Shown here: piece after piece, positions 1 to 51,944 of the stretch
Layout: every line of letters starts with the position of its first letter
Position numbering within the stretch: the stretch's first letter is position 1
NCBI RefSeq assembly: GCF_004365635.1
Contig: NZ_SOBH01000006.1
Coordinates: 1-51,944 of the forward strand
Reading direction: 5' to 3'
Length of the DNA stretch: 51,944 nt
Source: Litoreibacter halocynthiae
GTDB lineage: Bacteria; Pseudomonadota; Alphaproteobacteria; Rhodobacterales; Rhodobacteraceae
Notes under the pieces: model-generated
The model's input: only the letters and a program-made list of their open reading frames with translations
The model's database searches: none
What the model was told of the DNA's origin: nothing
Program-made: the position numbers and the translations under genes

Positions 1-149
1 AGGCGCATCAAGGGCAACGGCACTCCAAATTAAGCTAGCAGACAAGCGAAACGTGTTTGATTCGCGGTAAGCCCCATTACGGCATCTTTCCCTTTGAGGG
101 GTCAGTGGGCCTTCATCGCCTGGGGTTTCAGGAGGGGGTGTCCCCTGCC

Positions 150-539
150 CTACCAGTCGCGCGCCAGCATGATGGTGAGCACGCGGACGGTGGTGGCGGG
201 ATTGTCTGGGGTCTCCGCCCCATAGCGGAAGTCCGAATCCGCCTCATAGAGATTGATTTTCCAGAACACGGTCTCGCCCCGGATCTCGACCGCCCCGAAA
301 TCATGCCAGCCTTCTGGGTCATTCTCAGGCTCGAACGTGGCAAACTCACCGGTTGCCTTCACCGCCTCGGCCATGAAGCCGTCACCGGCCTCCATAAGCG
401 CGCGGGTGACATGCATGCGGCCCTGGATGGGCTGCGCAGGCGGCACCCCAAGGCACGCGAGCTTGCGAAACGCGTCGTTTTGCGCCGCGATCACGGTCGG
501 ATCCGGAAGGTCTGGCTGGGGTTGAAACTTCATGGACAT
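150..539 (-). CDS. DUF3768 family protein
   Basis: Protein of 129 residues that I recognise as the DUF3768 family, small cytoplasmic proteins of unknown function common on alphaproteobacterial plasmids. Seen here: an N-terminal IAAQNDAFRK segment, a central HVTRAL stretch, then NDPEGWHDFGAVE and WKINLYEADSDF, and near the C-terminus TVRVLTIMLARDW, the usual end of the family. The ATG at 539 follows a strong AAAGGAG site; a second ATG two codons later is also possible. No signal peptide or membrane segment is visible. It sits next to other plasmid accessory genes but is separated from the esterase downstream. The family is clear; the function is not known. Confidence 0.85.
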   Translation of the reverse strand: MSMKFQPQPDLPDPTVIAAQNDAFRKLACLGVPPAQPIQGRMHVTRALMEAGDGFMAEAVKATGEFATFEPENDPEGWHDFGAVEIRGETVFWKINLYEADSDFRYGAETPDNPATTVRVLTIMLARDW

Positions 540-638
540 GGGAATCTCCTTTGAGAAGTTGAAACACCCTTCCCAAAGCCTGCTTTTTCTTTTCCGTGCG
601 GCGGAAAGCCCGGTCCAAACTTGCCAGAACCAAACAGT

Positions 639-1679
639 TTACACGATAGTAATATCCTGCAGACCAGTAAGCGATCCGCCCGCCGCTATATGAGTATCGA
701 TCGCGTGTCTGATCCTGGCCAGCGCGGCTGTAGATGACGTCGTCATGCTGTCGTAGGCCTGAAAATCATGCGGCATGTCCGGCCAAAGATCGAGCGACAC
801 GTCGGCACCGTTTTCTTTCTGAACCTGCGCGAACTCGATGATCATATCCCGCAAGACCTCGCGCCCTCCGGCTTGCAGATATAGCGGAGCAAGACCGCTA
901 TAGTCATGGGAGATCGGAGACAAAGCTTCGCGCCCAAACGCCTGATCGGGATCAAGCCATTTGCCGAATTGTAGCGCCATCCAGCCTTGAACCAGATCAG
1001 TGGGATTGTTGCCCTGCAGGCTTGCGCCGCGATCCCCAATATCAGTCCATGGGCAAAGCCCGATACAAAGCGCAGGCTGCGGTTTGTCCTGAGCCTTGAG
1101 CGATTGTAGCAGCATCAATGCCATATGCCCCCCTGCGCTGTCGCCAATCACGACGATCTTTTCTGCAGTCACCTGCGCCGCCAGAAAGTTCCACGCGGCG
1201 ATAGCGTCTTCGGCCTGTGCAGGATGAGGGTGTTCCGGTGTCAAGCGGTAGTCAGGCGCAAACAATCTGGCGCCGGTATGGTGAGAAAGCATCTGCGCGA
1301 AACGGCCACTTACCCCGCCATGGAACGTATACCCGCCGCCGTGGAAATACAGCAGAACCGCCTCGCTCTCACGGTGTTTTGGGTCATACCAGCGCCCGCT
1401 TATCCCCTGTGCCGCCGAAGAGGTCACCTCGTAGATATCATCTGTCTGCGTCTGGAGACTGTCGAACAGTTCGCGCCCCTGCGCGATATCGCGATGGCGC
1501 ATTGCCGCGGTGAATTGATGACGGACAAACCGGATTCCGGTTTCCATATTGGCATCCCAATCATCGGCCATACGCCTCCCGAGCGCATGCCGTATCGACG
1601 TTGCGATTGCGATCTGACTGAGTTTTGCAAGGCTGCGCAGCCGAAGCGCGAGCGGGCCTGAATAGACGATTTTAACCAC
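639..1679 (-). CDS. alpha/beta hydrolase, hormone-sensitive lipase type
   Basis: Probable carboxylesterase of 346 residues. The HSL-family oxyanion motif HGGG is at residues 113-116, the nucleophile elbow GDSAGG at 179-184 (Ser181), a likely catalytic Asp near 278 (LRDMI) and the catalytic His at 304 in MPHDF, so the triad looks complete. It would hydrolyse short acyl esters in the cytoplasm; no signal peptide is obvious. The start is a GTG at 1679 with GAGG about 8 bases upstream. It is transcribed divergently from the AraC-type gene at 1766 across an 86-bp gap, a layout typical of a regulator and its target, so that AraC protein is the likely controller. The true substrate is unknown. Confidence 0.88.
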   Translation of the reverse strand: MVKIVYSGPLALRLRSLAKLSQIAIATSIRHALGRRMADDWDANMETGIRFVRHQFTAAMRHRDIAQGRELFDSLQTQTDDIYEVTSSAAQGISGRWYDPKHRESEAVLLYFHGGGYTFHGGVSGRFAQMLSHHTGARLFAPDYRLTPEHPHPAQAEDAIAAWNFLAAQVTAEKIVVIGDSAGGHMALMLLQSLKAQDKPQPALCIGLCPWTDIGDRGASLQGNNPTDLVQGWMALQFGKWLDPDQAFGREALSPISHDYSGLAPLYLQAGGREVLRDMIIEFAQVQKENGADVSLDLWPDMPHDFQAYDSMTTSSTAALARIRHAIDTHIAAGGSLTGLQDITIV

Positions 1680-1765
1680 GTTGATATCCTCGTTGCCAGT
1701 TTTGGCCTTCGTTGCCTCAGGAGGCGCGGCGAAATATAGAATGATTGCGTCACAAGGAGTTTTTC
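1680..1765. promoter_or_regulatory. shared divergent promoter region, esterase/AraC
   Basis: This 86-bp gap separates two divergent genes and must hold both start regions. An AAGGAG ribosome site at 1754-1759 sets the AraC start, and GAGG on the other strand sets the esterase GTG. No clear sigma-70 boxes or palindrome can be named. Confidence 0.4.
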
Positions 1766-2590
1766 ATGTCGCCGGTCTCAAAACTGTTCCTGCCGCCGCC
1801 TGCTTTGGGGGGCTGCCTCATGGCGGGAATTTTTCGGGACACGCGTGGCGCAGATCTATCGGCCGCGAACCGGATGAACCATTTTCCGGCCTCTCCGCTT
1901 GTTGCGATCACACTCGTTCAGCACGGCACGATTCACATGCTCCCAGCGAGGACAAGCTGGCGGGGCGCTGCTGACGCGCCAATCCTCCCCAAAAAATCGG
2001 TGCTGCCACCGCAGGACGTGCCAGTGTCCAGTTGGGCGCAAGGCGATGTTGTTGCACTGACGGTCGGGGTCTATCCTGACGCATGGCTTGCCCTCGGGGG
2101 GGATAGCGCTTGTACAACGTTAGCACCCGTCTTTGATCAGGCGTTGGAGGGCTTTGATACCGAAGACGACGCGACCGCAGGATGGATCAAGTTCTGCGAA
2201 ACGCTCGAAAATACTTGGCGTGATGCCCGACCGAAAACCTGGCAGCCTGCCGCGCGCATTTCAGACTGGACCAAGGCACTGGCGACCCGCGCGGCTCTGT
2301 CGGGGTCGGGGCGCAGCGTTCGCAGCATTGAACGCAGGATCATGCGTTACTCCGGTCACACGCGGCGCAGTTTGGCGTTCTTTTCGGCCTTCGAACAGCT
2401 CCATGAAATTTCAAGAAATGCAGCAGGTCAGCCATTGGCAGAAATCGCAATCGATGCGGGATATTCCGACCAGTCCCACATGGGACGTGCCGTGCGCCGC
2501 GCGACGGGCTTCTCTCCGGCCGAGCTCAATAAAGCCATTGAAGCCGAGGAGCCTTTTTGGTGCTATCGATTGCTCGGTGAGCGGTATTGA
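1766..2590 (+). CDS. AraC-family transcriptional regulator
   Basis: Regulator of 274 residues with an unassigned N-terminal sensing part (about 1-170) and a C-terminal AraC-type double helix-turn-helix. The first helix-turn-helix is around RSVRSIERRIMRYSG; the second is LAEIAIDAGYSDQSHMGRAV followed by the family hallmark TGFSPAEL. The ATG at 1766 has AAGGAG six bases upstream; an upstream in-frame TTG at 1745 lacks a good site and lies inside that signal region, so I reject it. Divergent from the esterase at 639-1679, which it probably regulates. The inducer is not known. Confidence 0.82.
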   Translation: MSPVSKLFLPPPALGGCLMAGIFRDTRGADLSAANRMNHFPASPLVAITLVQHGTIHMLPARTSWRGAADAPILPKKSVLPPQDVPVSSWAQGDVVALTVGVYPDAWLALGGDSACTTLAPVFDQALEGFDTEDDATAGWIKFCETLENTWRDARPKTWQPAARISDWTKALATRAALSGSGRSVRSIERRIMRYSGHTRRSLAFFSAFEQLHEISRNAAGQPLAEIAIDAGYSDQSHMGRAVRRATGFSPAELNKAIEAEEPFWCYRLLGERY

Positions 2591-2681
2591 CCGGCGCGCA
2601 TGTGCGAACATTTGTGCATCCTGCAGCATCGGTTGAAATGGGCTTACAGCTGCCATTTTCTGCTTTGCGGCAAAGCATAGG

Positions 2682-3620
2682 TCAAGCGGCCTCGGCGCTG
2701 CGCCCTGCCCTGCCCGTCTCCGATCTGGCGATCAGGTAGTCGCAGGCACGTTGCGCGTCCGCGGCGTGCCGGAAGATCGCGCCCTTGTCCGACCGAAGAA
2801 CGCGCAACCAGTTGTGGAGATAGGCGGCATTCAACTCGAGCGTATGAGCCGTGAAGCCGAGCGTCTGACCCAGGAACACCGAGGTCAATTCCGCGACGAT
2901 CTCCTCGCGTGCGTAAGAGGTGTTGCCGAACTTCGAGAGCCCGAAATCACGGTTCAGTCGATGCCGGGCCTTCGTGGCATGGGCCAGCTCATGCGCCCAG
3001 ACCCCGTAGAAATTGCGCGGGTCCTGGAACCGCGTGATGGATGGCATGTAGACCTTGTCCACGGGGGGCAAATAGTACGCCTCCGTGCCCGTGAAGACGG
3101 TCGTGATGTCGATGGCATCGAAAAACGCCTGCATGTGCGGGATGGGCTCGGACGGCGGATGCTCGGGCGCGGGCTCCGGGTCTGGGAAGAAGCTGTCGGG
3201 CAGGCCATCGATCTGGCAGGCATTGAACACGCGGTAGGATTTCTGGAAGCGGAAGATGCGGGCTTCCTCGGAGCGATCATCGCCATCGCTGCGGTCGTCC
3301 TCGCCGCCCGCGTCTTTCCGGCTTTGGCCGTAATAGACGACGACAGAGGATTTCTCGCCCTTGCGGACCTTTGCGTCCAACGCATTGGCCTGAGGCAGAG
3401 TCATCCAGAAGGGAGAGCTGTGGCCCGCCATCACGGTCCGCATCGTCAGCAGGAAGTTGTTCACCCCCTGGTAGGGTTCGCCGCCCACGCGCAGGGGGCG
3501 TGAGCTGCCGCCTGCGGTCCAGGGCTTGCGCCACGGCAGGACGCCGCGCTCGATGATGCGGATGATTTCGTTTGTGATGACCTCGGAGGCATCGAATTTG
3601 GTCGTGCGGGATCGGGCCAT
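2682..3620 (-). CDS. ArdC-like antirestriction protein / zincin metallopeptidase
   Basis: Protein of 312 residues with the ArdC architecture: an N-terminal single-stranded-DNA-binding domain (about 10-135, with LPWRKPW and GVNNFLL) and a C-terminal zincin domain (about 155-300). The zinc motif HELAH is at 210-214, with a third ligand probably in EEIVAEL at 239-245. Known members (ArdC, TraC primases' N-terminal part) coat incoming plasmid DNA and protect it from restriction; a protective role here is inferred from the family. The ATG at 3620 follows AAAGGAGG, so a longer in-frame start at 3704 is rejected. It belongs with the DarB-like gene at 43697 as a candidate anti-defence gene of this plasmid. 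Confidence 0.88.
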   Translation of the reverse strand: MARSRTTKFDASEVITNEIIRIIERGVLPWRKPWTAGGSSRPLRVGGEPYQGVNNFLLTMRTVMAGHSSPFWMTLPQANALDAKVRKGEKSSVVVYYGQSRKDAGGEDDRSDGDDRSEEARIFRFQKSYRVFNACQIDGLPDSFFPDPEPAPEHPPSEPIPHMQAFFDAIDITTVFTGTEAYYLPPVDKVYMPSITRFQDPRNFYGVWAHELAHATKARHRLNRDFGLSKFGNTSYAREEIVAELTSVFLGQTLGFTAHTLELNAAYLHNWLRVLRSDKGAIFRHAADAQRACDYLIARSETGRAGRSAEAA

Positions 3621-3660
3621 GGCTGGCCTCCTTTCGAGTTTTGGTGAGAGGGAATGGTGA

Positions 3661-4131
3661 TCAGATTGACTGAAGGGGCCTCGGATCGTTGGCGATCCTG
3701 GCACCGAGGGCTTCGACCATGTCGATGTAGGCGGTCAGCGAGACGGATCTGCCAGAACCGCAAGGATCAGGGTCGACCGATCCGTCCCGCGCCACCCGCG
3801 GCAGTCGCGCGAAGGCAATGACATCGGTGACGGGTCGGATATCGATGAAGGGCGTCCCTCGTGCGACCGCAAGAGTGGCCAAGGGAAAGCGCTCGATCGG
3901 CGCGAAGGTCGAAACGGTGGTCCAACCGAGATGGAGGAATGTCCCACCCTCCCCGCAGATCACGTGCGCGTTTGGCAATGGCACCGCCTGCTTCAGATAG
4001 CCGAGATCACGCAGGACGGTCTCACGCTCGAGCTGCAGTGCCTGGCCCGTCTGGCCGGTTCGGCGTAGTTCCTTGTGCCGCCACCACGAGGCGGCGGTCG
4101 CGCGTAACACGCACAAGACACCTGTTTGCAT
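3661..4131 (-). CDS. hypothetical plasmid protein
   Basis: An open frame of 156 residues just upstream of, and co-directional with, the ArdC-like gene (40-bp gap). I do not recognise the family. It starts with a basic stretch, has a middle VICGEGGTFLHLGW and ends AYIDMVEALGARI. No transmembrane segment or signal peptide is evident. The ATG at 4131 is preferred because GAAGGG lies upstream; a TTG/ATG pair at 4149-4144 has no ribosome site. Its neighbourhood suggests a plasmid maintenance or establishment role, but nothing in the protein shows it. Confidence 0.6.
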   Translation of the reverse strand: MQTGVLCVLRATAASWWRHKELRRTGQTGQALQLERETVLRDLGYLKQAVPLPNAHVICGEGGTFLHLGWTTVSTFAPIERFPLATLAVARGTPFIDIRPVTDVIAFARLPRVARDGSVDPDPCGSGRSVSLTAYIDMVEALGARIANDPRPLQSI

Positions 4132-4212
4132 CGGAATGCCCTTCATCAATAACAGCAGACCGGAATCCGGCCCGGACCCATCTGAGGGACCCCAAAGGCC
4201 CTCATCCGTCAG

Positions 4213-4281
4213 TCACAAAACCCGAAGGACACTTTCTCTTTTTCCGGCCCCTTTGGGCACACAACAAAACCGAAAAGCCCG
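4213..4281 (-). repeat. weak copy of backbone leader motif
   Basis: Upstream of the gene at 3661-4131 the stretch beginning TCACAAAACCCGAAGG, and again CACACAACAAAACC followed by AAAAGCCC, resembles the leader motif found before three other backbone genes (43259, 47994 and 51831). The match is partial, so this is listed at low confidence. Confidence 0.3.
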
Positions 4282-4321
4282 GCCCTTCTGCCGAAGCCAT
4301 TGATTTCATGCAGCAATTCCA

Positions 4322-4421
4322 GATCGGCAGGCAAGATCGGCAACGCATATCGGCAAAACCTTGCTTGAAAGTACGAAATGTGTTTATTTTTCAATTACTT
4401 TGCAAACATGGAAGATCGGCA
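4322..4421 (+). repeat. four direct repeats of (G/T)ATCGGCA before the fic gene
   Basis: ATCGGCA-type octamers start at 4322, 4335 and 4348, exactly 13 bp apart, and a fourth starts at 4414, four bases before the fic start codon. Three are GATCGGCA and one is TATCGGCA. The spacing suggests protein-binding sites controlling the fic promoter, possibly read by the winged-helix domain at the end of the Fic protein itself. Confidence 0.6.
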
Positions 4422-4424
4422 AAA

Positions 4425-5627
4425 ATGCTGGAAACACCCGCCAGGATCGAACCCTGCTTCTTCGAGGAGCATATTCCCACAGAACTGGCAGACCTTTCGG
4501 TCGACATCCAGAGGGAAGCCACCGGGCTGGGACAAGGGTTGCATCCTGACAGCGCAGCCGAGCTTGCCGATCTCGTCCGCGTGATGAACTGCTACTACTC
4601 CAACCTGATCGAAGGACACAACACGCGCCCCCGCGACATCGAAAGGGCGCTGGCGGGCGCCGAGCTTGAGGAAGAAACCCGTCCCCTCGCCCTTGAGGCC
4701 CGAGCGCACGTCATCGTTCAACGGGCCATCGACGAGATGCATCGCAAGGGCACCCTGCCCCGCCCCACATCCGTCGAATTCCTGACTTGGGTCCATAAGA
4801 GCTTCTACGAAGAGATGCCGGATGAGTTTCGGGTCATCGAACATCCCGACGGCACTCAAGAGCCCATCGTTCCGGGACGCATGCGCCAGGATGATGATCG
4901 GGAAGTTGCGGTCGGGCGCCACCTACCTCCTTCATCGTCGCGCGTCGCGGCATTCATGGACCATTTCGACAAACGATTTCAGATTGCGGCGCGGTCTTCG
5001 AGCGGACGGATCATCGCGATCGCCTCTGCACATCACCGGCTCAACTACATCCACCCTTTCCCGGATGGGAACGGTCGTGTCAGCAGACTGATGTCTCATG
5101 CCATGGCCCTCACAGCGGGGATTGGTGGCCAAGGGCTCTGGTCCGTATCACGTGGGCTGGCCCGCGGGCTAACCGATCGGGGCGAGTACAAACGGATGAT
5201 GGATCTGGCCGACAGTCCACGCCGCGGAGACCGCGACGGACGGGGGAACCTGTCAGAAGCGGCACTGAAGACGTTTAGTGAATGGTTCCTAAAGGTGACG
5301 CTCGACCAGATCACCTTCTCAGCAAGATTGTTCGATCTCGGCGGACTAGACCAACGGTATCGTCGTCTTGTTGCAGATACCATCGATGACAAGCGAGCGC
5401 CGGAACTAATCTCGGCGGTTCTTCGTCATGGGGCACTGGAACGAGGCGATGCGCAGATTGTGCTCAAGACGTCCGAGCGTACTGCTCGCAACACGCTGAG
5501 TAAACTGACCGCCGCCGGATACATGACGTCCGCCTCGCCGAAGACGCCAGTACGGTTGGCGTTTCCGTTGGATTATCGAGAGCGGCTCTTTCCAAACCTC
5601 TTTGGAGACGGTGACCTCCCACAATAA
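4425..5627 (+). CDS. Fic family protein with C-terminal winged helix
   Basis: Fic-domain protein of 400 residues, expected to transfer AMP (or another nucleotide moiety) to a target protein. The catalytic signature HPFPDGNGRVSR is complete at 210-221. An autoinhibitory SNLIEG, fitting the (S/T)xxxE(G/N) consensus, lies at 59-64 on the N-terminal side, which makes this a class II Fic that keeps itself off. The last 70 residues (SERTARNTLSKLTAAGYM) form a winged-helix domain, as in many large Fic proteins. The ATG at 4425 is chosen because the Fic N-terminal domain begins there; upstream in-frame codons cross the repeats at 4322-4421. No separate antitoxin gene is adjacent. Target unknown. Confidence 0.88.
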   Translation: MLETPARIEPCFFEEHIPTELADLSVDIQREATGLGQGLHPDSAAELADLVRVMNCYYSNLIEGHNTRPRDIERALAGAELEEETRPLALEARAHVIVQRAIDEMHRKGTLPRPTSVEFLTWVHKSFYEEMPDEFRVIEHPDGTQEPIVPGRMRQDDDREVAVGRHLPPSSSRVAAFMDHFDKRFQIAARSSSGRIIAIASAHHRLNYIHPFPDGNGRVSRLMSHAMALTAGIGGQGLWSVSRGLARGLTDRGEYKRMMDLADSPRRGDRDGRGNLSEAALKTFSEWFLKVTLDQITFSARLFDLGGLDQRYRRLVADTIDDKRAPELISAVLRHGALERGDAQIVLKTSERTARNTLSKLTAAGYMTSASPKTPVRLAFPLDYRERLFPNLFGDGDLPQ

Positions 5628-5713
5628 CTTTAGGCATTTAGGGTGTAATGCCTGGCCGCCGATTTCTTCCATGGGCGGCCAGATTTTCATCAAGGCTTGC
5701 TCGTGTGTCACTT

Positions 5714-5729
5714 GTCCACCGCGGTGGAC
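5714..5729. promoter_or_regulatory. parS-like 16-bp palindrome, copy 1
   Basis: Perfect palindrome GTCCACCGCGGTGGAC downstream of repC. An identical copy lies at 5823-5838. repABC plasmids carry 16-bp palindromic centromeres bound by RepB, often just after repC, so this is the predicted partition and incompatibility site. Here the symmetry extends by one base each side. Confidence 0.75.
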
Positions 5730-5822
5730 ATCTGCTGGTCTGAGATAAACTGAAGAACCACCATGCGCCGCTACGTGCGTTTGGACAGTTTTGGTTGCCA
5801 CAAGCGCCGCTTCTCGTTCGAA

Positions 5823-5838
5823 GTCCACCGCGGTGGAC
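5823..5838. promoter_or_regulatory. parS-like 16-bp palindrome, copy 2
   Basis: Second perfect copy of GTCCACCGCGGTGGAC, ending one base before the repC stop codon and 109 bp from copy 1. Two identical sites next to repC strongly suggest the RepB-binding centromere of this plasmid. Confidence 0.78.
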
Positions 5839-5839
5839 A

Positions 5840-6895
5840 TTAGACAGTTCGCTCATTGTTTTCGGACAGTCGCTTGATCAAAGCTAATGGATCAAATTGG
5901 TTTTGCCTTTGACCCAGGGTGATACTGTGAAAATACGCTCCAAAATCCCTGATGCGTTTTCCAAGCTGTAGCATGATGAAGATCGCGCATGACGCTTTCT
6001 GAGCTCCTACAGCATTCTTGGCTTTCTCGAAAGTCTCTGGGTGAATGCCCATCATGGGTGCAAGTGTTCGAGCATGGTTTTCAATGTCCAACCAGTTTCT
6101 AAGTCTCTCTGTGGAGAACGATGTCGCCTGATCGCAGACTGAGGTCAGCAAGTCTGGTTTCAGGGCCTCAAGGCCTATGTTGCTATCTAAATCTTTTTTT
6201 TCTTCTTCAGACTTAGATTGATGCCGGACAGTTTGTCCGTCATTGGCGGGCAATTCCATAGTTTCAGGCGGGTCATCCGGGGTAGACAAACTCTGGCATT
6301 CTGCATCTGTATTGGCGAGCAGAGCGTGGTATTCGGGGAGGCTCAGCTTCCTGCGTAGAGCTTTCCGTGCGTGGTTGATGAATGCGTTGCTAGGATCGTG
6401 CTCTTCCAAATGGGCGAGCTTTGTAAGGATCTGTTTGCGGACAAATATCCGATCTCGCCGGTTATTCTCCATCTCTTGCGCGATGGCTATAAGCTCGCTC
6501 GCACGTTGGAGCAGGGGGGTGAGAGACAATCCATAACTGATGCACTCCCCGCCGGATGAGCGAACGCGGTAGCGCTTTCGGTTCGAGCTGTCATTGCGCT
6601 TGATGAATCCGAGTTCAACGAAGCGGTTGATGTGCCTCCGGAGTGTCCGTTCGTCGATTCCGCCAACGCGCTGGCAAAGTGAATTGTTAGACGCAAAAAC
6701 CGTTTCGCCATGGCCAGGTTTCAGAAAACTGAGCATTGCTTGAAGTGTCTGTATGTGGCCAGGACGTAGACCAAACACGCTGCGTGCATCTCTCAGGGCT
6801 CTGAAGATGGTCCAGACGTCGGTTTCAGATGCGGGAAATGAGCCGCGGGTTGCATCAGCACCTGCGGCTTCGATCGAAAGTTTTGTAAATGCCAT
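5840..6895 (-). CDS. repC: plasmid replication initiator RepC
   Basis: Replication initiator of the repABC family, 351 residues from the ATG at 6895 (MAFTKLSIEA). Diagnostic stretches are RSVFGLRPGHIQTLQAML, the winged-helix segment RVGGIDERTLRRHINRFVELGF and SSNRKRYRVRS. In this family oriV lies inside repC; an A/T-rich tract at about 6187-6215 (coding for a lysine/glutamate-rich linker) is the obvious candidate. A longer in-frame start at 6967 would overlap the attenuator hairpin, so I prefer 6895. It is third in the repA-repB-repC operon, and its expression is probably set by the antisense RNA and attenuator upstream. The identification rests on family recognition plus gene order. Confidence 0.92.
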   Translation of the reverse strand: MAFTKLSIEAAGADATRGSFPASETDVWTIFRALRDARSVFGLRPGHIQTLQAMLSFLKPGHGETVFASNNSLCQRVGGIDERTLRRHINRFVELGFIKRNDSSNRKRYRVRSSGGECISYGLSLTPLLQRASELIAIAQEMENNRRDRIFVRKQILTKLAHLEEHDPSNAFINHARKALRRKLSLPEYHALLANTDAECQSLSTPDDPPETMELPANDGQTVRHQSKSEEEKKDLDSNIGLEALKPDLLTSVCDQATSFSTERLRNWLDIENHARTLAPMMGIHPETFEKAKNAVGAQKASCAIFIMLQLGKRIRDFGAYFHSITLGQRQNQFDPLALIKRLSENNERTV

Positions 6896-6962
6896 GGCTT
6901 GTTCACGACGACCGTTCGGCCCACAACTTCCCCGTCTCTTTCCTCGAATTTTCGCGGAAAAA

Positions 6963-6994
6963 GGCAAAAAATATCAGTCCACCGAATCGGTGAC
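6963..6994 (-). terminator. predicted attenuator in the repC leader
   Basis: Read on the minus strand, the imperfect inverted repeat covering 6977-6994 (stem around CACCGA/TCGGTG) is followed by TGATATTTTTT. This is an intrinsic-terminator shape inside the repB-repC leader, between the antisense RNA target and the repC start. In studied repABC plasmids the antisense RNA favours such a terminator and so limits RepC. Confidence 0.6.
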
Positions 6995-6996
6995 TC

Positions 6997-7025
6997 TTGA
7001 CCGGTATGCTGGAGGTTGCTACATC
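6997..7025 (+). promoter_or_regulatory. predicted promoter of the repABC antisense RNA
   Basis: On the plus strand TTGACC (6997-7002), a 17-bp spacer and TACATC (7020-7025) give a recognisable sigma-70-like promoter. It points into the repB-repC gap, opposite to repABC. Confidence 0.5.
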
Positions 7026-7031
7026 AAAGAT

Positions 7032-7084
7032 GCTAATCAGATGATGAGGGCTCTCCAGGGGAAACTTTGGGGGGCTCTTTTCTT
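7032..7084 (+). ncRNA. predicted counter-transcribed RNA (inc-alpha type)
   Basis: A roughly 53-nt antisense RNA is predicted in the repB-repC intergenic region, the place and orientation where repABC plasmids encode their incompatibility RNA. Its 3' end is a hairpin with arms AGGGCTCTCC (7047-7056) and GGGGGGCTCT (7069-7078), ten pairs if G-U is allowed, followed by TTTCTTTC. The promoter at 6997-7025 fits a start near 7032. It would pair with the repC leader and lower RepC synthesis. Start and end are inferred, not measured. Confidence 0.6.
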
Positions 7085-7133
7085 TCGGGTCTTCGCTTTT
7101 CTCCTCTGCTCGTGTTGCTCTGTGTGGCCTGGG

Positions 7134-8102
7134 TTAGGACCCAGAGCCTCTCTCATTCCGCCACTGTACGAAGAGTTGCAAAAGCGTAGCTTCCGCGTGC
7201 TCTTCGAGCCATTGGCCGAATTCTGGATTGTCCTTCTTGGTGACCTTGAGCGCGATCGCCTTCTCATCGATTGTCAGCGTGCCCAATGAACTGCCGTTCT
7301 CATCATTGATGACCGAAGTCAGCCCACGATTGGGCGGCTTCTTGTCGCTACGTGCTTTGCTCGAGCAAGCCGAATAGACCGCTTGGAACTTTTCGGAACT
7401 AGGAGTGTCGTCGGGCAGGGCGGCGAGCGCCTCTTTGGCGATGTCCACCAAATCTACCTTCACCGACAAGGCAGCTAGATCACCCCACTGCCGTCGTCCG
7501 ATCCCATGTGCTGGCCCGATGAGTTGAACAAGACCGTCTGGCAGTTGTTCTATGACGACCCTGTGGTTGGATACGCCTTGCCGGGTCAGACCTAGAGCAT
7601 CTTGAATGACACCGGGTTTGTACCCGGATTCTTGCATCTCTTTGATAAAAAGAGACTTTTCTATAAAAGACGGATCAAGCCTGAGGTTGTTCTCCTGGCC
7701 TTGAGCGATCAGAGATGCGTCATCGTCCAAGGTTCGAACAATTGCCTTGACCGTTCCACCGACCTTACGGATCGCCGCAAGCCTGCGGCGGCCGTAGATG
7801 ATGCGGTATCTGTCCGGTTGGGCAGATGGACGGACCATGATGGGCACTTGTTGGCCATGCTTGCGAATGCTCTCGGCCAACTCATCGATACTGGAATCTT
7901 CCAGCACCAACCGATCGCGCAGCCCATCCATGTCAATCTGATCGGGTTCGATATCGCGAATCGAGTTTGCTGTGATCTCGCGCAAAGAGTCGCGCAATCC
8001 TCCAACAGATCCCGGCAGCTTTGCCGCTTTTGGCGGGGTAGGGGAGGGGGCTCCGCTCTCCGTCTCATTCCTTGGAGGCTGGTTGAAGATGTTTCGGGCC
8101 AT
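7134..8102 (-). CDS. repB: plasmid partition protein RepB (ParB-like)
   Basis: Centromere-binding protein of the repABC system, 322 residues from the ATG at 8102 (MARNIFNQ). It has the ParB/Spo0J N-terminal part with ELAESIRKHGQQVPIMVRP and YGRRRLAAIRKVG, then a helix-turn-helix around IQDALGLTRQGVSNHRVV. The start codon overlaps the repA stop (ATGA), indicating translational coupling. It should bind the palindromes at 5714 and 5823 and work with the RepA ATPase in segregation. The antisense-RNA region follows before repC. Confidence 0.93.
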   Translation of the reverse strand: MARNIFNQPPRNETESGAPSPTPPKAAKLPGSVGGLRDSLREITANSIRDIEPDQIDMDGLRDRLVLEDSSIDELAESIRKHGQQVPIMVRPSAQPDRYRIIYGRRRLAAIRKVGGTVKAIVRTLDDDASLIAQGQENNLRLDPSFIEKSLFIKEMQESGYKPGVIQDALGLTRQGVSNHRVVIEQLPDGLVQLIGPAHGIGRRQWGDLAALSVKVDLVDIAKEALAALPDDTPSSEKFQAVYSACSSKARSDKKPPNRGLTSVINDENGSSLGTLTIDEKAIALKVTKKDNPEFGQWLEEHAEATLLQLFVQWRNERGSGS

Positions 8103-9301
8103 CAGCGACGCCCCCATGCCATTTGGATCGTCTGCTCTAGCTCATCGCCAACGCCATTCACGCTGGTCAGGGCGCGATCAATTGTCTTTCTGATGAATTG
8201 GCTTGGATCGACTTCGTAGACGGTCTGCTGGGTCATCCCCGCGTCGGAGATCGCCGTAGACTTCAGCATTGGCTCTGTCATGACCTGACCTGCCAGAATT
8301 GATCTCAGGTAGCCTGCCATTTGGGTCTGCGGACCGTCCGACGGTTCATATCTGGTAATCAGGAACTTGACAAAATCCCATGTGACACGCCGACCGATGG
8401 CTTCCTCCACGGCCTTGACCGTTTCTGAAGCAAGCTTCAGGAATTGGCTCATAGATGCGATGTCAAGCATGCCAGGTACCACGGTAACCAAAAGCCCCGT
8501 CGAGGCTGCCAGCGCAGTCAGGGTTAGAAATCCAAGCTGAGGCGGGCAGTCGATCAGGACGATGTCGTAGTTTGCCTCAACCTCTTCAAGCGCCAAGGCG
8601 AGGCGCTCTGCAAAGATGGGCTGTACGCGACGGGCGAGAGCGTTTGCGGTCTCGGTTTCGTACTCCGAGAGCATCAAACCGGCGGGCACCATGTCGAGCT
8701 TATGGAAGTAGGTCTTTTGGATGACGTTCGAGAGAGGAACTTGGTCCTCATATCTCAAAGCATCATAGATTGTGCCGCCATCGGCGAACTCAAGCTCGGG
8801 CCGAAAGCCGAAAAACGTGGTCAAACTTGCTTGCGGATCGAGGTCTAGGACCAGCACGCGGTAACCGCGCAAGGCATACCTTTGCGCAAGATGAATCGTT
8901 GCAGTAGTCTTTGATGAGCCGCCTTTGAAGTTGACGACGGATATCACCTGGAGACGATCGCCATCACGTCGACCTGGGCGGTAGCTTTCTGCGTTCTTTC
9001 CAGTGCGTCCAAGAACATCGCGCAACTCATCAATCTCTTGGGCTGTGTAGAACCGGTGTCCGCGGTTGTCTGTATGCACTTCCGGGAAGCTGCCGTCCTT
9101 GTGCCGGTTGCGCAGGTTAGATGTGCTTACGCGCAGGAGGCCGGCGACTTCGGTGGAACTGAAGCGACGTAGGGACTTTCGTTCTTCGGGTTCGAAAGCG
9201 ATCTTCATCTGGCGATCCAAAGACTCAGCCAGATTGTCGGCAAATGCTCCGATATCGGAAGAGCCTATGCCTTGCGTGTATCCAATGTTACGATCATCCA
9301 T
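8102..9301 (-). CDS. repA: plasmid partition ATPase RepA (ParA-like)
   Basis: First gene of the repABC operon, 399 residues. The N-terminal helix-turn-helix is around SSTEVAGLLRVSTSNLRNR (about 48-66); the deviant Walker A box KGGSSKTT is at 126-133; DLDPQASLTTFFG is the Walker A' region; and VLIDCPPQLGFLTLTAL is the Walker B region. RepA ATPases segregate the plasmid and, with RepB, repress their own operon. The ATG at 9301 follows GGCAGGAC. The upstream gap carries repeats suited to autorepression. The length of about 400 residues is normal for RepA. Confidence 0.94.
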   Translation of the reverse strand: MDDRNIGYTQGIGSSDIGAFADNLAESLDRQMKIAFEPEERKSLRRFSSTEVAGLLRVSTSNLRNRHKDGSFPEVHTDNRGHRFYTAQEIDELRDVLGRTGKNAESYRPGRRDGDRLQVISVVNFKGGSSKTTATIHLAQRYALRGYRVLVLDLDPQASLTTFFGFRPELEFADGGTIYDALRYEDQVPLSNVIQKTYFHKLDMVPAGLMLSEYETETANALARRVQPIFAERLALALEEVEANYDIVLIDCPPQLGFLTLTALAASTGLLVTVVPGMLDIASMSQFLKLASETVKAVEEAIGRRVTWDFVKFLITRYEPSDGPQTQMAGYLRSILAGQVMTEPMLKSTAISDAGMTQQTVYEVDPSQFIRKTIDRALTSVNGVGDELEQTIQMAWGRR

Positions 9302-9342
9302 GTCCTGCCGCCCACTCTCGGCCTCTGTTGAGGCTCTTAGTC

Positions 9343-9387
9343 ATTCTGACGGTGTACAGCGTGTCTGACGCGTTTTGCCGTCAGAAT
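9343..9387. promoter_or_regulatory. operator-like inverted repeat before repA
   Basis: ATTCTGACGG at 9343-9352 and its complement CCGTCAGAAT at 9378-9387 are ten-base perfect arms 25 bp apart. A third half-site, TCTGACG, is at 9364-9370. Located 42-86 bp upstream of repA, this is a candidate RepA/RepB autorepression operator. Confidence 0.55.
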
Positions 9388-9442
9388 GGGAATGCCACGA
9401 TCCAGTGAGTCCGGCAAGAAGAATCTAAATGTAGTGTGAAAG

Positions 9443-9468
9443 TTATCCACAACACCTATAGGTGTTGT
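9443..9468. promoter_or_regulatory. consensus DnaA box overlapping a 20-bp palindrome
   Basis: TTATCCACA (9443-9451) is a perfect DnaA box. It overlaps ACAACACCTATAGGTGTTGT (9449-9468), a perfect 20-bp palindrome. An A/T-rich stretch follows to about 9515. Suggested roles are initiator or regulator binding upstream of repABC. Confidence 0.6.
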
Positions 9469-9642
9469 CGTGTAAAAAACTCAGCAAGTCATTGATATAG
9501 ATATATTAAATGCAGATCTAACCAGATCGAGCCGCTACTCTGTTGAGTTGGCACATTAGCAGCTAACCCCAAGCAACTAATGGCACTTTCTGCCTCCTGC
9601 GGAGTTTTCTCCCGGTGAAATTTTTTGGATTCGGGTCAGAAG

Positions 9643-10551
9643 CTACATCTGATTTTGGCTCGATTCGTACGGCATGAGGCCAAGTCGTTCCGCCCGCTCC
9701 AACAGCATTTTCACCGAAGACGGCTGCCATCTTGTTCGGCCACGAGGCGTGCGTTCGCGCATCGCTTCCAGCCGGGTGCAGATCGCCTGAAGCGTGATGT
9801 CGGGGTCCGCGCCTTTGATGGCGGCGACAATCGCCGGCAGGCGATCGTCGGTTTCGCGGCGTCCAGCTCGGGCTAGGACCTCGGCGGGTAGAAACCCGTC
9901 GCGTACATATGCCTTCACGGCGCGGAGCAGGCGGCTTTGTGTCCAATGGCGATCTGGGGGCAGGGGGGCATTGATAATCCGCAGGATGTCTTCCCAAGCC
10001 ATATCGGGGCGCAGGCGGCGCACATGGGGCACCCAATCCTGCGCGGTCTCGTTCAGGCGCTCCATGTAGCCGTCCTGTCGTGCCAGCCGCACCTTGCGCA
10101 GTGCGGCGGGGTCTTTGGTGCGAAGCCCAGGATTGCCACCAATGCGCCCTTTGGCGCGCGCAGAGGCAAGCCCGGCCTTTGTGCGCTCACGTATCAGAGC
10201 GCGCTCAAACTCGGCCGCAGCGCCCAGAACTTGCAGCGTGAATTTGCCCTGCGGCGATGAAGTGTCGATGGGGTCCTGCAGGGAGCGGAAGAAGGCGCCC
10301 TTGGCCTCCAGACGCTCGATCACCTCCAGTAAGTGCGACAGAGACCGCGCAAGTCGGTCGATCCGCACTACGACCAGCGTATCGCCGCTCTGGACGCGTT
10401 CGAGCACCCGCGCGAGCACAGGACGCGCGCGATTGCCGCCTGAGGCGTGCTCTTCGAAGATTTCGACGCATCCTGCGGTTTGTAGGGCCTCAGACTGGGG
10501 CAGGGGGGTCTGATCCTCTGTCGATACGCGTGCATAGCCTATCAGGGGCAT
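9643..10551 (-). CDS. serine recombinase (resolvase/invertase family)
   Basis: Site-specific recombinase of 302 residues. The N-terminal catalytic domain starts MPLIGYARVSTEDQ with the nucleophile Ser10, followed by the conserved arginine motif RIDRLARS (63-70) and the E-helix region EFERALIRERTKAGL. After residue 140 it carries about 160 residues instead of the 45-residue DNA-binding tail of Tn3-type resolvases, including a helix-rich segment ending near the C-terminus (SVKMLLERAERLGLMP). The ATG at 10551 fits the family N-terminus; the longer upstream frame has no family similarity. It may resolve plasmid multimers at the repeats just upstream (10561-10608). No transposase is adjacent. Confidence 0.88.
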   Translation of the reverse strand: MPLIGYARVSTEDQTPLPQSEALQTAGCVEIFEEHASGGNRARPVLARVLERVQSGDTLVVVRIDRLARSLSHLLEVIERLEAKGAFFRSLQDPIDTSSPQGKFTLQVLGAAAEFERALIRERTKAGLASARAKGRIGGNPGLRTKDPAALRKVRLARQDGYMERLNETAQDWVPHVRRLRPDMAWEDILRIINAPLPPDRHWTQSRLLRAVKAYVRDGFLPAEVLARAGRRETDDRLPAIVAAIKGADPDITLQAICTRLEAMRERTPRGRTRWQPSSVKMLLERAERLGLMPYESSQNQM

Positions 10552-10560
10552 GAAAACGGG

Positions 10561-10608
10561 CCGTTTGCAATTTAGGGTACCGTTATTAAACGACCGTTTG
10601 TAAACGAA
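10561..10608. repeat. res-like cluster of CGTTT/AAACG half-sites
   Basis: CCGTTTGCAA at 10561 and CCGTTTGTAA at 10594 are near-identical direct repeats. Around the second, AAACG-AC-CGTTT and CGTTT-GT-AAACG form two overlapping inverted repeats. The cluster sits just upstream of the recombinase start, where resolvases bind res subsites and repress themselves. Confidence 0.5.
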
Positions 10609-10777
10609 TGCAAGAGAGTGCTCTCTCGTCGTGCTGGTGCAGAACCCCTTAGTTTCCTTGCGCTGAGCGCGATCTGAGAAGTTCCGCCGGCAGTCGCGCG
10701 CGCATACTATATAAAGAGCATGGGCAATGGCCACAAAACCGCTTGGGTAATACGCATAATTTTAGTATTTTGCACAT

Positions 10778-11845
10778 ATGAAGCCGCAAGCATCTACTTT
10801 TCATGATGATTTCGATGATCCCCTCATCACTATCGAGGGGGATGAGGAGACTCACGAAGACGACGTCTGGTTTCTGCCGGGGCCGCTCGAAGAAGAACCG
10901 GATGATTTGCCTCCCGGGCCACGGGCGGAACCGCCCGACACCGCGGTCATCGACGATTGGGCAAAGGCAGAGGGGGCTCACGCTGCGCGGCTGGCAAAGG
11001 TGGCTGGACGCTTGGGTGCGCTGGATGACCGGTTGCTGCGTGGCCCGAATGGCTGGCGACACAGACTTGCACTGATCGAGGCGGCAGACCTCAGCTGGCT
11101 TGCAGGGGATCGGGTGAGTTCTGATCGTCTGGCGCTCTGGGTATCGATGCGGCTCTCGGGCGTACAGGATGACACAAATGCCCTAGCAAGAGTTGGATGG
11201 GCTGTTCGGCGCCTGACTGGCGGTCCCGGACCAATAGGTGACTTGGCCGCCTTCCTAGATCGCCGCGATCCCGAGAACATCGAGGACAGCACTGAGCGTT
11301 TCGAAGATCGCGCTGGCGGATGGCTGGACGTAATGGCAGCCGCAGCCGATCTCCACCCAATCACGCGGGCTTGTATGGGCTTTCATCTCTGGAGTCTGGC
11401 GGGCATCGGACAGCAAGGAGACCAGATCGAAGCCGCCGTCACGGCGGCCAGGATTGCGAGCAGCAACGGAAACGGTGCTATATTTGCGCCGCTCGCCATG
11501 GGTGGAGCAGGGGGGCTGCGTGCATCTGGTTCTCCGGACGAACGATTGGCCCGTTGGTTGGCGGGGATGGAGAGCGCTGTTCTAACGGCGATGCGGCATC
11601 TGGATCAGACTGAGGCTTGGACGGTTCAGGCAGAGGCTGAAATGGCGCCACTATCCGGCAAAACCCCTCCCGCCTTACGAGCTCTCTTTGCAGAATGGCC
11701 CCTTGTGTCTGCTCCAATGGCTGAGTCCCAGATTGGTTCCAGCCGCGCAGCCGTGCAGCGAAACCTTGCCTTGATGGAGGAAAAGGACTTGGTTCGTGAG
11801 GTGACAGGGCTGGGGCGGTTTCGAATGTGGCGGATTGCAACTTAG
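10778..11845 (+). CDS. DUF1612 / HTH_13 domain protein (RHE_PE00001 type)
   Basis: Protein of 355 residues that I recognise as the DUF1612-HTH_13 type found on rhizobial and roseobacter plasmids; its function is unknown. An acidic N-terminus (about 1-50) leads into the DUF1612 part (ALIEAADLSWLAGDRVSSDRL; MSGV-like RLSGVQDD), a middle helical region (LHPITRACMGFHLW) and a C-terminal winged helix, ESQIGSSRAAVQRNLALMEEKDLVREVTGLGRFRMWRI. The DNA-binding end suggests a regulator or a DNA-acting accessory protein. The same two octamers, ACGCATAA and TAGTATTT, occur on both sides of the gene, and a palindrome follows the stop. Divergent from the recombinase. Confidence 0.85.
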   Translation: MKPQASTFHDDFDDPLITIEGDEETHEDDVWFLPGPLEEEPDDLPPGPRAEPPDTAVIDDWAKAEGAHAARLAKVAGRLGALDDRLLRGPNGWRHRLALIEAADLSWLAGDRVSSDRLALWVSMRLSGVQDDTNALARVGWAVRRLTGGPGPIGDLAAFLDRRDPENIEDSTERFEDRAGGWLDVMAAAADLHPITRACMGFHLWSLAGIGQQGDQIEAAVTAARIASSNGNGAIFAPLAMGGAGGLRASGSPDERLARWLAGMESAVLTAMRHLDQTEAWTVQAEAEMAPLSGKTPPALRALFAEWPLVSAPMAESQIGSSRAAVQRNLALMEEKDLVREVTGLGRFRMWRIAT

Positions 11846-11897
11846 TATTTGCCTGGAATGTGGGCAGAAACACGCATAAGCGCGCTTATGGCAAATA
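11846..11897. repeat. nested inverted repeats after the HTH_13 gene
   Basis: TATTTGCC (11846-11853) and GGCAAATA (11890-11897) are perfect inverted arms enclosing the perfect 16-bp palindrome CATAAGCGCGCTTATG (11875-11890). TAGTATTT overlaps the stop codon. No U-tract follows, so binding sites are more likely than a terminator. The rest of the gap to 12050 shows no gene. Confidence 0.6.
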
Positions 11898-12050
11898 ATG
11901 CGCAGGGACCCGCTGTATGTTGTAAAAGCGAATTTTACGTCCCAGCACTTTGTCGATTGTGTTTTAGAGCTAGCTCCATCCATTCGCTTCCAAATTATGG
12001 GTGTTTGCATCAACCAGCCATCTATTTGGTCGGTGCGTTGGGTTTCGGGA

Positions 12051-12434
12051 TCACTTTTTGAAATTCAATTCATTGGCGAGCTTTGAGGTTTCTCGTAATT
12101 CTGCCAGAGCTTCCTCTCTTTCTTTTATCTCGGCGCGAAGCTTATTTTCGAGGATTTTTGATATCCTTGCCCATTCGCGAAGCTGCGCTCTTGAGCCCCT
12201 GTTTTTATATATTTCTAACCAAACTCTTATATCTTCAAGCTTCATTCCGAACCGACGACCTCGCAAGATCAGCTTGAACCGCGCGATCTGTTTGCGATCA
12301 TAACTTCGTTCACGCCCTTGTAGCGTGGGTTTGAGAAGTTCGAGATATTCGTAATACCGCAGGGTTCGGGGGGTGACGTCGAATTTCCCGACCATCTCTT
12401 TGAAGGTGAGCGTTTCGTCATCGGACTTGTTCAT
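12051..12434 (-). CDS. MerR-family transcriptional regulator
   Basis: Regulator of 127 residues. The N-terminal winged helix-turn-helix is FKEMVGKFDVTPRTLRYYEYLELLKP (about 11-36) with the wing GRERSYDRKQIARFKLILRG. A long C-terminal dimerisation helix (about 85-125, rich in Glu, Lys and Arg) follows. No cysteines are present for metal binding, so this resembles the acyl-CoA or amino-acid catabolism type (such as LiuR) rather than metal-sensing MerR proteins. It lies 51 bp beyond the end of the AraC gene on the same strand and close to the catabolic island, which it may help control. The ligand is unknown. Confidence 0.85.
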   Translation of the reverse strand: MNKSDDETLTFKEMVGKFDVTPRTLRYYEYLELLKPTLQGRERSYDRKQIARFKLILRGRRFGMKLEDIRVWLEIYKNRGSRAQLREWARISKILENKLRAEIKEREEALAELRETSKLANELNFKK

Positions 12435-12485
12435 GGCGTCACTCCGTTCTGATATATGGTCGTGTTAGCGTCTCGTCGTCTAATC

Positions 12486-13535
12486 CTAACGTGAACTGGC
12501 GAATAACCCTTTGCTGGTTTTTCGATATGCGGACGGCGAATCCCCTGAAACCCGCCGGAAAAATCGCGACAGGCTGGCAGTTTCCGAAAAACCGAGGCGA
12601 TCTGCAACTTCAGCCAGCGGTAACTCGGATGTATCAAGAAGCTCCCGTGCGCGGCGCAAGCGCACGCTATCGATAATCTGGCGATAGCTCATCGACTGAC
12701 TGGCAAGTTTTCGATGTAAAGAGCGTTCTGACAAATGAAGCGTTTCGGCCACTTCCGGCGCATTGGGAAAAACGCCGCGCACCTGCATCAACACCTGATA
12801 AACCGAATTTGCTGTTCCGGTATGCTTGGGGCCGGTTTCAAGCATATTCTCGCACAAAACACGATAGTTTACCGCAAGAAGGGCATTCGCCAGCGGCAGT
12901 TTCAGCGCGCCTGTTCCAGGATGAAAGTGAATGCAACTGCGCGGTGCGCGATACACGATTTCGGTTTGCCAGCGCGCTTCTAGGTTCATCCAGCCTTTCG
13001 GGCGGTCCAACGGGCATTCGATCAGACGGATGGGCAGGTTTTCTTGACGCAGGTCCCGGAAGAAGGTCGGGCCGGACCCAAGCAGCCGTTCATGAACAAA
13101 ATCCAGAAGATCGGGCGGTACATACTGGTCGTCGGCAACAAACCCTGTTGCAAAACCTTCATCGTCCTCTGTGATGTCATATGCCAGCAGTGCGTATCCC
13201 AGCCCCTGCATTTGCGTGAAAACCCTCAGCCCCGCTGTCACATTCTCTGAAACTAGCGTGGCAAGCCCGATAGGGCCATACGAGATCAGGCTGTAACGCA
13301 GACCGGTGACAAAAGCGACACCTTCAATATGCGCTGTACTCCGGCAAAAGGCACGCAGGAATGTGAGTTCCTGAATACCGTCCAGCGTGCCCCATGGATC
13401 CGAGAGAAGGCTGAGCTGCAAACCTGCTTCTTTGAGCAATGGGTCAGGATCAATGCCGTGTTCGATCAGCACGTCACACATGAACTGGATGCTATGTTTG
13501 GGAAGACGCAGGTTTTGGAGCAAGCCCACCTTCAT
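12486..13535 (-). CDS. AraC-family regulator of the catabolic island
   Basis: Regulator of 349 residues with an N-terminal ligand-binding half of the Arabinose_bd type (about 20-210) and a C-terminal AraC double helix-turn-helix: PEVAETLHLSERSLHRKLASQSMSYRQIIDSVRL and LAEVADRLGFSETASLSRFFRRVSGDSPSAYRK. The ATG at 13535 follows GAGG about 8 bases upstream. It is divergent from the first solute-binding-protein gene across a 335-bp gap that holds an inverted repeat, so it most likely activates the first transport and degradation operon when the substrate or its CoA ester is present. Inducer not known. Confidence 0.87.
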   Translation of the reverse strand: MKVGLLQNLRLPKHSIQFMCDVLIEHGIDPDPLLKEAGLQLSLLSDPWGTLDGIQELTFLRAFCRSTAHIEGVAFVTGLRYSLISYGPIGLATLVSENVTAGLRVFTQMQGLGYALLAYDITEDDEGFATGFVADDQYVPPDLLDFVHERLLGSGPTFFRDLRQENLPIRLIECPLDRPKGWMNLEARWQTEIVYRAPRSCIHFHPGTGALKLPLANALLAVNYRVLCENMLETGPKHTGTANSVYQVLMQVRGVFPNAPEVAETLHLSERSLHRKLASQSMSYRQIIDSVRLRRARELLDTSELPLAEVADRLGFSETASLSRFFRRVSGDSPSAYRKTSKGLFASSR

Positions 13536-13870
13536 GACGATGACCTCAAAATTCTACTGATGGGTAAATAATATCGATTTGGCAGAAAATGTCAAATTTG
13601 TGGCGTTTTCGGACATTCCCTGCCAGTCCTAACCCTGCGATGCTTGATGCAAGAGATGGGGGAGGGTTAGGGACACGGTCGCGATCAGATGCACTTTTGC
13701 GCCATTTGCAAATCCATGATTTGTTACCGCCCGATTGCTGATCCGACGTATGATAAAACCCGCCAAACTTGCTGATAGTATTCTGCTTTTCCGGGAACGA
13801 TTTATCCCGGGCAGCGCATCATTCGCCTTGCAGGAGAAACTTCTTGGGGCGTGAAACCGGGAGGAAAACT
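13536..13870. promoter_or_regulatory. intergenic control region of the first catabolic operon
   Basis: This 335-bp gap lies between the divergent AraC and solute-binding-protein genes. CCTAACCCT (13628-13636) and AGGGTTAGG (13663-13671) are perfect nine-base inverted arms 26 bp apart, a candidate regulator site. GGGAGGAAAAC just before 13871 is the ribosome site for the binding protein. No other gene is evident in it. Confidence 0.55.
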
Positions 13871-15055
13871 ATGAAACGTCGGAATTTTCTACGCAGCGCC
13901 GGGGCGCTAACTTTGGCCAGTACCTTGCCTGCGCCAATGGTTCTGCGGGCCGCAACGCCCGAAGATTATCACATTGCGGGCATTCTGTCTTTCTCGGGCG
14001 CATACGGCTTGATCGGCAATGACATGCGCAAAGGCGCGGAACTTGCCGTGGCCATGCGGGGTGGCGAATTGTTGGGCAAAAAAGTCCGCTTCAGCTGGGA
14101 AGACGATGAAACCAAACCCCAGCCCGCCGTACAAAAAGCAAGCCGGCTGTTGGCGGAAGGCACGCAATTGATGTTTGGCGCGGTCAGCTCAGCGTCGACT
14201 CTGGCACTGCAAAGCCTGTCCACACAGCGCAAGGTGCCGCATCTGGTCACGATTTCCGCAGACGACAGCATTACCAAGATGGACGGTGCGCGTTACTCAT
14301 TCCGTACGTCCAACACGTTGGCCATGGAAATGAACATGTGTGTTGAATTCGTAAAGAAACGCGGGATCAAGAGAGTATACGCGGTCACGGCTGATTATCA
14401 GGCCACGCGCAGCGCCTTTGACGACTTTGCCGCAAAAGCAAAAGCCGCCGGTGTCGAGATCGTCGGGAATGACTTTGCCCCGCTTGGCAACCGCGACTTT
14501 TCGGTCATCATCGACAAGATGGCGCGTTCGGACGCCGATGGTATTCTGGTTGTGGCAACGGGCAATGACGGCGTCACCTTCTGCAAGCAGGCAGGTCAGG
14601 TTGGGATGGGTCAGAACAAAGTGCTGTTCGGCCCCGTGCTTCAGGATGAAATCTTTGCAGCCGCGACAGGCGAGGCCGCATTGGGCGTGAACTCCGGCGT
14701 GCGTTATCACTTCTCGCTCGACAATCCGGCAAACGCCGAATTCGTGACGGCCTACCGTGACGCAAACGGTGACTACCCTTCGGCCTTCGCGGGCGAGGCA
14801 TTTGACGGTCTTCGCTGGTGGATGGATGTCATCGAAGCGACTGACAGCTGGGATGTGGAAACCTGGGTCGATGCATTTGAAACATCGGTCTATGAAAATT
14901 CGGTCGAAGGGCGCAAGGAAATGCGCGCTTGTGACCATCAGGCCAAACAGGTCGGTCTTTGGGGTGAAGTTGTGAAGGGCGAGGCACCATTGCCGGACCT
15001 CACCATGAAAATCACCGAAGAGTTTTCGGCAAATAGCCTGTTTAGCGACTGTTAA
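13871..15055 (+). CDS. ABC transporter solute-binding protein, branched-chain amino acid type (system 1)
   Basis: Periplasmic binding protein of 394 residues from the LivK/HAAT family (type I fold). The N-terminus MKRRNFLRSAG then ALTLASTLPAPMVLRA is a Tat-type signal (RRNFL followed by a weak hydrophobic core), so it is probably exported folded. The mature part has the family opening IAGILSFSGAYGLIGNDMRKGAELAV and the second-lobe segment VYAVTADYQATRSAFDDF. The ATG at 13871 follows GGGAGG. It begins the first operon, ahead of LivHMGF. Neighbouring CoA ligases suggest a carboxylic acid ligand rather than an amino acid; this is inference. Confidence 0.9.
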   Translation: MKRRNFLRSAGALTLASTLPAPMVLRAATPEDYHIAGILSFSGAYGLIGNDMRKGAELAVAMRGGELLGKKVRFSWEDDETKPQPAVQKASRLLAEGTQLMFGAVSSASTLALQSLSTQRKVPHLVTISADDSITKMDGARYSFRTSNTLAMEMNMCVEFVKKRGIKRVYAVTADYQATRSAFDDFAAKAKAAGVEIVGNDFAPLGNRDFSVIIDKMARSDADGILVVATGNDGVTFCKQAGQVGMGQNKVLFGPVLQDEIFAAATGEAALGVNSGVRYHFSLDNPANAEFVTAYRDANGDYPSAFAGEAFDGLRWWMDVIEATDSWDVETWVDAFETSVYENSVEGRKEMRACDHQAKQVGLWGEVVKGEAPLPDLTMKITEEFSANSLFSDC

Positions 15056-15073
15056 TCGATCCTCCCTGAACTG

Positions 15074-15115
15074 GGCGGCGCTGTTCCCTCGCGACATGCG
15101 TCGCCCGCTTTTTTG
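15074..15115 (+). terminator. terminator-like hairpin between SBP and LivH genes
   Basis: GGGCGGCG (15074-15081) pairs with CGTCGCCC (15100-15107), one G-U, followed by GCTTTTTT. It would reduce read-through from the binding-protein gene to the permease genes, giving the usual excess of binding protein. Confidence 0.65.
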
Positions 15116-15139
15116 GGGTGAAACTGAGGAACCCTGAAT

Positions 15140-15997
15140 ATGTCCATTATCGTGATCGGGCTGAGTCTCAGCTTTCTGCTGTTTCTGCTGGCAGCGGGCT
15201 TGACCCTTATTTTTGGCATGTTGGGGGTGATCAACTTTGCCCATGGCGCGCTTTATATGCTTGGCGCGTTTGTCGGGTATCAAATTGTTCATATGACCGG
15301 ATCGTTCTGGTTGGGACTGCTGTTTGCGCCGCTGATCGTCGCCTGTGTTGGTGCGCTGATCGAAATTTTGGCGCTGAAACAGGTCTATGACCGCGACCAC
15401 ATTTTTCAGCTTTTACTCACTTTCGGATTCATTCTGGTCATCGACGACGCGACAAAGATGATCTGGGGATTTGACTATAAGCAAGTGCCGACACCAGAAA
15501 TCTTCATGGCACCGATTTCCATGTTTGGCAGTCAAATACCGTCATACCGGCTTTTTGTAATCGGTTTTGGTGCAGCGGTTTCTCTGGCACTGTTCTTGCT
15601 GCTGGACCGTAGCAAATGGGGCATGATTATTCGCGCCGCCAGTTCCGATCCGGAAATGGCTCAGACACTCGGTGTAAATGTAAACCGGGTTCGCACCGGC
15701 GTCTTTGCGCTTGGTGCGTATCTTGCGGCTCTTGGTGGCGTGGTTAGCGCACCGTTGGTGCCGATCGAACTGGGCATGGGATTCAGCGTTATCATCGACT
15801 GTTTTGTCGTGGTGATCATCGGCGGGCTTGGGAACATTCGCGGCGCAATCCTTGCGTCGTTGCTGTTGGGCATGACGCGGGCGGCCGGATATACCTACGC
15901 AACTGAATGGGTCGAACTACTTACCTTTGCCCTGTTGATCGGAACGCTGATGTTCCGGCCTGCGGGCTTGTTTAGCACAAAGGGGCGTTCGGCATGA
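15140..15997 (+). CDS. branched-chain amino acid-type ABC permease LivH (system 1)
   Basis: Inner-membrane permease of 285 residues, LivH family, with about eight hydrophobic helices. Hallmarks are FGMLGVINFAHGALYMLGAFVGY near residues 27-49 and, late in the protein, VVVIIGGLGNIRGAILASLLLG, the cytoplasmic loop that contacts the ATPases. It pairs with LivM from the next gene (4-bp overlap). The start at 15140 has GAGGA nine bases upstream. Part of importer 1 with the Tat-exported binding protein. Confidence 0.92.
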   Translation: MSIIVIGLSLSFLLFLLAAGLTLIFGMLGVINFAHGALYMLGAFVGYQIVHMTGSFWLGLLFAPLIVACVGALIEILALKQVYDRDHIFQLLLTFGFILVIDDATKMIWGFDYKQVPTPEIFMAPISMFGSQIPSYRLFVIGFGAAVSLALFLLLDRSKWGMIIRAASSDPEMAQTLGVNVNRVRTGVFALGAYLAALGGVVSAPLVPIELGMGFSVIIDCFVVVIIGGLGNIRGAILASLLLGMTRAAGYTYATEWVELLTFALLIGTLMFRPAGLFSTKGRSA

Positions 15998-16944
15998 CAC
16001 GCAGGATTATCGGTCAGGCCCTGATGGGCATTATTATCGCAGTTATGATTATCGTTCCGTTTTTTGTGCAGGATGAGCAATGGGTGAACCTTGTCAGCCT
16101 GATCCTGATCTGGGCCTTGTTCGCAATCGGCTTTGATCTGGTCTTCGGGGTGACAGGTATGCTGTCATTCGGCCATGCGGCGTTGTTCGGGGCAGGGGGT
16201 TATGCGCTCACAATCCTCACCCTCAGCTATGGCGTCGGTTTTATACCGGGCCTTTTTGCAGCGGCGATTGTCGGAGCGGTGCTGGCTTACCTGATGGGGC
16301 TTTTTGCGCTTCGGGTTTCGGGGCTTTTTTTTGCACTGCTGACACTGGCCCTGGCGCAGATGATGTACATCCTTGCGTCCAACAAGCTGCGCGCAATCAC
16401 CGGCGGATTGGACGGTATTCCAGGCGTGCCGCGGCCTGACTTGTTCGGGATCAATTTCTACGACAACCACAACTATTATGGGTTTATCGTGGCGGTTTTC
16501 CTGATCGGACTGGCGCTGATGGCATTGCTGCGTGGGTCGCCATTCGGGCGGGCATTGCGCGCGGTACAGGCGAACGACGTGCGCGCCGCGCAACTCGGAT
16601 ACAACGTCCATAGCTTGCGCCAATCGGCGTTTATCGTTTCGGGTGCGTATGCAGGTGTTGCAGGAGCCCTGCTGGCATCGTTGATCTTCTACATCTCTCC
16701 GCAAATGCTGCATTGGTCCACATCGGGCGACGTTTTGATCATGACCGTGCTGGGCGGCAAAGGCACATTGCTAGGTCCGATTCTTGGCGTGGCCTTGTTT
16801 GAATTACTGAAAGAAGAACTGAGCCAAATCACCCAATATTGGTACGGCATCCTTGGTCTGGTGTTCATTTTTGCCACCATCTTCCTACGCAACGGTATTG
16901 CCGGAATGTTCCAAGGTGATCAGGACGAAGGAGACATGCAATGA
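15994..16944 (+). CDS. branched-chain amino acid-type ABC permease LivM (system 1)
   Basis: Second permease subunit, 316 residues, LivM family. Recognisable stretches are FGVTGMLSFGHAALFGAGGYAL (about 49-70), GRALRAVQANDVRAAQLGYNV and TVLGGKGTLLGPILGVALFELL, the coupling region. It overlaps LivH and LivG by 4 bp on each side, so the genes are translationally coupled. It forms the membrane channel of importer 1 with LivH. Confidence 0.92.
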   Translation: MTRRIIGQALMGIIIAVMIIVPFFVQDEQWVNLVSLILIWALFAIGFDLVFGVTGMLSFGHAALFGAGGYALTILTLSYGVGFIPGLFAAAIVGAVLAYLMGLFALRVSGLFFALLTLALAQMMYILASNKLRAITGGLDGIPGVPRPDLFGINFYDNHNYYGFIVAVFLIGLALMALLRGSPFGRALRAVQANDVRAAQLGYNVHSLRQSAFIVSGAYAGVAGALLASLIFYISPQMLHWSTSGDVLIMTVLGGKGTLLGPILGVALFELLKEELSQITQYWYGILGLVFIFATIFLRNGIAGMFQGDQDEGDMQ

Positions 16945-17690
16945 CTGCCGGATCATTGAGTTGCAACGATATTCAGGTCTCCTTCAGCGGGTTGAAAGCT
17001 GTCAACGGTGTGACGTTCGACTTCCAGCCGGGTCAGCTTTACGGGATTATCGGACCTAACGGTGCGGGCAAGACCACGTTGATGAATGCGCTTTCGGGTC
17101 ATGCCAAGCTAAGCGGTGGTCAAGTGATGCTGGACGGGCGCGATGTAACGGGCCTGTCGGTGCATAAACGGACCCGCATCGGTCTGGGCCGCAGTTTCCA
17201 GATCACCAAGATCTTCGCCGGCATGTCGGTGCTTGAGAACCTTCAACTTGCTGCTTTTGCGCATCTGTACAGGTTGCAGCCCTTCTGGCTTCCGGCGGGC
17301 CGCTTTCCTGCAGTCAGGGAACGGGCCGAAAGCGTTCTCGAAGAGATCGGCCTGACGGTGATGGCGCACCGCCCCGCCGAAACCTTGTCTCACGGCGATC
17401 AACGCGCATTGGAAGTCGGGCTGGCATTGCTGAGCAACCCATCGGTCCTGTTGCTCGATGAACCATTGGCCGGTGTTGGACATGACCAGATCGGGCCTGC
17501 GATGGAGCTGATAAAACGGATCGTCAAGGGCCGCACCGTGCTGCTGATCGAACACAACATGGACGTTGTAATGCGGGTCTCCAGTGCTTTGGTCGTGATG
17601 GTTCAAGGGCAAATTCTGGCGTCTGGCAGCCCTGAAGAAATCCGCGCAAACGCCGAGGTGCGAGCGGCTTATCTGGGAGAAGAGGAATGA
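16941..17690 (+). CDS. ABC transporter ATPase LivG (system 1)
   Basis: ATPase of 249 residues. Walker A is GPNGAGKTT (about 39-47). The signature position reads LSHGDQRALEVGLAL instead of LSGGQ, a His replacing the first Gly, as often seen in LivG proteins. Walker B is VLLLDEPLAGVG, and the switch His is in LLIEHNMDVV. It powers importer 1 together with LivF. Its start overlaps the livM stop and its end overlaps livF. Confidence 0.92.
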   Translation: MTAGSLSCNDIQVSFSGLKAVNGVTFDFQPGQLYGIIGPNGAGKTTLMNALSGHAKLSGGQVMLDGRDVTGLSVHKRTRIGLGRSFQITKIFAGMSVLENLQLAAFAHLYRLQPFWLPAGRFPAVRERAESVLEEIGLTVMAHRPAETLSHGDQRALEVGLALLSNPSVLLLDEPLAGVGHDQIGPAMELIKRIVKGRTVLLIEHNMDVVMRVSSALVVMVQGQILASGSPEEIRANAEVRAAYLGEEE

Positions 17691-18388
17691 AGCTGCTTGC
17701 GTTGGAAAGCTGCAATGTCACTTATGGCAAGGCGCAGGCGTTGCATAGCGTGTCGATCGAAGTCGCACAGGGCGAAGTTGTTTCGCTGATCGGGCGCAAT
17801 GGCGCAGGCAAAAGCACCATTCTCAAGACGATCATCGGTTTAAAGCAACCGGTTTCAGGGCGCAGAGTCTGGAAAGGGGACGACGTTACCGCGCGACTCC
17901 CGAACCAACTGGGCCGTCTGGGCATTGGGTATGTCCCCGAAGACAGGCGCATTTTTGACAATCTGACAGTGCATGAAAACCTGCGCATCGCAACCGTCAT
18001 GGGACGCACTGGCGCATGGACCGAAACCCGGATTTTTGAAATGTTTCCGGTGCTGCTTGATCGCGCGTCACAGGCGGGAAACACGCTTTCGGGCGGCGAA
18101 CAGCAAATGCTGGCGATTTCGCGCGCGCTTTTGACTAATCCGGAACTGTTGCTGCTGGACGAACCGACTGAAGGCCTTGCCCCGCTGATCGTTGATGAAT
18201 TGGTCGATTCGATGCGGCGGATCAACGAAGAAGGTATGACGCTTTTGCTGGTTGAACAGAACCTGCGCGTGCCGATGAAATTGGCCCATCGACAGTACGT
18301 TGTCGACAACGGGACCGTCCAGTGGAGCGGCACGACAGCAGATTTGCTGGCCAACCGCGAAGAGATCGAAAAGCTCATCAGTGTATGA
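17687..18388 (+). CDS. ABC transporter ATPase LivF (system 1)
   Basis: ATPase of 233 residues with Walker A GRNGAGKST, signature LSGGEQQMLAISRAL, Walker B LLLLDEPTEGLAPLIV and the switch region LLVEQNLRVPMKLAH. It is the second ATPase of importer 1, overlapping the LivG gene by 4 bp. A 51-bp gap follows before the first acyl-CoA ligase, so transport and activation genes are likely on one transcript. Confidence 0.92.
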   Translation: MKLLALESCNVTYGKAQALHSVSIEVAQGEVVSLIGRNGAGKSTILKTIIGLKQPVSGRRVWKGDDVTARLPNQLGRLGIGYVPEDRRIFDNLTVHENLRIATVMGRTGAWTETRIFEMFPVLLDRASQAGNTLSGGEQQMLAISRALLTNPELLLLDEPTEGLAPLIVDELVDSMRRINEEGMTLLLVEQNLRVPMKLAHRQYVVDNGTVQWSGTTADLLANREEIEKLISV

Positions 18389-18439
18389 GTTCAGACTGGC
18401 AAGGCGGGAAAATCCCGGAAACCAAGATAGGAAACCGTT

Positions 18440-19990
18440 ATGCGTGTGATCGATTTCTTCGACAGGGGTGTCGCAATCAACCCTAACGTGATCGCTTTGG
18501 AAGATGCTAAAATCGGCCGGAGTTACGGCGAAGTTCAGGAACGCACATATCGTTTCGCCAATGCCATCACTGCCGAAGGGTACGGACGCGACAAGATGGC
18601 CGGCGTTTACAGCCCCAACTGCGTGAGCGGCCTTGAAGTTATGCTGGGCTTGTTTCGTGCCGGCACGATCTGGGTTCCCGTCAATGCCAAGAACGGCGTA
18701 GAAGAAAACGCGTATATCCTGGATCATAATGATGTGGAGATTCTGTTTTATCACAGCGATCTTGCACCGGCGCTGGAACAATTGCGTGAACTTTGCCCAA
18801 AGATACAAAAATTCATCTGTCTGGATAAACAAGACGGCGCGGCACCATGGCTGGAAGACTGGATGGCCGCGGCCCCTTCAACCGATCCCGATGTGCCGCT
18901 TGGCCCTGATGATCTTGTCGGAATTTTATCCTCTGGTGGGACAACGGGGCGGCCCAAGGGGATCATGCTGACGCAGTTGAACTGGACCACGCTAATCGCG
19001 AACTATTATGCCAGTTTTGATGCCGGACCTGACCCTGTGCATTTGCTGATCACGCCTATGACCCACGCGTCAGGGGTGCTTGCCATTGCGTTGATGGCCG
19101 CTGGTGCGCGCAGCGTCATCCTGCCGGGATTTGATGCCGCCAACGTTCTAGACACAATTGAAAGCGAGGGAGTGACCCATCTGTTCCTGCCGCCGACCGC
19201 CGTTTACATGCTGTTGTCGCAACCGGAAGTTGCGCAACGTAGCTTTCCGTCATTGCGGTTCTTTCTTTATGCCGCCGCACCTATGGCCATTGACAAGCTG
19301 CGCCAATGCCTGAAGATTTTTGGGCCGGTCATGGCGCAGTGTTTCGGACAAGCAGAATCGCCGATGTTCTGCGCGCTGCTGACGGCAGAGGATCACAATG
19401 TTATCGGAGATCCGGCCCGCGAACACCGGCTTGCAAGTTGCGGCAGGCCCGCACTTTTGACACCGATGGCGATCATGGATGATGACGGTAACATTATGCC
19501 GCGTGGTGAGCATGGTGAAATTGTTGTGCGCGGAAATCTGGTGATGAAGGGGTATTACAAAAACCCCGAAGCAACCGCAGAGGTTTCCCAGTTCGGTTGG
19601 CACCATACCGGCGACATCGGGTATCTGGATGACGAGGGTTACCTTTATATCGTGGACCGCAAGAAAGACATGATCATTTCGGGCGGCTTCAACGTTTATC
19701 CCTCGGAAGTCGAGCAGGTGATCTGGTCGCATCCTGCCGTGCAGGATTGCGCGGTGATCGGTGTGCCTGACGAAAAATGGGGTGAAGCGATCAAGGCGGT
19801 GATCGAACTCAAACCCGATGCAACGGTGGAACCCGAAGCAATCATTGCATTGTGCAAGGAAAACCTTGGCAGCGTAAAGGCCCCCAAAACGGTTGACTTC
19901 TGGGATGAACTGCCGCGCAGCCCCGTTGGGAAAGTGCGCAAAAAGGACATCAGGGATACGTTCTGGCAGGGGCAAGCGCGCAGAATTTAG
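18440..19990 (+). CDS. AMP-binding acyl-CoA ligase 1
   Basis: Class I adenylate-forming enzyme of 516 residues that would turn an imported carboxylate into its CoA thioester with ATP. The phosphate-binding loop is SSGGTTGRPKG (164-174). Further motifs are FGQAESP (adenine-binding), HHTGDIGYLDDEGYLYIVDRKKDMI (hinge region) and a C-terminal catalytic lysine in SPVGKVRKKD. No signal peptide. A ribosome site AGGAAA precedes the ATG. It forms a tandem with a second ligase 11 bp downstream. The substrate cannot be assigned from sequence; a branched or cyclic acid is suggested by the neighbours. Confidence 0.88.
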   Translation: MRVIDFFDRGVAINPNVIALEDAKIGRSYGEVQERTYRFANAITAEGYGRDKMAGVYSPNCVSGLEVMLGLFRAGTIWVPVNAKNGVEENAYILDHNDVEILFYHSDLAPALEQLRELCPKIQKFICLDKQDGAAPWLEDWMAAAPSTDPDVPLGPDDLVGILSSGGTTGRPKGIMLTQLNWTTLIANYYASFDAGPDPVHLLITPMTHASGVLAIALMAAGARSVILPGFDAANVLDTIESEGVTHLFLPPTAVYMLLSQPEVAQRSFPSLRFFLYAAAPMAIDKLRQCLKIFGPVMAQCFGQAESPMFCALLTAEDHNVIGDPAREHRLASCGRPALLTPMAIMDDDGNIMPRGEHGEIVVRGNLVMKGYYKNPEATAEVSQFGWHHTGDIGYLDDEGYLYIVDRKKDMIISGGFNVYPSEVEQVIWSHPAVQDCAVIGVPDEKWGEAIKAVIELKPDATVEPEAIIALCKENLGSVKAPKTVDFWDELPRSPVGKVRKKDIRDTFWQGQARRI

Positions 19991-20001
19991 GGAGCAGAAT
20001 T

Positions 20002-21510
20002 ATGAACATCGCGTACATTTTGACACAGTCCGCGCGCGCCTATTGCGATCGACCTGCCGTCTGCTTGGGGTTGTCGACGTTCAGCACCTACTCCCAATTA
20101 CAGGACCGCAGCGCGGCCTTGGCCGCTGCGCTGAAACAGCGCAATCTGGTAAAAGGTGACCGTGTTCTGATCTTCATGGGCAACCGGCCCGAATATATCG
20201 AGATCCTGTTTGCCATCTGGACTGCCGGATGTGTTGCCGTTCCGTTGAATGCCAAACTGCACCCTAACGAAGTGACCTATATCCATGCTAACTGTGATGC
20301 CGCACTTGCCTTTACCGACCGGCCGGAAGACGTCGAAGGGTTTTCAGCAGTCATTGCGGTCGGTGGACCGGAATATAATGCGGCGTTACAAGCGTCAGCG
20401 GATTTGCAGCCTGCACACGCTGCGCAAACCGATCCGGCATGGATTTTTTATACCAGCGGCACGACGGGCCGCCCGAAAGGGGCGATACTGACCCACCGCA
20501 ACCTCTGGACCATGACCACGAGTTTTCTGGCCGATATGTGTCCGGTTACGGAAATGTCGGCGGCGCTGCATCCGGCACCGCTGTCTCATGCGGCAGGGCT
20601 GTTTATGCTACCGTTTGCGCAGCGGGGCGCGGCGAATGTTGTGCCGCAAAGCGGTGGATTCGATCCGCATGAAATCGTGACGTTGCTGCATGAATATCCC
20701 CATTCATCTTTTTTTGTCGCACCCACGATGCTGACGCGTCTGACGGCCTGTCCTGCGCTTGACACGGCGGCCATCGAAAACCTTGATCTGTTGTTCTGCG
20801 GCGGTGCGCCGATTTATGTCGCAGACCTGCGCCGGGCGATGGCGCTGTTGGGCAACCGCATCTGGATCGGATACGGACAAGGCGAGGCACCATGTACGAT
20901 CACCTATCTACCACCGCATATATTGAGCTGGGAAATTCCGGATAGTTGGCTGGGATCCGTCGGCATTCCACGCACCGGCGTCACGGTCTGTGTGGTGGAT
21001 GAAACAGGCACACAATGCCCCCCAGATGTCGCGGGCGAAGTGATCGTCAGTGGCGATGTGGTGATGGCGGGATACTGGGGCAATGAAACGGCAACGGCGT
21101 CAGCCTTGCGGGACGGCTGGCTCCATACCGGCGACATTGGCAGCGTGGACGCCCACGGTTTCCTGACGCTCAAGGACCGGTCCAAGGACGTGATCATTTC
21201 TGGCGGGTCAAATATTTATCCGCGCGAGGTCGAAGAGGTGCTGCTGCGTCATTCCGGCGTGGTCGAAACTAATGTTGTTGGCCGCGAGGAGGCCGAATGG
21301 GGCGAGGAAGTCATCGCGTTTGTCGTGGCAGAGCCGGGCGTGACCGCACAGGCGCTGGACCGTTTTTGTCTGGATAACATAGCGCGGTTCAAGCGACCCA
21401 AGGCCTATTGCTTTGTTCTCGAACTGCCCAAAAGCAGCTACGGCAAAATACTTAAGACAGAGTTGCGCCAGATGCTGACCGACCCCGATACACAATTCGA
21501 AAAACCATAA
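20002..21510 (+). CDS. AMP-binding acyl-CoA ligase 2
   Basis: Second adenylate-forming acyl-CoA ligase, 502 residues. The P-loop YTSGTTGRPKG is at 150-160. YGQGEAP replaces the common YGxTE motif, LHTGDIGSVDAHGFLTLKDRSKD is the hinge, and the catalytic lysine lies in SSYGKILKTEL. It is clearly a paralogue of the preceding gene but diverged, so the two probably act on different intermediates, for example the starting acid and a shortened acid. GGAG upstream of the ATG supports the start at 20002. Confidence 0.87.
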   Translation: MNIAYILTQSARAYCDRPAVCLGLSTFSTYSQLQDRSAALAAALKQRNLVKGDRVLIFMGNRPEYIEILFAIWTAGCVAVPLNAKLHPNEVTYIHANCDAALAFTDRPEDVEGFSAVIAVGGPEYNAALQASADLQPAHAAQTDPAWIFYTSGTTGRPKGAILTHRNLWTMTTSFLADMCPVTEMSAALHPAPLSHAAGLFMLPFAQRGAANVVPQSGGFDPHEIVTLLHEYPHSSFFVAPTMLTRLTACPALDTAAIENLDLLFCGGAPIYVADLRRAMALLGNRIWIGYGQGEAPCTITYLPPHILSWEIPDSWLGSVGIPRTGVTVCVVDETGTQCPPDVAGEVIVSGDVVMAGYWGNETATASALRDGWLHTGDIGSVDAHGFLTLKDRSKDVIISGGSNIYPREVEEVLLRHSGVVETNVVGREEAEWGEEVIAFVVAEPGVTAQALDRFCLDNIARFKRPKAYCFVLELPKSSYGKILKTELRQMLTDPDTQFEKP

Positions 21511-21525
21511 AAAAGGAGACCCAAA

Positions 21526-22710
21526 ATGACTGCCATTATTGCCGGTGTCGGCATGATCCCTTTTGCAAAACCGGGCGCATCGGCACCTTACGACGAGATG
21601 GGCGAGGTGGCGATCCGTCTTGCACTGGATGACGCCGGTATCGCGTTCGAAGACGTGCAACAGGCCTATGCCAGCTATGTTTACGGCGACAGCACAAGCG
21701 GGCAGCGTGTGATTTACCGCGTGGGCATGACGGGCATCCCGATTATCAACGTGAACAACAATTGTTCGAGCGGTTCAACAGCGCTTTTCCTCGCACGGCA
21801 GGCTGTCGAAAGCGGTGTGGCAGAATGTGTGCTGGCGGTGGGTTTTGAACAGATGGCCCCCGGTGCGTTGGGTGTTGTCTTTCCCGATCGCCCGTCACCG
21901 CTGGCGGAATTTGATGCCGCCACGGACCGGCTGATAGGGGACGTCGATCTGCCGATGACGCTTCGGTATTTCGGCGGTGCGGGCAAGGCGCATATGGAAC
22001 GATTTGGTACGAAGATGGAGACATTCGCCAAAATTCGGGCCAAGGCTAGCCGCCATGCCGCGAACAACCCACTCTCGGTTTTCCGCAAGGAGATGACCAC
22101 GCAGGATGTAATGGGTGCGCAGGTGATCTGGCCCGGTGTAATGACACGGCCAATGGCTTGTCCGCCCACCTGCGGCGCTGCGGCGGCGCTTGTGGTGTCC
22201 AAAGGGTTCGCTGAAAAAATGGGCCTTGATACAACTGTACAAATCCGCGCGCAGGCAATGACAACGGATAAACTGCTGGACCCTGAAACCGGCGACATGA
22301 TCGAAGTGGTTGGCGCCAGGCTGAGCCGTGATGCCGCGCGCATGGTCTATGAAAAGGCGGGCGTGGGTCCTGACGATATCGACGTGATCGAATTGCATGA
22401 CTGTTTCGCGCAGAACGAATTGATTTCCTACGAGGCCCTGGGGCTATGTGCCGAAGGTGATGGCGAAAAGTTGGTCGATGATGGCGACAACACCTTTGGC
22501 GGGAAATACGTCACGAACCCGTCTGGTGGTCTGCTGTCAAAGGGGCATCCACTGGGTGCTACGGGGCTGGCACAGTGTTTTGAGTTGACCAACCAACTGC
22601 GTGGAAAGGCAGAGAACCGGCAGGTCGATAATGCGCGGCTTGCCCTCCAGCATAACGTTGGGCTGGGCGGTGCGGCGGTTGTTACACTTTATGAAAGGAT
22701 TACAGCATGA
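21526..22710 (+). CDS. SCP-x-type thiolase / acetyl-CoA acyltransferase 1
   Basis: Thiolase-family protein of 394 residues resembling the thiolase domain of sterol carrier protein x (often annotated lipid-transfer protein). The nucleophile is Cys80 in NNCSSGST, His291 is in ELHDCFAQNE, and His341 is in SKGHPLGATG; all three expected catalytic elements are present. It would cleave 3-ketoacyl-CoA in the last step of beta-oxidation. SCP-x thiolases accept alpha-methyl-branched and sterol side-chain substrates, which fits the racemase encoded downstream. No SCP2 domain and no adjacent DUF35 partner are seen. AAAGGAG precedes the start; the end overlaps the SDR gene by 4 bp. Confidence 0.88.
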   Translation: MTAIIAGVGMIPFAKPGASAPYDEMGEVAIRLALDDAGIAFEDVQQAYASYVYGDSTSGQRVIYRVGMTGIPIINVNNNCSSGSTALFLARQAVESGVAECVLAVGFEQMAPGALGVVFPDRPSPLAEFDAATDRLIGDVDLPMTLRYFGGAGKAHMERFGTKMETFAKIRAKASRHAANNPLSVFRKEMTTQDVMGAQVIWPGVMTRPMACPPTCGAAAALVVSKGFAEKMGLDTTVQIRAQAMTTDKLLDPETGDMIEVVGARLSRDAARMVYEKAGVGPDDIDVIELHDCFAQNELISYEALGLCAEGDGEKLVDDGDNTFGGKYVTNPSGGLLSKGHPLGATGLAQCFELTNQLRGKAENRQVDNARLALQHNVGLGGAAVVTLYERITA

Positions 22711-23522
22711 CAAAACCACCAATGAGAGATCGTGACGATTTCGGCGTGGCACTTGTCACCGGTGCAGGTTCTGGCATCGGACAGGGGATTGCTTTGCGGC
22801 TGGCGGAGTTGGGCGCGAGGGTTGTTGTCACTGATATTGCCGAAACAGGCATAGCCGATACGGTCAAGCAGATCGAAGCGGCAGGTGGTACAGCGCTTGG
22901 GCAAAAGCTTGATGTGTCGGATCCGGCATCGGTGAATGCGGCATTTGACGAGACGGAACGCTGGGACAAATGCGTGGATGTGCTGGTGAACAATGCGGGT
23001 ATCGTCGGGATTAATCCGTTCCTCGATTTTCCTTTGGAAGACTGGAACCGCGTTATGGCTATCAACCTGACAGGCAGCATGTTGTGCGCGCAACTTGCTG
23101 CGCGTGAAATGGTTCGTCAGCGATATGGCAGGATCATCAATATCACGTCGGTCAGCGGCATCCGCGCAGGGGTCGGGCGCACGGCTTACGGCACGTCCAA
23201 GGCGGCCTTGGTGGGGCTGACACGCCAGATTGCGCTTGAAGTTGCGGCGCATGGCGTCACGGCAAACGCGATTGCACCGGGCGCCATTACAACTCCGCTC
23301 ACCGAAAGCACCTATACCGAAGAAACGGTTGCGCGCCTGTTGCCGATGATTCCGGCGGGTTACATGGCCGACCCTGCGGATATCGCGGCGGCAGTTGCCT
23401 ATCTGGGCTCGCCTGATGCGCGATATGTGAACGGTGAAACACTGGTCGTTGATGGTGGATATGTCTGTGGCGGCATGATGCAGACTGGCTCGCTGGATCT
23501 GGGCACAAAAAGTTCGTCCTGA
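22707..23522 (+). CDS. short-chain dehydrogenase/reductase 1
   Basis: SDR of 271 residues with the nucleotide-binding motif TGAGSGIG (about 18-25), NNAG (91-94 region), the catalytic Ser in NITSVSG and the catalytic pair in AYGTSKAAL. VTD after beta-2 (VVVTDIAE) has an acidic residue, so NAD is the likely cofactor. It probably oxidises a hydroxyl group of an intermediate. It is the last gene of the first operon, translationally coupled to the thiolase. Exact substrate unknown. Confidence 0.88.
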   Translation: MTKPPMRDRDDFGVALVTGAGSGIGQGIALRLAELGARVVVTDIAETGIADTVKQIEAAGGTALGQKLDVSDPASVNAAFDETERWDKCVDVLVNNAGIVGINPFLDFPLEDWNRVMAINLTGSMLCAQLAAREMVRQRYGRIINITSVSGIRAGVGRTAYGTSKAALVGLTRQIALEVAAHGVTANAIAPGAITTPLTESTYTEETVARLLPMIPAGYMADPADIAAAVAYLGSPDARYVNGETLVVDGGYVCGGMMQTGSLDLGTKSSS

Positions 23523-23700
23523 ACACAAGGTGTCGCGCGGCGAGGCATTTTTTCATGTCGCGCGCATCATCGGGGAACGCACTATCTTGATGTCGCCGGA
23601 TTGCTGATTCTCCGATCAAATCGGACGGGAGAAACCGACAACCTACAAGCCTATGTAACCTAACGTAAATTAGTTCTTGATTTGATTATATATTTTTGAT

Positions 23701-23718
23701 TACTTACTGGTAAGTAAA
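23701..23718. promoter_or_regulatory. palindromic operator TTACTTAC-TG-GTAAGTAA
   Basis: Perfect eight-base inverted repeat with a two-base centre, 16 bp before the hydratase start and just after an A/T-rich promoter-like stretch (TTGATT, TATATT at about 23678-23696). The shape is typical of TetR-family operators, and the only TetR gene in the window closes this operon. Confidence 0.7.
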
Positions 23719-23733
23719 TAGAAAGACGCACGC

Positions 23734-24522
23734 ATGACTCAAGCGAATGTACTGGTCGAATACCGTGGTCCGGTTGCGTGGCTGACGTTGAACAGGGCCA
23801 ACAGTCTTAATGCACTTTCTGTCGACCTCATTGGGGAACTGCGCGCCGCGATAAGAGAGATCGCTGTGGCAAAACAGGTGCGCGCAATTGTGCTGACGGC
23901 TGCGGGGCGTGCGTTTTGCGCCGGTGCCAATCTGAAGGAAGTCCTCGCTGGTCTGGATGATGCCGATACGCAAAAGGGTGATTTTCTTGACGCTATCGGC
24001 GCGACGTTTCAAGCGCTGCGTGATTTGCCGAAACCGGTGATCGGCGGGCTGAATGGCATTACCGTTGCGGGCGGGCTGGAACTCGCGATGTGTTGCGATG
24101 TGCTGATTGCGGGCGAGAGCGCCAGAATTGGCGATGCTCATTCGAATTTTGGTGTGTTCCCTGGCGCAGGCGGCGCTGCTGTCTTGCCGTGCCGGATCGG
24201 ACTCGCAAACGCGAAATACCTCTTGTTTTCGGGCCAAAGTCTACCAGCGCGCGAATTGATGCGCATGGGGCTGGTGCAGGAAGTGGTTGGTGATGACGCG
24301 CTTGAAGCGCGGCTGCACGAGTTCAGCCAGTTGCTGGCGACCAAAAGCCCGCTGGTCCTGTCGCAGATGAAGCGGGTAGCCAATGCATCCATCGAAATGA
24401 CGCAGGTGGAGGCGCTGAAACAGGAACTTGCCGTGCTGCGCGAACATCTGAAATCCAACGATGCGGCCGAAGGACTTGCCGCATTCGGTGAAAAACGAAA
24501 GCCGGTTTTCACCGGCACATGA
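23734..24522 (+). CDS. enoyl-CoA hydratase/isomerase family protein
   Basis: Crotonase-fold protein of 262 residues. The oxyanion-hole segments GRAFCAGANLKEV and GGLELAMCCDV are clear, and the first catalytic Glu is kept (GLELA). At the position of the second catalytic Glu (GxPE in classical hydratases) the sequence is GDAHSNFG, so that Glu is replaced. It may therefore be a hydratase variant or another crotonase such as an isomerase or a ring-acting hydrolase. It is the first gene of the second operon, behind the palindrome at 23701, followed closely by a thiolase and a dehydrogenase. Confidence 0.85.
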   Translation: MTQANVLVEYRGPVAWLTLNRANSLNALSVDLIGELRAAIREIAVAKQVRAIVLTAAGRAFCAGANLKEVLAGLDDADTQKGDFLDAIGATFQALRDLPKPVIGGLNGITVAGGLELAMCCDVLIAGESARIGDAHSNFGVFPGAGGAAVLPCRIGLANAKYLLFSGQSLPARELMRMGLVQEVVGDDALEARLHEFSQLLATKSPLVLSQMKRVANASIEMTQVEALKQELAVLREHLKSNDAAEGLAAFGEKRKPVFTGT

Positions 24523-24534
24523 GCGGAGATTGAA

Positions 24535-25773
24535 ATGACAAAAATTTACATTGCCGGGGTCGCGATGACCAAAATGGGACGCCTCGACGGGGCAACGGTA
24601 AAGTCGCTGACCTGCGAGGCTGTCGATGGCGCGATGGCGGACGCCGGCATTGGCAAGGATGACATTCAGGCTGCCTACTACGCGAACACAACACAGCGAC
24701 ATCTTGAGGCGCAGTTGATGATCCCGGGCCAGATCACCCTGCGCGAGATGGGATTTGAGGGCATCCCGATGGTAAACGTCGAAAATGCATGTGCCAGCGG
24801 GTCAACCGCGTTGAACCTTGCGGCTCAATTTCTCAAAGCAGGCGAGGGTGACGTGGCTTTGGCCGTTGGGGCCGAAAAAATGTGGACAGGTGACAAAGCT
24901 AAGATGTTCAGCTTTTTCGATGGCGCGTGGGATGTGTCCACCGTTGAGGAAAATACCGAAAAACTGATGGCGCTGGGCAAAGGCATCGACGTGCCGAATG
25001 ACACCACTTCGGACAAGCCGTTTTCAGTCTTTATGGCGATTTACGGAGCGTTCGGGCTGGCGCATATGCGCACGTTCGGCACGACCCAAAAACAGATTGC
25101 TGCGATTGCAGCAAAGAACCACATGCATTCGGTTGAAAATGAAAAGGCGCAATTCCGCGCGCCTTATACCGTTGACGAAATATTAAGCGCACCACCGATC
25201 ACTTATCCTTTGACCCTGCCAATGTGCGCCCCGATGAGCGATGGCGGTGCCGCTGCGGTTCTGATGACCGAGGCCGGATTGAAAAAGTTCGGGATCAGCC
25301 GGGATCGTGCCATCGAAGTGCGCGCCAGCGTGATCCAGACCGGATCAAACCGCGCGCCGGAGGATTATGAGAACCACCTGACCGCGATTGCGGCACGGCG
25401 GGCATATGAAATCGCCGGTATCGGTCCCCAAGACGTATCAGTTGCCGAAGTGCATGACGCAACAGCGGTGGGTGAGTTGATCCAGATCGAAAACCTTGGG
25501 CTGTTCCCATTTGGCGAAGGGGGTGCTGCATCCGAGCGCGGTGACACCTCCATCGGCGGGCGGGTGCCGGTGAACCCGTCGGGCGGGCTGGAATGCAAAG
25601 GCCACCCGATTGGCGCGACTGGGTTGGGCCAGGTTTACGAACTGGTATCGCAACTGCGCGGTGAATGTGGACCTAGACAGGTCGAAGGTGCGCGGATCGC
25701 CATCGCGGAAAATGGCGGCGGTTTGATCGGTATCGAAGAGGCCGTGGCCTCCATCCTTATTCTCGGGCGCTAG
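24535..25773 (+). CDS. SCP-x-type thiolase / acetyl-CoA acyltransferase 2
   Basis: Second thiolase-family protein, 412 residues, with nucleophile Cys86 in ENACASGST, His307 in EVHDATAVGE and His357 in CKGHPIGATG. It shares the layout of the first thiolase (21526) but is clearly diverged, with an insertion around residues 115-165. Two thiolases of this kind suggest two cleavage steps that release propionyl-CoA and acetyl-CoA from a branched chain. It lies 12 bp after the hydratase and 9 bp before the acyl-CoA dehydrogenase. Confidence 0.88.
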   Translation: MTKIYIAGVAMTKMGRLDGATVKSLTCEAVDGAMADAGIGKDDIQAAYYANTTQRHLEAQLMIPGQITLREMGFEGIPMVNVENACASGSTALNLAAQFLKAGEGDVALAVGAEKMWTGDKAKMFSFFDGAWDVSTVEENTEKLMALGKGIDVPNDTTSDKPFSVFMAIYGAFGLAHMRTFGTTQKQIAAIAAKNHMHSVENEKAQFRAPYTVDEILSAPPITYPLTLPMCAPMSDGGAAAVLMTEAGLKKFGISRDRAIEVRASVIQTGSNRAPEDYENHLTAIAARRAYEIAGIGPQDVSVAEVHDATAVGELIQIENLGLFPFGEGGAASERGDTSIGGRVPVNPSGGLECKGHPIGATGLGQVYELVSQLRGECGPRQVEGARIAIAENGGGLIGIEEAVASILILGR

Positions 25774-25782
25774 GAGCGAAAG

Positions 25783-26919
25783 ATGTTCAAAACCGAAGAG
25801 CAGATAATGGCTTGCGATTCCTTGCGCCGGTTTCTGGATGACCAGATCGAACCGGAATACCTGAAGGTTAAGGATGCGCCGTTCGAAAAAGAAGTCATTC
25901 AGGGTTTCATGACGCGACTTGCCGAGTTCGGTCTGACATCGGCCCCGCATCCCGAAGAAGCGGGCGGTATGGGGCTGGATTGGACCACCCACCTGATGCT
26001 GTTCGAAGAGGTTGGTGTTACGGCAATAGATATCGCGCTGCCCATTCTGATCAACGTGGTGGCAGGTGAGATTCTGCTGAAGCTCGGGTCTGATGAGATT
26101 CGCAAAAAATATATCGGTCCGTTGCTTGCCGGTGAAATTACCGCGTCGATGGGCATATCGGAACCAAATGTCGGGTCCGATGTGGCCGCTGTCAAAACCC
26201 GAGCGCGGCGGGACGGCGATGACTGGGTGATCAATGGCGAAAAGACCTGGATCACCAATGGTCGCTTTTCGGATTTCCTGATATGCACCTGCGCCACCGA
26301 TGAGGGCCTGACCCATATTCTAGTGGATCGCAAAGAGCATGGCTATGAAACCCGCGACATCAAAAAAATGGGTCTGAACGCACAATCCACGGCACAGATC
26401 TTTCTTGATGACGTGCGTGTGCCGATTGCAAACACGATAGGCGAGGTCGGCCGCGGCTTGCAGCAAACGCTTGTGGTGTTTGAACGGGCGCGCGTTCACA
26501 TGGCCATGTGGGGAATCTCCCTTGCACGGCGCGCGTTGGAAGAGTCGATCAGATATGCGCAGGAACGCAACCAGCACGGCAAGCAGATAGCGGGTCACCA
26601 GCTCATCGCAGACAAGATCGCCGTAATGGCCACAGAGATTGATGCTGCGCGGCTTTTGACCCTCCGTGCCGCTGGCATGATCGACCGCGGCGAACGCTGC
26701 GACAAGGAATGTGCCATGGCCAAATGGTACGGCACGGAAATCGCAGTGAACGCAACGCGCCAAGCAGTGCAGATCCACGGTGGCAATGGTGTCACCACCG
26801 ATTTTATCGTCGAACGGCTGGCGCGCGAGGCCATTATCGGGCCGATCCCGGACGGGACTACAGAAATACAAAAATTGCTGATCGCACGGACGCTTACCGG
26901 CGTGCAGGCATTCAAATAG
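25783..26919 (+). CDS. acyl-CoA dehydrogenase
   Basis: FAD-dependent acyl-CoA dehydrogenase of 378 residues, introducing the alpha,beta double bond. Family marks are GISEPNVGSDVAAVKTRA (about 124-141), NGEKTWITNG (151-160), the segment QERNQHGKQI and IHGGNGVT. At the usual catalytic-base position (xEGT) it reads PDGTTEIQ, Asp357 instead of Glu. However, VVFERARVHM carries Glu234 where isovaleryl-CoA and long-chain dehydrogenases keep their base. That suggests an IVD-like geometry suited to branched substrates. Electrons would go to ETF, which is not encoded here. Confidence 0.9.
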   Translation: MFKTEEQIMACDSLRRFLDDQIEPEYLKVKDAPFEKEVIQGFMTRLAEFGLTSAPHPEEAGGMGLDWTTHLMLFEEVGVTAIDIALPILINVVAGEILLKLGSDEIRKKYIGPLLAGEITASMGISEPNVGSDVAAVKTRARRDGDDWVINGEKTWITNGRFSDFLICTCATDEGLTHILVDRKEHGYETRDIKKMGLNAQSTAQIFLDDVRVPIANTIGEVGRGLQQTLVVFERARVHMAMWGISLARRALEESIRYAQERNQHGKQIAGHQLIADKIAVMATEIDAARLLTLRAAGMIDRGERCDKECAMAKWYGTEIAVNATRQAVQIHGGNGVTTDFIVERLAREAIIGPIPDGTTEIQKLLIARTLTGVQAFK

Positions 26920-26927
26920 GAGCGGTC

Positions 26928-27701
26928 ATGGAAATCGAAGGCAAGACAATCATCGTCACCGGCGGGGCATCGGGTCTTGGCGCGGCGACGGCGAAATATC
27001 TGCGAGCACGCGGTGCCAAGATTGGTATTTTCGATATGTCGCAGGGCGCTGGCGATGCGCTGGTCAAGGAACTGGGTGCTTCAAACGCAATGTTCTGCAA
27101 CGTCGATGTGACCGACGATGAAGGCGTGGACGCGGCAGTTGACGCCGTGGTTTCAAAATTCGGTGCGCTGCATGGGTGCATCAACTGCGCCGGGGTCGTC
27201 AGCCCGATGAAAGTGATCGACCGTGACGGCAAGGCCGCGTCGCTCGACACATTCCGCCGCACGGTTGATATCAATCTTGTCGGCACATTCAACGTAATGA
27301 GCAAAGCTGTTCAGCGGATGTTGTTGAATGAACCCGAAAACGGCGAAGAGCGCGGTGTTGTTGTCAACGTCTCCTCTGGTGCTGCGATGGAAGGGCAAAT
27401 CGGCCAGCCGGCTTATTCGTCGTCAAAGGCGGGGGTGATGGGCCTTAACCTGCCTGCCGCGCGCGAACTGGGTGCCAAGGGCATTCGCGTCAACGCGATT
27501 GCACCCGGCCTGTTCGGCACGCCGATGGTCATGTCGCTGCCCGACAACGTGATCGCAAACCTCGAAGCCTCTGTCGAAGCGCCCAAGCGTGTCGGCCGGA
27601 TGGAAGAATTCGCTCATTGCTGCGCCTTTCTGATCGAGAATTCATATATGAACGGCGAAACCGTGCGGCTTGATGCTGCCACGCGCCTGCAGGCGAGATA
27701 G
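26928..27701 (+). CDS. SDR, 3-hydroxyacyl-CoA dehydrogenase type 2-like
   Basis: SDR of 257 residues resembling HSD17B10 (type II 3-hydroxyacyl-CoA dehydrogenase), which oxidises hydroxyacyl-CoA including 2-methyl-3-hydroxy acids, and steroids. Motifs: TGGASGLG at 11-18, an acidic residue after beta-2 (IFDMSQ) for NAD, NCAG-type INCAGVV, the catalytic Ser in NVSSGAA and YSSSK. It also ends like that family (GLFGTPMV then ENSYMNGETVRLDAATR). The ATG at 26928 follows AGGAG. It supplies the third beta-oxidation step in the second operon. Confidence 0.87.
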   Translation: MEIEGKTIIVTGGASGLGAATAKYLRARGAKIGIFDMSQGAGDALVKELGASNAMFCNVDVTDDEGVDAAVDAVVSKFGALHGCINCAGVVSPMKVIDRDGKAASLDTFRRTVDINLVGTFNVMSKAVQRMLLNEPENGEERGVVVNVSSGAAMEGQIGQPAYSSSKAGVMGLNLPAARELGAKGIRVNAIAPGLFGTPMVMSLPDNVIANLEASVEAPKRVGRMEEFAHCCAFLIENSYMNGETVRLDAATRLQAR

Positions 27702-27705
27702 GGCG

Positions 27706-28821
27706 ATGCTGCAACGCTCAGGTCCCCTCAAAGGTGTACGCATTGTTGAAATGGCAGGTCTTGGCCCTGCGCCGTTTGCTGCGATGCATCTGGCTGATCT
27801 GGGCGCTGAAGTGGTGCGCATCGCGCGGCCCGGTCAGAAATTTCCGTTGCCGATTGATGCGAAATACAATCTGTTCAACCGCTCGCGCCGCAGCCTGACA
27901 CTTGACCTGACAAAGGCCAGAGATGTCGACCGGCTCTGGCAGTTGATCGAACGTGCCGAGGTGCTGATCGAAGGGTTCAGGCCGGGCAAAATGGAAAAGC
28001 TGGGATTTGGTCCGGAACAGGTGCAGGCGCGCAATCCGGCCTTGGTCTATGGCCGATTGACCGGATGGGGACAGGAAGGGCCGCTGGCACATGCAGCGGG
28101 CCACGACATGAATTATGCCGCCATAACCGGTGCGGTTTGGGGTTTGGGCGATGCGGACCGCCCGCCACCTGCACCGATGAACCTGATCGCGGATCAGGGC
28201 GGCGGCGCGATGATGCTGAACGTTGGTATCCTTGCAGCCCTGACTCATGCGCGCGCCACGGGGCAGGGGCAGGTGGTCGATACGGCCATGACGGACGGGG
28301 TTAACCTGCTGATGACCATGCAGCACGGGTTGGTCGCATGTGGCGCTTGGTCTGATAAACGGTCTGGCGATTTTATCAACGGCGGCGTTGCGTGGTATCG
28401 TTGTTACGAAACGGGCGATGGCAAATATGTGTCCGTTGGATGTCTCGAACCGCAATTTTTTGCCGAACTTCTGGCACTTCTGGGCCTCACAGACGATCCG
28501 CGCTTTGCCGATCAATACGCACCCACCGCGCAGGCCAGTATGATGGACGCGCTTACGGAGATTTTCCTGACTGCGACCCAACAGGAATGGTGCGATATTC
28601 TGGAAGGCAGCGACGCGTGTTTCGCACCTGTGGTTTCTCTGGCTGACGCATCGGATCATGCGCATAATCGCGCCCGGGGCAGCTTTGTCACAGTAGGTGG
28701 CATCGAGATGCCGACGCCCGCACCGCGATTCTCGCGAACACAACCCGACACACCGACGACCGGAGATGCGGGAGAAATCAGCCTTGATGAAATCCTTGAA
28801 CACTGGGGGAACAACGCATGA
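27706..28821 (+). CDS. alpha-methylacyl-CoA racemase (CaiB/BaiF family)
   Basis: Class III CoA-transferase-fold protein of 371 residues. Alpha-methylacyl-CoA racemases share a general-base His in AGHDxNY and an Asp in NLxxDxGGG; here these are His133 in AAGHDMNY and Asp163 in NLIADQGGG. The opening EMAGLGPAPFAAMHLADLGAEVVRI and RLTGWGQEGPLA are also typical. It would convert (R)- to (S)-2-methylacyl-CoA so the dehydrogenase can act, which is the best clue that the island degrades an alpha-methyl-branched acid. ATG at 27706, four bases after the SDR stop; overlaps LivH 2. A plain CoA-transferase is less likely because the racemase His is present. Confidence 0.86.
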   Translation: MLQRSGPLKGVRIVEMAGLGPAPFAAMHLADLGAEVVRIARPGQKFPLPIDAKYNLFNRSRRSLTLDLTKARDVDRLWQLIERAEVLIEGFRPGKMEKLGFGPEQVQARNPALVYGRLTGWGQEGPLAHAAGHDMNYAAITGAVWGLGDADRPPPAPMNLIADQGGGAMMLNVGILAALTHARATGQGQVVDTAMTDGVNLLMTMQHGLVACGAWSDKRSGDFINGGVAWYRCYETGDGKYVSVGCLEPQFFAELLALLGLTDDPRFADQYAPTAQASMMDALTEIFLTATQQEWCDILEGSDACFAPVVSLADASDHAHNRARGSFVTVGGIEMPTPAPRFSRTQPDTPTTGDAGEISLDEILEHWGNNA

Positions 28822-29699
28822 CTGCCTTGTCTTTTGCCGATGCGATGCAGCTTTTTGTGGTCGGCCTGTCACAAGGGTGCCTTTATAGCCTGATCGCGAT
28901 TGGTCTGGTGCTTGTGTATAAGGCGACTGAGCAGGTGAATTTTGCCCAAGGCGAATTCATGATGCTGGGGGCATTTGTCGGGTATCAGTTCATCGTGCTG
29001 ATGGGGATGCCCTACTGGCTGGGTGCGATGTTGACATTGGTCTTCATGGGCGCATTCGGCTACGGCGTCGAAGCGCTTGTGGTGCGGCGCCTGACGGGCC
29101 AGCCGGTGTTCACTGTCTTTATCCTGACGCTGGCATTGGGTATCGCGCTCAGGGCGGTTGCAGGGATAATTTGGGGGTTTGGCAACTATTCGTTGCCTGC
29201 TCCGGTTGATGGCAATCTTACACTGGGCCCAGTGATCATTTCTTGGGCCAGCGTGTTGTCGATTGTTGTCACCGCGGTTGTCGCCAGCGCGCTGTACCTG
29301 TTTTTCCGTTACGCTCGGCAGGGTGTCGCCATGCAGGCGTTGTCCCTGAACCAGTTAGCAGCGTTCTACATGGGTATTCCTGTGAAACGGCTGACATCCT
29401 CGATCTGGGCAATGTCCGCGATCTTTGGCGGGATTGCCGGACTGCTCCTGGGGCCAATGACGTTGGTTTCGACGCAGATGGGTTTTATCGGGTTCAAGGC
29501 ATTTGCAGGGGCAATTGTCGGTGGTTTCGGCTCCATCCCCGGTGCGGTGATCGGTTGCTTGCTGATCGGTGTGACGGAACCGTTTTTCGATATCATGTTC
29601 CCGACCCTCAAAGGAATTGGTGCCTACTTGATCATGTTCCTTGTGCTGTTGATCCGTCCGCAAGGCCTGCTGGCCCAAATTTATGCAAAGAAGGTCTAA
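28818..29699 (+). CDS. branched-chain amino acid-type ABC permease LivH (system 2)
   Basis: Inner-membrane permease of 293 residues, LivH family, about eight hydrophobic segments. Marks: VYKATEQVNFAQGEFMMLGAFVGY (about 34-57) and FAGAIVGGFGSIPGAVIGCLLIG near the end. It starts inside the racemase stop (4-bp overlap), directly linking the second importer to the degradation genes. Distinct from LivH of system 1 (FAQGEF against FAHGAL), so this is a second transporter, not a recent duplicate. Confidence 0.92.
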   Translation: MTALSFADAMQLFVVGLSQGCLYSLIAIGLVLVYKATEQVNFAQGEFMMLGAFVGYQFIVLMGMPYWLGAMLTLVFMGAFGYGVEALVVRRLTGQPVFTVFILTLALGIALRAVAGIIWGFGNYSLPAPVDGNLTLGPVIISWASVLSIVVTAVVASALYLFFRYARQGVAMQALSLNQLAAFYMGIPVKRLTSSIWAMSAIFGGIAGLLLGPMTLVSTQMGFIGFKAFAGAIVGGFGSIPGAVIGCLLIGVTEPFFDIMFPTLKGIGAYLIMFLVLLIRPQGLLAQIYAKKV

Positions 29700-29702
29700 G
29701 CC

Positions 29703-30782
29703 ATGCGCGTAATTTTTCGCAAATCCTATGTTCAGGACATCCAGCTTTTCCGCGACCGTGGACAGGCATTCTGGTATCTGCTGTTTGCCGCGATCGCACT
29801 GGCCGCGCCGCTGTTTCTGGACGGCTATTTTCTGGATGAACTCTCATTCGTATTCATCTATGCTATCGCGGGTCTCGGGCTAATGGTGCTGACCGGATTT
29901 TCCGGGCAGGTGAGTTTCGGACAGGCGGCGTTTGTCGCAATCGGTGCCTACACTCACACGATCCTGCTGACCCGTTACAGCGTGCCGTGGCTTTTGTCGC
30001 TGCCGATAGCGGCGTTGGTGGCTGGGCTGGTCGGGTTGGCCGTCGGACGGATCTGCGGAAAGATGCACGGGCTGTATCTGGCGATTGCCACGCTTTCGAT
30101 TGCGATTGTGACCGAACGGCTCATCGGTGGTGCGGGCGATTTCACAGGCGGTCATCGTGGCCTTTCGGTGCCGGAAATCAATATTCTCGGGCTGGCCATC
30201 GACGAAAGCTGGAAAGTTTATCTGCTGAATTTTGTCATCTTCGTGGGTTGTATCCTGATCGTTCGCAACCTGACACGCACAAGGTCGGGTCGCGCCATGA
30301 TTGCGATCCGCGACTCCGAAGTGTCGGCGCGGGCGTTGGGAACCAATGTGGCCTTCTTCAAGGCATATGCGTTCTTCATCTCGGCAGTTTTTGCGGGCCT
30401 CGCGGGCGGGCTGCTGGCGCACGCCTTCTTCTACATCACGCCGGAAACCTTCGGAATGGGGGAATCCATCCGTCTGCTGTTGATGATCGTCGTCGGCGGG
30501 ATCGGAACCATCCACGGCGCGGTTTTTGGGGCGTTCTTTATCGTGCTGCTGCCAACCGTGTTGAGCTGGGTCAAGATCGTGCTGCCCAGTGCAGTCGCCA
30601 CGTCCGGCGGTTTCGATAGTCTTGCATTCGGTCTGATCCTGCTGGGGTTCATCCTGTTCGAACCTGACGGACTTTATGGACGCTGGACCAAGATCCATCA
30701 CTATTTCAACGTGTTCCCGATGTACAAGAAGCGCAGTTTCCAGCGTCAGAAGACATTCCTCAAAACGGAGCGTTTAAGATGA
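29703..30782 (+). CDS. branched-chain amino acid-type ABC permease LivM (system 2)
   Basis: LivM-family permease, 359 residues, longer than its system 1 counterpart because of a charged N-terminus of about 30 residues and a basic C-terminal tail after the last helix (ending near KTERLR). Family marks: LTGFSGQVSFGQAAFVAIGAYT, SGRAMIAIRDSEVSARALG and MIVVGGIGTIHGAVFGAFFIVLLP. It overlaps LivG 2 by 4 bp. Forms the channel of importer 2 with LivH 2. Confidence 0.91.
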   Translation: MRVIFRKSYVQDIQLFRDRGQAFWYLLFAAIALAAPLFLDGYFLDELSFVFIYAIAGLGLMVLTGFSGQVSFGQAAFVAIGAYTHTILLTRYSVPWLLSLPIAALVAGLVGLAVGRICGKMHGLYLAIATLSIAIVTERLIGGAGDFTGGHRGLSVPEINILGLAIDESWKVYLLNFVIFVGCILIVRNLTRTRSGRAMIAIRDSEVSARALGTNVAFFKAYAFFISAVFAGLAGGLLAHAFFYITPETFGMGESIRLLLMIVVGGIGTIHGAVFGAFFIVLLPTVLSWVKIVLPSAVATSGGFDSLAFGLILLGFILFEPDGLYGRWTKIHHYFNVFPMYKKRSFQRQKTFLKTERLR

Positions 30783-31546
30783 ACGGGTTGGAGATAGATA
30801 ACGTATCGCTTTCCTTTGGTGGTTTGAAAGCGGTGGATGGCTTGAGCTTTTCAGTTGAACCGGGGTCGGTGTTCACCATCATTGGCCCCAATGGCGCGGG
30901 CAAAAGCACGGTGTTCAACCTCATCTGCCGGATTTACGATCCGTCGCAAGGCGACATCCGGTTCAACGGCAAAAGCCTGCGAAAAGCGAAATCCCATGAG
31001 GTAATCAACCACGGCATTGCGCGGACGTTCCAGAATATCGAACTGTTCGAACATGCGTCATTGCTTGATAACTTGCTGATCGGGCGCATCCGTCACGGCA
31101 AATTCGGGCCTCTGAGTGAGCTGTTTTTTACCCGTTCGCAGATGCGTCAGGAACTGGCCCACCGCCGCAAAGCCGAAGAAATAATCGAGTTTCTTGATCT
31201 CGAAGGCTACCGTCATGCACGGGTTGCGGATTTGCCGTATGGCGTGCGCAAAAAGACCGAAATGGCCCGCGCGTTGGTGTCGGAGCCAAAGATCCTGTTG
31301 CTGGACGAACCGTCAAGCGGACTGACCAGCGAGGAAACCGACGATACTGCTTTTGTGATTGAAGATATCCGCGAGGTCCTGGGTGTCACCGTTGTTATGA
31401 TCGAACACGACATGAAACTGGTGAACAAAGTTTCGGACATGGTGCTGGCCATCAACGAAGGCCGGTTTCTTGCAAGCGGCAGCGCATCCGAAGTTCAAAG
31501 CGATCCCGATGTTCAGGCGGCATATCTGGGAGGGCAGGCAGCATGA
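30779..31546 (+). CDS. ABC transporter ATPase LivG (system 2)
   Basis: ATPase of 255 residues: Walker A GPNGAGKST (about 37-45), signature LPYGVRKKTEMARAL in place of LSGGQ, Walker B ILLLDEPSSGLT and switch His in VMIEHDMKLV. The degenerate signature is common in LivG. It is coupled by 4-bp overlaps to LivM 2 and LivF 2. Confidence 0.92.
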   Translation: MNGLEIDNVSLSFGGLKAVDGLSFSVEPGSVFTIIGPNGAGKSTVFNLICRIYDPSQGDIRFNGKSLRKAKSHEVINHGIARTFQNIELFEHASLLDNLLIGRIRHGKFGPLSELFFTRSQMRQELAHRRKAEEIIEFLDLEGYRHARVADLPYGVRKKTEMARALVSEPKILLLDEPSSGLTSEETDDTAFVIEDIREVLGVTVVMIEHDMKLVNKVSDMVLAINEGRFLASGSASEVQSDPDVQAAYLGGQAA

Positions 31547-32313
31547 CCGAGGTACTGCGCGCCAGCAACGTCGAAACGATGTATGGCAGGGTGATGGCCA
31601 TTCGCGGCATCAGCCTGACGGTCAAGGAAGGGTCGGTCGTTACGGTCATGGGCTCCAATGGGGCGGGCAAAACGACGATTTTGAAAACCATCTCCGGCGC
31701 GCTTGATCCGTTCAAGGGGCAGGTGGAATTTGAAGGGCGCGATATCACCGCGCTTGACCCAGATGTCATCGCGCGCGCCGGCATCGCCCATTCACCCGAA
31801 GGGCGCGAAGTGTTTTCCCTCTTGTCGGTCAAGGACAACCTGATGATGGGTGCCTATTGCCGCAAGGATCGCGATGAAGTGGCGCGTGACTTGGAAAAGG
31901 TGCTGGGCTGGTTTCCCGTGCTGCGCACCTTTCTGGAAAAGCAGGCGATCTATCTATCTGGCGGGCAACAACAGATGTTGGCTTTGGGTCGCGCGTTTAT
32001 GCAGCGTCCGCGCGTGATGTTGCTGGACGAGCCGTCGCTGGGCCTGTCACCGCTCCTGATTTCCGAGATTTTCCAGATCATCAAACGGATCAACGTCGAA
32101 GAAGGCGTGACCATGTTGCTGGTTGAACAGAACGCCAGTGTTGCGCTGCCGGCCGCCGATTTCGGGTACGTCCTTGAAACCGGCCGGATCGTTATGGAAG
32201 GTGAACGCGACGTTCTCATGAAAAGTGCTGACATTCGCGAATTCTACCTTGGCATCAAAGCAGAAAGTGCGCGCGGCGACCGCCGCTGGAAAGCAAGAAA
32301 GACGTGGCGATGA
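31543..32313 (+). CDS. ABC transporter ATPase LivF (system 2)
   Basis: ATPase of 256 residues with Walker A GSNGAGKTT, signature LSGGQQQMLALGRAF, Walker B VMLLDEPSLGLSPLL and LLVEQNASVAL. It completes importer 2. The C-terminus has a short basic tail. It overlaps the third ligase gene by 4 bp, so uptake and activation are again co-expressed. Confidence 0.92.
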   Translation: MTEVLRASNVETMYGRVMAIRGISLTVKEGSVVTVMGSNGAGKTTILKTISGALDPFKGQVEFEGRDITALDPDVIARAGIAHSPEGREVFSLLSVKDNLMMGAYCRKDRDEVARDLEKVLGWFPVLRTFLEKQAIYLSGGQQQMLALGRAFMQRPRVMLLDEPSLGLSPLLISEIFQIIKRINVEEGVTMLLVEQNASVALPAADFGYVLETGRIVMEGERDVLMKSADIREFYLGIKAESARGDRRWKARKTWR

Positions 32314-34157
32314 ACACAATGCAAGACCAATCCACCGCAGGATGGACGCCGCCGCCGGTCCAGATTGACGGCTGTGACACGTTCTCCAAACTGTTCCGGC
32401 AGAACTGCAAGAAGTTCGGCAACAAAATCGCAATCCGCGAAAAGGATTTCGGCATCTGGAAAGAATTCAGCTGGCTGGACTATTACGCATCCGCGCGCAG
32501 GGTCGGGTGTTCACTTATGGCGTTGGGCTACCGTGAAGGTGACGTGGCCGCGATCATTAGTGAAGACAACAAGGAGTGGGTGTTTGCCGACCTTGGCATC
32601 CAGTGCATCGGGGCCACGACTCACGGGCTATATCCTACTTTGCAGGAAAAGCAAGTTGCCTATCAGTTGAACGATAGCGGAGCGAAGGTGCTATTCGTTG
32701 AGGATGAAGAGCAGCTAGATAAGTATCTGGGTGTGGAGGACCAGCTTGATCATCTCGAAAAAGTTATCGTATTTGATATGGAAGGGTTGCGCAGTTTCCA
32801 GCATGACAAAGTCATAGGCTGGGAAGAATTTCTCGCACTGTCGGACGCTAAAATCGAAGAACTGAGCGTTGAATTTGAGCGCCGCGTTGATGCGGGCGAT
32901 CCCGAAGATATCGCAACGCTGATCTATACGTCCGGCACAACCGGTGCTCCCAAAGGTGCCGCGATGTCGCACCGCTTCTTTCTAGCGCAATCGGATAATT
33001 ACCCCGAATTGCCGCTCGGACCGGGCGATGAAGTTTTGACGTTCCTGCCGCTGTGTCACGCGGCCGAACGGATCCTGTCTGTCTGCGTGCCGATCCGTCA
33101 CGGCATAACCATCAACATCGCGGAAAGCGGCGATACATTTGCCGCTGACATTCAGGAAGTCGCGCCAACATTCATCTTTGCGGTGCCGCGCGTGTGGGAA
33201 AAATTCTATTCCCGTATCAATTTTGTGATGAATGATGCCACCGCATTTGGCCGGTTTGCCTATGACCAAGCCCTGAAAACGGCTGGACGCAGGGAGGCAT
33301 TGATTGCTGCGGGAAAATCTGTGCCGACGATGCTTAGGCTTAGGCATAAGGTGCTGGACTTTCTGGTGCTTCGAAATATCAGGGTCGAACTGGGACTGGC
33401 GCGCGCGCATACGATCGTATCGGGTGCGGCACCGATTTCAGCCCGACTGCTCAGCTGGTTCAATGCCCTTGGGGTGACAGTACAAGAGGCATATGGCCAG
33501 ACCGAAACCGGCATTGTGACTGCAACCATACCGGGCAGATCACCGATCGGTTCCATCGGCCGGGCAATGCGCAATGTCGAAGCGAAACTGGCCGATGACG
33601 GTGAAATCCTCATTCGCTCATCCAGCAATTTTTCGGGTTATCTGAACCAGCCTGAAAAGACGGCGGAAACCGTGGTCGATGGCTGGGTCTATACGGGTGA
33701 TGTTGGGACGATGGATGCCAATGGTGACCTAACTATTCTGGACCGCAAGAAGGACATCATCATCACCGCAGGCGGCAAGAACATTACGCCTTCGCAGTTG
33801 GAAAACGAGCTCAAATTCTCGCCCTATATTTCTGATGCGGTGATCATCGGGGACAAGCGCAAATACCTGAGCGTGCTGATCATGATCGACCACGAAAACG
33901 TTGAAAAATACGCGCAGGAAAAGCGTATCCCGTTTTCCAACTACAAATCCCTGTGCGCAAACACCCAAATCCAGGACTTGATCGAAGGCGAGGTGGAACA
34001 GGCGAACAGCGGTTTCGCGCCGGTCGAGCAGGTAAAGAAATTCCGGCTGATCGACGTACTTTTGACAGCCGAAGACGACGAGCTGACTCCGACGATGAAG
34101 CTTAAGCGCAACGAGATCGAGCGCAAATACAAAGACCTGATCGAAACGATGTATTGA
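32310..34157 (+). CDS. long-chain-type AMP-binding acyl-CoA ligase 3
   Basis: Acyl-CoA ligase of 615 residues, longer than ligases 1 and 2 and of the long-chain fatty acyl-CoA synthetase type that often accompanies LivFGHM operons. P-loop YTSGTTGAPKG, then FAVPRVWEKFYSR, YGQTETG, YTGDVGTMDANGDLTILDRKKDIIITAGGKNITPSQLEN, and a C-terminal MKLKRNEI with the likely catalytic lysine. The ATG at 32310 overlaps the LivF stop; a GTG two codons upstream is possible. It would activate the acid brought in by importer 2. Confidence 0.88.
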   Translation: MNTMQDQSTAGWTPPPVQIDGCDTFSKLFRQNCKKFGNKIAIREKDFGIWKEFSWLDYYASARRVGCSLMALGYREGDVAAIISEDNKEWVFADLGIQCIGATTHGLYPTLQEKQVAYQLNDSGAKVLFVEDEEQLDKYLGVEDQLDHLEKVIVFDMEGLRSFQHDKVIGWEEFLALSDAKIEELSVEFERRVDAGDPEDIATLIYTSGTTGAPKGAAMSHRFFLAQSDNYPELPLGPGDEVLTFLPLCHAAERILSVCVPIRHGITINIAESGDTFAADIQEVAPTFIFAVPRVWEKFYSRINFVMNDATAFGRFAYDQALKTAGRREALIAAGKSVPTMLRLRHKVLDFLVLRNIRVELGLARAHTIVSGAAPISARLLSWFNALGVTVQEAYGQTETGIVTATIPGRSPIGSIGRAMRNVEAKLADDGEILIRSSSNFSGYLNQPEKTAETVVDGWVYTGDVGTMDANGDLTILDRKKDIIITAGGKNITPSQLENELKFSPYISDAVIIGDKRKYLSVLIMIDHENVEKYAQEKRIPFSNYKSLCANTQIQDLIEGEVEQANSGFAPVEQVKKFRLIDVLLTAEDDELTPTMKLKRNEIERKYKDLIETMY

Positions 34158-34177
34158 AACACCAAAGGGAGAGACCA

Positions 34178-35341
34178 ATGAAGAAACTAGCAACAGCACT
34201 TGCGTTTACCGCAATGACAGCCACCGGCGCGATGGCCGAGGGGCTGCAGGGCGTGACCGACGACATGATCACGCTTGGCACCTATACGGACCTAAGCGGG
34301 CCGTTGGCAGTCTGGGGTGTGCCCGAGGCGAATGGCCTGCGCATGCGCGTGGACGAGATCAATGCGGCGGGCGGCATTCACGGTCGCCAGCTTGAGATTA
34401 TAATCGAGGACACGCAATATCAGGTGCCCCGCGCGATTCAGGTTGCAAACAAACTGATGCGCCGCGACCAGATTTTTGCGATGGTTGGCGCGCTTGGCAC
34501 ACCGATGAACCTAGCGATCATGCCGCAACAAATTGAAGCGGGAATTCCCAACATGTTCCCGATGTCGGCCGAGGTCGAGATGTATGAACCATTGGATCCG
34601 ATGAAATACGCATTTTTTCGCAGCTATACAGACCAGTTTCGCGCGGGCGTTGCATACTTCAAGGAAAATGGTGATTTCTCAACACCCTGCATTGCGCAAC
34701 TCGCAAATGAAGCTGGTGAATCAATGGCGCTTGGCGTCACGCAGCAATTGGCAGAGTATGACATGAAAGTCGCGGCCAAAACGGAGCATTCGGCAACCGA
34801 ATCCGATATGCTCTCGTCTGTAACCACATTGAAAAACGCCGGTTGCGATATCGTGTTTCTGGCGGGTGGGGTGCGCGATACAATTCTAGTTGTTGCAACA
34901 TCTAAAAAGCTTGGTTTTGAACCGACTTTCGTGACTGGAATGGTGTCCTATATGGATGCAGTTGCGACTGCCGCTGATGGCGCGATGGATGGTCTATATC
35001 TGGTATCGCCTTTTGTTTTTGCGAACGCAGGAGACTCCGAAGGGGAAGCAAAACGTATCCTGGAGAGTTACAGCGAAATTTACGGTGAAAAGATGGCCCC
35101 ACAAGCGCAGCTTGGTTACGTTTTCATCGACCTGATTGCCGTGGCGCTCGAAGCTGCTGGTCGCGATCTGACGACCGAAGGATTTCTGGCCGCAACCGAA
35201 GCGATCACTAGCTATGTTGATCCGATCGGCGGCCAGTCGGTCAGCTTTGGCCCGGAAGACCATCAGGGCATCGAAAGTCTGATTATGGCAAAAGTCGAAG
35301 ACGGTAAATGGACTATTGCGGCCCGCGGGCTCGACTACTAA
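34178..35341 (+). CDS. ABC transporter solute-binding protein (system 2)
   Basis: Periplasmic binding protein of 387 residues, LivK/HAAT type. The Sec signal MKKLATALAFTAMTATGAMA is cleaved before EG, in contrast to the Tat signal of system 1. The mature part opens ITLGTYTDLSGPLAVWGVPEANGLRM and includes EINAAGGIHGRQLEI, both typical. The ATG at 34178 follows AAAGGGAG. It is the last gene of the second operon, followed by a terminator. The ligand is probably a carboxylic acid but is not assignable. Confidence 0.9.
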   Translation: MKKLATALAFTAMTATGAMAEGLQGVTDDMITLGTYTDLSGPLAVWGVPEANGLRMRVDEINAAGGIHGRQLEIIIEDTQYQVPRAIQVANKLMRRDQIFAMVGALGTPMNLAIMPQQIEAGIPNMFPMSAEVEMYEPLDPMKYAFFRSYTDQFRAGVAYFKENGDFSTPCIAQLANEAGESMALGVTQQLAEYDMKVAAKTEHSATESDMLSSVTTLKNAGCDIVFLAGGVRDTILVVATSKKLGFEPTFVTGMVSYMDAVATAADGAMDGLYLVSPFVFANAGDSEGEAKRILESYSEIYGEKMAPQAQLGYVFIDLIAVALEAAGRDLTTEGFLAATEAITSYVDPIGGQSVSFGPEDHQGIESLIMAKVEDGKWTIAARGLDY

Positions 35342-35358
35342 TCTGTCAGTGATAAATG

Positions 35359-35390
35359 CGGGCGGTGCTTCGGTTCCGCCCGTTGGTTTT
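35359..35390 (+). terminator. intrinsic terminator of the second catabolic operon
   Basis: CGGGCGG (35359-35365) and CCGCCCG (35376-35382) form a seven-pair stem with a ten-base loop, followed by TTGGTTTT. It lies between the binding-protein stop and the TetR start. Confidence 0.75.
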
Positions 35391-35402
35391 GAAAGAGTAG
35401 CT

Positions 35403-36023
35403 TTGACTAGAATCCATTGGCACAAAAAAACCAAAGATGCCAAAGGCCAGCAAAAGCTGAAACGGCGGGCCATGCTCAATCTGGCCGCGCATTCGTTTTC
35501 AACAGTCGGATACAAACAGACATCGATGGATGACATCGCAGCGGCACTCGCAGTCACCAAGCCCGCGCTTTATTATTACGCCAAAAACAAAGAAGATATC
35601 CTGATGCAATGCGCCCGCATCTCGCTGGAGCGGGTCGAGCTATGCTTCACATCGGCACAGGAAGTTCAGGGTAACGGGCTTGATCGTATCCGCGTATTCT
35701 TTAGAGTCTATGCGAACATGGTTGTGAGCGAATTCGGCTCTGCCTTGATGCGCGAAGCGCGGCGCAATCTGACCGGAGAAAATCAGAAGAATTTGCGTCA
35801 GACACTGATAGACGGTCAGAATTTTCTTGAAAGTATTATCGCAGAAGGGATCAAAGACGGTTCTATCCGCGATTGCGACTCAAAGCGCCTCGCACATGTG
35901 CTTTTTTCGGCCTTCAACCAGATGCCGATCTGGTATAATCCGAAAGGGCCGCTTAACCCAGAGAGTATTGCAGATGAAATGCTGGAACTAATCATCCATG
36001 GCGTGGGTGCGAAGAATACTTGA
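35403..36023 (+). CDS. TetR-family transcriptional regulator
   Basis: Repressor of 206 residues. The N-terminal TetR helix-turn-helix runs LNLAAHSFSTVGYKQTSMDDIAAALAVTKPALYYYAKNKEDIL; the C-terminal half is the ligand domain. I place the start at the TTG at 35403 with AAAGAG about 7 bases upstream, because the earlier frame overlaps the previous gene and crosses the terminator, and the first internal ATG would cut helix 1. It closes the island and probably binds the palindrome at 23701-23718, responding to an acyl-CoA intermediate. The RND pump downstream is an alternative target. Confidence 0.85.
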   Translation: MTRIHWHKKTKDAKGQQKLKRRAMLNLAAHSFSTVGYKQTSMDDIAAALAVTKPALYYYAKNKEDILMQCARISLERVELCFTSAQEVQGNGLDRIRVFFRVYANMVVSEFGSALMREARRNLTGENQKNLRQTLIDGQNFLESIIAEGIKDGSIRDCDSKRLAHVLFSAFNQMPIWYNPKGPLNPESIADEMLELIIHGVGAKNT

Positions 36024-36208
36024 TTCTAAATTTGTTGCCTATTCAAACAGCGCCGATTTTATTAAAGATTTAACATAAGATGGACTCTCGGATTTTTGAA
36101 GGAGCACTTTCATAATTAACATAAACTTCATTATGCGACTTTATACTTAGCGTTGCGATAGTATATTATTGTAAGTATGCTGAACTCCTATCAAGGAGGC
36201 TCCACAGC

Positions 36209-36904
36209 ATGCGCCATTTACTCAAGAAGCTCCTCCCCTCGGTCGCAGTCGCTTTGACCGTGACCGGTTTTTCGCTGCCGGTACCCGCCCGCGCGCAGAC
36301 ATACCCGATCGATTGCGCGATCCTCTTGTGCCTGTCTGGCGGCTGGCCTGCCTCCGTCCCTTGCGCCCGAGCCCGCGCCGAATTTATCCGGCGGATTACA
36401 CCTTGGCCAGTCGAACCACCGCTGCAAATCTGGCGCTGTCCCATGGGCGCCTCTTATGAGAGCGATCGGCCTTCAAACAACGCTGGCCGCATCTTTGAAG
36501 TCTTATACCGGCCCGGCACCCATCGACCTCTCCAATCCTTGCCAGTCGACGATCTCGTTCCCACCGACTGGGCCCTACGGCTCATTCAGGACCGCGCGGA
36601 CATCGATATCAGCGGACCTGAGTTCAACTTCGTGCGGTCCATCCGCGTCTTTGACGTTCGTTATGCGCGGCAGCACGAATCTGGTCGTGACGGTGACTGC
36701 AATCGCAGCGCGACTATAGCCCTTGGCACTTACGGGACCCAAGGCGATTTCTCATGGCAGCGATCTTCCATAACTGCCCTGCCCGAGGCCCATGTGGGAC
36801 TTGAACGTTGGGGCCAGAATTGCCCGGGTATCTATCACCGATCTGTCTTCGTCGATTGGCGTGACTATGAGGGCAACTACGGCTTCGAACAGGTGAACTA
36901 CTAG
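36209..36904 (+). CDS. secreted hypothetical protein
   Basis: Exported protein of 231 residues with a clear Sec signal, MRHLLKKLLPSVAVALTV then GFSLPVPARAQ, cleaved near residue 30. The mature part has cysteines (DCAILLCLSGGWPASVPC, WRCPMGA, GDCNRS, QNCPG) likely paired in the periplasm. I recall similar proteins on roseobacter plasmids but know no function. AAGGAGG lies upstream of the ATG. It stands alone between the TetR gene and the RND pump. Confidence 0.75.
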   Translation: MRHLLKKLLPSVAVALTVTGFSLPVPARAQTYPIDCAILLCLSGGWPASVPCARARAEFIRRITPWPVEPPLQIWRCPMGASYESDRPSNNAGRIFEVLYRPGTHRPLQSLPVDDLVPTDWALRLIQDRADIDISGPEFNFVRSIRVFDVRYARQHESGRDGDCNRSATIALGTYGTQGDFSWQRSSITALPEAHVGLERWGQNCPGIYHRSVFVDWRDYEGNYGFEQVNY

Positions 36905-37270
36905 CGCTGTCAAAGGCAGCTTTGCCATCATGCTGCCAGAATTTGAGCGTGCTGAGTTGCTCAAATACCGGCCCTTCGCTGCTTTCGGTGCGTATGTCCG
37001 TAGAGCGGACAAAGCGCTCTTTCGCTGCAGGTACGCCAATGGCCGTTTTCGGAATAACACCTTCGGCGAACAGGCCACAGCTGTCGTATCTGTAGTCCAC
37101 AAAAAAACGATGGCTCCCTTGCATGATTACAAGTTTGTCTTTTCCGGCCGTTCGGTGCGCAAAAGCTGGCTTTCGCCGTTGGCACCGCTCATGCCGCCGG
37201 GTCATGAAATGAAACATAAACCTGCCGCCGACCACGCAAACTCCCGCTTGCTCTGAACCACCGGACCCGT
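36905..37270. other. no gene seen
   Basis: This 366-bp stretch between the secreted protein and the convergent RND pump gene holds only open frames without ribosome sites or family similarity. Nothing can be supported in it. Confidence 0.5.
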
Positions 37271-40200
37271 TCACGCAACCATTTTTGCGGAATTGTCTAC
37301 GGGCCCCTTTGATCGCTTAAAGAACACGTAATACAGCACCGGTGCGGCAACCATCGTCAGCAGGGATGCGAAGGCTAGTCCGCCCATAATGGTTGCGGCC
37401 ATGGACTGGAAAAAAGCATCCCAAAGAAGCGGCAACATGCCGAGGATCGTCGTTGCCGCCGCAAGAAACACCGGCCGCAAGCGCGATGTCGAAGCGGTTA
37501 CAATGGCGTCTTCCAGTGGCATGTCGGGGTCGGCCTTTCGTGTGAGGTCGATCTCTTCGACCAGCACGATCCCATTTTTGATCAACATGCCGGACAGCGA
37601 CAAGAGGCCAAGAAGCGCGGTGAAGGTGAATGGCAAACCAGTGCCCAACAGTGCAAGGCTAACCCCGTTGACCGACATTGGCACCAATAGCCAGATGATA
37701 AGCGGCTGACGCAGAGCGTTGAACAGAAGAACGGTGATGAGCACCATAATGATAATGCTCATCGGGAGCTGGGAGCCGAGAGAGGCCTGCGCATCAGTTG
37801 AGCTTTCGTATTCGCCCCCCCATTCCATCGTATACCCATCCGGAATGGACATATCTTCAATGGTGGCGCGCACTTCGGCCAGAACTCCGGCTGCCGTCAG
37901 GTTGCGGGGGATATCGGCACCAACAGTGATGACATTCGCGCGGTCACGGCGAAATACCAACGTATCCTGCGGCTCGAACCTGAACCCGTCGATCGCCTGC
38001 GCCATCGGCACCAAAGTATCGTTGCTTTCGGAATAGATGACGTGGTCCATCAGCGACAGGCCCGCATCCGGCGCGGTGCGCAGAATGATCGGGATTTGGC
38101 GGTCGCCCTCACGAAACACGCCAGCCGCGGTGCCTTCGGTGGCGAACTGCAAGATGCTGGTGATGTCGGAGCGTGAAATGCCGGACTCCTGAGCACGGTC
38201 TCCGGCATAGATCGGGCGCAGCACCAGTTCTTTTTCACGCCAGTCATAACGGGGGGATATAATGTTGGGGGACGCGGCACTCAGCCGCTCAACGGCTTCG
38301 TCCGCCAGATCACGCAGGACCGCCGGATCAGCGCCGGAAAACCGCACTTCGATCGGGGCACCGCCACCGGGGCCGAATGCCAGACGTTTGACGCGGAATT
38401 CACCCTGCGGAACTGCTTCCACTGCAAAGGCCTCCAGCTCGTCCATTTCGGACTGGATCACGTCCAGCGTGGTGACGCGGACGATCAGGTGGCCATAGCT
38501 GGGGTTAGGGTCTTCGCTGTCGTAAGTCAGCATGAAACGCGACGCGCCCATACCGGAATAGGACGTCACGGCGATCACGTCGTCGCGTTCAACCAGCCAA
38601 TTCTCCAGCGTTTGCATGTCGCTGGACGTCTGATCGATGCCGGCGCCTTGGGGCAGTTTATAGTTCACGAAATAGAGCGGCGTGTTGCTGTCAGGAAAGA
38701 ACTGCTGCTTGATTTGGCCAAACATGGCATAACAAACTACCGTCGTGCCGATAAGTCCGACAAGAACCAGCCAGCGCAGTTTGAGGCTGGCACGCAGCAG
38801 ACTGGCATAGCCGCGGAAGATGGCACCATCGTAGCCGCCGCTCGCGCCCTTTTCACCTTGGCGGAAAAAGTAGTGGCCCAGCAGCGGGGTAACGGTGATT
38901 GCCAGAACCCACGACAACATCAGCGAAATGGCAATGACGGCAAATAAAGAGAACAGGAATTCGCCCGTCGCATCGGGACTCAGGCCGATCCCGGCAAAGG
39001 CCATGATGCCGATGACCGTGGCCCCGAGAAGTGGGATTTGCGTCTTGCTGGCTGCCTCGGTCGAGGCTTCACGGGATGTCTGGCCGCGCTGCATATTGAT
39101 CTGCATGCCTTCTGCGACGACGATGGCGTTATCCACCAGCATCCCCATCGCGATGATCAACGCGCCAAGCGAGATGCGTTCCATTTCAATGGAGCCAAGC
39201 GCCATGAAGAACAAAGTGCCGACGACGGTGAGTAATAGTGTTACCCCGACAACCACAGCCGCCCGCCAACCCATGAAAACGGCGAGCACAATGATCACGA
39301 TGGCTACCGACATGGCGAGGTTCACAAGAAAGGAGTTCGAGGCTTCCTCGACGACGACGTGTTGTTGGTAGATGGGTTCGATCGTAATACCGACGGGGAT
39401 GGATTGTTTTAGCAGTTCCAGTCTTGCGTCGACGGCATGGCCAACTTCGACGATGTTTTCTGTCGAAAGGCCCGCAACGCCAAGACTGAACGCTTCAACT
39501 CCATTGTGGCGGAGAATCAGATCGGGGTTGTCTTCGCGTCCACGGTAAACATCTGCGAAATCTGACAGGTTCACGATCTGCCCGCCAACACCAACGGAAA
39601 GCGCCGCAATGGCTGAAACACTGTCAGACCCGTCAGGGCGTTGAATAAGTGTGCGGCCTTCGGCGTCCTGAATAGACCCGCCTTCGACAATTTCATCGGC
39701 GTTGGCCAGCGCGGCCTGCATCATGGCAGGCGGAATGCCTAGCGATGTGGACAGCGCCAGATCGGGCTCAACATAGATGCGTTCGTTTGGTGCGCCGGAA
39801 ATCACCGCATCGGCGACGCCCTCAACCGAGAGCACCTCTCGCCGTAAGAAATCAGCCAGATTATTGATTTCACGATCACTGAAGCCGGGCGCGGTGATCG
39901 CATAGTAGAGTCCATAAACATCGCCGAAACTGTCATTGACATAGGGCGCGGTTGCCCCGCTTGGTAACGCGGCCTCACTGACCCGATTGCGAAGTTTTGT
40001 CCAAATACTTGGCAGCTCGCTGCCGTCGTAATGATCTTCCATCTCCACGGTGATCCACGACAGCCCCGGTTGGTTCATGGTTTCGATCAGCTTGACCTCA
40101 CCCATCTTTTGAATGGCTGATTCAATAGGCTCGGACACTTCCGTCGCGACTTCTTCGGCAGAGGCGCCGGGATATTGTGTGACAACAATAGCCACTTTGA

Positions 40201-40324
40201 TCGTAAACGCAGGGTCTTCGAGCCGCCCGAGCGATGAGAACCCCCAGATGCCACCCAACAGACACATCAGGATTACGATCCAAGTGTAGATCGGATTAAC
40301 AATAGAGAAACGAGCAACATCCAT
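37271..40324 (-). CDS. RND-family efflux transporter, inner-membrane pump
   Basis: Proton-driven RND pump of 1017 residues (AcrB/HAE superfamily; usual length about 1020-1050). It begins MDVARFSIVNPIYTWIVILM with the first helix. TM4 carries GMLVDNAIVVAEG, where AcrB has two Asp; here VDN keeps one. TM10 has SGMLIKNGIVLVEEID with the conserved Lys. Two large periplasmic loops and twelve helices are apparent. It exports drugs or toxic lipophilic compounds with the fusion protein encoded 9 bp upstream. No outer-membrane channel gene is present, so a chromosomal TolC would be needed. Confidence 0.92.
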   Translation of the reverse strand: MDVARFSIVNPIYTWIVILMCLLGGIWGFSSLGRLEDPAFTIKVAIVVTQYPGASAEEVATEVSEPIESAIQKMGEVKLIETMNQPGLSWITVEMEDHYDGSELPSIWTKLRNRVSEAALPSGATAPYVNDSFGDVYGLYYAITAPGFSDREINNLADFLRREVLSVEGVADAVISGAPNERIYVEPDLALSTSLGIPPAMMQAALANADEIVEGGSIQDAEGRTLIQRPDGSDSVSAIAALSVGVGGQIVNLSDFADVYRGREDNPDLILRHNGVEAFSLGVAGLSTENIVEVGHAVDARLELLKQSIPVGITIEPIYQQHVVVEEASNSFLVNLAMSVAIVIIVLAVFMGWRAAVVVGVTLLLTVVGTLFFMALGSIEMERISLGALIIAMGMLVDNAIVVAEGMQINMQRGQTSREASTEAASKTQIPLLGATVIGIMAFAGIGLSPDATGEFLFSLFAVIAISLMLSWVLAITVTPLLGHYFFRQGEKGASGGYDGAIFRGYASLLRASLKLRWLVLVGLIGTTVVCYAMFGQIKQQFFPDSNTPLYFVNYKLPQGAGIDQTSSDMQTLENWLVERDDVIAVTSYSGMGASRFMLTYDSEDPNPSYGHLIVRVTTLDVIQSEMDELEAFAVEAVPQGEFRVKRLAFGPGGGAPIEVRFSGADPAVLRDLADEAVERLSAASPNIISPRYDWREKELVLRPIYAGDRAQESGISRSDITSILQFATEGTAAGVFREGDRQIPIILRTAPDAGLSLMDHVIYSESNDTLVPMAQAIDGFRFEPQDTLVFRRDRANVITVGADIPRNLTAAGVLAEVRATIEDMSIPDGYTMEWGGEYESSTDAQASLGSQLPMSIIIMVLITVLLFNALRQPLIIWLLVPMSVNGVSLALLGTGLPFTFTALLGLLSLSGMLIKNGIVLVEEIDLTRKADPDMPLEDAIVTASTSRLRPVFLAAATTILGMLPLLWDAFFQSMAATIMGGLAFASLLTMVAAPVLYYVFFKRSKGPVDNSAKMVA

Positions 40325-40333
40325 GATCGGCCC

Positions 40334-41380
40334 TTAGCCCCCGAAACCGGTGAAACGGCGTACGTCTTGGCCATCGACAAGTGTAGATGCGCCAACGGCG
40401 ACAATCTCTTGCCCGACCTCTAGTCCGGACAGGATTTCGACCTCACCACTCTCGGTGGCAGCAATCTCAACGGGCGTATGTGTGACTGTGCCCTCGATGC
40501 CGCCCGTCGGAGTGAACACCATAACGCTGGTGCTACCGTCATTGCCGATGACAATCGCGGACGCCGGAACGAGTATCGGGGCATCGTCGGCGAACAAGCT
40601 AGCCGTGACCTTGACTGACGATCCGGGCCAGACGGTCAAATCATTCTTTGGCGCCATGCCAAGCGTGATTGAATAGGTTTGGCCGACCGCAGCCGTTTCT
40701 GCGTTCACTTCCTTTACCGCGAGGGGGTACCGGTTCGGATTACCCGTAAACTCGGCGTAAATCTCGATGTTTGGGTCGCGGCCCGCTTGTTGAAACAAGG
40801 TCTCGGGCACTTCGATTTCGATCCGCAGATCGGACATGTCATGCAACCGCACAACCGGCATTCCGGCGCTCGTGGTTGAAAAATTCGGCACCAGACGTGA
40901 AGCGACCAGTGCCTCGAAAGGCGCGTGCAAGGTGGCTTGTTCCAGCGCGCGTTCAGCATTGCGCATCGCAACGCTGGCTAGTTCGACTTGCGTTTCGGCG
41001 TCCTGAACTGTGGTCTGGCTCACGGCGCTGCCTTCCAGTTGGCGATACCGGTCCAATGTGCGATTGGCCTGATCGCTATTAAGGCGGGCCTCTTCCAGGG
41101 CCAGCTCGAACGGGACAAGATCAAGGCTGGCAACCAAACCGCCTTTGGGCACATCAGCGCCTTCATCCACCGGGAAATCAATGATTTGCCCCGAAACCTG
41201 AAAGGCCAAATCCACGGTTTCCCGTGCGACGACATGGCCGAAGAAAGTACGGCTGAGACCAGACCCCGAGGCTTCAACGGTTTCAATTTTCACAATGGAT
41301 GTCTGCGCTTCGCTTTGATGTGGCAACGCCAAGACAAAAGCGGTCGCAATACCTTGCACCACCAGCTTCAACCGTTTCAT
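40334..41380 (-). CDS. RND efflux membrane-fusion protein
   Basis: Periplasmic adaptor of 348 residues. Signal peptide MKRLKLVVQGIATAFVLALP ends near SEAQ; there is no lipobox. Lipoyl-like halves (LAFQVSGQIIDFPVDEGADVPKGGLVASLD and TLHAPFEALVASRLV) flank an alpha-helical hairpin (LALEEARLNSDQANRTLDRYRQLEGSAVSQTTVQDAETQV), followed by beta-barrel and membrane-proximal domains. The ATG at 41380 follows AAAGGG; a longer frame to 41431 is unlikely. First gene of a two-gene operon with the pump; no local regulator except the distant TetR. Confidence 0.9.
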   Translation of the reverse strand: MKRLKLVVQGIATAFVLALPHQSEAQTSIVKIETVEASGSGLSRTFFGHVVARETVDLAFQVSGQIIDFPVDEGADVPKGGLVASLDLVPFELALEEARLNSDQANRTLDRYRQLEGSAVSQTTVQDAETQVELASVAMRNAERALEQATLHAPFEALVASRLVPNFSTTSAGMPVVRLHDMSDLRIEIEVPETLFQQAGRDPNIEIYAEFTGNPNRYPLAVKEVNAETAAVGQTYSITLGMAPKNDLTVWPGSSVKVTASLFADDAPILVPASAIVIGNDGSTSVMVFTPTGGIEGTVTHTPVEIAATESGEVEILSGLEVGQEIVAVGASTLVDGQDVRRFTGFGG

Positions 41381-41704
41381 TTTGACCCTTTCATACCGCA
41401 ACAGATGACTGGGCTTGATTCCCGAGTTCAAAAACTAAACTAATCAGTTCAATCCAGCTCAACAACCATGGATTTGGGCTTTGGGGATAAAGCCGTGTCA
41501 TTTAGGCCATATGCCTTTTGATCCGCGTGGCTCGGCGACTTCTTTGGTTCTGTTTCGGGTGCAACGCGTTGGGACAACCGTCTGATCACAATTCTATCAA
41601 AACAGTCGTTTGTCCTTGAGGCAGCATCGGTCAAAATGGGCTCCGAGCAGTCATTTGCCGCAGATTTAATGAAGGTCCGCTGTAGGCCAGACAACGTCGG
41701 CAGC
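41381..41704. other. no gene seen
   Basis: About 320 bp between the pump operon and the backbone gene at 41705. Short open frames here lack ribosome sites and family similarity. The pump operon promoter must lie near 41381-41450. Confidence 0.5.
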
Positions 41705-42244
41705 TTAAACAATTCGATCCAGCCGCAATGGAACACGCTCACGCTCGGGGCGCTTCAGTGCTTCCGCATACTTTCTGGCATTGCCGTCGATCCCGTCATG
41801 CCAAAGCTTCGATACAAAGTCGCGGGCATCCTGCACCGTCATATCTTTGAGTATGGGAGAGAGGGCCATAAAGAGCTCGTCCTCGGTGAGGGATGCCGCG
41901 CGACACATCGCGTCCTGATAATACGATGGATCGTTCAGGACATATTCGCTTATTGGCATCAACGCGACATTCTCGGCCGGGATCGCCAAGAAAATCATAT
42001 CCTGGATGGTTTCTAAAAAGTCACGGCGAGATGTAGAGACCGGTTTGCCCTCGCTCTTCGCGTTGGCGTAGGCCTCTTTCGTTTTACCCAGCTTCGTCGC
42101 TGCGTAAGAAAACACCATGTCCCGCTTTTTGTCTGGCAGCCCAAACTTGGTACATGTCTCAATGCGCGTGATCAGCGCAGTGATTTCCACTTCGAGGTCA
42201 AAGTTTTCGAACCAAACGCGGTCTGTTTTCGGTTTTCGAGCCAT
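41705..42244 (-). CDS. hypothetical plasmid protein
   Basis: Soluble, mostly helical protein of 179 residues starting MARKPKTDRVWFENFDLEVEIT. I do not recognise the family. It is charged and lacks a signal peptide or membrane segment; FGLPDKKRDMVFSYAATKLG and LPRD-like acidic patches are visible but uninformative. GAGAGGG precedes the ATG. An imperfect inverted repeat, GCTAC/GTAGC, lies about 18-42 bp upstream, around a TATACT box (rough -10). It begins the right-hand backbone block. Confidence 0.65.
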   Translation of the reverse strand: MARKPKTDRVWFENFDLEVEITALITRIETCTKFGLPDKKRDMVFSYAATKLGKTKEAYANAKSEGKPVSTSRRDFLETIQDMIFLAIPAENVALMPISEYVLNDPSYYQDAMCRAASLTEDELFMALSPILKDMTVQDARDFVSKLWHDGIDGNARKYAEALKRPERERVPLRLDRIV

Positions 42245-42391
42245 CCGCCCTCTCAAGAACCATGCTACGTTAGTATATCCTTGTAGCAAACTTGGGTGGT
42301 TCGACAAGGCCGCACATATCAAGCGATGGTGTTGCGGGTGCCAATCAAAGCACCGGGCTAGGCACGGGTGTCTTTCAAGCACACTCACACA

Positions 42392-42424
42392 AAAAAGGGG
42401 AACCGCGTTGCCGCGGCTCCCCTG
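42392..42424 (-). terminator. intrinsic terminator after the DUF736 gene
   Basis: On the minus strand a G/C-rich stem (AGGGG..CCGCG pairing with CGCGG..CCCCT, 42397-42424) is followed by six T. It lies 28 bp after the DUF736 stop and is one of the strongest terminators in the window. Confidence 0.82.
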
Positions 42425-42451
42425 TTCTGTCAGTCGATGGTTTCGATCCGA

Positions 42452-43180
42452 TCAAGCAACCAACGACAATCCACCGCTAGCGTCCGGCTGCTGATCATCG
42501 CTCTGCACAAACGGAATGATCGAGAACGTCTGCCCACCCCGTTGCTCTTCGTTCTGCACGGCATTGACCCGCAGATCACCGTCAGGCGTGTTGATCAGCA
42601 ACGAAAGGTATTCATTACCAGTCCGGGTGCTTTTCGCCATCCAGGCCGAACCCACACGGATCGGCTTCCCTTTTGGGGAGCTCACTTCGATCCGGTAGTC
42701 GGGATGGGTTTCCTCGGTCTTGTAGTCGTTCTCGATGAGCATGAAGTCCAAATCGAACATCATATTGGCGATGTAACCCGCGAAGGCGTTGTCAGCATCC
42801 ATCGCCGTTAGCTCGCCCGAGATCGAGCCGGATTTCATCGTGCCGTTTGAGACCAGCGGGATGATCTCGTAGTCTTCGCTCTTAGCATTGCGGGCTTCCT
42901 GCGTCTGCACGGCATTGACGCGGAATGGCCCAAGACCAACATCCAGCTGCATCGAGATGTAGGGATTACCGCTGGTGTTGCCGGTCTCGTTCCAGGCTGT
43001 GCCAATACGCACCTTGCGGCCAGATTTGTTGACCGCCGTGACGTCATAGTCCGGGCTGCGCTCCGACATCTTTGCGCGGGTTTCCAACTGGATCGCGATG
43101 TCGAACTTGGTGTTGTGGATTGTGCCGGTGAAGACTGCGGCTGCGGTGTCGGCGGTTTTGGTAAGGGTTCCTGCGAACAT
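42452..43180 (-). CDS. tandem DUF736 domain protein
   Basis: Protein of 242 residues made of two DUF736 units. The first is about 1-110 (GTIHNTKFDIAIQLE, SPDYDVTAVNKSGRKVRIGTAWNET, YISMQLDVGLGPFRVNAVQ); the second is about 120-225 (HPDYRIEVSSPKGKPIRVGSAWMAK, YLSLLINTPDGDLRVNAVQ). DUF736 proteins are usually single-domain of about 100 residues, plasmid-borne and of unknown role. The internal duplication is therefore unusual. The ATG at 43180 is preferred over an earlier frame. A terminator follows, and a shared leader motif lies about 90 bp upstream. Confidence 0.85.
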   Translation of the reverse strand: MFAGTLTKTADTAAAVFTGTIHNTKFDIAIQLETRAKMSERSPDYDVTAVNKSGRKVRIGTAWNETGNTSGNPYISMQLDVGLGPFRVNAVQTQEARNAKSEDYEIIPLVSNGTMKSGSISGELTAMDADNAFAGYIANMMFDLDFMLIENDYKTEETHPDYRIEVSSPKGKPIRVGSAWMAKSTRTGNEYLSLLINTPDGDLRVNAVQNEEQRGGQTFSIIPFVQSDDQQPDASGGLSLVA

Positions 43181-43258
43181 GGGTCTTATCCTTCTTGGGT
43201 TATCGGGGCCCGACATCTTGCCAGACCATCCGAGATTGCTTTTCGACCCCTCATGGAG

Positions 43259-43290
43259 TCACAAAACAGAAAGCCTGCTTTCAACTTTCT
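43259..43290 (-). repeat. backbone leader motif with hairpin (DUF736 copy)
   Basis: TCACAAAACAGAAAGCCT (43259-43276) belongs to a family of 18-bp motifs also seen at 47994 and 51831. AGAAAG (43268-43273) pairs with CTTTCT (43285-43290). On the minus strand this is a hairpin followed by GTTTTGTGA, in the leader of the DUF736 gene. Confidence 0.6.
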
Positions 43291-43384
43291 CCCGGCCTCT
43301 CAGACGGTGCAGAGCGCTAAATGGACGCTCGTCACCACAACACCAGCGCGACCCATTCTTTGCCCAATGGTCTGTTGGGATGTT

Positions 43385-43591
43385 TCAGACATCACGATCG
43401 GAAAGGAAGAACTCCTCTTCCTGACCATTTAGATGGCCTCCACTACGGTCAGTCAGACCAATGGCACTGCCGTTGTGCTCAAAGACGATGAGATACTGGC
43501 CCAGTGTATCCTTGCGGATCACATATCCCTCGTTTGACCAATGAACAGCCTTCTCTGCGTCCACAGCCGTTTGGATTTCTGCGATGTTCAT
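43385..43591 (-). CDS. small hypothetical plasmid protein
   Basis: A 68-residue protein starting MNIAEIQTAVDAEKAVHWSNEGY. GTGGAG lies upstream of the ATG. No membrane segment or known motif; the middle YLIVFEHNGSAIGL resembles a small beta-sheet. It lies between the DarB-like gene and the DUF736 gene on the same strand. I cannot assign a function. Confidence 0.6.
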   Translation of the reverse strand: MNIAEIQTAVDAEKAVHWSNEGYVIRKDTLGQYLIVFEHNGSAIGLTDRSGGHLNGQEEEFFLSDRDV

Positions 43592-43696
43592 GGTTATCTC
43601 CACTTAGATTGACGAACTCCGGCCAAGCACCCGACTGAATGGGCGGGTTCTTGGTTGATGCGTTTGGGGGATTGTAATGACTGTCAGCGACTTGGG

Positions 43697-46600
43697 TCAG
43701 GCTGCGCTGCGGATACGCGTATGCCCATCGCCAACAATGCGGGCGAGGATTGCCGCCGTATCAACTCCTGCCCCGTGCGGGACAAAGACCCGCAGCTGGA
43801 AGGCGATGATTTCGGTAAAGCATCCAAGGGCCTTGAGACCCTCAATCGTACCCTTATCCGCTCCACCAATCTCCAAGCGCACATCGCCTGCAACACGGCG
43901 GCGCGTGAGCGTCAGGCCACGCCCCAAATCGACCGGTGCTGTCGTGCCAAGAGCAGCCGTCAGCATTTCACCCGGTGTTTCCGGCGTTCCTGTCATGAAC
44001 CGCGCCCGAAGGGCGGCGGCCCCGTCCTCGCTGAGCGTGCGGCCGATCATGCTGGCGCAGCCCTCGGGCGTGACGCGATAGATACGCTCGTTGCTTGTCG
44101 GGATGGTCTTCCAGATCGGAAGCAACAGACCCGTGAGCAAGTAGAGCTTTGTCGTGGTAGTTTTGGGCAAGCTGTCGGCCTCATCGTCCCAAAGCCGGGT
44201 AAACTCTGATTGCTCGACCGCCTCCCAGGCCGATGCTTCGAACTTGCCCTCCTCGAGATAGGATTTGCCAGTTGGGCGGACGACCTTCCGCATCAGCGTA
44301 ACAATGTCTTCGTCATACATCTGCATCGGGCGTTTTGAGATGAGCCCAACCCGCCCTGATGCGGGATTGACCATCGGGATTTTATCGAAGTTATTGCGAA
44401 GGGCGCTATCGGCGCGCGCAATATGAACAGGATCTGTCACCTCCAATCCGATGATACGTGTCACAGCACCTGATTGCGGGCAGGTCCAGAGATCCTCCGC
44501 CGAGACCTGTTTGATTGTCTCGCCCCGCAGCGTTTCCACCCCAAGATCAAGCGTACCTGCATCCCGTGCCCTCTCGGTTTGGTCCGCGATGCGCTGCATA
44601 AACTCTGCAAAGAGCGCGTTCTGCATATGGATCGGTAGCGCCAGCACCCGGTTGAGGAACCGCTGGATAGGCGGCAATTCTTCGAGCAGCAAGCCATCTT
44701 TGTCGATCAGGCGCAATGCCGTCCAATCGGTGAAGACCTCATAGCCGATTGCCTCCGCACGCCCTGCGGCAAGATCGGCGTAGTATCCGCGCAGTGCGGA
44801 GCGCGCGATGGAGCTTTCAAGATTGTCCTCTTCACGGAACATGCCTTGCGAGCCTGTCTCGCGTTGGCCTTTGGTGAGCGCACCAAGCTGATCAAGACGT
44901 TTGCTGATTGTTGAGGTAAAGCGTTTTTCACCGTGCACATCCGAGGTGCAGACCCGGAAGAACGGCGCGCTGACCTGGGCGGAGCGATGCGTACGCCCAA
45001 GCCCTTGGATCGCCGCATCCGCGCGCCAGCCAGGCTCCAGCAGGTAATGGCGGCGCCGCTTCTGGTTCTTGGCCGTTTTTGCCGCGTGATAGGATCGCCC
45101 CGTGCCACCCGCATCCGAGAAGATCAGGATGTCCTTCTCACCATCCATAAACGCCTGCGTCTCGGAGGAATTACTGCTCGGGCTGCGTTTTTCGATGAAA
45201 AGTGCGCCGCCGCTCGATTTGAGCGGGCGGATGGACCGCCCCGTCACCTCTGCGACCGCATCCTCCCCGAATGCCCACAGGATTTGATCCAGTGCCGCGG
45301 GGATCGGGGCCAGCGCCATCAGGTCCGTCATCGCCTCATCACGTAAGGCCAATGCCTCGCGAGAGACGACCAAGGCCTCTGTTTCATCCCGCAGCGGCTC
45401 TGCAACGACATTGCCGTCAATCTCTACCAGCTTTTGGGTGTGGATCGGAAAAGCCTGTTCAAGATACCCAAGTACGTAATCGCGCGGCGTGAGCGCGCCT
45501 TCGACCAGTTCATCATCGGGGTCCATCACCTCCAATCGGCGCTTCAAGAGGCTTTCGCCCGTCGAGACCACTTGGACGACGCAGGCATAGCCATCAGATA
45601 GGTCCTGCTGAATGGCGCTGACAATCGAAGGAGCTTTCATGCCCATCAGCAGATGATTGAAGAAGCGCTGCTTTGTGCTCTCGAACCGCGACTTGGCGGA
45701 GGCTTTTGCGGTAGAGGCATTTGTCTCTCCCGAGGCATCATTGACGCCTGTCGCGGTCAGTGCAGCCTCTAAGTTATGGTGAATCGTGCGGAACGCGCCC
45801 GCATAAGCGTCGTAGATCTCTGTTTGGGCAGGCGTCAGTGCATGTTCCAGCACATCGTATTCGACCCCGTCAAAACTCAGCGCCCGCGCGGTGTAGAACC
45901 CGAGTGTTTTGAGATCGCGGGCCACGACTTCCATCGCGGCCACACCACCCGCCTCCATCGCTGAGACAAAGCTCTCGCGGCTCGGGAAGGGATATTCAGG
46001 TCCTTGGCCCCAAAGCCCGAGCCGGGACGCATAGGCGAGATTGTGGACCGATGTGGCTCCCGTCGCCGAGACATAGAAGACGCGGGCGCGCGGAGTGGCG
46101 AGTTGCAGGCGCAGACCCGCAAGACCCTGCTGGGACGGCTTTGCCCCCCTGCCCTGCTCCGATCCGGCCGCATTTTGCATTGCGTGTGCCTCATCAAAGG
46201 CGAGCACGCCGTCAAAGTCGCCCCCCATCCAGTCGAGAAGCTGGTTCAAGCGCGTGGTGCCGCATTTGCCGGCGGAGCGCAGCGTGGCGTAGGTCACGAA
46301 CAAGATACCGTCGCCCATGGTGACGTGCTTGTCGGGCTTCCATTTCGAGAGAGGCTGGATATCTGCAGGCGAGCCACCAAGATCGGTCCAGTCGCGCACG
46401 GCGTCCTCAATCAAGGTTGCGGATTTCGACACCCATACGGCCTTGCGCCGCCCGGAGAGCCAATTGACCAAGATCAGGCCCGCGCACTCACGGCCCTTGC
46501 CGCAGCCGGTGCCGTCTCCGAGAAAATACCCCAAGCGGTAGGCACGTGCTTCCGCATCCTCATCACTGCGCAACATCTTGGTCTGATCCTCATCGATGGT

Positions 46601-47962
46601 GAACTTGCCGGGCAAATCCCGCCCATGGGCATCGTTGGCCATGATAATGGTTTCCAGCTGGGCCTCAGAGAGATGGCCCTCTGCGATCAGGCGGTTCGGC
46701 AAGCGCAGCCCCTCGGCGGCCTGCAAGGACGGCACAGGGGGTGCGACCGAGGCCATCGCAATGCTTTCAACGAGCGGCGTTGGGTGCTCCTGTGCGCCCG
46801 CAATGTCGATCCGCTGCGGGCGATAGCGGGCGTAGATCTCGGATATGGGAGTGTTTTCGCGCGGCGTCTCGAGCGTGGTGAACGACAGCGGTATTGCTGC
46901 GTGTTTTGGAGTTTTGTCACCAGATGGATTTGATACTGCAGGCTTGCGCGCTTTGTGGGGCGCGGGTTCCATCAGAGGGCGCCCGACATTCAATGAGCGT
47001 GCCGCCGTCACAGAAGCCACAATCGGACGCGCCTTGGCAATCTGGTCTACAATACCGACCGCCGCGTCGAGATCATCGATCGAGGTGCGGCTCATCTCGA
47101 CGTCATCATCGACCTTATCAAAGACCATCAATTGCGTGTCCACACTGGTGCCAAGCTTGCGATAAACAGGACCGGGAATGGTGAGTGCCAGGCGCGGGGT
47201 AAGAAGGCTCACCGCGCGGGCCCAATGTGCAGCATCCCGCTCGGGGCTGAAGCCCATCGGCATGATCGCAACAAGTCTTCCGCCGGGTGCCAGTCGCTTC
47301 GCGGCCCCTATGAGATGCTTGGCAGCAATGTGCTTGTCACGGGAGCGATCGACTGAGGATGCAAACGGCGGGTTCATCACGACAACGCTGGGGGCTGTTG
47401 TTGGTGTCAGCAGATCATCAATATGTTCCGCATCATGTCCGCTCACCTGCGCGGCAAACACCTCATCGAGCAGTCGCTGGCGAAACGGGTCAACTTCGTT
47501 GAGCATAAGCTTGGCCCTTGCCCGCTTGGCAAAGCCCGCTAATGAGCCGGTTCCCGCAGAGGGTTCCAGCACAGTCTCACCGTTGCGGATAGCCGCCGCG
47601 CTCACAGCGAGGGCTGCGTAAGGCAGCGGGGTCGAGAACTGTTGCAGGCGGATCTGTTGCTCAGAGCGGCGGGTTTCGGTCAGGAGCCGCATAGCGAGGT
47701 TCTTGGCAGCACCAAGTGGGTCTGACCCGCTCGCATCCAAGAGAAGTGTTTGAACAGCAGCGGTCTGCATCATGTCGTAGGCCATGCGCCAACTCCATGC
47801 CCCGCTGGCATCGCTGCCGCCAAAGGTGTCGCGCATGATCTTTGAGAGAGAGGAGCTGCGCAGAGGACCGCGCGCGATCTCGGCGGCGATCAACGACAGG
47901 GCTGATTTGAGCTGCGCATTGGATGTGGATTGAATGGTTTGCTTCTGGTTGGCGTGGGCCAT
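43697..47962 (-). CDS. DarB-like methyltransferase / strawberry-notch helicase
   Basis: Large protein of 1421 residues. An N-terminal adenine-methyltransferase-like domain has motif I VLEPSAGTGSLA (131-142) and the catalytic NPPF (197-200). After a linker comes an SF2 helicase of the strawberry-notch type: Walker A GDGTGCGKGRE (482-492), DEAH box FDEAHAMQN (589-597) and motif VI QGLGRTHRSAQ (986-996). This combination is known in phage P1 DarB and plasmid homologues, which protect incoming DNA from type I restriction; that role here is inferred from family. The ATG at 47962 follows AAAGGA. With the ArdC-like gene it gives the plasmid two candidate anti-restriction functions. Confidence 0.87.
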   Translation of the reverse strand: MAHANQKQTIQSTSNAQLKSALSLIAAEIARGPLRSSSLSKIMRDTFGGSDASGAWSWRMAYDMMQTAAVQTLLLDASGSDPLGAAKNLAMRLLTETRRSEQQIRLQQFSTPLPYAALAVSAAAIRNGETVLEPSAGTGSLAGFAKRARAKLMLNEVDPFRQRLLDEVFAAQVSGHDAEHIDDLLTPTTAPSVVVMNPPFASSVDRSRDKHIAAKHLIGAAKRLAPGGRLVAIMPMGFSPERDAAHWARAVSLLTPRLALTIPGPVYRKLGTSVDTQLMVFDKVDDDVEMSRTSIDDLDAAVGIVDQIAKARPIVASVTAARSLNVGRPLMEPAPHKARKPAVSNPSGDKTPKHAAIPLSFTTLETPRENTPISEIYARYRPQRIDIAGAQEHPTPLVESIAMASVAPPVPSLQAAEGLRLPNRLIAEGHLSEAQLETIIMANDAHGRDLPGKFTIDEDQTKMLRSDEDAEARAYRLGYFLGDGTGCGKGRECAGLILVNWLSGRRKAVWVSKSATLIEDAVRDWTDLGGSPADIQPLSKWKPDKHVTMGDGILFVTYATLRSAGKCGTTRLNQLLDWMGGDFDGVLAFDEAHAMQNAAGSEQGRGAKPSQQGLAGLRLQLATPRARVFYVSATGATSVHNLAYASRLGLWGQGPEYPFPSRESFVSAMEAGGVAAMEVVARDLKTLGFYTARALSFDGVEYDVLEHALTPAQTEIYDAYAGAFRTIHHNLEAALTATGVNDASGETNASTAKASAKSRFESTKQRFFNHLLMGMKAPSIVSAIQQDLSDGYACVVQVVSTGESLLKRRLEVMDPDDELVEGALTPRDYVLGYLEQAFPIHTQKLVEIDGNVVAEPLRDETEALVVSREALALRDEAMTDLMALAPIPAALDQILWAFGEDAVAEVTGRSIRPLKSSGGALFIEKRSPSSNSSETQAFMDGEKDILIFSDAGGTGRSYHAAKTAKNQKRRRHYLLEPGWRADAAIQGLGRTHRSAQVSAPFFRVCTSDVHGEKRFTSTISKRLDQLGALTKGQRETGSQGMFREEDNLESSIARSALRGYYADLAAGRAEAIGYEVFTDWTALRLIDKDGLLLEELPPIQRFLNRVLALPIHMQNALFAEFMQRIADQTERARDAGTLDLGVETLRGETIKQVSAEDLWTCPQSGAVTRIIGLEVTDPVHIARADSALRNNFDKIPMVNPASGRVGLISKRPMQMYDEDIVTLMRKVVRPTGKSYLEEGKFEASAWEAVEQSEFTRLWDDEADSLPKTTTTKLYLLTGLLLPIWKTIPTSNERIYRVTPEGCASMIGRTLSEDGAAALRARFMTGTPETPGEMLTAALGTTAPVDLGRGLTLTRRRVAGDVRLEIGGADKGTIEGLKALGCFTEIIAFQLRVFVPHGAGVDTAAILARIVGDGHTRIRSAA

Positions 47963-47993
47963 GTTGTCTGTCCTTTGTGATCCGGTTTGTGGT

Positions 47994-48044
47994 TCACAGG
48001 ACAAAAAGCCCCCTTTGCACTTTGTGAGTGCCGAGAGGGCTTTT
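47994..48044 (-). repeat. backbone leader motif with hairpin (DarB-like copy)
   Basis: TCACAGGACAAAAAGCCC at 47994-48011 starts a nested hairpin: outer arms AAAAGCCC (48004-48011) and GGGCTTTT (48037-48044), inner arms GCACT/AGTGC. On the minus strand the 3' arm runs into TTTTTGTCC, a terminator-like leader 42 bp before the gene. Confidence 0.65.
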
Positions 48045-48071
48045 AACTGAATGGCTTTGAAACAGGCCTAC

Positions 48072-48362
48072 CTATGGCCACTGCTGAGCTGCGTGCAGCA
48101 CCCGCAAGATCACTATGGAACTTGGTTCGTCAGCATAAATCACGATGTAATTTGGACGCACAACCATTTCACGGGTGCCGTCAACACGTCCCACACGGTG
48201 CATCTGGGGGTGCTCTGGCAATCGTGATGTCTTGGCCTCGATTTCGTCCTTGAGAGCTTGGGCCGCATCTGGATTGTCGTCAGAAATGTAGTCGATAATC
48301 GCCAGCAGATCAGCGATGGCCGTGGCCTTCCATTCGAGATCAGGCACGGCGCTTCTTATCAA
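48072..48362 (-). CDS. RelE/ParE-family toxin
   Basis: Toxin of 96 residues, second gene of a toxin-antitoxin pair. RelE/ParE fold marks: EWKATAIADLLAIIDYISDDNPDAA at the N-terminus, then HRVGRVDGTREMVVRPNYIVIY and the C-terminal ILRVLHAAQQWP. It overlaps the end of the antitoxin gene by 23 bp, so synthesis is coupled. It would block translation (RelE) or gyrase (ParE); sequence alone does not decide. It acts as a plasmid-addiction system. Confidence 0.88.
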   Translation of the reverse strand: MIRSAVPDLEWKATAIADLLAIIDYISDDNPDAAQALKDEIEAKTSRLPEHPQMHRVGRVDGTREMVVRPNYIVIYADEPSSIVILRVLHAAQQWP

Positions 48363-48633
48363 TCAGCGCCTGAGCGTCTTGCATTACCTGAGCCTGCGGT
48401 GTTGTCGGCTTTGAGTCGTCCAATGCTTCCTGCACTTTGGAACGGAACCATGCGTCATAGGCGTCTGGATCCGCGGTCAGTCCCGCTGGCAACCCGCCCT
48501 CTGCGGCCACGCGCGTCAAAAGAATGCGTACGGCATCCGAGAGCGTCAGGCCGACGCCCGAGAGCGCATCCGAGGCCTGTGCTTTAAGCTGATCATCAAC
48601 ACGGACATGGATCATGGATGTTTGTGCGGGCAT
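48340..48633 (-). CDS. RelB/DinJ-family antitoxin
   Basis: Antitoxin of 97 residues. A ribbon-helix-helix N-terminus, SMIHVRVDDQLKAQASDALSGVGLTLSDAVRILLTRVAAEGG, is the RelB/DinJ type, and a charged C-terminal tail (SKPTTPQAQVMQDAQALIDKK) binds the toxin. The ATG at 48633 follows AAAGGAG. A perfect palindrome at 48657-48674 just upstream is the likely operator it represses. Confidence 0.88.
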   Translation of the reverse strand: MPAQTSMIHVRVDDQLKAQASDALSGVGLTLSDAVRILLTRVAAEGGLPAGLTADPDAYDAWFRSKVQEALDDSKPTTPQAQVMQDAQALIDKKRRA

Positions 48634-48656
48634 AGGAGTCTCCTTTGGTTGCTGTT

Positions 48657-48674
48657 GTATCTCAAATGAGATAC
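48657..48674. promoter_or_regulatory. toxin-antitoxin operator palindrome
   Basis: GTATCTCA-AA-TGAGATAC: perfect eight-base arms with a two-base centre, 24 bp before the antitoxin ATG. This is the expected position of a ribbon-helix-helix autorepression site. Confidence 0.78.
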
Positions 48675-48701
48675 GCAATCAAGATGGCAGAAAGTTCCAC
48701 T

Positions 48702-49358
48702 CTAAGAGCTTCGCGCCGCAAAAAACTCCGCCAACACCGCACTGCCCTCAGCTATTTCGCGACTTATGAGCGTCGATCCCACCAGTGACGCCTTTGAAAG
48801 CCGCACAAGGCCGCCGGTTTCCGCAATGCGGTAGCAGCGCCGTTTTTGACTCCCACGCCTGTAATGGGTTGCTGTGACCATCTGGCAGGTGCTGCCATCG
48901 CTGAGCGTCACAGGGGAGGCGAGTTTGATCTTGTCGCCCTCTGCGTAGTCAGGGATCGCGGCCCAGTCCCGACACCGCTGCCGCCAGGCGTGGGCATAGC
49001 TGTCGGGGTCTTTCAACTCGGACAGCAGATTGAGGATGCTCAGCGGCGCGCGGGACTCACAGGGGCCGGCGCTTTCCTCCATGTCCTTATAGCCCCAGCA
49101 CCCGTCGTCGTATCGCGTCAGGAACACTGCACCGAAGGTGAATGACCCGTCATCGTCGATCATGTAAGTCCTGTCTTCCAAAGGCGTGCCATCAAGGATT
49201 TCAACCTTTGCCGCCGCATACCACGTCGAGCCGACTTTGGAGGTTTTGACCAGTGTGGTGCGGCGGGTTTCATTCTCGAAGGTGCAGAGACGTCTGATCT
49301 CAGCCTTCTCATCGGCATAGCTCTGAACCCGCCGGTCGGTGTAAAACAACCAGCCCAT
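48702..49358 (-). CDS. DUF6927-like hypothetical protein
   Basis: Protein of 218 residues starting MGWLFYTDRRVQSYADEKAEIRRLCTF, a beginning I associate with plasmid proteins annotated DUF6927 (assignment uncertain). It contains GAVFLTRYDDGCWGYKDMEESAGPCESRAPLS and a basic SQKRRCYRI segment, no signal peptide. The start overlaps the preceding stop by one base (TAATG), so the two are coupled. Function unknown. Confidence 0.7.
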   Translation of the reverse strand: MGWLFYTDRRVQSYADEKAEIRRLCTFENETRRTTLVKTSKVGSTWYAAAKVEILDGTPLEDRTYMIDDDGSFTFGAVFLTRYDDGCWGYKDMEESAGPCESRAPLSILNLLSELKDPDSYAHAWRQRCRDWAAIPDYAEGDKIKLASPVTLSDGSTCQMVTATHYRRGSQKRRCYRIAETGGLVRLSKASLVGSTLISREIAEGSAVLAEFFAARSS

Positions 49359-49695
49359 TATGCTGCCCTCCGCTCATCAAGCTCCATCAACACATCGAGC
49401 GGCACGCGATACGGCTGCATGGCATCGAAGTCCTCACAGTTGCCGCAGTTTTGAACGATGGCGAAGGTGTCACAGGCGTCCTTCAGGACCACTCGGAATG
49501 TTCCGCCAAGACCTGAAGGCACTTCATAAATACCGCCGATCAGAAAGTCCGAGGCGCGGCGCACGAAGACGCGAATGGAATGGCCATCGGTTGCCAGCCG
49601 AATGGCCCGTTCCAATTGGGCAGGAAGGTCGAACAGGAGCGCGCATGCGCGATCTGCGCCGCAACAGCGGACGCGGAGAATTTGAGAATAGCCAT
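49358..49695 (-). pseudogene. probable frameshifted plasmid gene
   Basis: Two overlapping frames look like pieces of one gene. The ATG at 49695 opens MAILKFSASAVAAQIAHAR and stops at 49540. The other frame runs through LLFDLPAQLERAIRLATDGH and IRVFVRRASDFLIGGIYEVPSGLGG to the stop at 49358. Joining them needs one extra base (or a -1 shift) near 49618-49640; the span is 338 bp, one short of a multiple of three. Either the gene is broken, or the sequence has an error, or translation restarts at the TTG at 49615 (85 residues). Unknown family. Confidence 0.5.
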
Positions 49696-49736
49696 GGGAA
49701 TGTCTTTCTTGGTGTTTCTAGGGAATGTCGGGATCT

Positions 49737-49767
49737 GACCCGCGCCTGATGTTTCCAAGCGCGGGTC
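49737..49767 (-). terminator. hairpin after the ParB-like gene
   Basis: GACCCGCGC (49737-49745) and GCGCGGGTC (49759-49767) form a perfect nine-pair stem, 12-42 bp past the ParB-like stop. No U-tract follows on the minus strand, so it may be a processing or stabilising hairpin rather than a full terminator. Confidence 0.55.
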
Positions 49768-49778
49768 GCCTCAATGGA

Positions 49779-51761
49779 TCAGGCAGCTTTTGCTTGAACG
49801 GGCTCGGTTTGAGCGGCGACTTCCGCCGCGTCGACATCCAAGCTGACACCACCGGTCGTTTGCATCATCGGCGGGCACCACGCCGCAACGGCCGCGTGTT
49901 GTGCGTCTGTGAGGGTCGCAAATGGCTCGGCGAAGAGCTTGTCGCAAAAGGCGACGATCTCTTTCTTGCTCATGGAGGCAAGTGTCACCGCCTCCTGCGC
50001 AAGGCCTAGCTCTTCACCAAGGATTTTGAGCAGCCATGCCTTTTTGAACCGGTTGAACAGCGCCGCGTTCGGCGTCCAATGCGCGCGAATGTCAGGCATC
50101 ACCTCGATCTCGAAGTCGTGCATCAGGCTGTCGCTCTTAACGCTGCGGGCAAAACACGATTGCGTCGTGCTAGCCGTGGCATAGGCGACCAGTTTGGCCT
50201 TCTCGCCCGCCTCAAGGGCACGGAACGATGCAAACTGATCTGCCGGAGACTTCGCCTCATCCGCCCAGGACAGATCGAGTGCGTCATGCGCCTCGGCCAC
50301 CTGTTCCAGTGAGGTGCCGTCGATCTCGTCCATCTTGGCATGGCTGCGATATTCTTTGCGGGCCTCGACCTTGACGGCGTGAGTTGTGCTCATGCCGCCA
50401 AGCACGTCCGTGACCAGTTTGAACAATGTCAGATCAAGCGTAGCCTCCGGATGCAGCGTCATCGCCGCCCCGAGGGCCATTGCCCGTTCGGTCTTGAGGT
50501 CTTGGGTCAGGGAGGCGGGATAGACGATGTGATCGCCAGTCGGGTCTTGTGCATCATTTGATGTGCCGCCAGCGCTGGTTGTCTGCGCTGTCGCCTCAGG
50601 CTTGTCCTCTGGCCGTACCAAACCGACATGCAGGGTAATCTTGCCGTTCGACCAGGAGGCGATGACACCACCCTGCGCAAGATCGTCTGCACTGTAGGCC
50701 TCCTGCAGATCCCGCGCCTCTTCTTCGAGCGCATCCACGCGGTCGTAGAGGGCGTTGTAGGCATCGGTCTCGAGGGTCTCGTCCTCCATCTCAAGTTGCA
50801 GTTTCTCGAGCTCCTCGGTGATCTCATCCAAGCGCTTTTGACCAGCGGCATCAGGCTCGACCGGACCAGGATAGACGCGACCATATTCTGCCATTGTTGC
50901 ATAATCGTAGCGCACCAATGCCTCTGCCCACGCAAATCCCATGTGGGCCCGTGCCTCTTCGGCGGCCGCGGTAAGTTTTTCGACCATGATAGCCTCGACC
51001 AGTGCGATGTCTTCTAGCACCGAATGCTCCTCGAGGAGATCGGCAGCGATGGGACCACCCTGCGCCTCGTATTCCTCGCGCACGAAGGCCCCGATATCGT
51101 CGCTCACCTGCACACCGCGGGTTTTAAGCGCCTGACGCACCGTATAAGCCTGCACGTAGCTGTCATCGCTGGTCAGCGCCTCGTACACCTCAAGCTGCAC
51201 GGCATGGCTTGGATGGTCCGCAAAGGCCTTCATCGTATCGAGCGTGATAGACTTGGCGCGGGCTGCCGCGCGGATGTCGGGATGAATGAGACCATAGCGC
51301 AAACGGCCTTTGACGGCTGCGACTGTGGTGCCGAACGTCTTGGCAATCGTCTCAGGCGATTGCCCATCGACTTCCATCATACGCGCAAAGGCCTCGAACT
51401 CGTCGATAGCGTTCATCGGTGCCTGTGTGATGTTTTCTGCCAGCGACAAGGCCGTGGTCACATCGCAGTTTTCCGGCACCAGGCGGCATTCGATCTTGGT
51501 TTTCTTGGTGAAGCCTTTGGCGGATTTGTCGGCGACCAGTTCGTTCAAGGCAGCGCGACGTCGACCACCTGCCAAGACGCCAAACTTGCCATCGATCTTT
51601 TGCACAAGCAACGGTTGGATGATGCCCAAGACACCGATGCTGGCCGTGAGGTGGGAGATCGCCTCAGACTCGTAGGTTTCAGGGGAATTGCTGCGCACAT
51701 TGGCAGGATGCGACGTGAGATCACCAATGGCGACCGAGATGGATTTGAGAGCATGTGTCAT
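49779..51761 (-). CDS. large ParB/RepB/Spo0J-like plasmid protein
   Basis: Protein of 660 residues with a ParB N-terminal nuclease-like domain (about 8-115): SHPANVRSN, LGIIQPLLV, the GGRRR motif at 65-69 and LAENITQAPMNAIDEFEAF, then a helix-turn-helix around ETIAKTFGTTVAAVKGRL (135-153). A strongly acidic coiled-coil-like stretch lies near 325-375 and a long C-terminal half without recognised domains follows. ParB partners are about 300 residues, so this is a different, plasmid-specific branch, not the partition protein of the repABC operon. The ATG at 51761 follows AAAAGGA. Confidence 0.83.
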   Translation of the reverse strand: MTHALKSISVAIGDLTSHPANVRSNSPETYESEAISHLTASIGVLGIIQPLLVQKIDGKFGVLAGGRRRAALNELVADKSAKGFTKKTKIECRLVPENCDVTTALSLAENITQAPMNAIDEFEAFARMMEVDGQSPETIAKTFGTTVAAVKGRLRYGLIHPDIRAAARAKSITLDTMKAFADHPSHAVQLEVYEALTSDDSYVQAYTVRQALKTRGVQVSDDIGAFVREEYEAQGGPIAADLLEEHSVLEDIALVEAIMVEKLTAAAEEARAHMGFAWAEALVRYDYATMAEYGRVYPGPVEPDAAGQKRLDEITEELEKLQLEMEDETLETDAYNALYDRVDALEEEARDLQEAYSADDLAQGGVIASWSNGKITLHVGLVRPEDKPEATAQTTSAGGTSNDAQDPTGDHIVYPASLTQDLKTERAMALGAAMTLHPEATLDLTLFKLVTDVLGGMSTTHAVKVEARKEYRSHAKMDEIDGTSLEQVAEAHDALDLSWADEAKSPADQFASFRALEAGEKAKLVAYATASTTQSCFARSVKSDSLMHDFEIEVMPDIRAHWTPNAALFNRFKKAWLLKILGEELGLAQEAVTLASMSKKEIVAFCDKLFAEPFATLTDAQHAAVAAWCPPMMQTTGGVSLDVDAAEVAAQTEPVQAKAA

Positions 51762-51830
51762 GTGATGTCCTTTTGAGATGTTGCGCCGTTCGAACATTCG
51801 GAACGGCCTGACCAATCCCCAGGGCGGGGA

Positions 51831-51872
51831 TCACATGACAAAAGGCCCGCTTCCGTAATGGGGCGGGCCTTT
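51831..51872 (-). repeat. backbone leader motif with hairpin (ParB-like copy)
   Basis: TCACATGACAAAAGGCCC (51831-51848) followed by a ten-pair stem, AAAGGCCCGC (51841-51850) with GCGGGCCTTT (51863-51872). On the minus strand the 3' arm leads into TTTTGTCA. It lies about 80 bp before the ParB-like gene. Confidence 0.68.
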
Positions 51873-51944
51873 GTCAATAGCTTCGGAAATGTCAAAAACG
51901 TCCGGTCAAGAACTTACTCTCCACCGAATTTGAGATACCAATTC

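Follow-up and report, generated by a model that had tools for sequence, protein, structure and literature searches.

A plasmid island of Litoreibacter halocynthiae that joins two importer and CoA-ligase cassettes, one predicted to degrade an alpha-methyl-branched acid

A contig of Litoreibacter halocynthiae (NZ_SOBH01000006.1; the window, 51,944 nucleotides, is the whole stretch of DNA that was analysed) carries two ABC importers together with CoA ligases and beta-oxidation enzymes, and the question arises whether these genes form one pathway and what they degrade. The original prediction read the stretch from the ATG of one binding protein gene (13871) to the end of another (35341) as a full uptake, activation and beta-oxidation module for an alpha-methyl-branched acid, with two dedicated importers. 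Algal lipids are a large input of methyl-branched isoprenoid carbon to the sea, and to our knowledge little is known of the roseobacter genes for its uptake. The island is a fusion of two cassettes, M1 and M2, each of which is also found alone. We propose with moderate confidence that the fusion is recent and that M2 would import, activate, racemise and beta-oxidise an alpha-methyl-branched acid, most likely of the isoprenoid type.

Extent and plasmid setting of the island

The predicted plasmid location is borne out by repABC genes at 5840-9301 in the window and by the plasmid records that match them, at full length and at least 99.0% identity in at least 25 plasmid records listed (26 in that identity band). 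The mobile island core is defined by comparison with three other plasmids:

12210-36108 (no strand): mobile island core, shared with three other plasmids at 99.93-99.96% identity

In two of these three plasmids the identity begins within the MerR gene (12051-12434), and in two of the three it extends to about 36140. The island measures approximately 23.9 kb, with 13871-35341 as its core. The left edge and the neighbouring genes vary among the near-identical plasmids, all three of which have IS elements near the island; no inverted repeats of a transposon-type boundary were found within either end stretch, each end being searched by itself. The bacteria with island plasmids come from algal cultures, a copepod and seawater. 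Genes are spaced by -4 to +84 bp within two runs, with 211 bp between the runs, and because of these tight spacings and the conservation of M2 order among relatives, the gene set is considered more than a chance assembly.

Two cassettes and their separate occurrence

M1 consists of an AraC gene, SBP1-LivHMGF, two CoA ligases, an SCP2-thiolase and an SDR:

12051-12434, minus strand: MerR-family regulator, beside AraC; putative member of M1
12486-13535, minus strand: AraC-family regulator (PF12625 and HTH_18), divergent from M1
13871-15055, plus strand: SBP1, the periplasmic binding protein of M1, with Pro for LivK Glu226 and Ala for Thr102
15140-15997, plus strand: LivH-type permease
15994-16944, plus strand: LivM-type permease
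16941-17690, plus strand: LivG-type ATPase
17687-18388, plus strand: LivF-type ATPase
18389-18439 (no strand): 51-bp gap, where a third thiolase (Thio3T) lies between LivF and a ligase in Tistrella, P. pseudonitzschiae P5 and genome G731
18440-19990, plus strand: Lig1, AMP-forming acyl-CoA ligase
20002-21510, plus strand: Lig2, AMP-forming acyl-CoA ligase
21526-22710, plus strand: Thio1, SCP2-type thiolase; NCSSGS, HDCF and GHP motifs intact
22707-23522, plus strand: SDR1, FabG-like short-chain dehydrogenase

SDR1 is a second short-chain dehydrogenase of the island, absent from the original prediction. M2 has the order ECH-thiolase-ACAD-HSD17B10-like SDR-racemase-LivHMGF-ligase-SBP2-TetR:

23700-23717 (no strand): 18-bp perfect palindrome TTACTTACTGGTAAGTAA, probable operator of M2 with TetR as putative binder
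23734-24522, plus strand: ECH, crotonase-type hydratase that keeps the Glu144-type residue and has His at the Glu164-type position
24535-25773, plus strand: Thio2, thiolase; Cys86, His307 and His357, HDAT replacing HDCF
25783-26919, plus strand: ACAD, acyl-CoA dehydrogenase; Asp at the MCAD Glu376 position
26928-27701, plus strand: SDR2, HSD17B10-like 3-hydroxyacyl-CoA dehydrogenase
27706-28821, plus strand: predicted alpha-methylacyl-CoA racemase (AMACR/MCR type)
28818-29699, plus strand: LivH-type permease
29703-30782, plus strand: LivM-type permease
30779-31546, plus strand: LivG-type ATPase
31543-32313, plus strand: LivF-type ATPase
32310-34157, plus strand: Lig3, FadD11-like acyl-CoA ligase encoded within the transporter operon
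34178-35341, plus strand: SBP2, the M2 binding protein, with Met for LivK Glu226
35400-36023, plus strand: TetR-family regulator (PF00440 and PF17932), last M2 gene; start codon provisional

The predicted gene content is thus all present: two LivHMGF sets, each with a binding protein, three AMP-forming CoA ligases, and a single crotonase-type hydratase, acyl-CoA dehydrogenase and HSD17B10-like SDR. A search for the same gene order, proposed with the original prediction, found that M2 keeps its order in relatives whose proteins are as little as about 65-76% identical (S. alexandrii; TetR 47%). P. albus, Phaeobacter G2 and S. alexandrii have M2 but not M1, as do several further named contigs within the stretches examined; the named-genome scan relied on two short peptide patterns, which miss more distant relatives. 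M1 occurs without M2 in Tistrella pTM1 and P. pseudonitzschiae P5, in both of which a 64% identical AraC relative adjoins it.

That M1 and M2 form one pathway for one substrate, with both importers serving a single acid or the fragments that arise from it in turn, appears unlikely. The three near-identical plasmids preserve the fused order, and so do Celeribacter and EhC04 over the extent of the stretches examined; however, the near-identical copies count as a single event, MED193 retains M2 beside an M1 truncated inside Lig2, and no copy of the palindrome precedes M1. More in favour of coupling is the distribution of the HDAT-type thiolase, which is missing from the M1 of the fused island but present in four of the five other M1-like loci examined, and a search of the genome with Thio2 (E <=1e-5) returned only Thio2 and Thio1. 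M1 may therefore need M2, and Thio2 may serve both cassettes. The logic of uptake, activation and beta-oxidation is supported, but its assignment to one module with two dedicated importers is not, since the cassettes occur apart and have their own regulators and M1 is truncated in MED193. Relatives of Thio2 (69%) are also found without the remaining M2 genes, in loci L086 and L087, neither of which points to a substrate.

Enzymes, importers and a candidate operator

The one CaiB-fold protein of M2 is predicted to be an alpha-methylacyl-CoA racemase of AMACR/MCR type, in agreement with the original prediction. Its His, Asp and Glu are intact, it has AGHD and IADQGGG motifs (His and Asp, which we take to be His126 and Asp156 of MCR, are kept in 13 of 13 M2 racemases aligned), and its top PDB matches are FAR, AMACR and MCR (326-305 bits), CoA transferases scoring 138 bits at most. 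The best PDB matches of SDR2 are type-2 3-hydroxyacyl-CoA dehydrogenases (HSD17B10; 228 bits to 1so8), and the Tyr of its Tyr-x-x-x-Lys motif is present in 14 of 14 M2 loci. The best NCBIfam model for Lig3 is FadD11, a fatty-acid ligase (391 bits, under the cut-off of 950).

The other M2 enzymes depart from their nearest textbook families. The dehydrogenase proves not to be "IVD-like": the position of the IVD/LCAD base, presumably Glu254 of IVD, is Ala, and that of the MCAD/SCAD base, Glu376 of MCAD, is Asp; both hold in all 14 M2 loci and all 120 homologues listed. The acidic residue at the latter position agrees with the acyl-CoA dehydrogenase superfamily. Among chromosomal acyl-CoA dehydrogenases of the same genome, L103 has Glu at the IVD position and L104 has Asp at the MCAD position; a B. 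pyrrocinia relative (59% identical) has Glu at the MCAD position. Of the two SCP-x-type thiolases originally proposed, both are thiolase-fold proteins and Thio1 is of SCP2 type (652 bits against a model cut-off of 436; nucleophilic Cys, HDCF and GHP motifs at residues 79, 291 and 339), but Thio2, at 312 bits, falls below the cut-off. All 16 loci have HDAT in place of HDCF, and its His, Ala and Thr are each constant in the 120 homologues listed; two of six context loci have HDAS. Thio2 retains Cys86 and the GHP His. ECH keeps the first of the two catalytic Glu of a canonical enoyl-CoA hydratase (presumably 144 and 164), but all 14 loci and all 120 homologues listed have His for the second; its hydratase role is a predicted one. 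Because ACAD, ECH and Thio2 deviate in these residues, a standard turn of beta-oxidation is an assumption, and because the residues are constant in the 120 homologues listed per enzyme, they mark wider subfamilies; the idea that they are specific to the island was rejected.

Sphingomonadales and Burkholderiales also have the ECH-Thio2-ACAD core, with different uptake genes and without the palindrome. Eight wider-core loci include four with racemase relatives (46-48%), two with weak CaiB matches (31-37%; SK025 and DC-6) and two with none. In Sulfitobacter SK025 the genes around the core include a biotin-dependent carboxylase, HMG-CoA lyase, LIV genes and a CaiB-family gene, a context expected for isoprenoid chains. 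A gammaproteobacterial relative (L120) has a racemase, a ligase, several ACADs and two Thio1-like thiolases. ACAD searches (E <=1e-110) found matches in at least 2 of 398 genomes of the phylum, the window's own included, and homologue P0046 was matched in at least 1 of 369 genomes of the class of genome G825, 4-5 candidates being scored per genome so that both counts are lower bounds. The predicted alpha-methyl branch is supported by the AMACR-type racemase and the HSD17B10-like SDR, but the M2 relative of genome G137, in which SDR2 adjoins LivH directly, yielded no racemase by tblastn in the stretches to which the search was confined, which lowers confidence in this reading.

Compared with LivJ/LivK, the island binding proteins have Met (SBP2) or Pro (SBP1) in place of Glu226 (mature numbering), presumably the ligand of the amino group, and both have Ala in place of Thr102, which we take to have a binding role as well. 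The island importers thus differ from branched-chain amino acid LIV systems at both positions. Import of branched-chain amino acids, with the enzymes serving general fatty-acid or amino-acid catabolism, would suit the LivHMGF and binding protein architecture and the nearest NCBIfam transporter models (branched-chain amino acid or urea), but all of these score under their cut-offs, and the island has no aminotransferase or ketoacid dehydrogenase. With both binding proteins devoid of the amino-group Glu, the M1 and M2 importers are unlikely to be amino-acid importers, and we consider this reading as a whole extremely improbable. The best PDB match of SBP1 is 4ey3 (107 bits); 4ey3- and 4evq-like proteins are, we assume, binders of aromatic or other carboxylates.

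New in this analysis is the palindrome before M2, which recurs in relatives and has been carried to a pair of genes for a GMC alcohol dehydrogenase and an aldehyde dehydrogenase (ALDH) in two loci. It occurs at one place in the genome, and in 1.70 Mb of loci searched with up to 2 mismatches, 17 of 17 matches precede ECH or ALDH (4 are the window's own site, 6 are in near-identical islands and 7 are in 5 other loci, with G137 in addition), and the reversed control gave 0. With up to 3 mismatches it was not found in wider-core or M1 loci except for one match in L122, and its absence from the wider-core loci indicates that it marks the M2 of roseobacters and not the chemistry. It is the probable operator of M2, a candidate for which TetR is the putative binder; passages of the LiuQ/FadP regulon paper (PMC5343134) gave no motif for comparison. 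ALDH-GMC adjoins M2 in loci L005, L009, L080 and L083 and the ECH-Thio2-ACAD core in Porphyrobacter, and is not beside M2 in the window's island, P. albus or the G137 stretches. In L005 the M2 promoter is duplicated in inverted orientation (135 bp, 99.3%) before ALDH-GMC, and L083 has the same arrangement, with the palindrome. This placement suggests that the acid may derive from a primary alcohol. No ALDH in the window's genome is a close match (best 31%), and its GMC relatives reach only 40-43%, so the strain would rely on other enzymes were the substrate an alcohol.

Candidate substrates and comparison with known systems

In the reaction order and stereochemistry that we infer for M2, LivHMGF and SBP2 would import a carboxylic acid without an amino group, Lig3 would form its CoA thioester, the racemase would convert the (2R)-methyl form to the (2S) form, and ACAD, ECH, SDR2 and Thio2 would carry out one round of beta-oxidation yielding propionyl-CoA. 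The TetR repressor would act at the palindrome, probably being released by a CoA ester. In several relatives the GMC alcohol dehydrogenase and aldehyde dehydrogenase would feed the same pathway, and the substrate would be an alpha-methyl-branched acid from a primary alcohol, most likely isoprenoid-type and possibly made from alcohols of algal lipids. M1 would be a second cassette for a related acid and may borrow Thio2.

Among the substrates originally proposed, isoprenoid-type acids are the favoured candidate class for M2 on the genomic evidence, sterol and bile-acid side chains are disfavoured, and 2-arylpropionates find nothing for or against them. An isoleucine-type short-chain module for 2-methylbutanoate, derived from 2-methylbutanol by GMC and ALDH, in place of longer isoprenoid acids, is improbable in our estimation, even though the racemase, ACAD, ECH, SDR and thiolase match the (R)-2-methylbutanoyl-CoA route exactly, humans use HSD17B10 to break down isoleucine and LIV-type importers mostly carry small acids; the fatty-acid ligase model matched by Lig3 speaks against it, as do the carboxylase and HMG-CoA lyase beside the SK025 core, which would be superfluous for 2-methylbutanoate. 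Degradation of sterol or bile-acid side chains appears very unlikely. AMACR and SCP2-thiolases do act on sterol side chains, and the closest PDB match of the M2-associated ALDH is steroid aldehyde dehydrogenase (350 bits); yet there is one ACAD and not a pair, Thio2 has a thiolase Cys and HDAT where Sal has YDCY, and the best match in the genome to a 3-ketosteroid dehydrogenase model, the one ring enzyme model used, reached 26 bits against a cut-off of 789. The island also lacks a MaoC/DUF35 partner of the Shy/Sal type described in PMC12329534.

Titles and opening lines of abstracts yielded nothing on the island, and no measured substrate, expression or enzyme data were found there. The papers cited here gave no measurement of the chemistry of the enzyme subfamilies whose catalytic residues are altered. 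The main text of the Sulfitobacter D7 transcriptome paper (PMC9873259) does not contain "acyl-CoA", "beta-oxidation", "p2SUD7" or "B5M07", nor does that of the Alcanivorax pristane proteome paper (PMC6850023) contain "racemase". A passage of PMC8538451, citing Arenskotter 2008, states that Mcr is needed for the use of polyisoprene and methyl-branched isoprenoids.

The island offers a testable unit (importer, regulator, palindrome and four-enzyme core) and points to enzyme subfamilies with changed catalytic residues. A further reading is tentative and somewhat doubtful: the ECH-Thio2-ACAD-SDR set may be a distinct, undescribed beta-oxidation module for alpha-methyl-branched chains from isoprenoid alcohols such as phytol, marked by His for the second hydratase Glu, HDAT for HDCF and an Asp dehydrogenase base, and plasmid-borne in phytoplankton-associated roseobacters with an importer, a racemase and a TetR operator able to capture alcohol- and aldehyde-oxidising genes.

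Several known systems resemble the island in part. Peroxisomal AMACR-dependent beta-oxidation, the pristanic acid route for 2-methyl-branched acids, uses the same kinds of enzyme on 2-methylacyl-CoAs (racemase, dehydrogenase, hydratase, HSD-type SDR and thiolase), whereas the bacterial enzymes of the island are separate, include an Asp-type ACAD and an HDAT-type thiolase, and are encoded on a plasmid with ABC importers and a TetR gene. Isoleucine degradation via 2-methylbutanoyl-CoA has the same four reactions, an HSD17B10-type SDR and thiolysis to propionyl-CoA, but the island, without transaminase or ketoacid dehydrogenase, starts with import and CoA ligation and has a racemase. LIV-type (HAAT) importers for aromatic and other carboxylates likewise combine LivHMGF with a binding protein, and both binding proteins of the island are devoid of the LivJ/LivK amino-group Glu; the SBP2 clade differs in being encoded together with an embedded acyl-CoA ligase. 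The proteobacterial bile-acid side-chain pathway (Shy, Sal, Sad) is similar in its steroid-type ALDH and thiolase-fold enzyme, but M2 lacks the hydratase-aldolase pair and paired ACADs, and the one model used found no steroid ring gene. The acyclic terpene (Atu/Liu) pathway is resembled by the SK025 ECH-Thio2-ACAD core beside a biotin-dependent carboxylase and HMG-CoA lyase, whereas the window's island has neither of these and would handle an alpha-methyl and not a beta-methyl branch.

Two cassettes on a mobile plasmid island

The window forms the initial 51,944 bases of its contig (NZ_SOBH01000006.1) in an alphaproteobacterial genome of 3.68 Mb. Besides the island it carries the following features:

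5840-9301, repABC, the plasmid replication genes
3861-5627, Fic-domain protein adjoining the replicon
2682-3704, ArdC-like anti-restriction protein with a zincin-type domain
37271-41431, RND efflux pump and adaptor, immediately beyond the right end of the island
43697-48004, large strawberry-notch-type helicase, a type also annotated on M2-bearing plasmids of Paracoccus albus and Phaeobacter sp. G2

Among the plasmid records listed, repABC has 25 full-length matches at no less than 99.0% identity, 17 of them in Phaeobacter. The island genes are arranged as two tight plus-strand runs separated by 211 bp, with spacings of -4 to +84 bp inside the runs, and both runs have a G+C content of 56%, against 57-58% in the flanks. 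They belong to two cassettes: M1 (AraC, binding protein SBP1, LivHMGF, the ligases Lig1 and Lig2, thiolase Thio1 and the FabG-like SDR1) and M2 (ECH, Thio2, the acyl-CoA dehydrogenase ACAD, SDR2, racemase, LivHMGF, ligase Lig3, SBP2 and TetR).

Window positions 12,210-36,108 match plasmid d of Pseudosulfitobacter sp. DSM 107133 at 99.95% identity, and the match extends beyond these limits in p2SUD7 of Sulfitobacter sp. D7 (99.93%) and pSMR1-7 of P. pseudonitzschiae (99.95%); flanking genes differ among the three plasmids on both sides. Near-identical stretches are also present in Celeribacter baekdonensis, Sulfitobacter sp. EhC04 and Roseobacter sp. MED193, the last starting inside Lig2 and continuing onward only. 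All such copies represent one recent lineage and were counted as a single event.

Each cassette also occurs separately. M2, from ECH to TetR, occurs with no M1 on p3 of Paracoccus albus (96.4% DNA identity), in S. alexandrii (68%) and in Phaeobacter sp. G2 (75%). A scan of named genomes with the Thio2 alignment yielded 14 loci, 12 of them at 69% or above; M2 was seen in ten of these 12, one of which ends with its contig inside the racemase gene, and the other two (L086 and L087) have Thio2 without the remaining M2. M1 with no M2 is present on pTM1 of Tistrella mobilis (AraC 64%, remaining M1 proteins 70-84% identical) and on plasmid P5 of P. pseudonitzschiae SC1-30. Relatives of SBP1 are rare: with a threshold of E 1e-40, they appear in 6 of 385 genomes of the class (own genome counted) and in 16 of 72,556 plasmid records. 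The unit LivHMGF-ligase-SBP2 is more frequent, since 58 of 394 genomes of the family encode SBP2-like proteins at the same threshold (own genome counted, up to 4 candidates scored per genome); these are 30-45% identical, except the genome's own and one in G137 (69%), and the unit has many different gene neighbours across 20 stretches. In S. alexandrii, TRAP transporter genes lie before M2 (L009 8687-11491), and ORFs of similar size occupy the same place in Maritimibacter dapengensis (L084 1018-3822), two of which may be TRAP-like, judging by their first residues.

Catalytic residues and the wider core

Residues were compared across 13 to 16 loci, which include near-identical copies and amount to about four or five lineages: the racemase, whose closest solved structures are FAR, AMACR and MCR, keeps His and Asp in 13/13 aligned M2 sequences and Glu in all 12 that reach that site; Thio2 keeps Cys86 and the GHP His, with HDAT replacing HDCF in 16/16 loci; ACAD has Asp where Glu is usual, and Ala at the IVD site, in 14/14; and ECH keeps the first catalytic Glu, the second being His in 14/14. 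HSD17B10 provides the closest solved structures for SDR2. Larger samples agree: His, Ala and Thr are each present in 120/120 Thio2 homologues (best 120 of 7920 matches), the same Asp and Ala in 120/120 ACAD homologues (best 120 of 1773) and the His in 120/120 ECH homologues (best 120 of 1578). Among context loci, HDAS occurs in two of six for Thio2; for ACAD, six of eight further loci have Asp and the other two Glu, one Glu case being a different ACAD (37% identity); and for ECH, seven of eight have His, the eighth being a 36% match from an unrelated setting. The genes originally predicted are real, with two labels to amend: the dehydrogenase is not IVD-like, and of the supposed two SCP-x-type thiolases only Thio1 is a canonical SCP2-type enzyme. 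Asp at the Glu376 position is also seen (WDGTSE) in an acyl-CoA dehydrogenase encoded on the chromosome of this genome (L104, C4:269566-270693).

LivJ and LivK bind the amino group of their ligand through the Glu at mature position 226. In an alignment with these E. coli proteins, Met takes its place in SBP2 and five relatives; SBP1 and two relatives have Pro there, and the remaining seven sequences have Ser or Thr. Of the 16 sequences from outside E. coli, 15 have Ala at the Thr102 position and one has Gly. These replacements argue against amino acids as ligands.

The order ECH-Thio2-ACAD recurs on plasmids of Porphyrobacter sp. YT40, Burkholderia pyrrocinia, Caballeronia grimmiae and Sulfitobacter sp. 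SK025, with an SDR in all four stretches and a ligase in three. In Porphyrobacter, an aldehyde dehydrogenase (ALDH, 45%) and a GMC alcohol dehydrogenase (68%) lie upstream of the ligase, the closest relative of the SDR is other than SDR2, and TonB receptors are nearby in place of LIV genes. In SK025 (L127 5268-17421 and L131), the core is joined to a biotin-dependent carboxylase, HMG-CoA lyase and dienoyl-CoA reductase, in a catabolic cluster that also holds a LIV importer and CaiB-family genes. Such pairing with different importers is as expected for a chemistry-defining unit. Scattered versions of the core are present in Rhizorhabdus wittichii DC-6 and Sphingomonas bisphenolicum. Many plasmids of Sulfitobacter and Pseudosulfitobacter carry a Thio2 relative at about 62%.

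A palindrome and its duplication

One site stands out upstream of M2:

23,700-23,717, 18-bp perfect palindrome TTACTTACTGGTAAGTAA, 16 bp 5' of the ECH start

At up to 3 mismatches it is the single site in the window (0.03 expected), and a relaxed pattern is found at a single place in the 3.68-Mb genome (reversed control 0). In 1.70 Mb of collected loci (E. coli excluded), all 17 matches with up to 2 mismatches precede ECH or ALDH (reversed 0), these being the window's own site again (4), near-identical island copies (6) and 7 in five loci. G137 has the palindrome before ECH with one mismatch, read over the junction of two stretches, and S. alexandrii-type loci have a weaker form (3-4 mismatches). 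At up to 3 mismatches it is absent from wider-core and M1 loci, except for one match in L122 (17031) outside the core genes. The adjacent TetR protein of M2 is the putative binder.

In Phaeobacter sp. G2 (L005 13100-14860), ALDH-GMC is preceded by a 135-bp inverted copy (99.3%) that spans the ECH promoter, the palindrome and the first codons, and Pelagimonas (L083) has the same arrangement. In L005 the copy apparently recruited both genes. The arrangement connects the oxidation of alcohols and aldehydes with the M2 regulon in L005 and L083. S. alexandrii and Maritimibacter harenae likewise have ALDH-GMC next to M2; the pair is not beside M2 in P. albus, in the G137 stretches or in the window's island.

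Possible coupling of the cassettes and candidate substrates

Four M1-like loci have an extra thiolase beside the Liv genes: Tistrella and, with 86%, 63% and 45% identity to the Tistrella protein, P. pseudonitzschiae P5, G731 and G497. A fifth, more distant locus (L076) is without it, and the window's M1 has a 51-bp gap at that place. Thio2 of M2 is 55% identical to the Tistrella enzyme and shares its HDAT, and a genome search with Thio2 (E 1e-5 or better) matched only Thio2 and Thio1. The window's M1 therefore probably lost its thiolase and may use Thio2, which is the best, though indirect, support for functional coupling. The idea of one pathway with two importers stands in part: M1 may depend on Thio2, but the cassettes occur separately.

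The racemase, the HSD17B10-type SDR, the thiolase and the alcohol and aldehyde oxidation of relatives fit an alpha-methyl-branched acid derived from a primary alcohol as the predicted substrate of M2. The racemase is not universal: G137 has no racemase gene in M2, where SDR2 adjoins LivH (L046 15929-15962), nor in its other available stretches by tblastn, and among eight wider-core loci (L120, L122-L125, L127-L129) four have racemase relatives (46-48%), two have weak CaiB matches (31-37%), of which that in SK025 may be a transferase, and two have neither. This lowers our confidence in the overall reading from slightly better than even to even. Isoprenoid-type chains are favoured because of the neighbours in SK025 and because bacteria are reported to need Mcr to grow on methyl-branched isoprenoids and polyisoprene (PMC8538451); 2-methylbutanoate, a short chain, remains a serious rival for M2. 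Sterol or bile-acid side chains, also proposed originally, are unlikely, since a model of 3-ketosteroid dehydrogenase, one ring enzyme, had no genome match over the cut-off and partner genes are missing. In PMC9873259, branched-chain amino acid transporters of Sulfitobacter D7 are reported to be highly expressed with algal metabolites, and the main text has 'plasmid' twice, both on benzoate genes of another plasmid.

What is new here is the two-cassette structure, the palindrome with the duplicated promoter, and the set of catalytic residues that marks the core. The system would be a variant of an established type, AMACR-dependent beta-oxidation with dedicated uptake.
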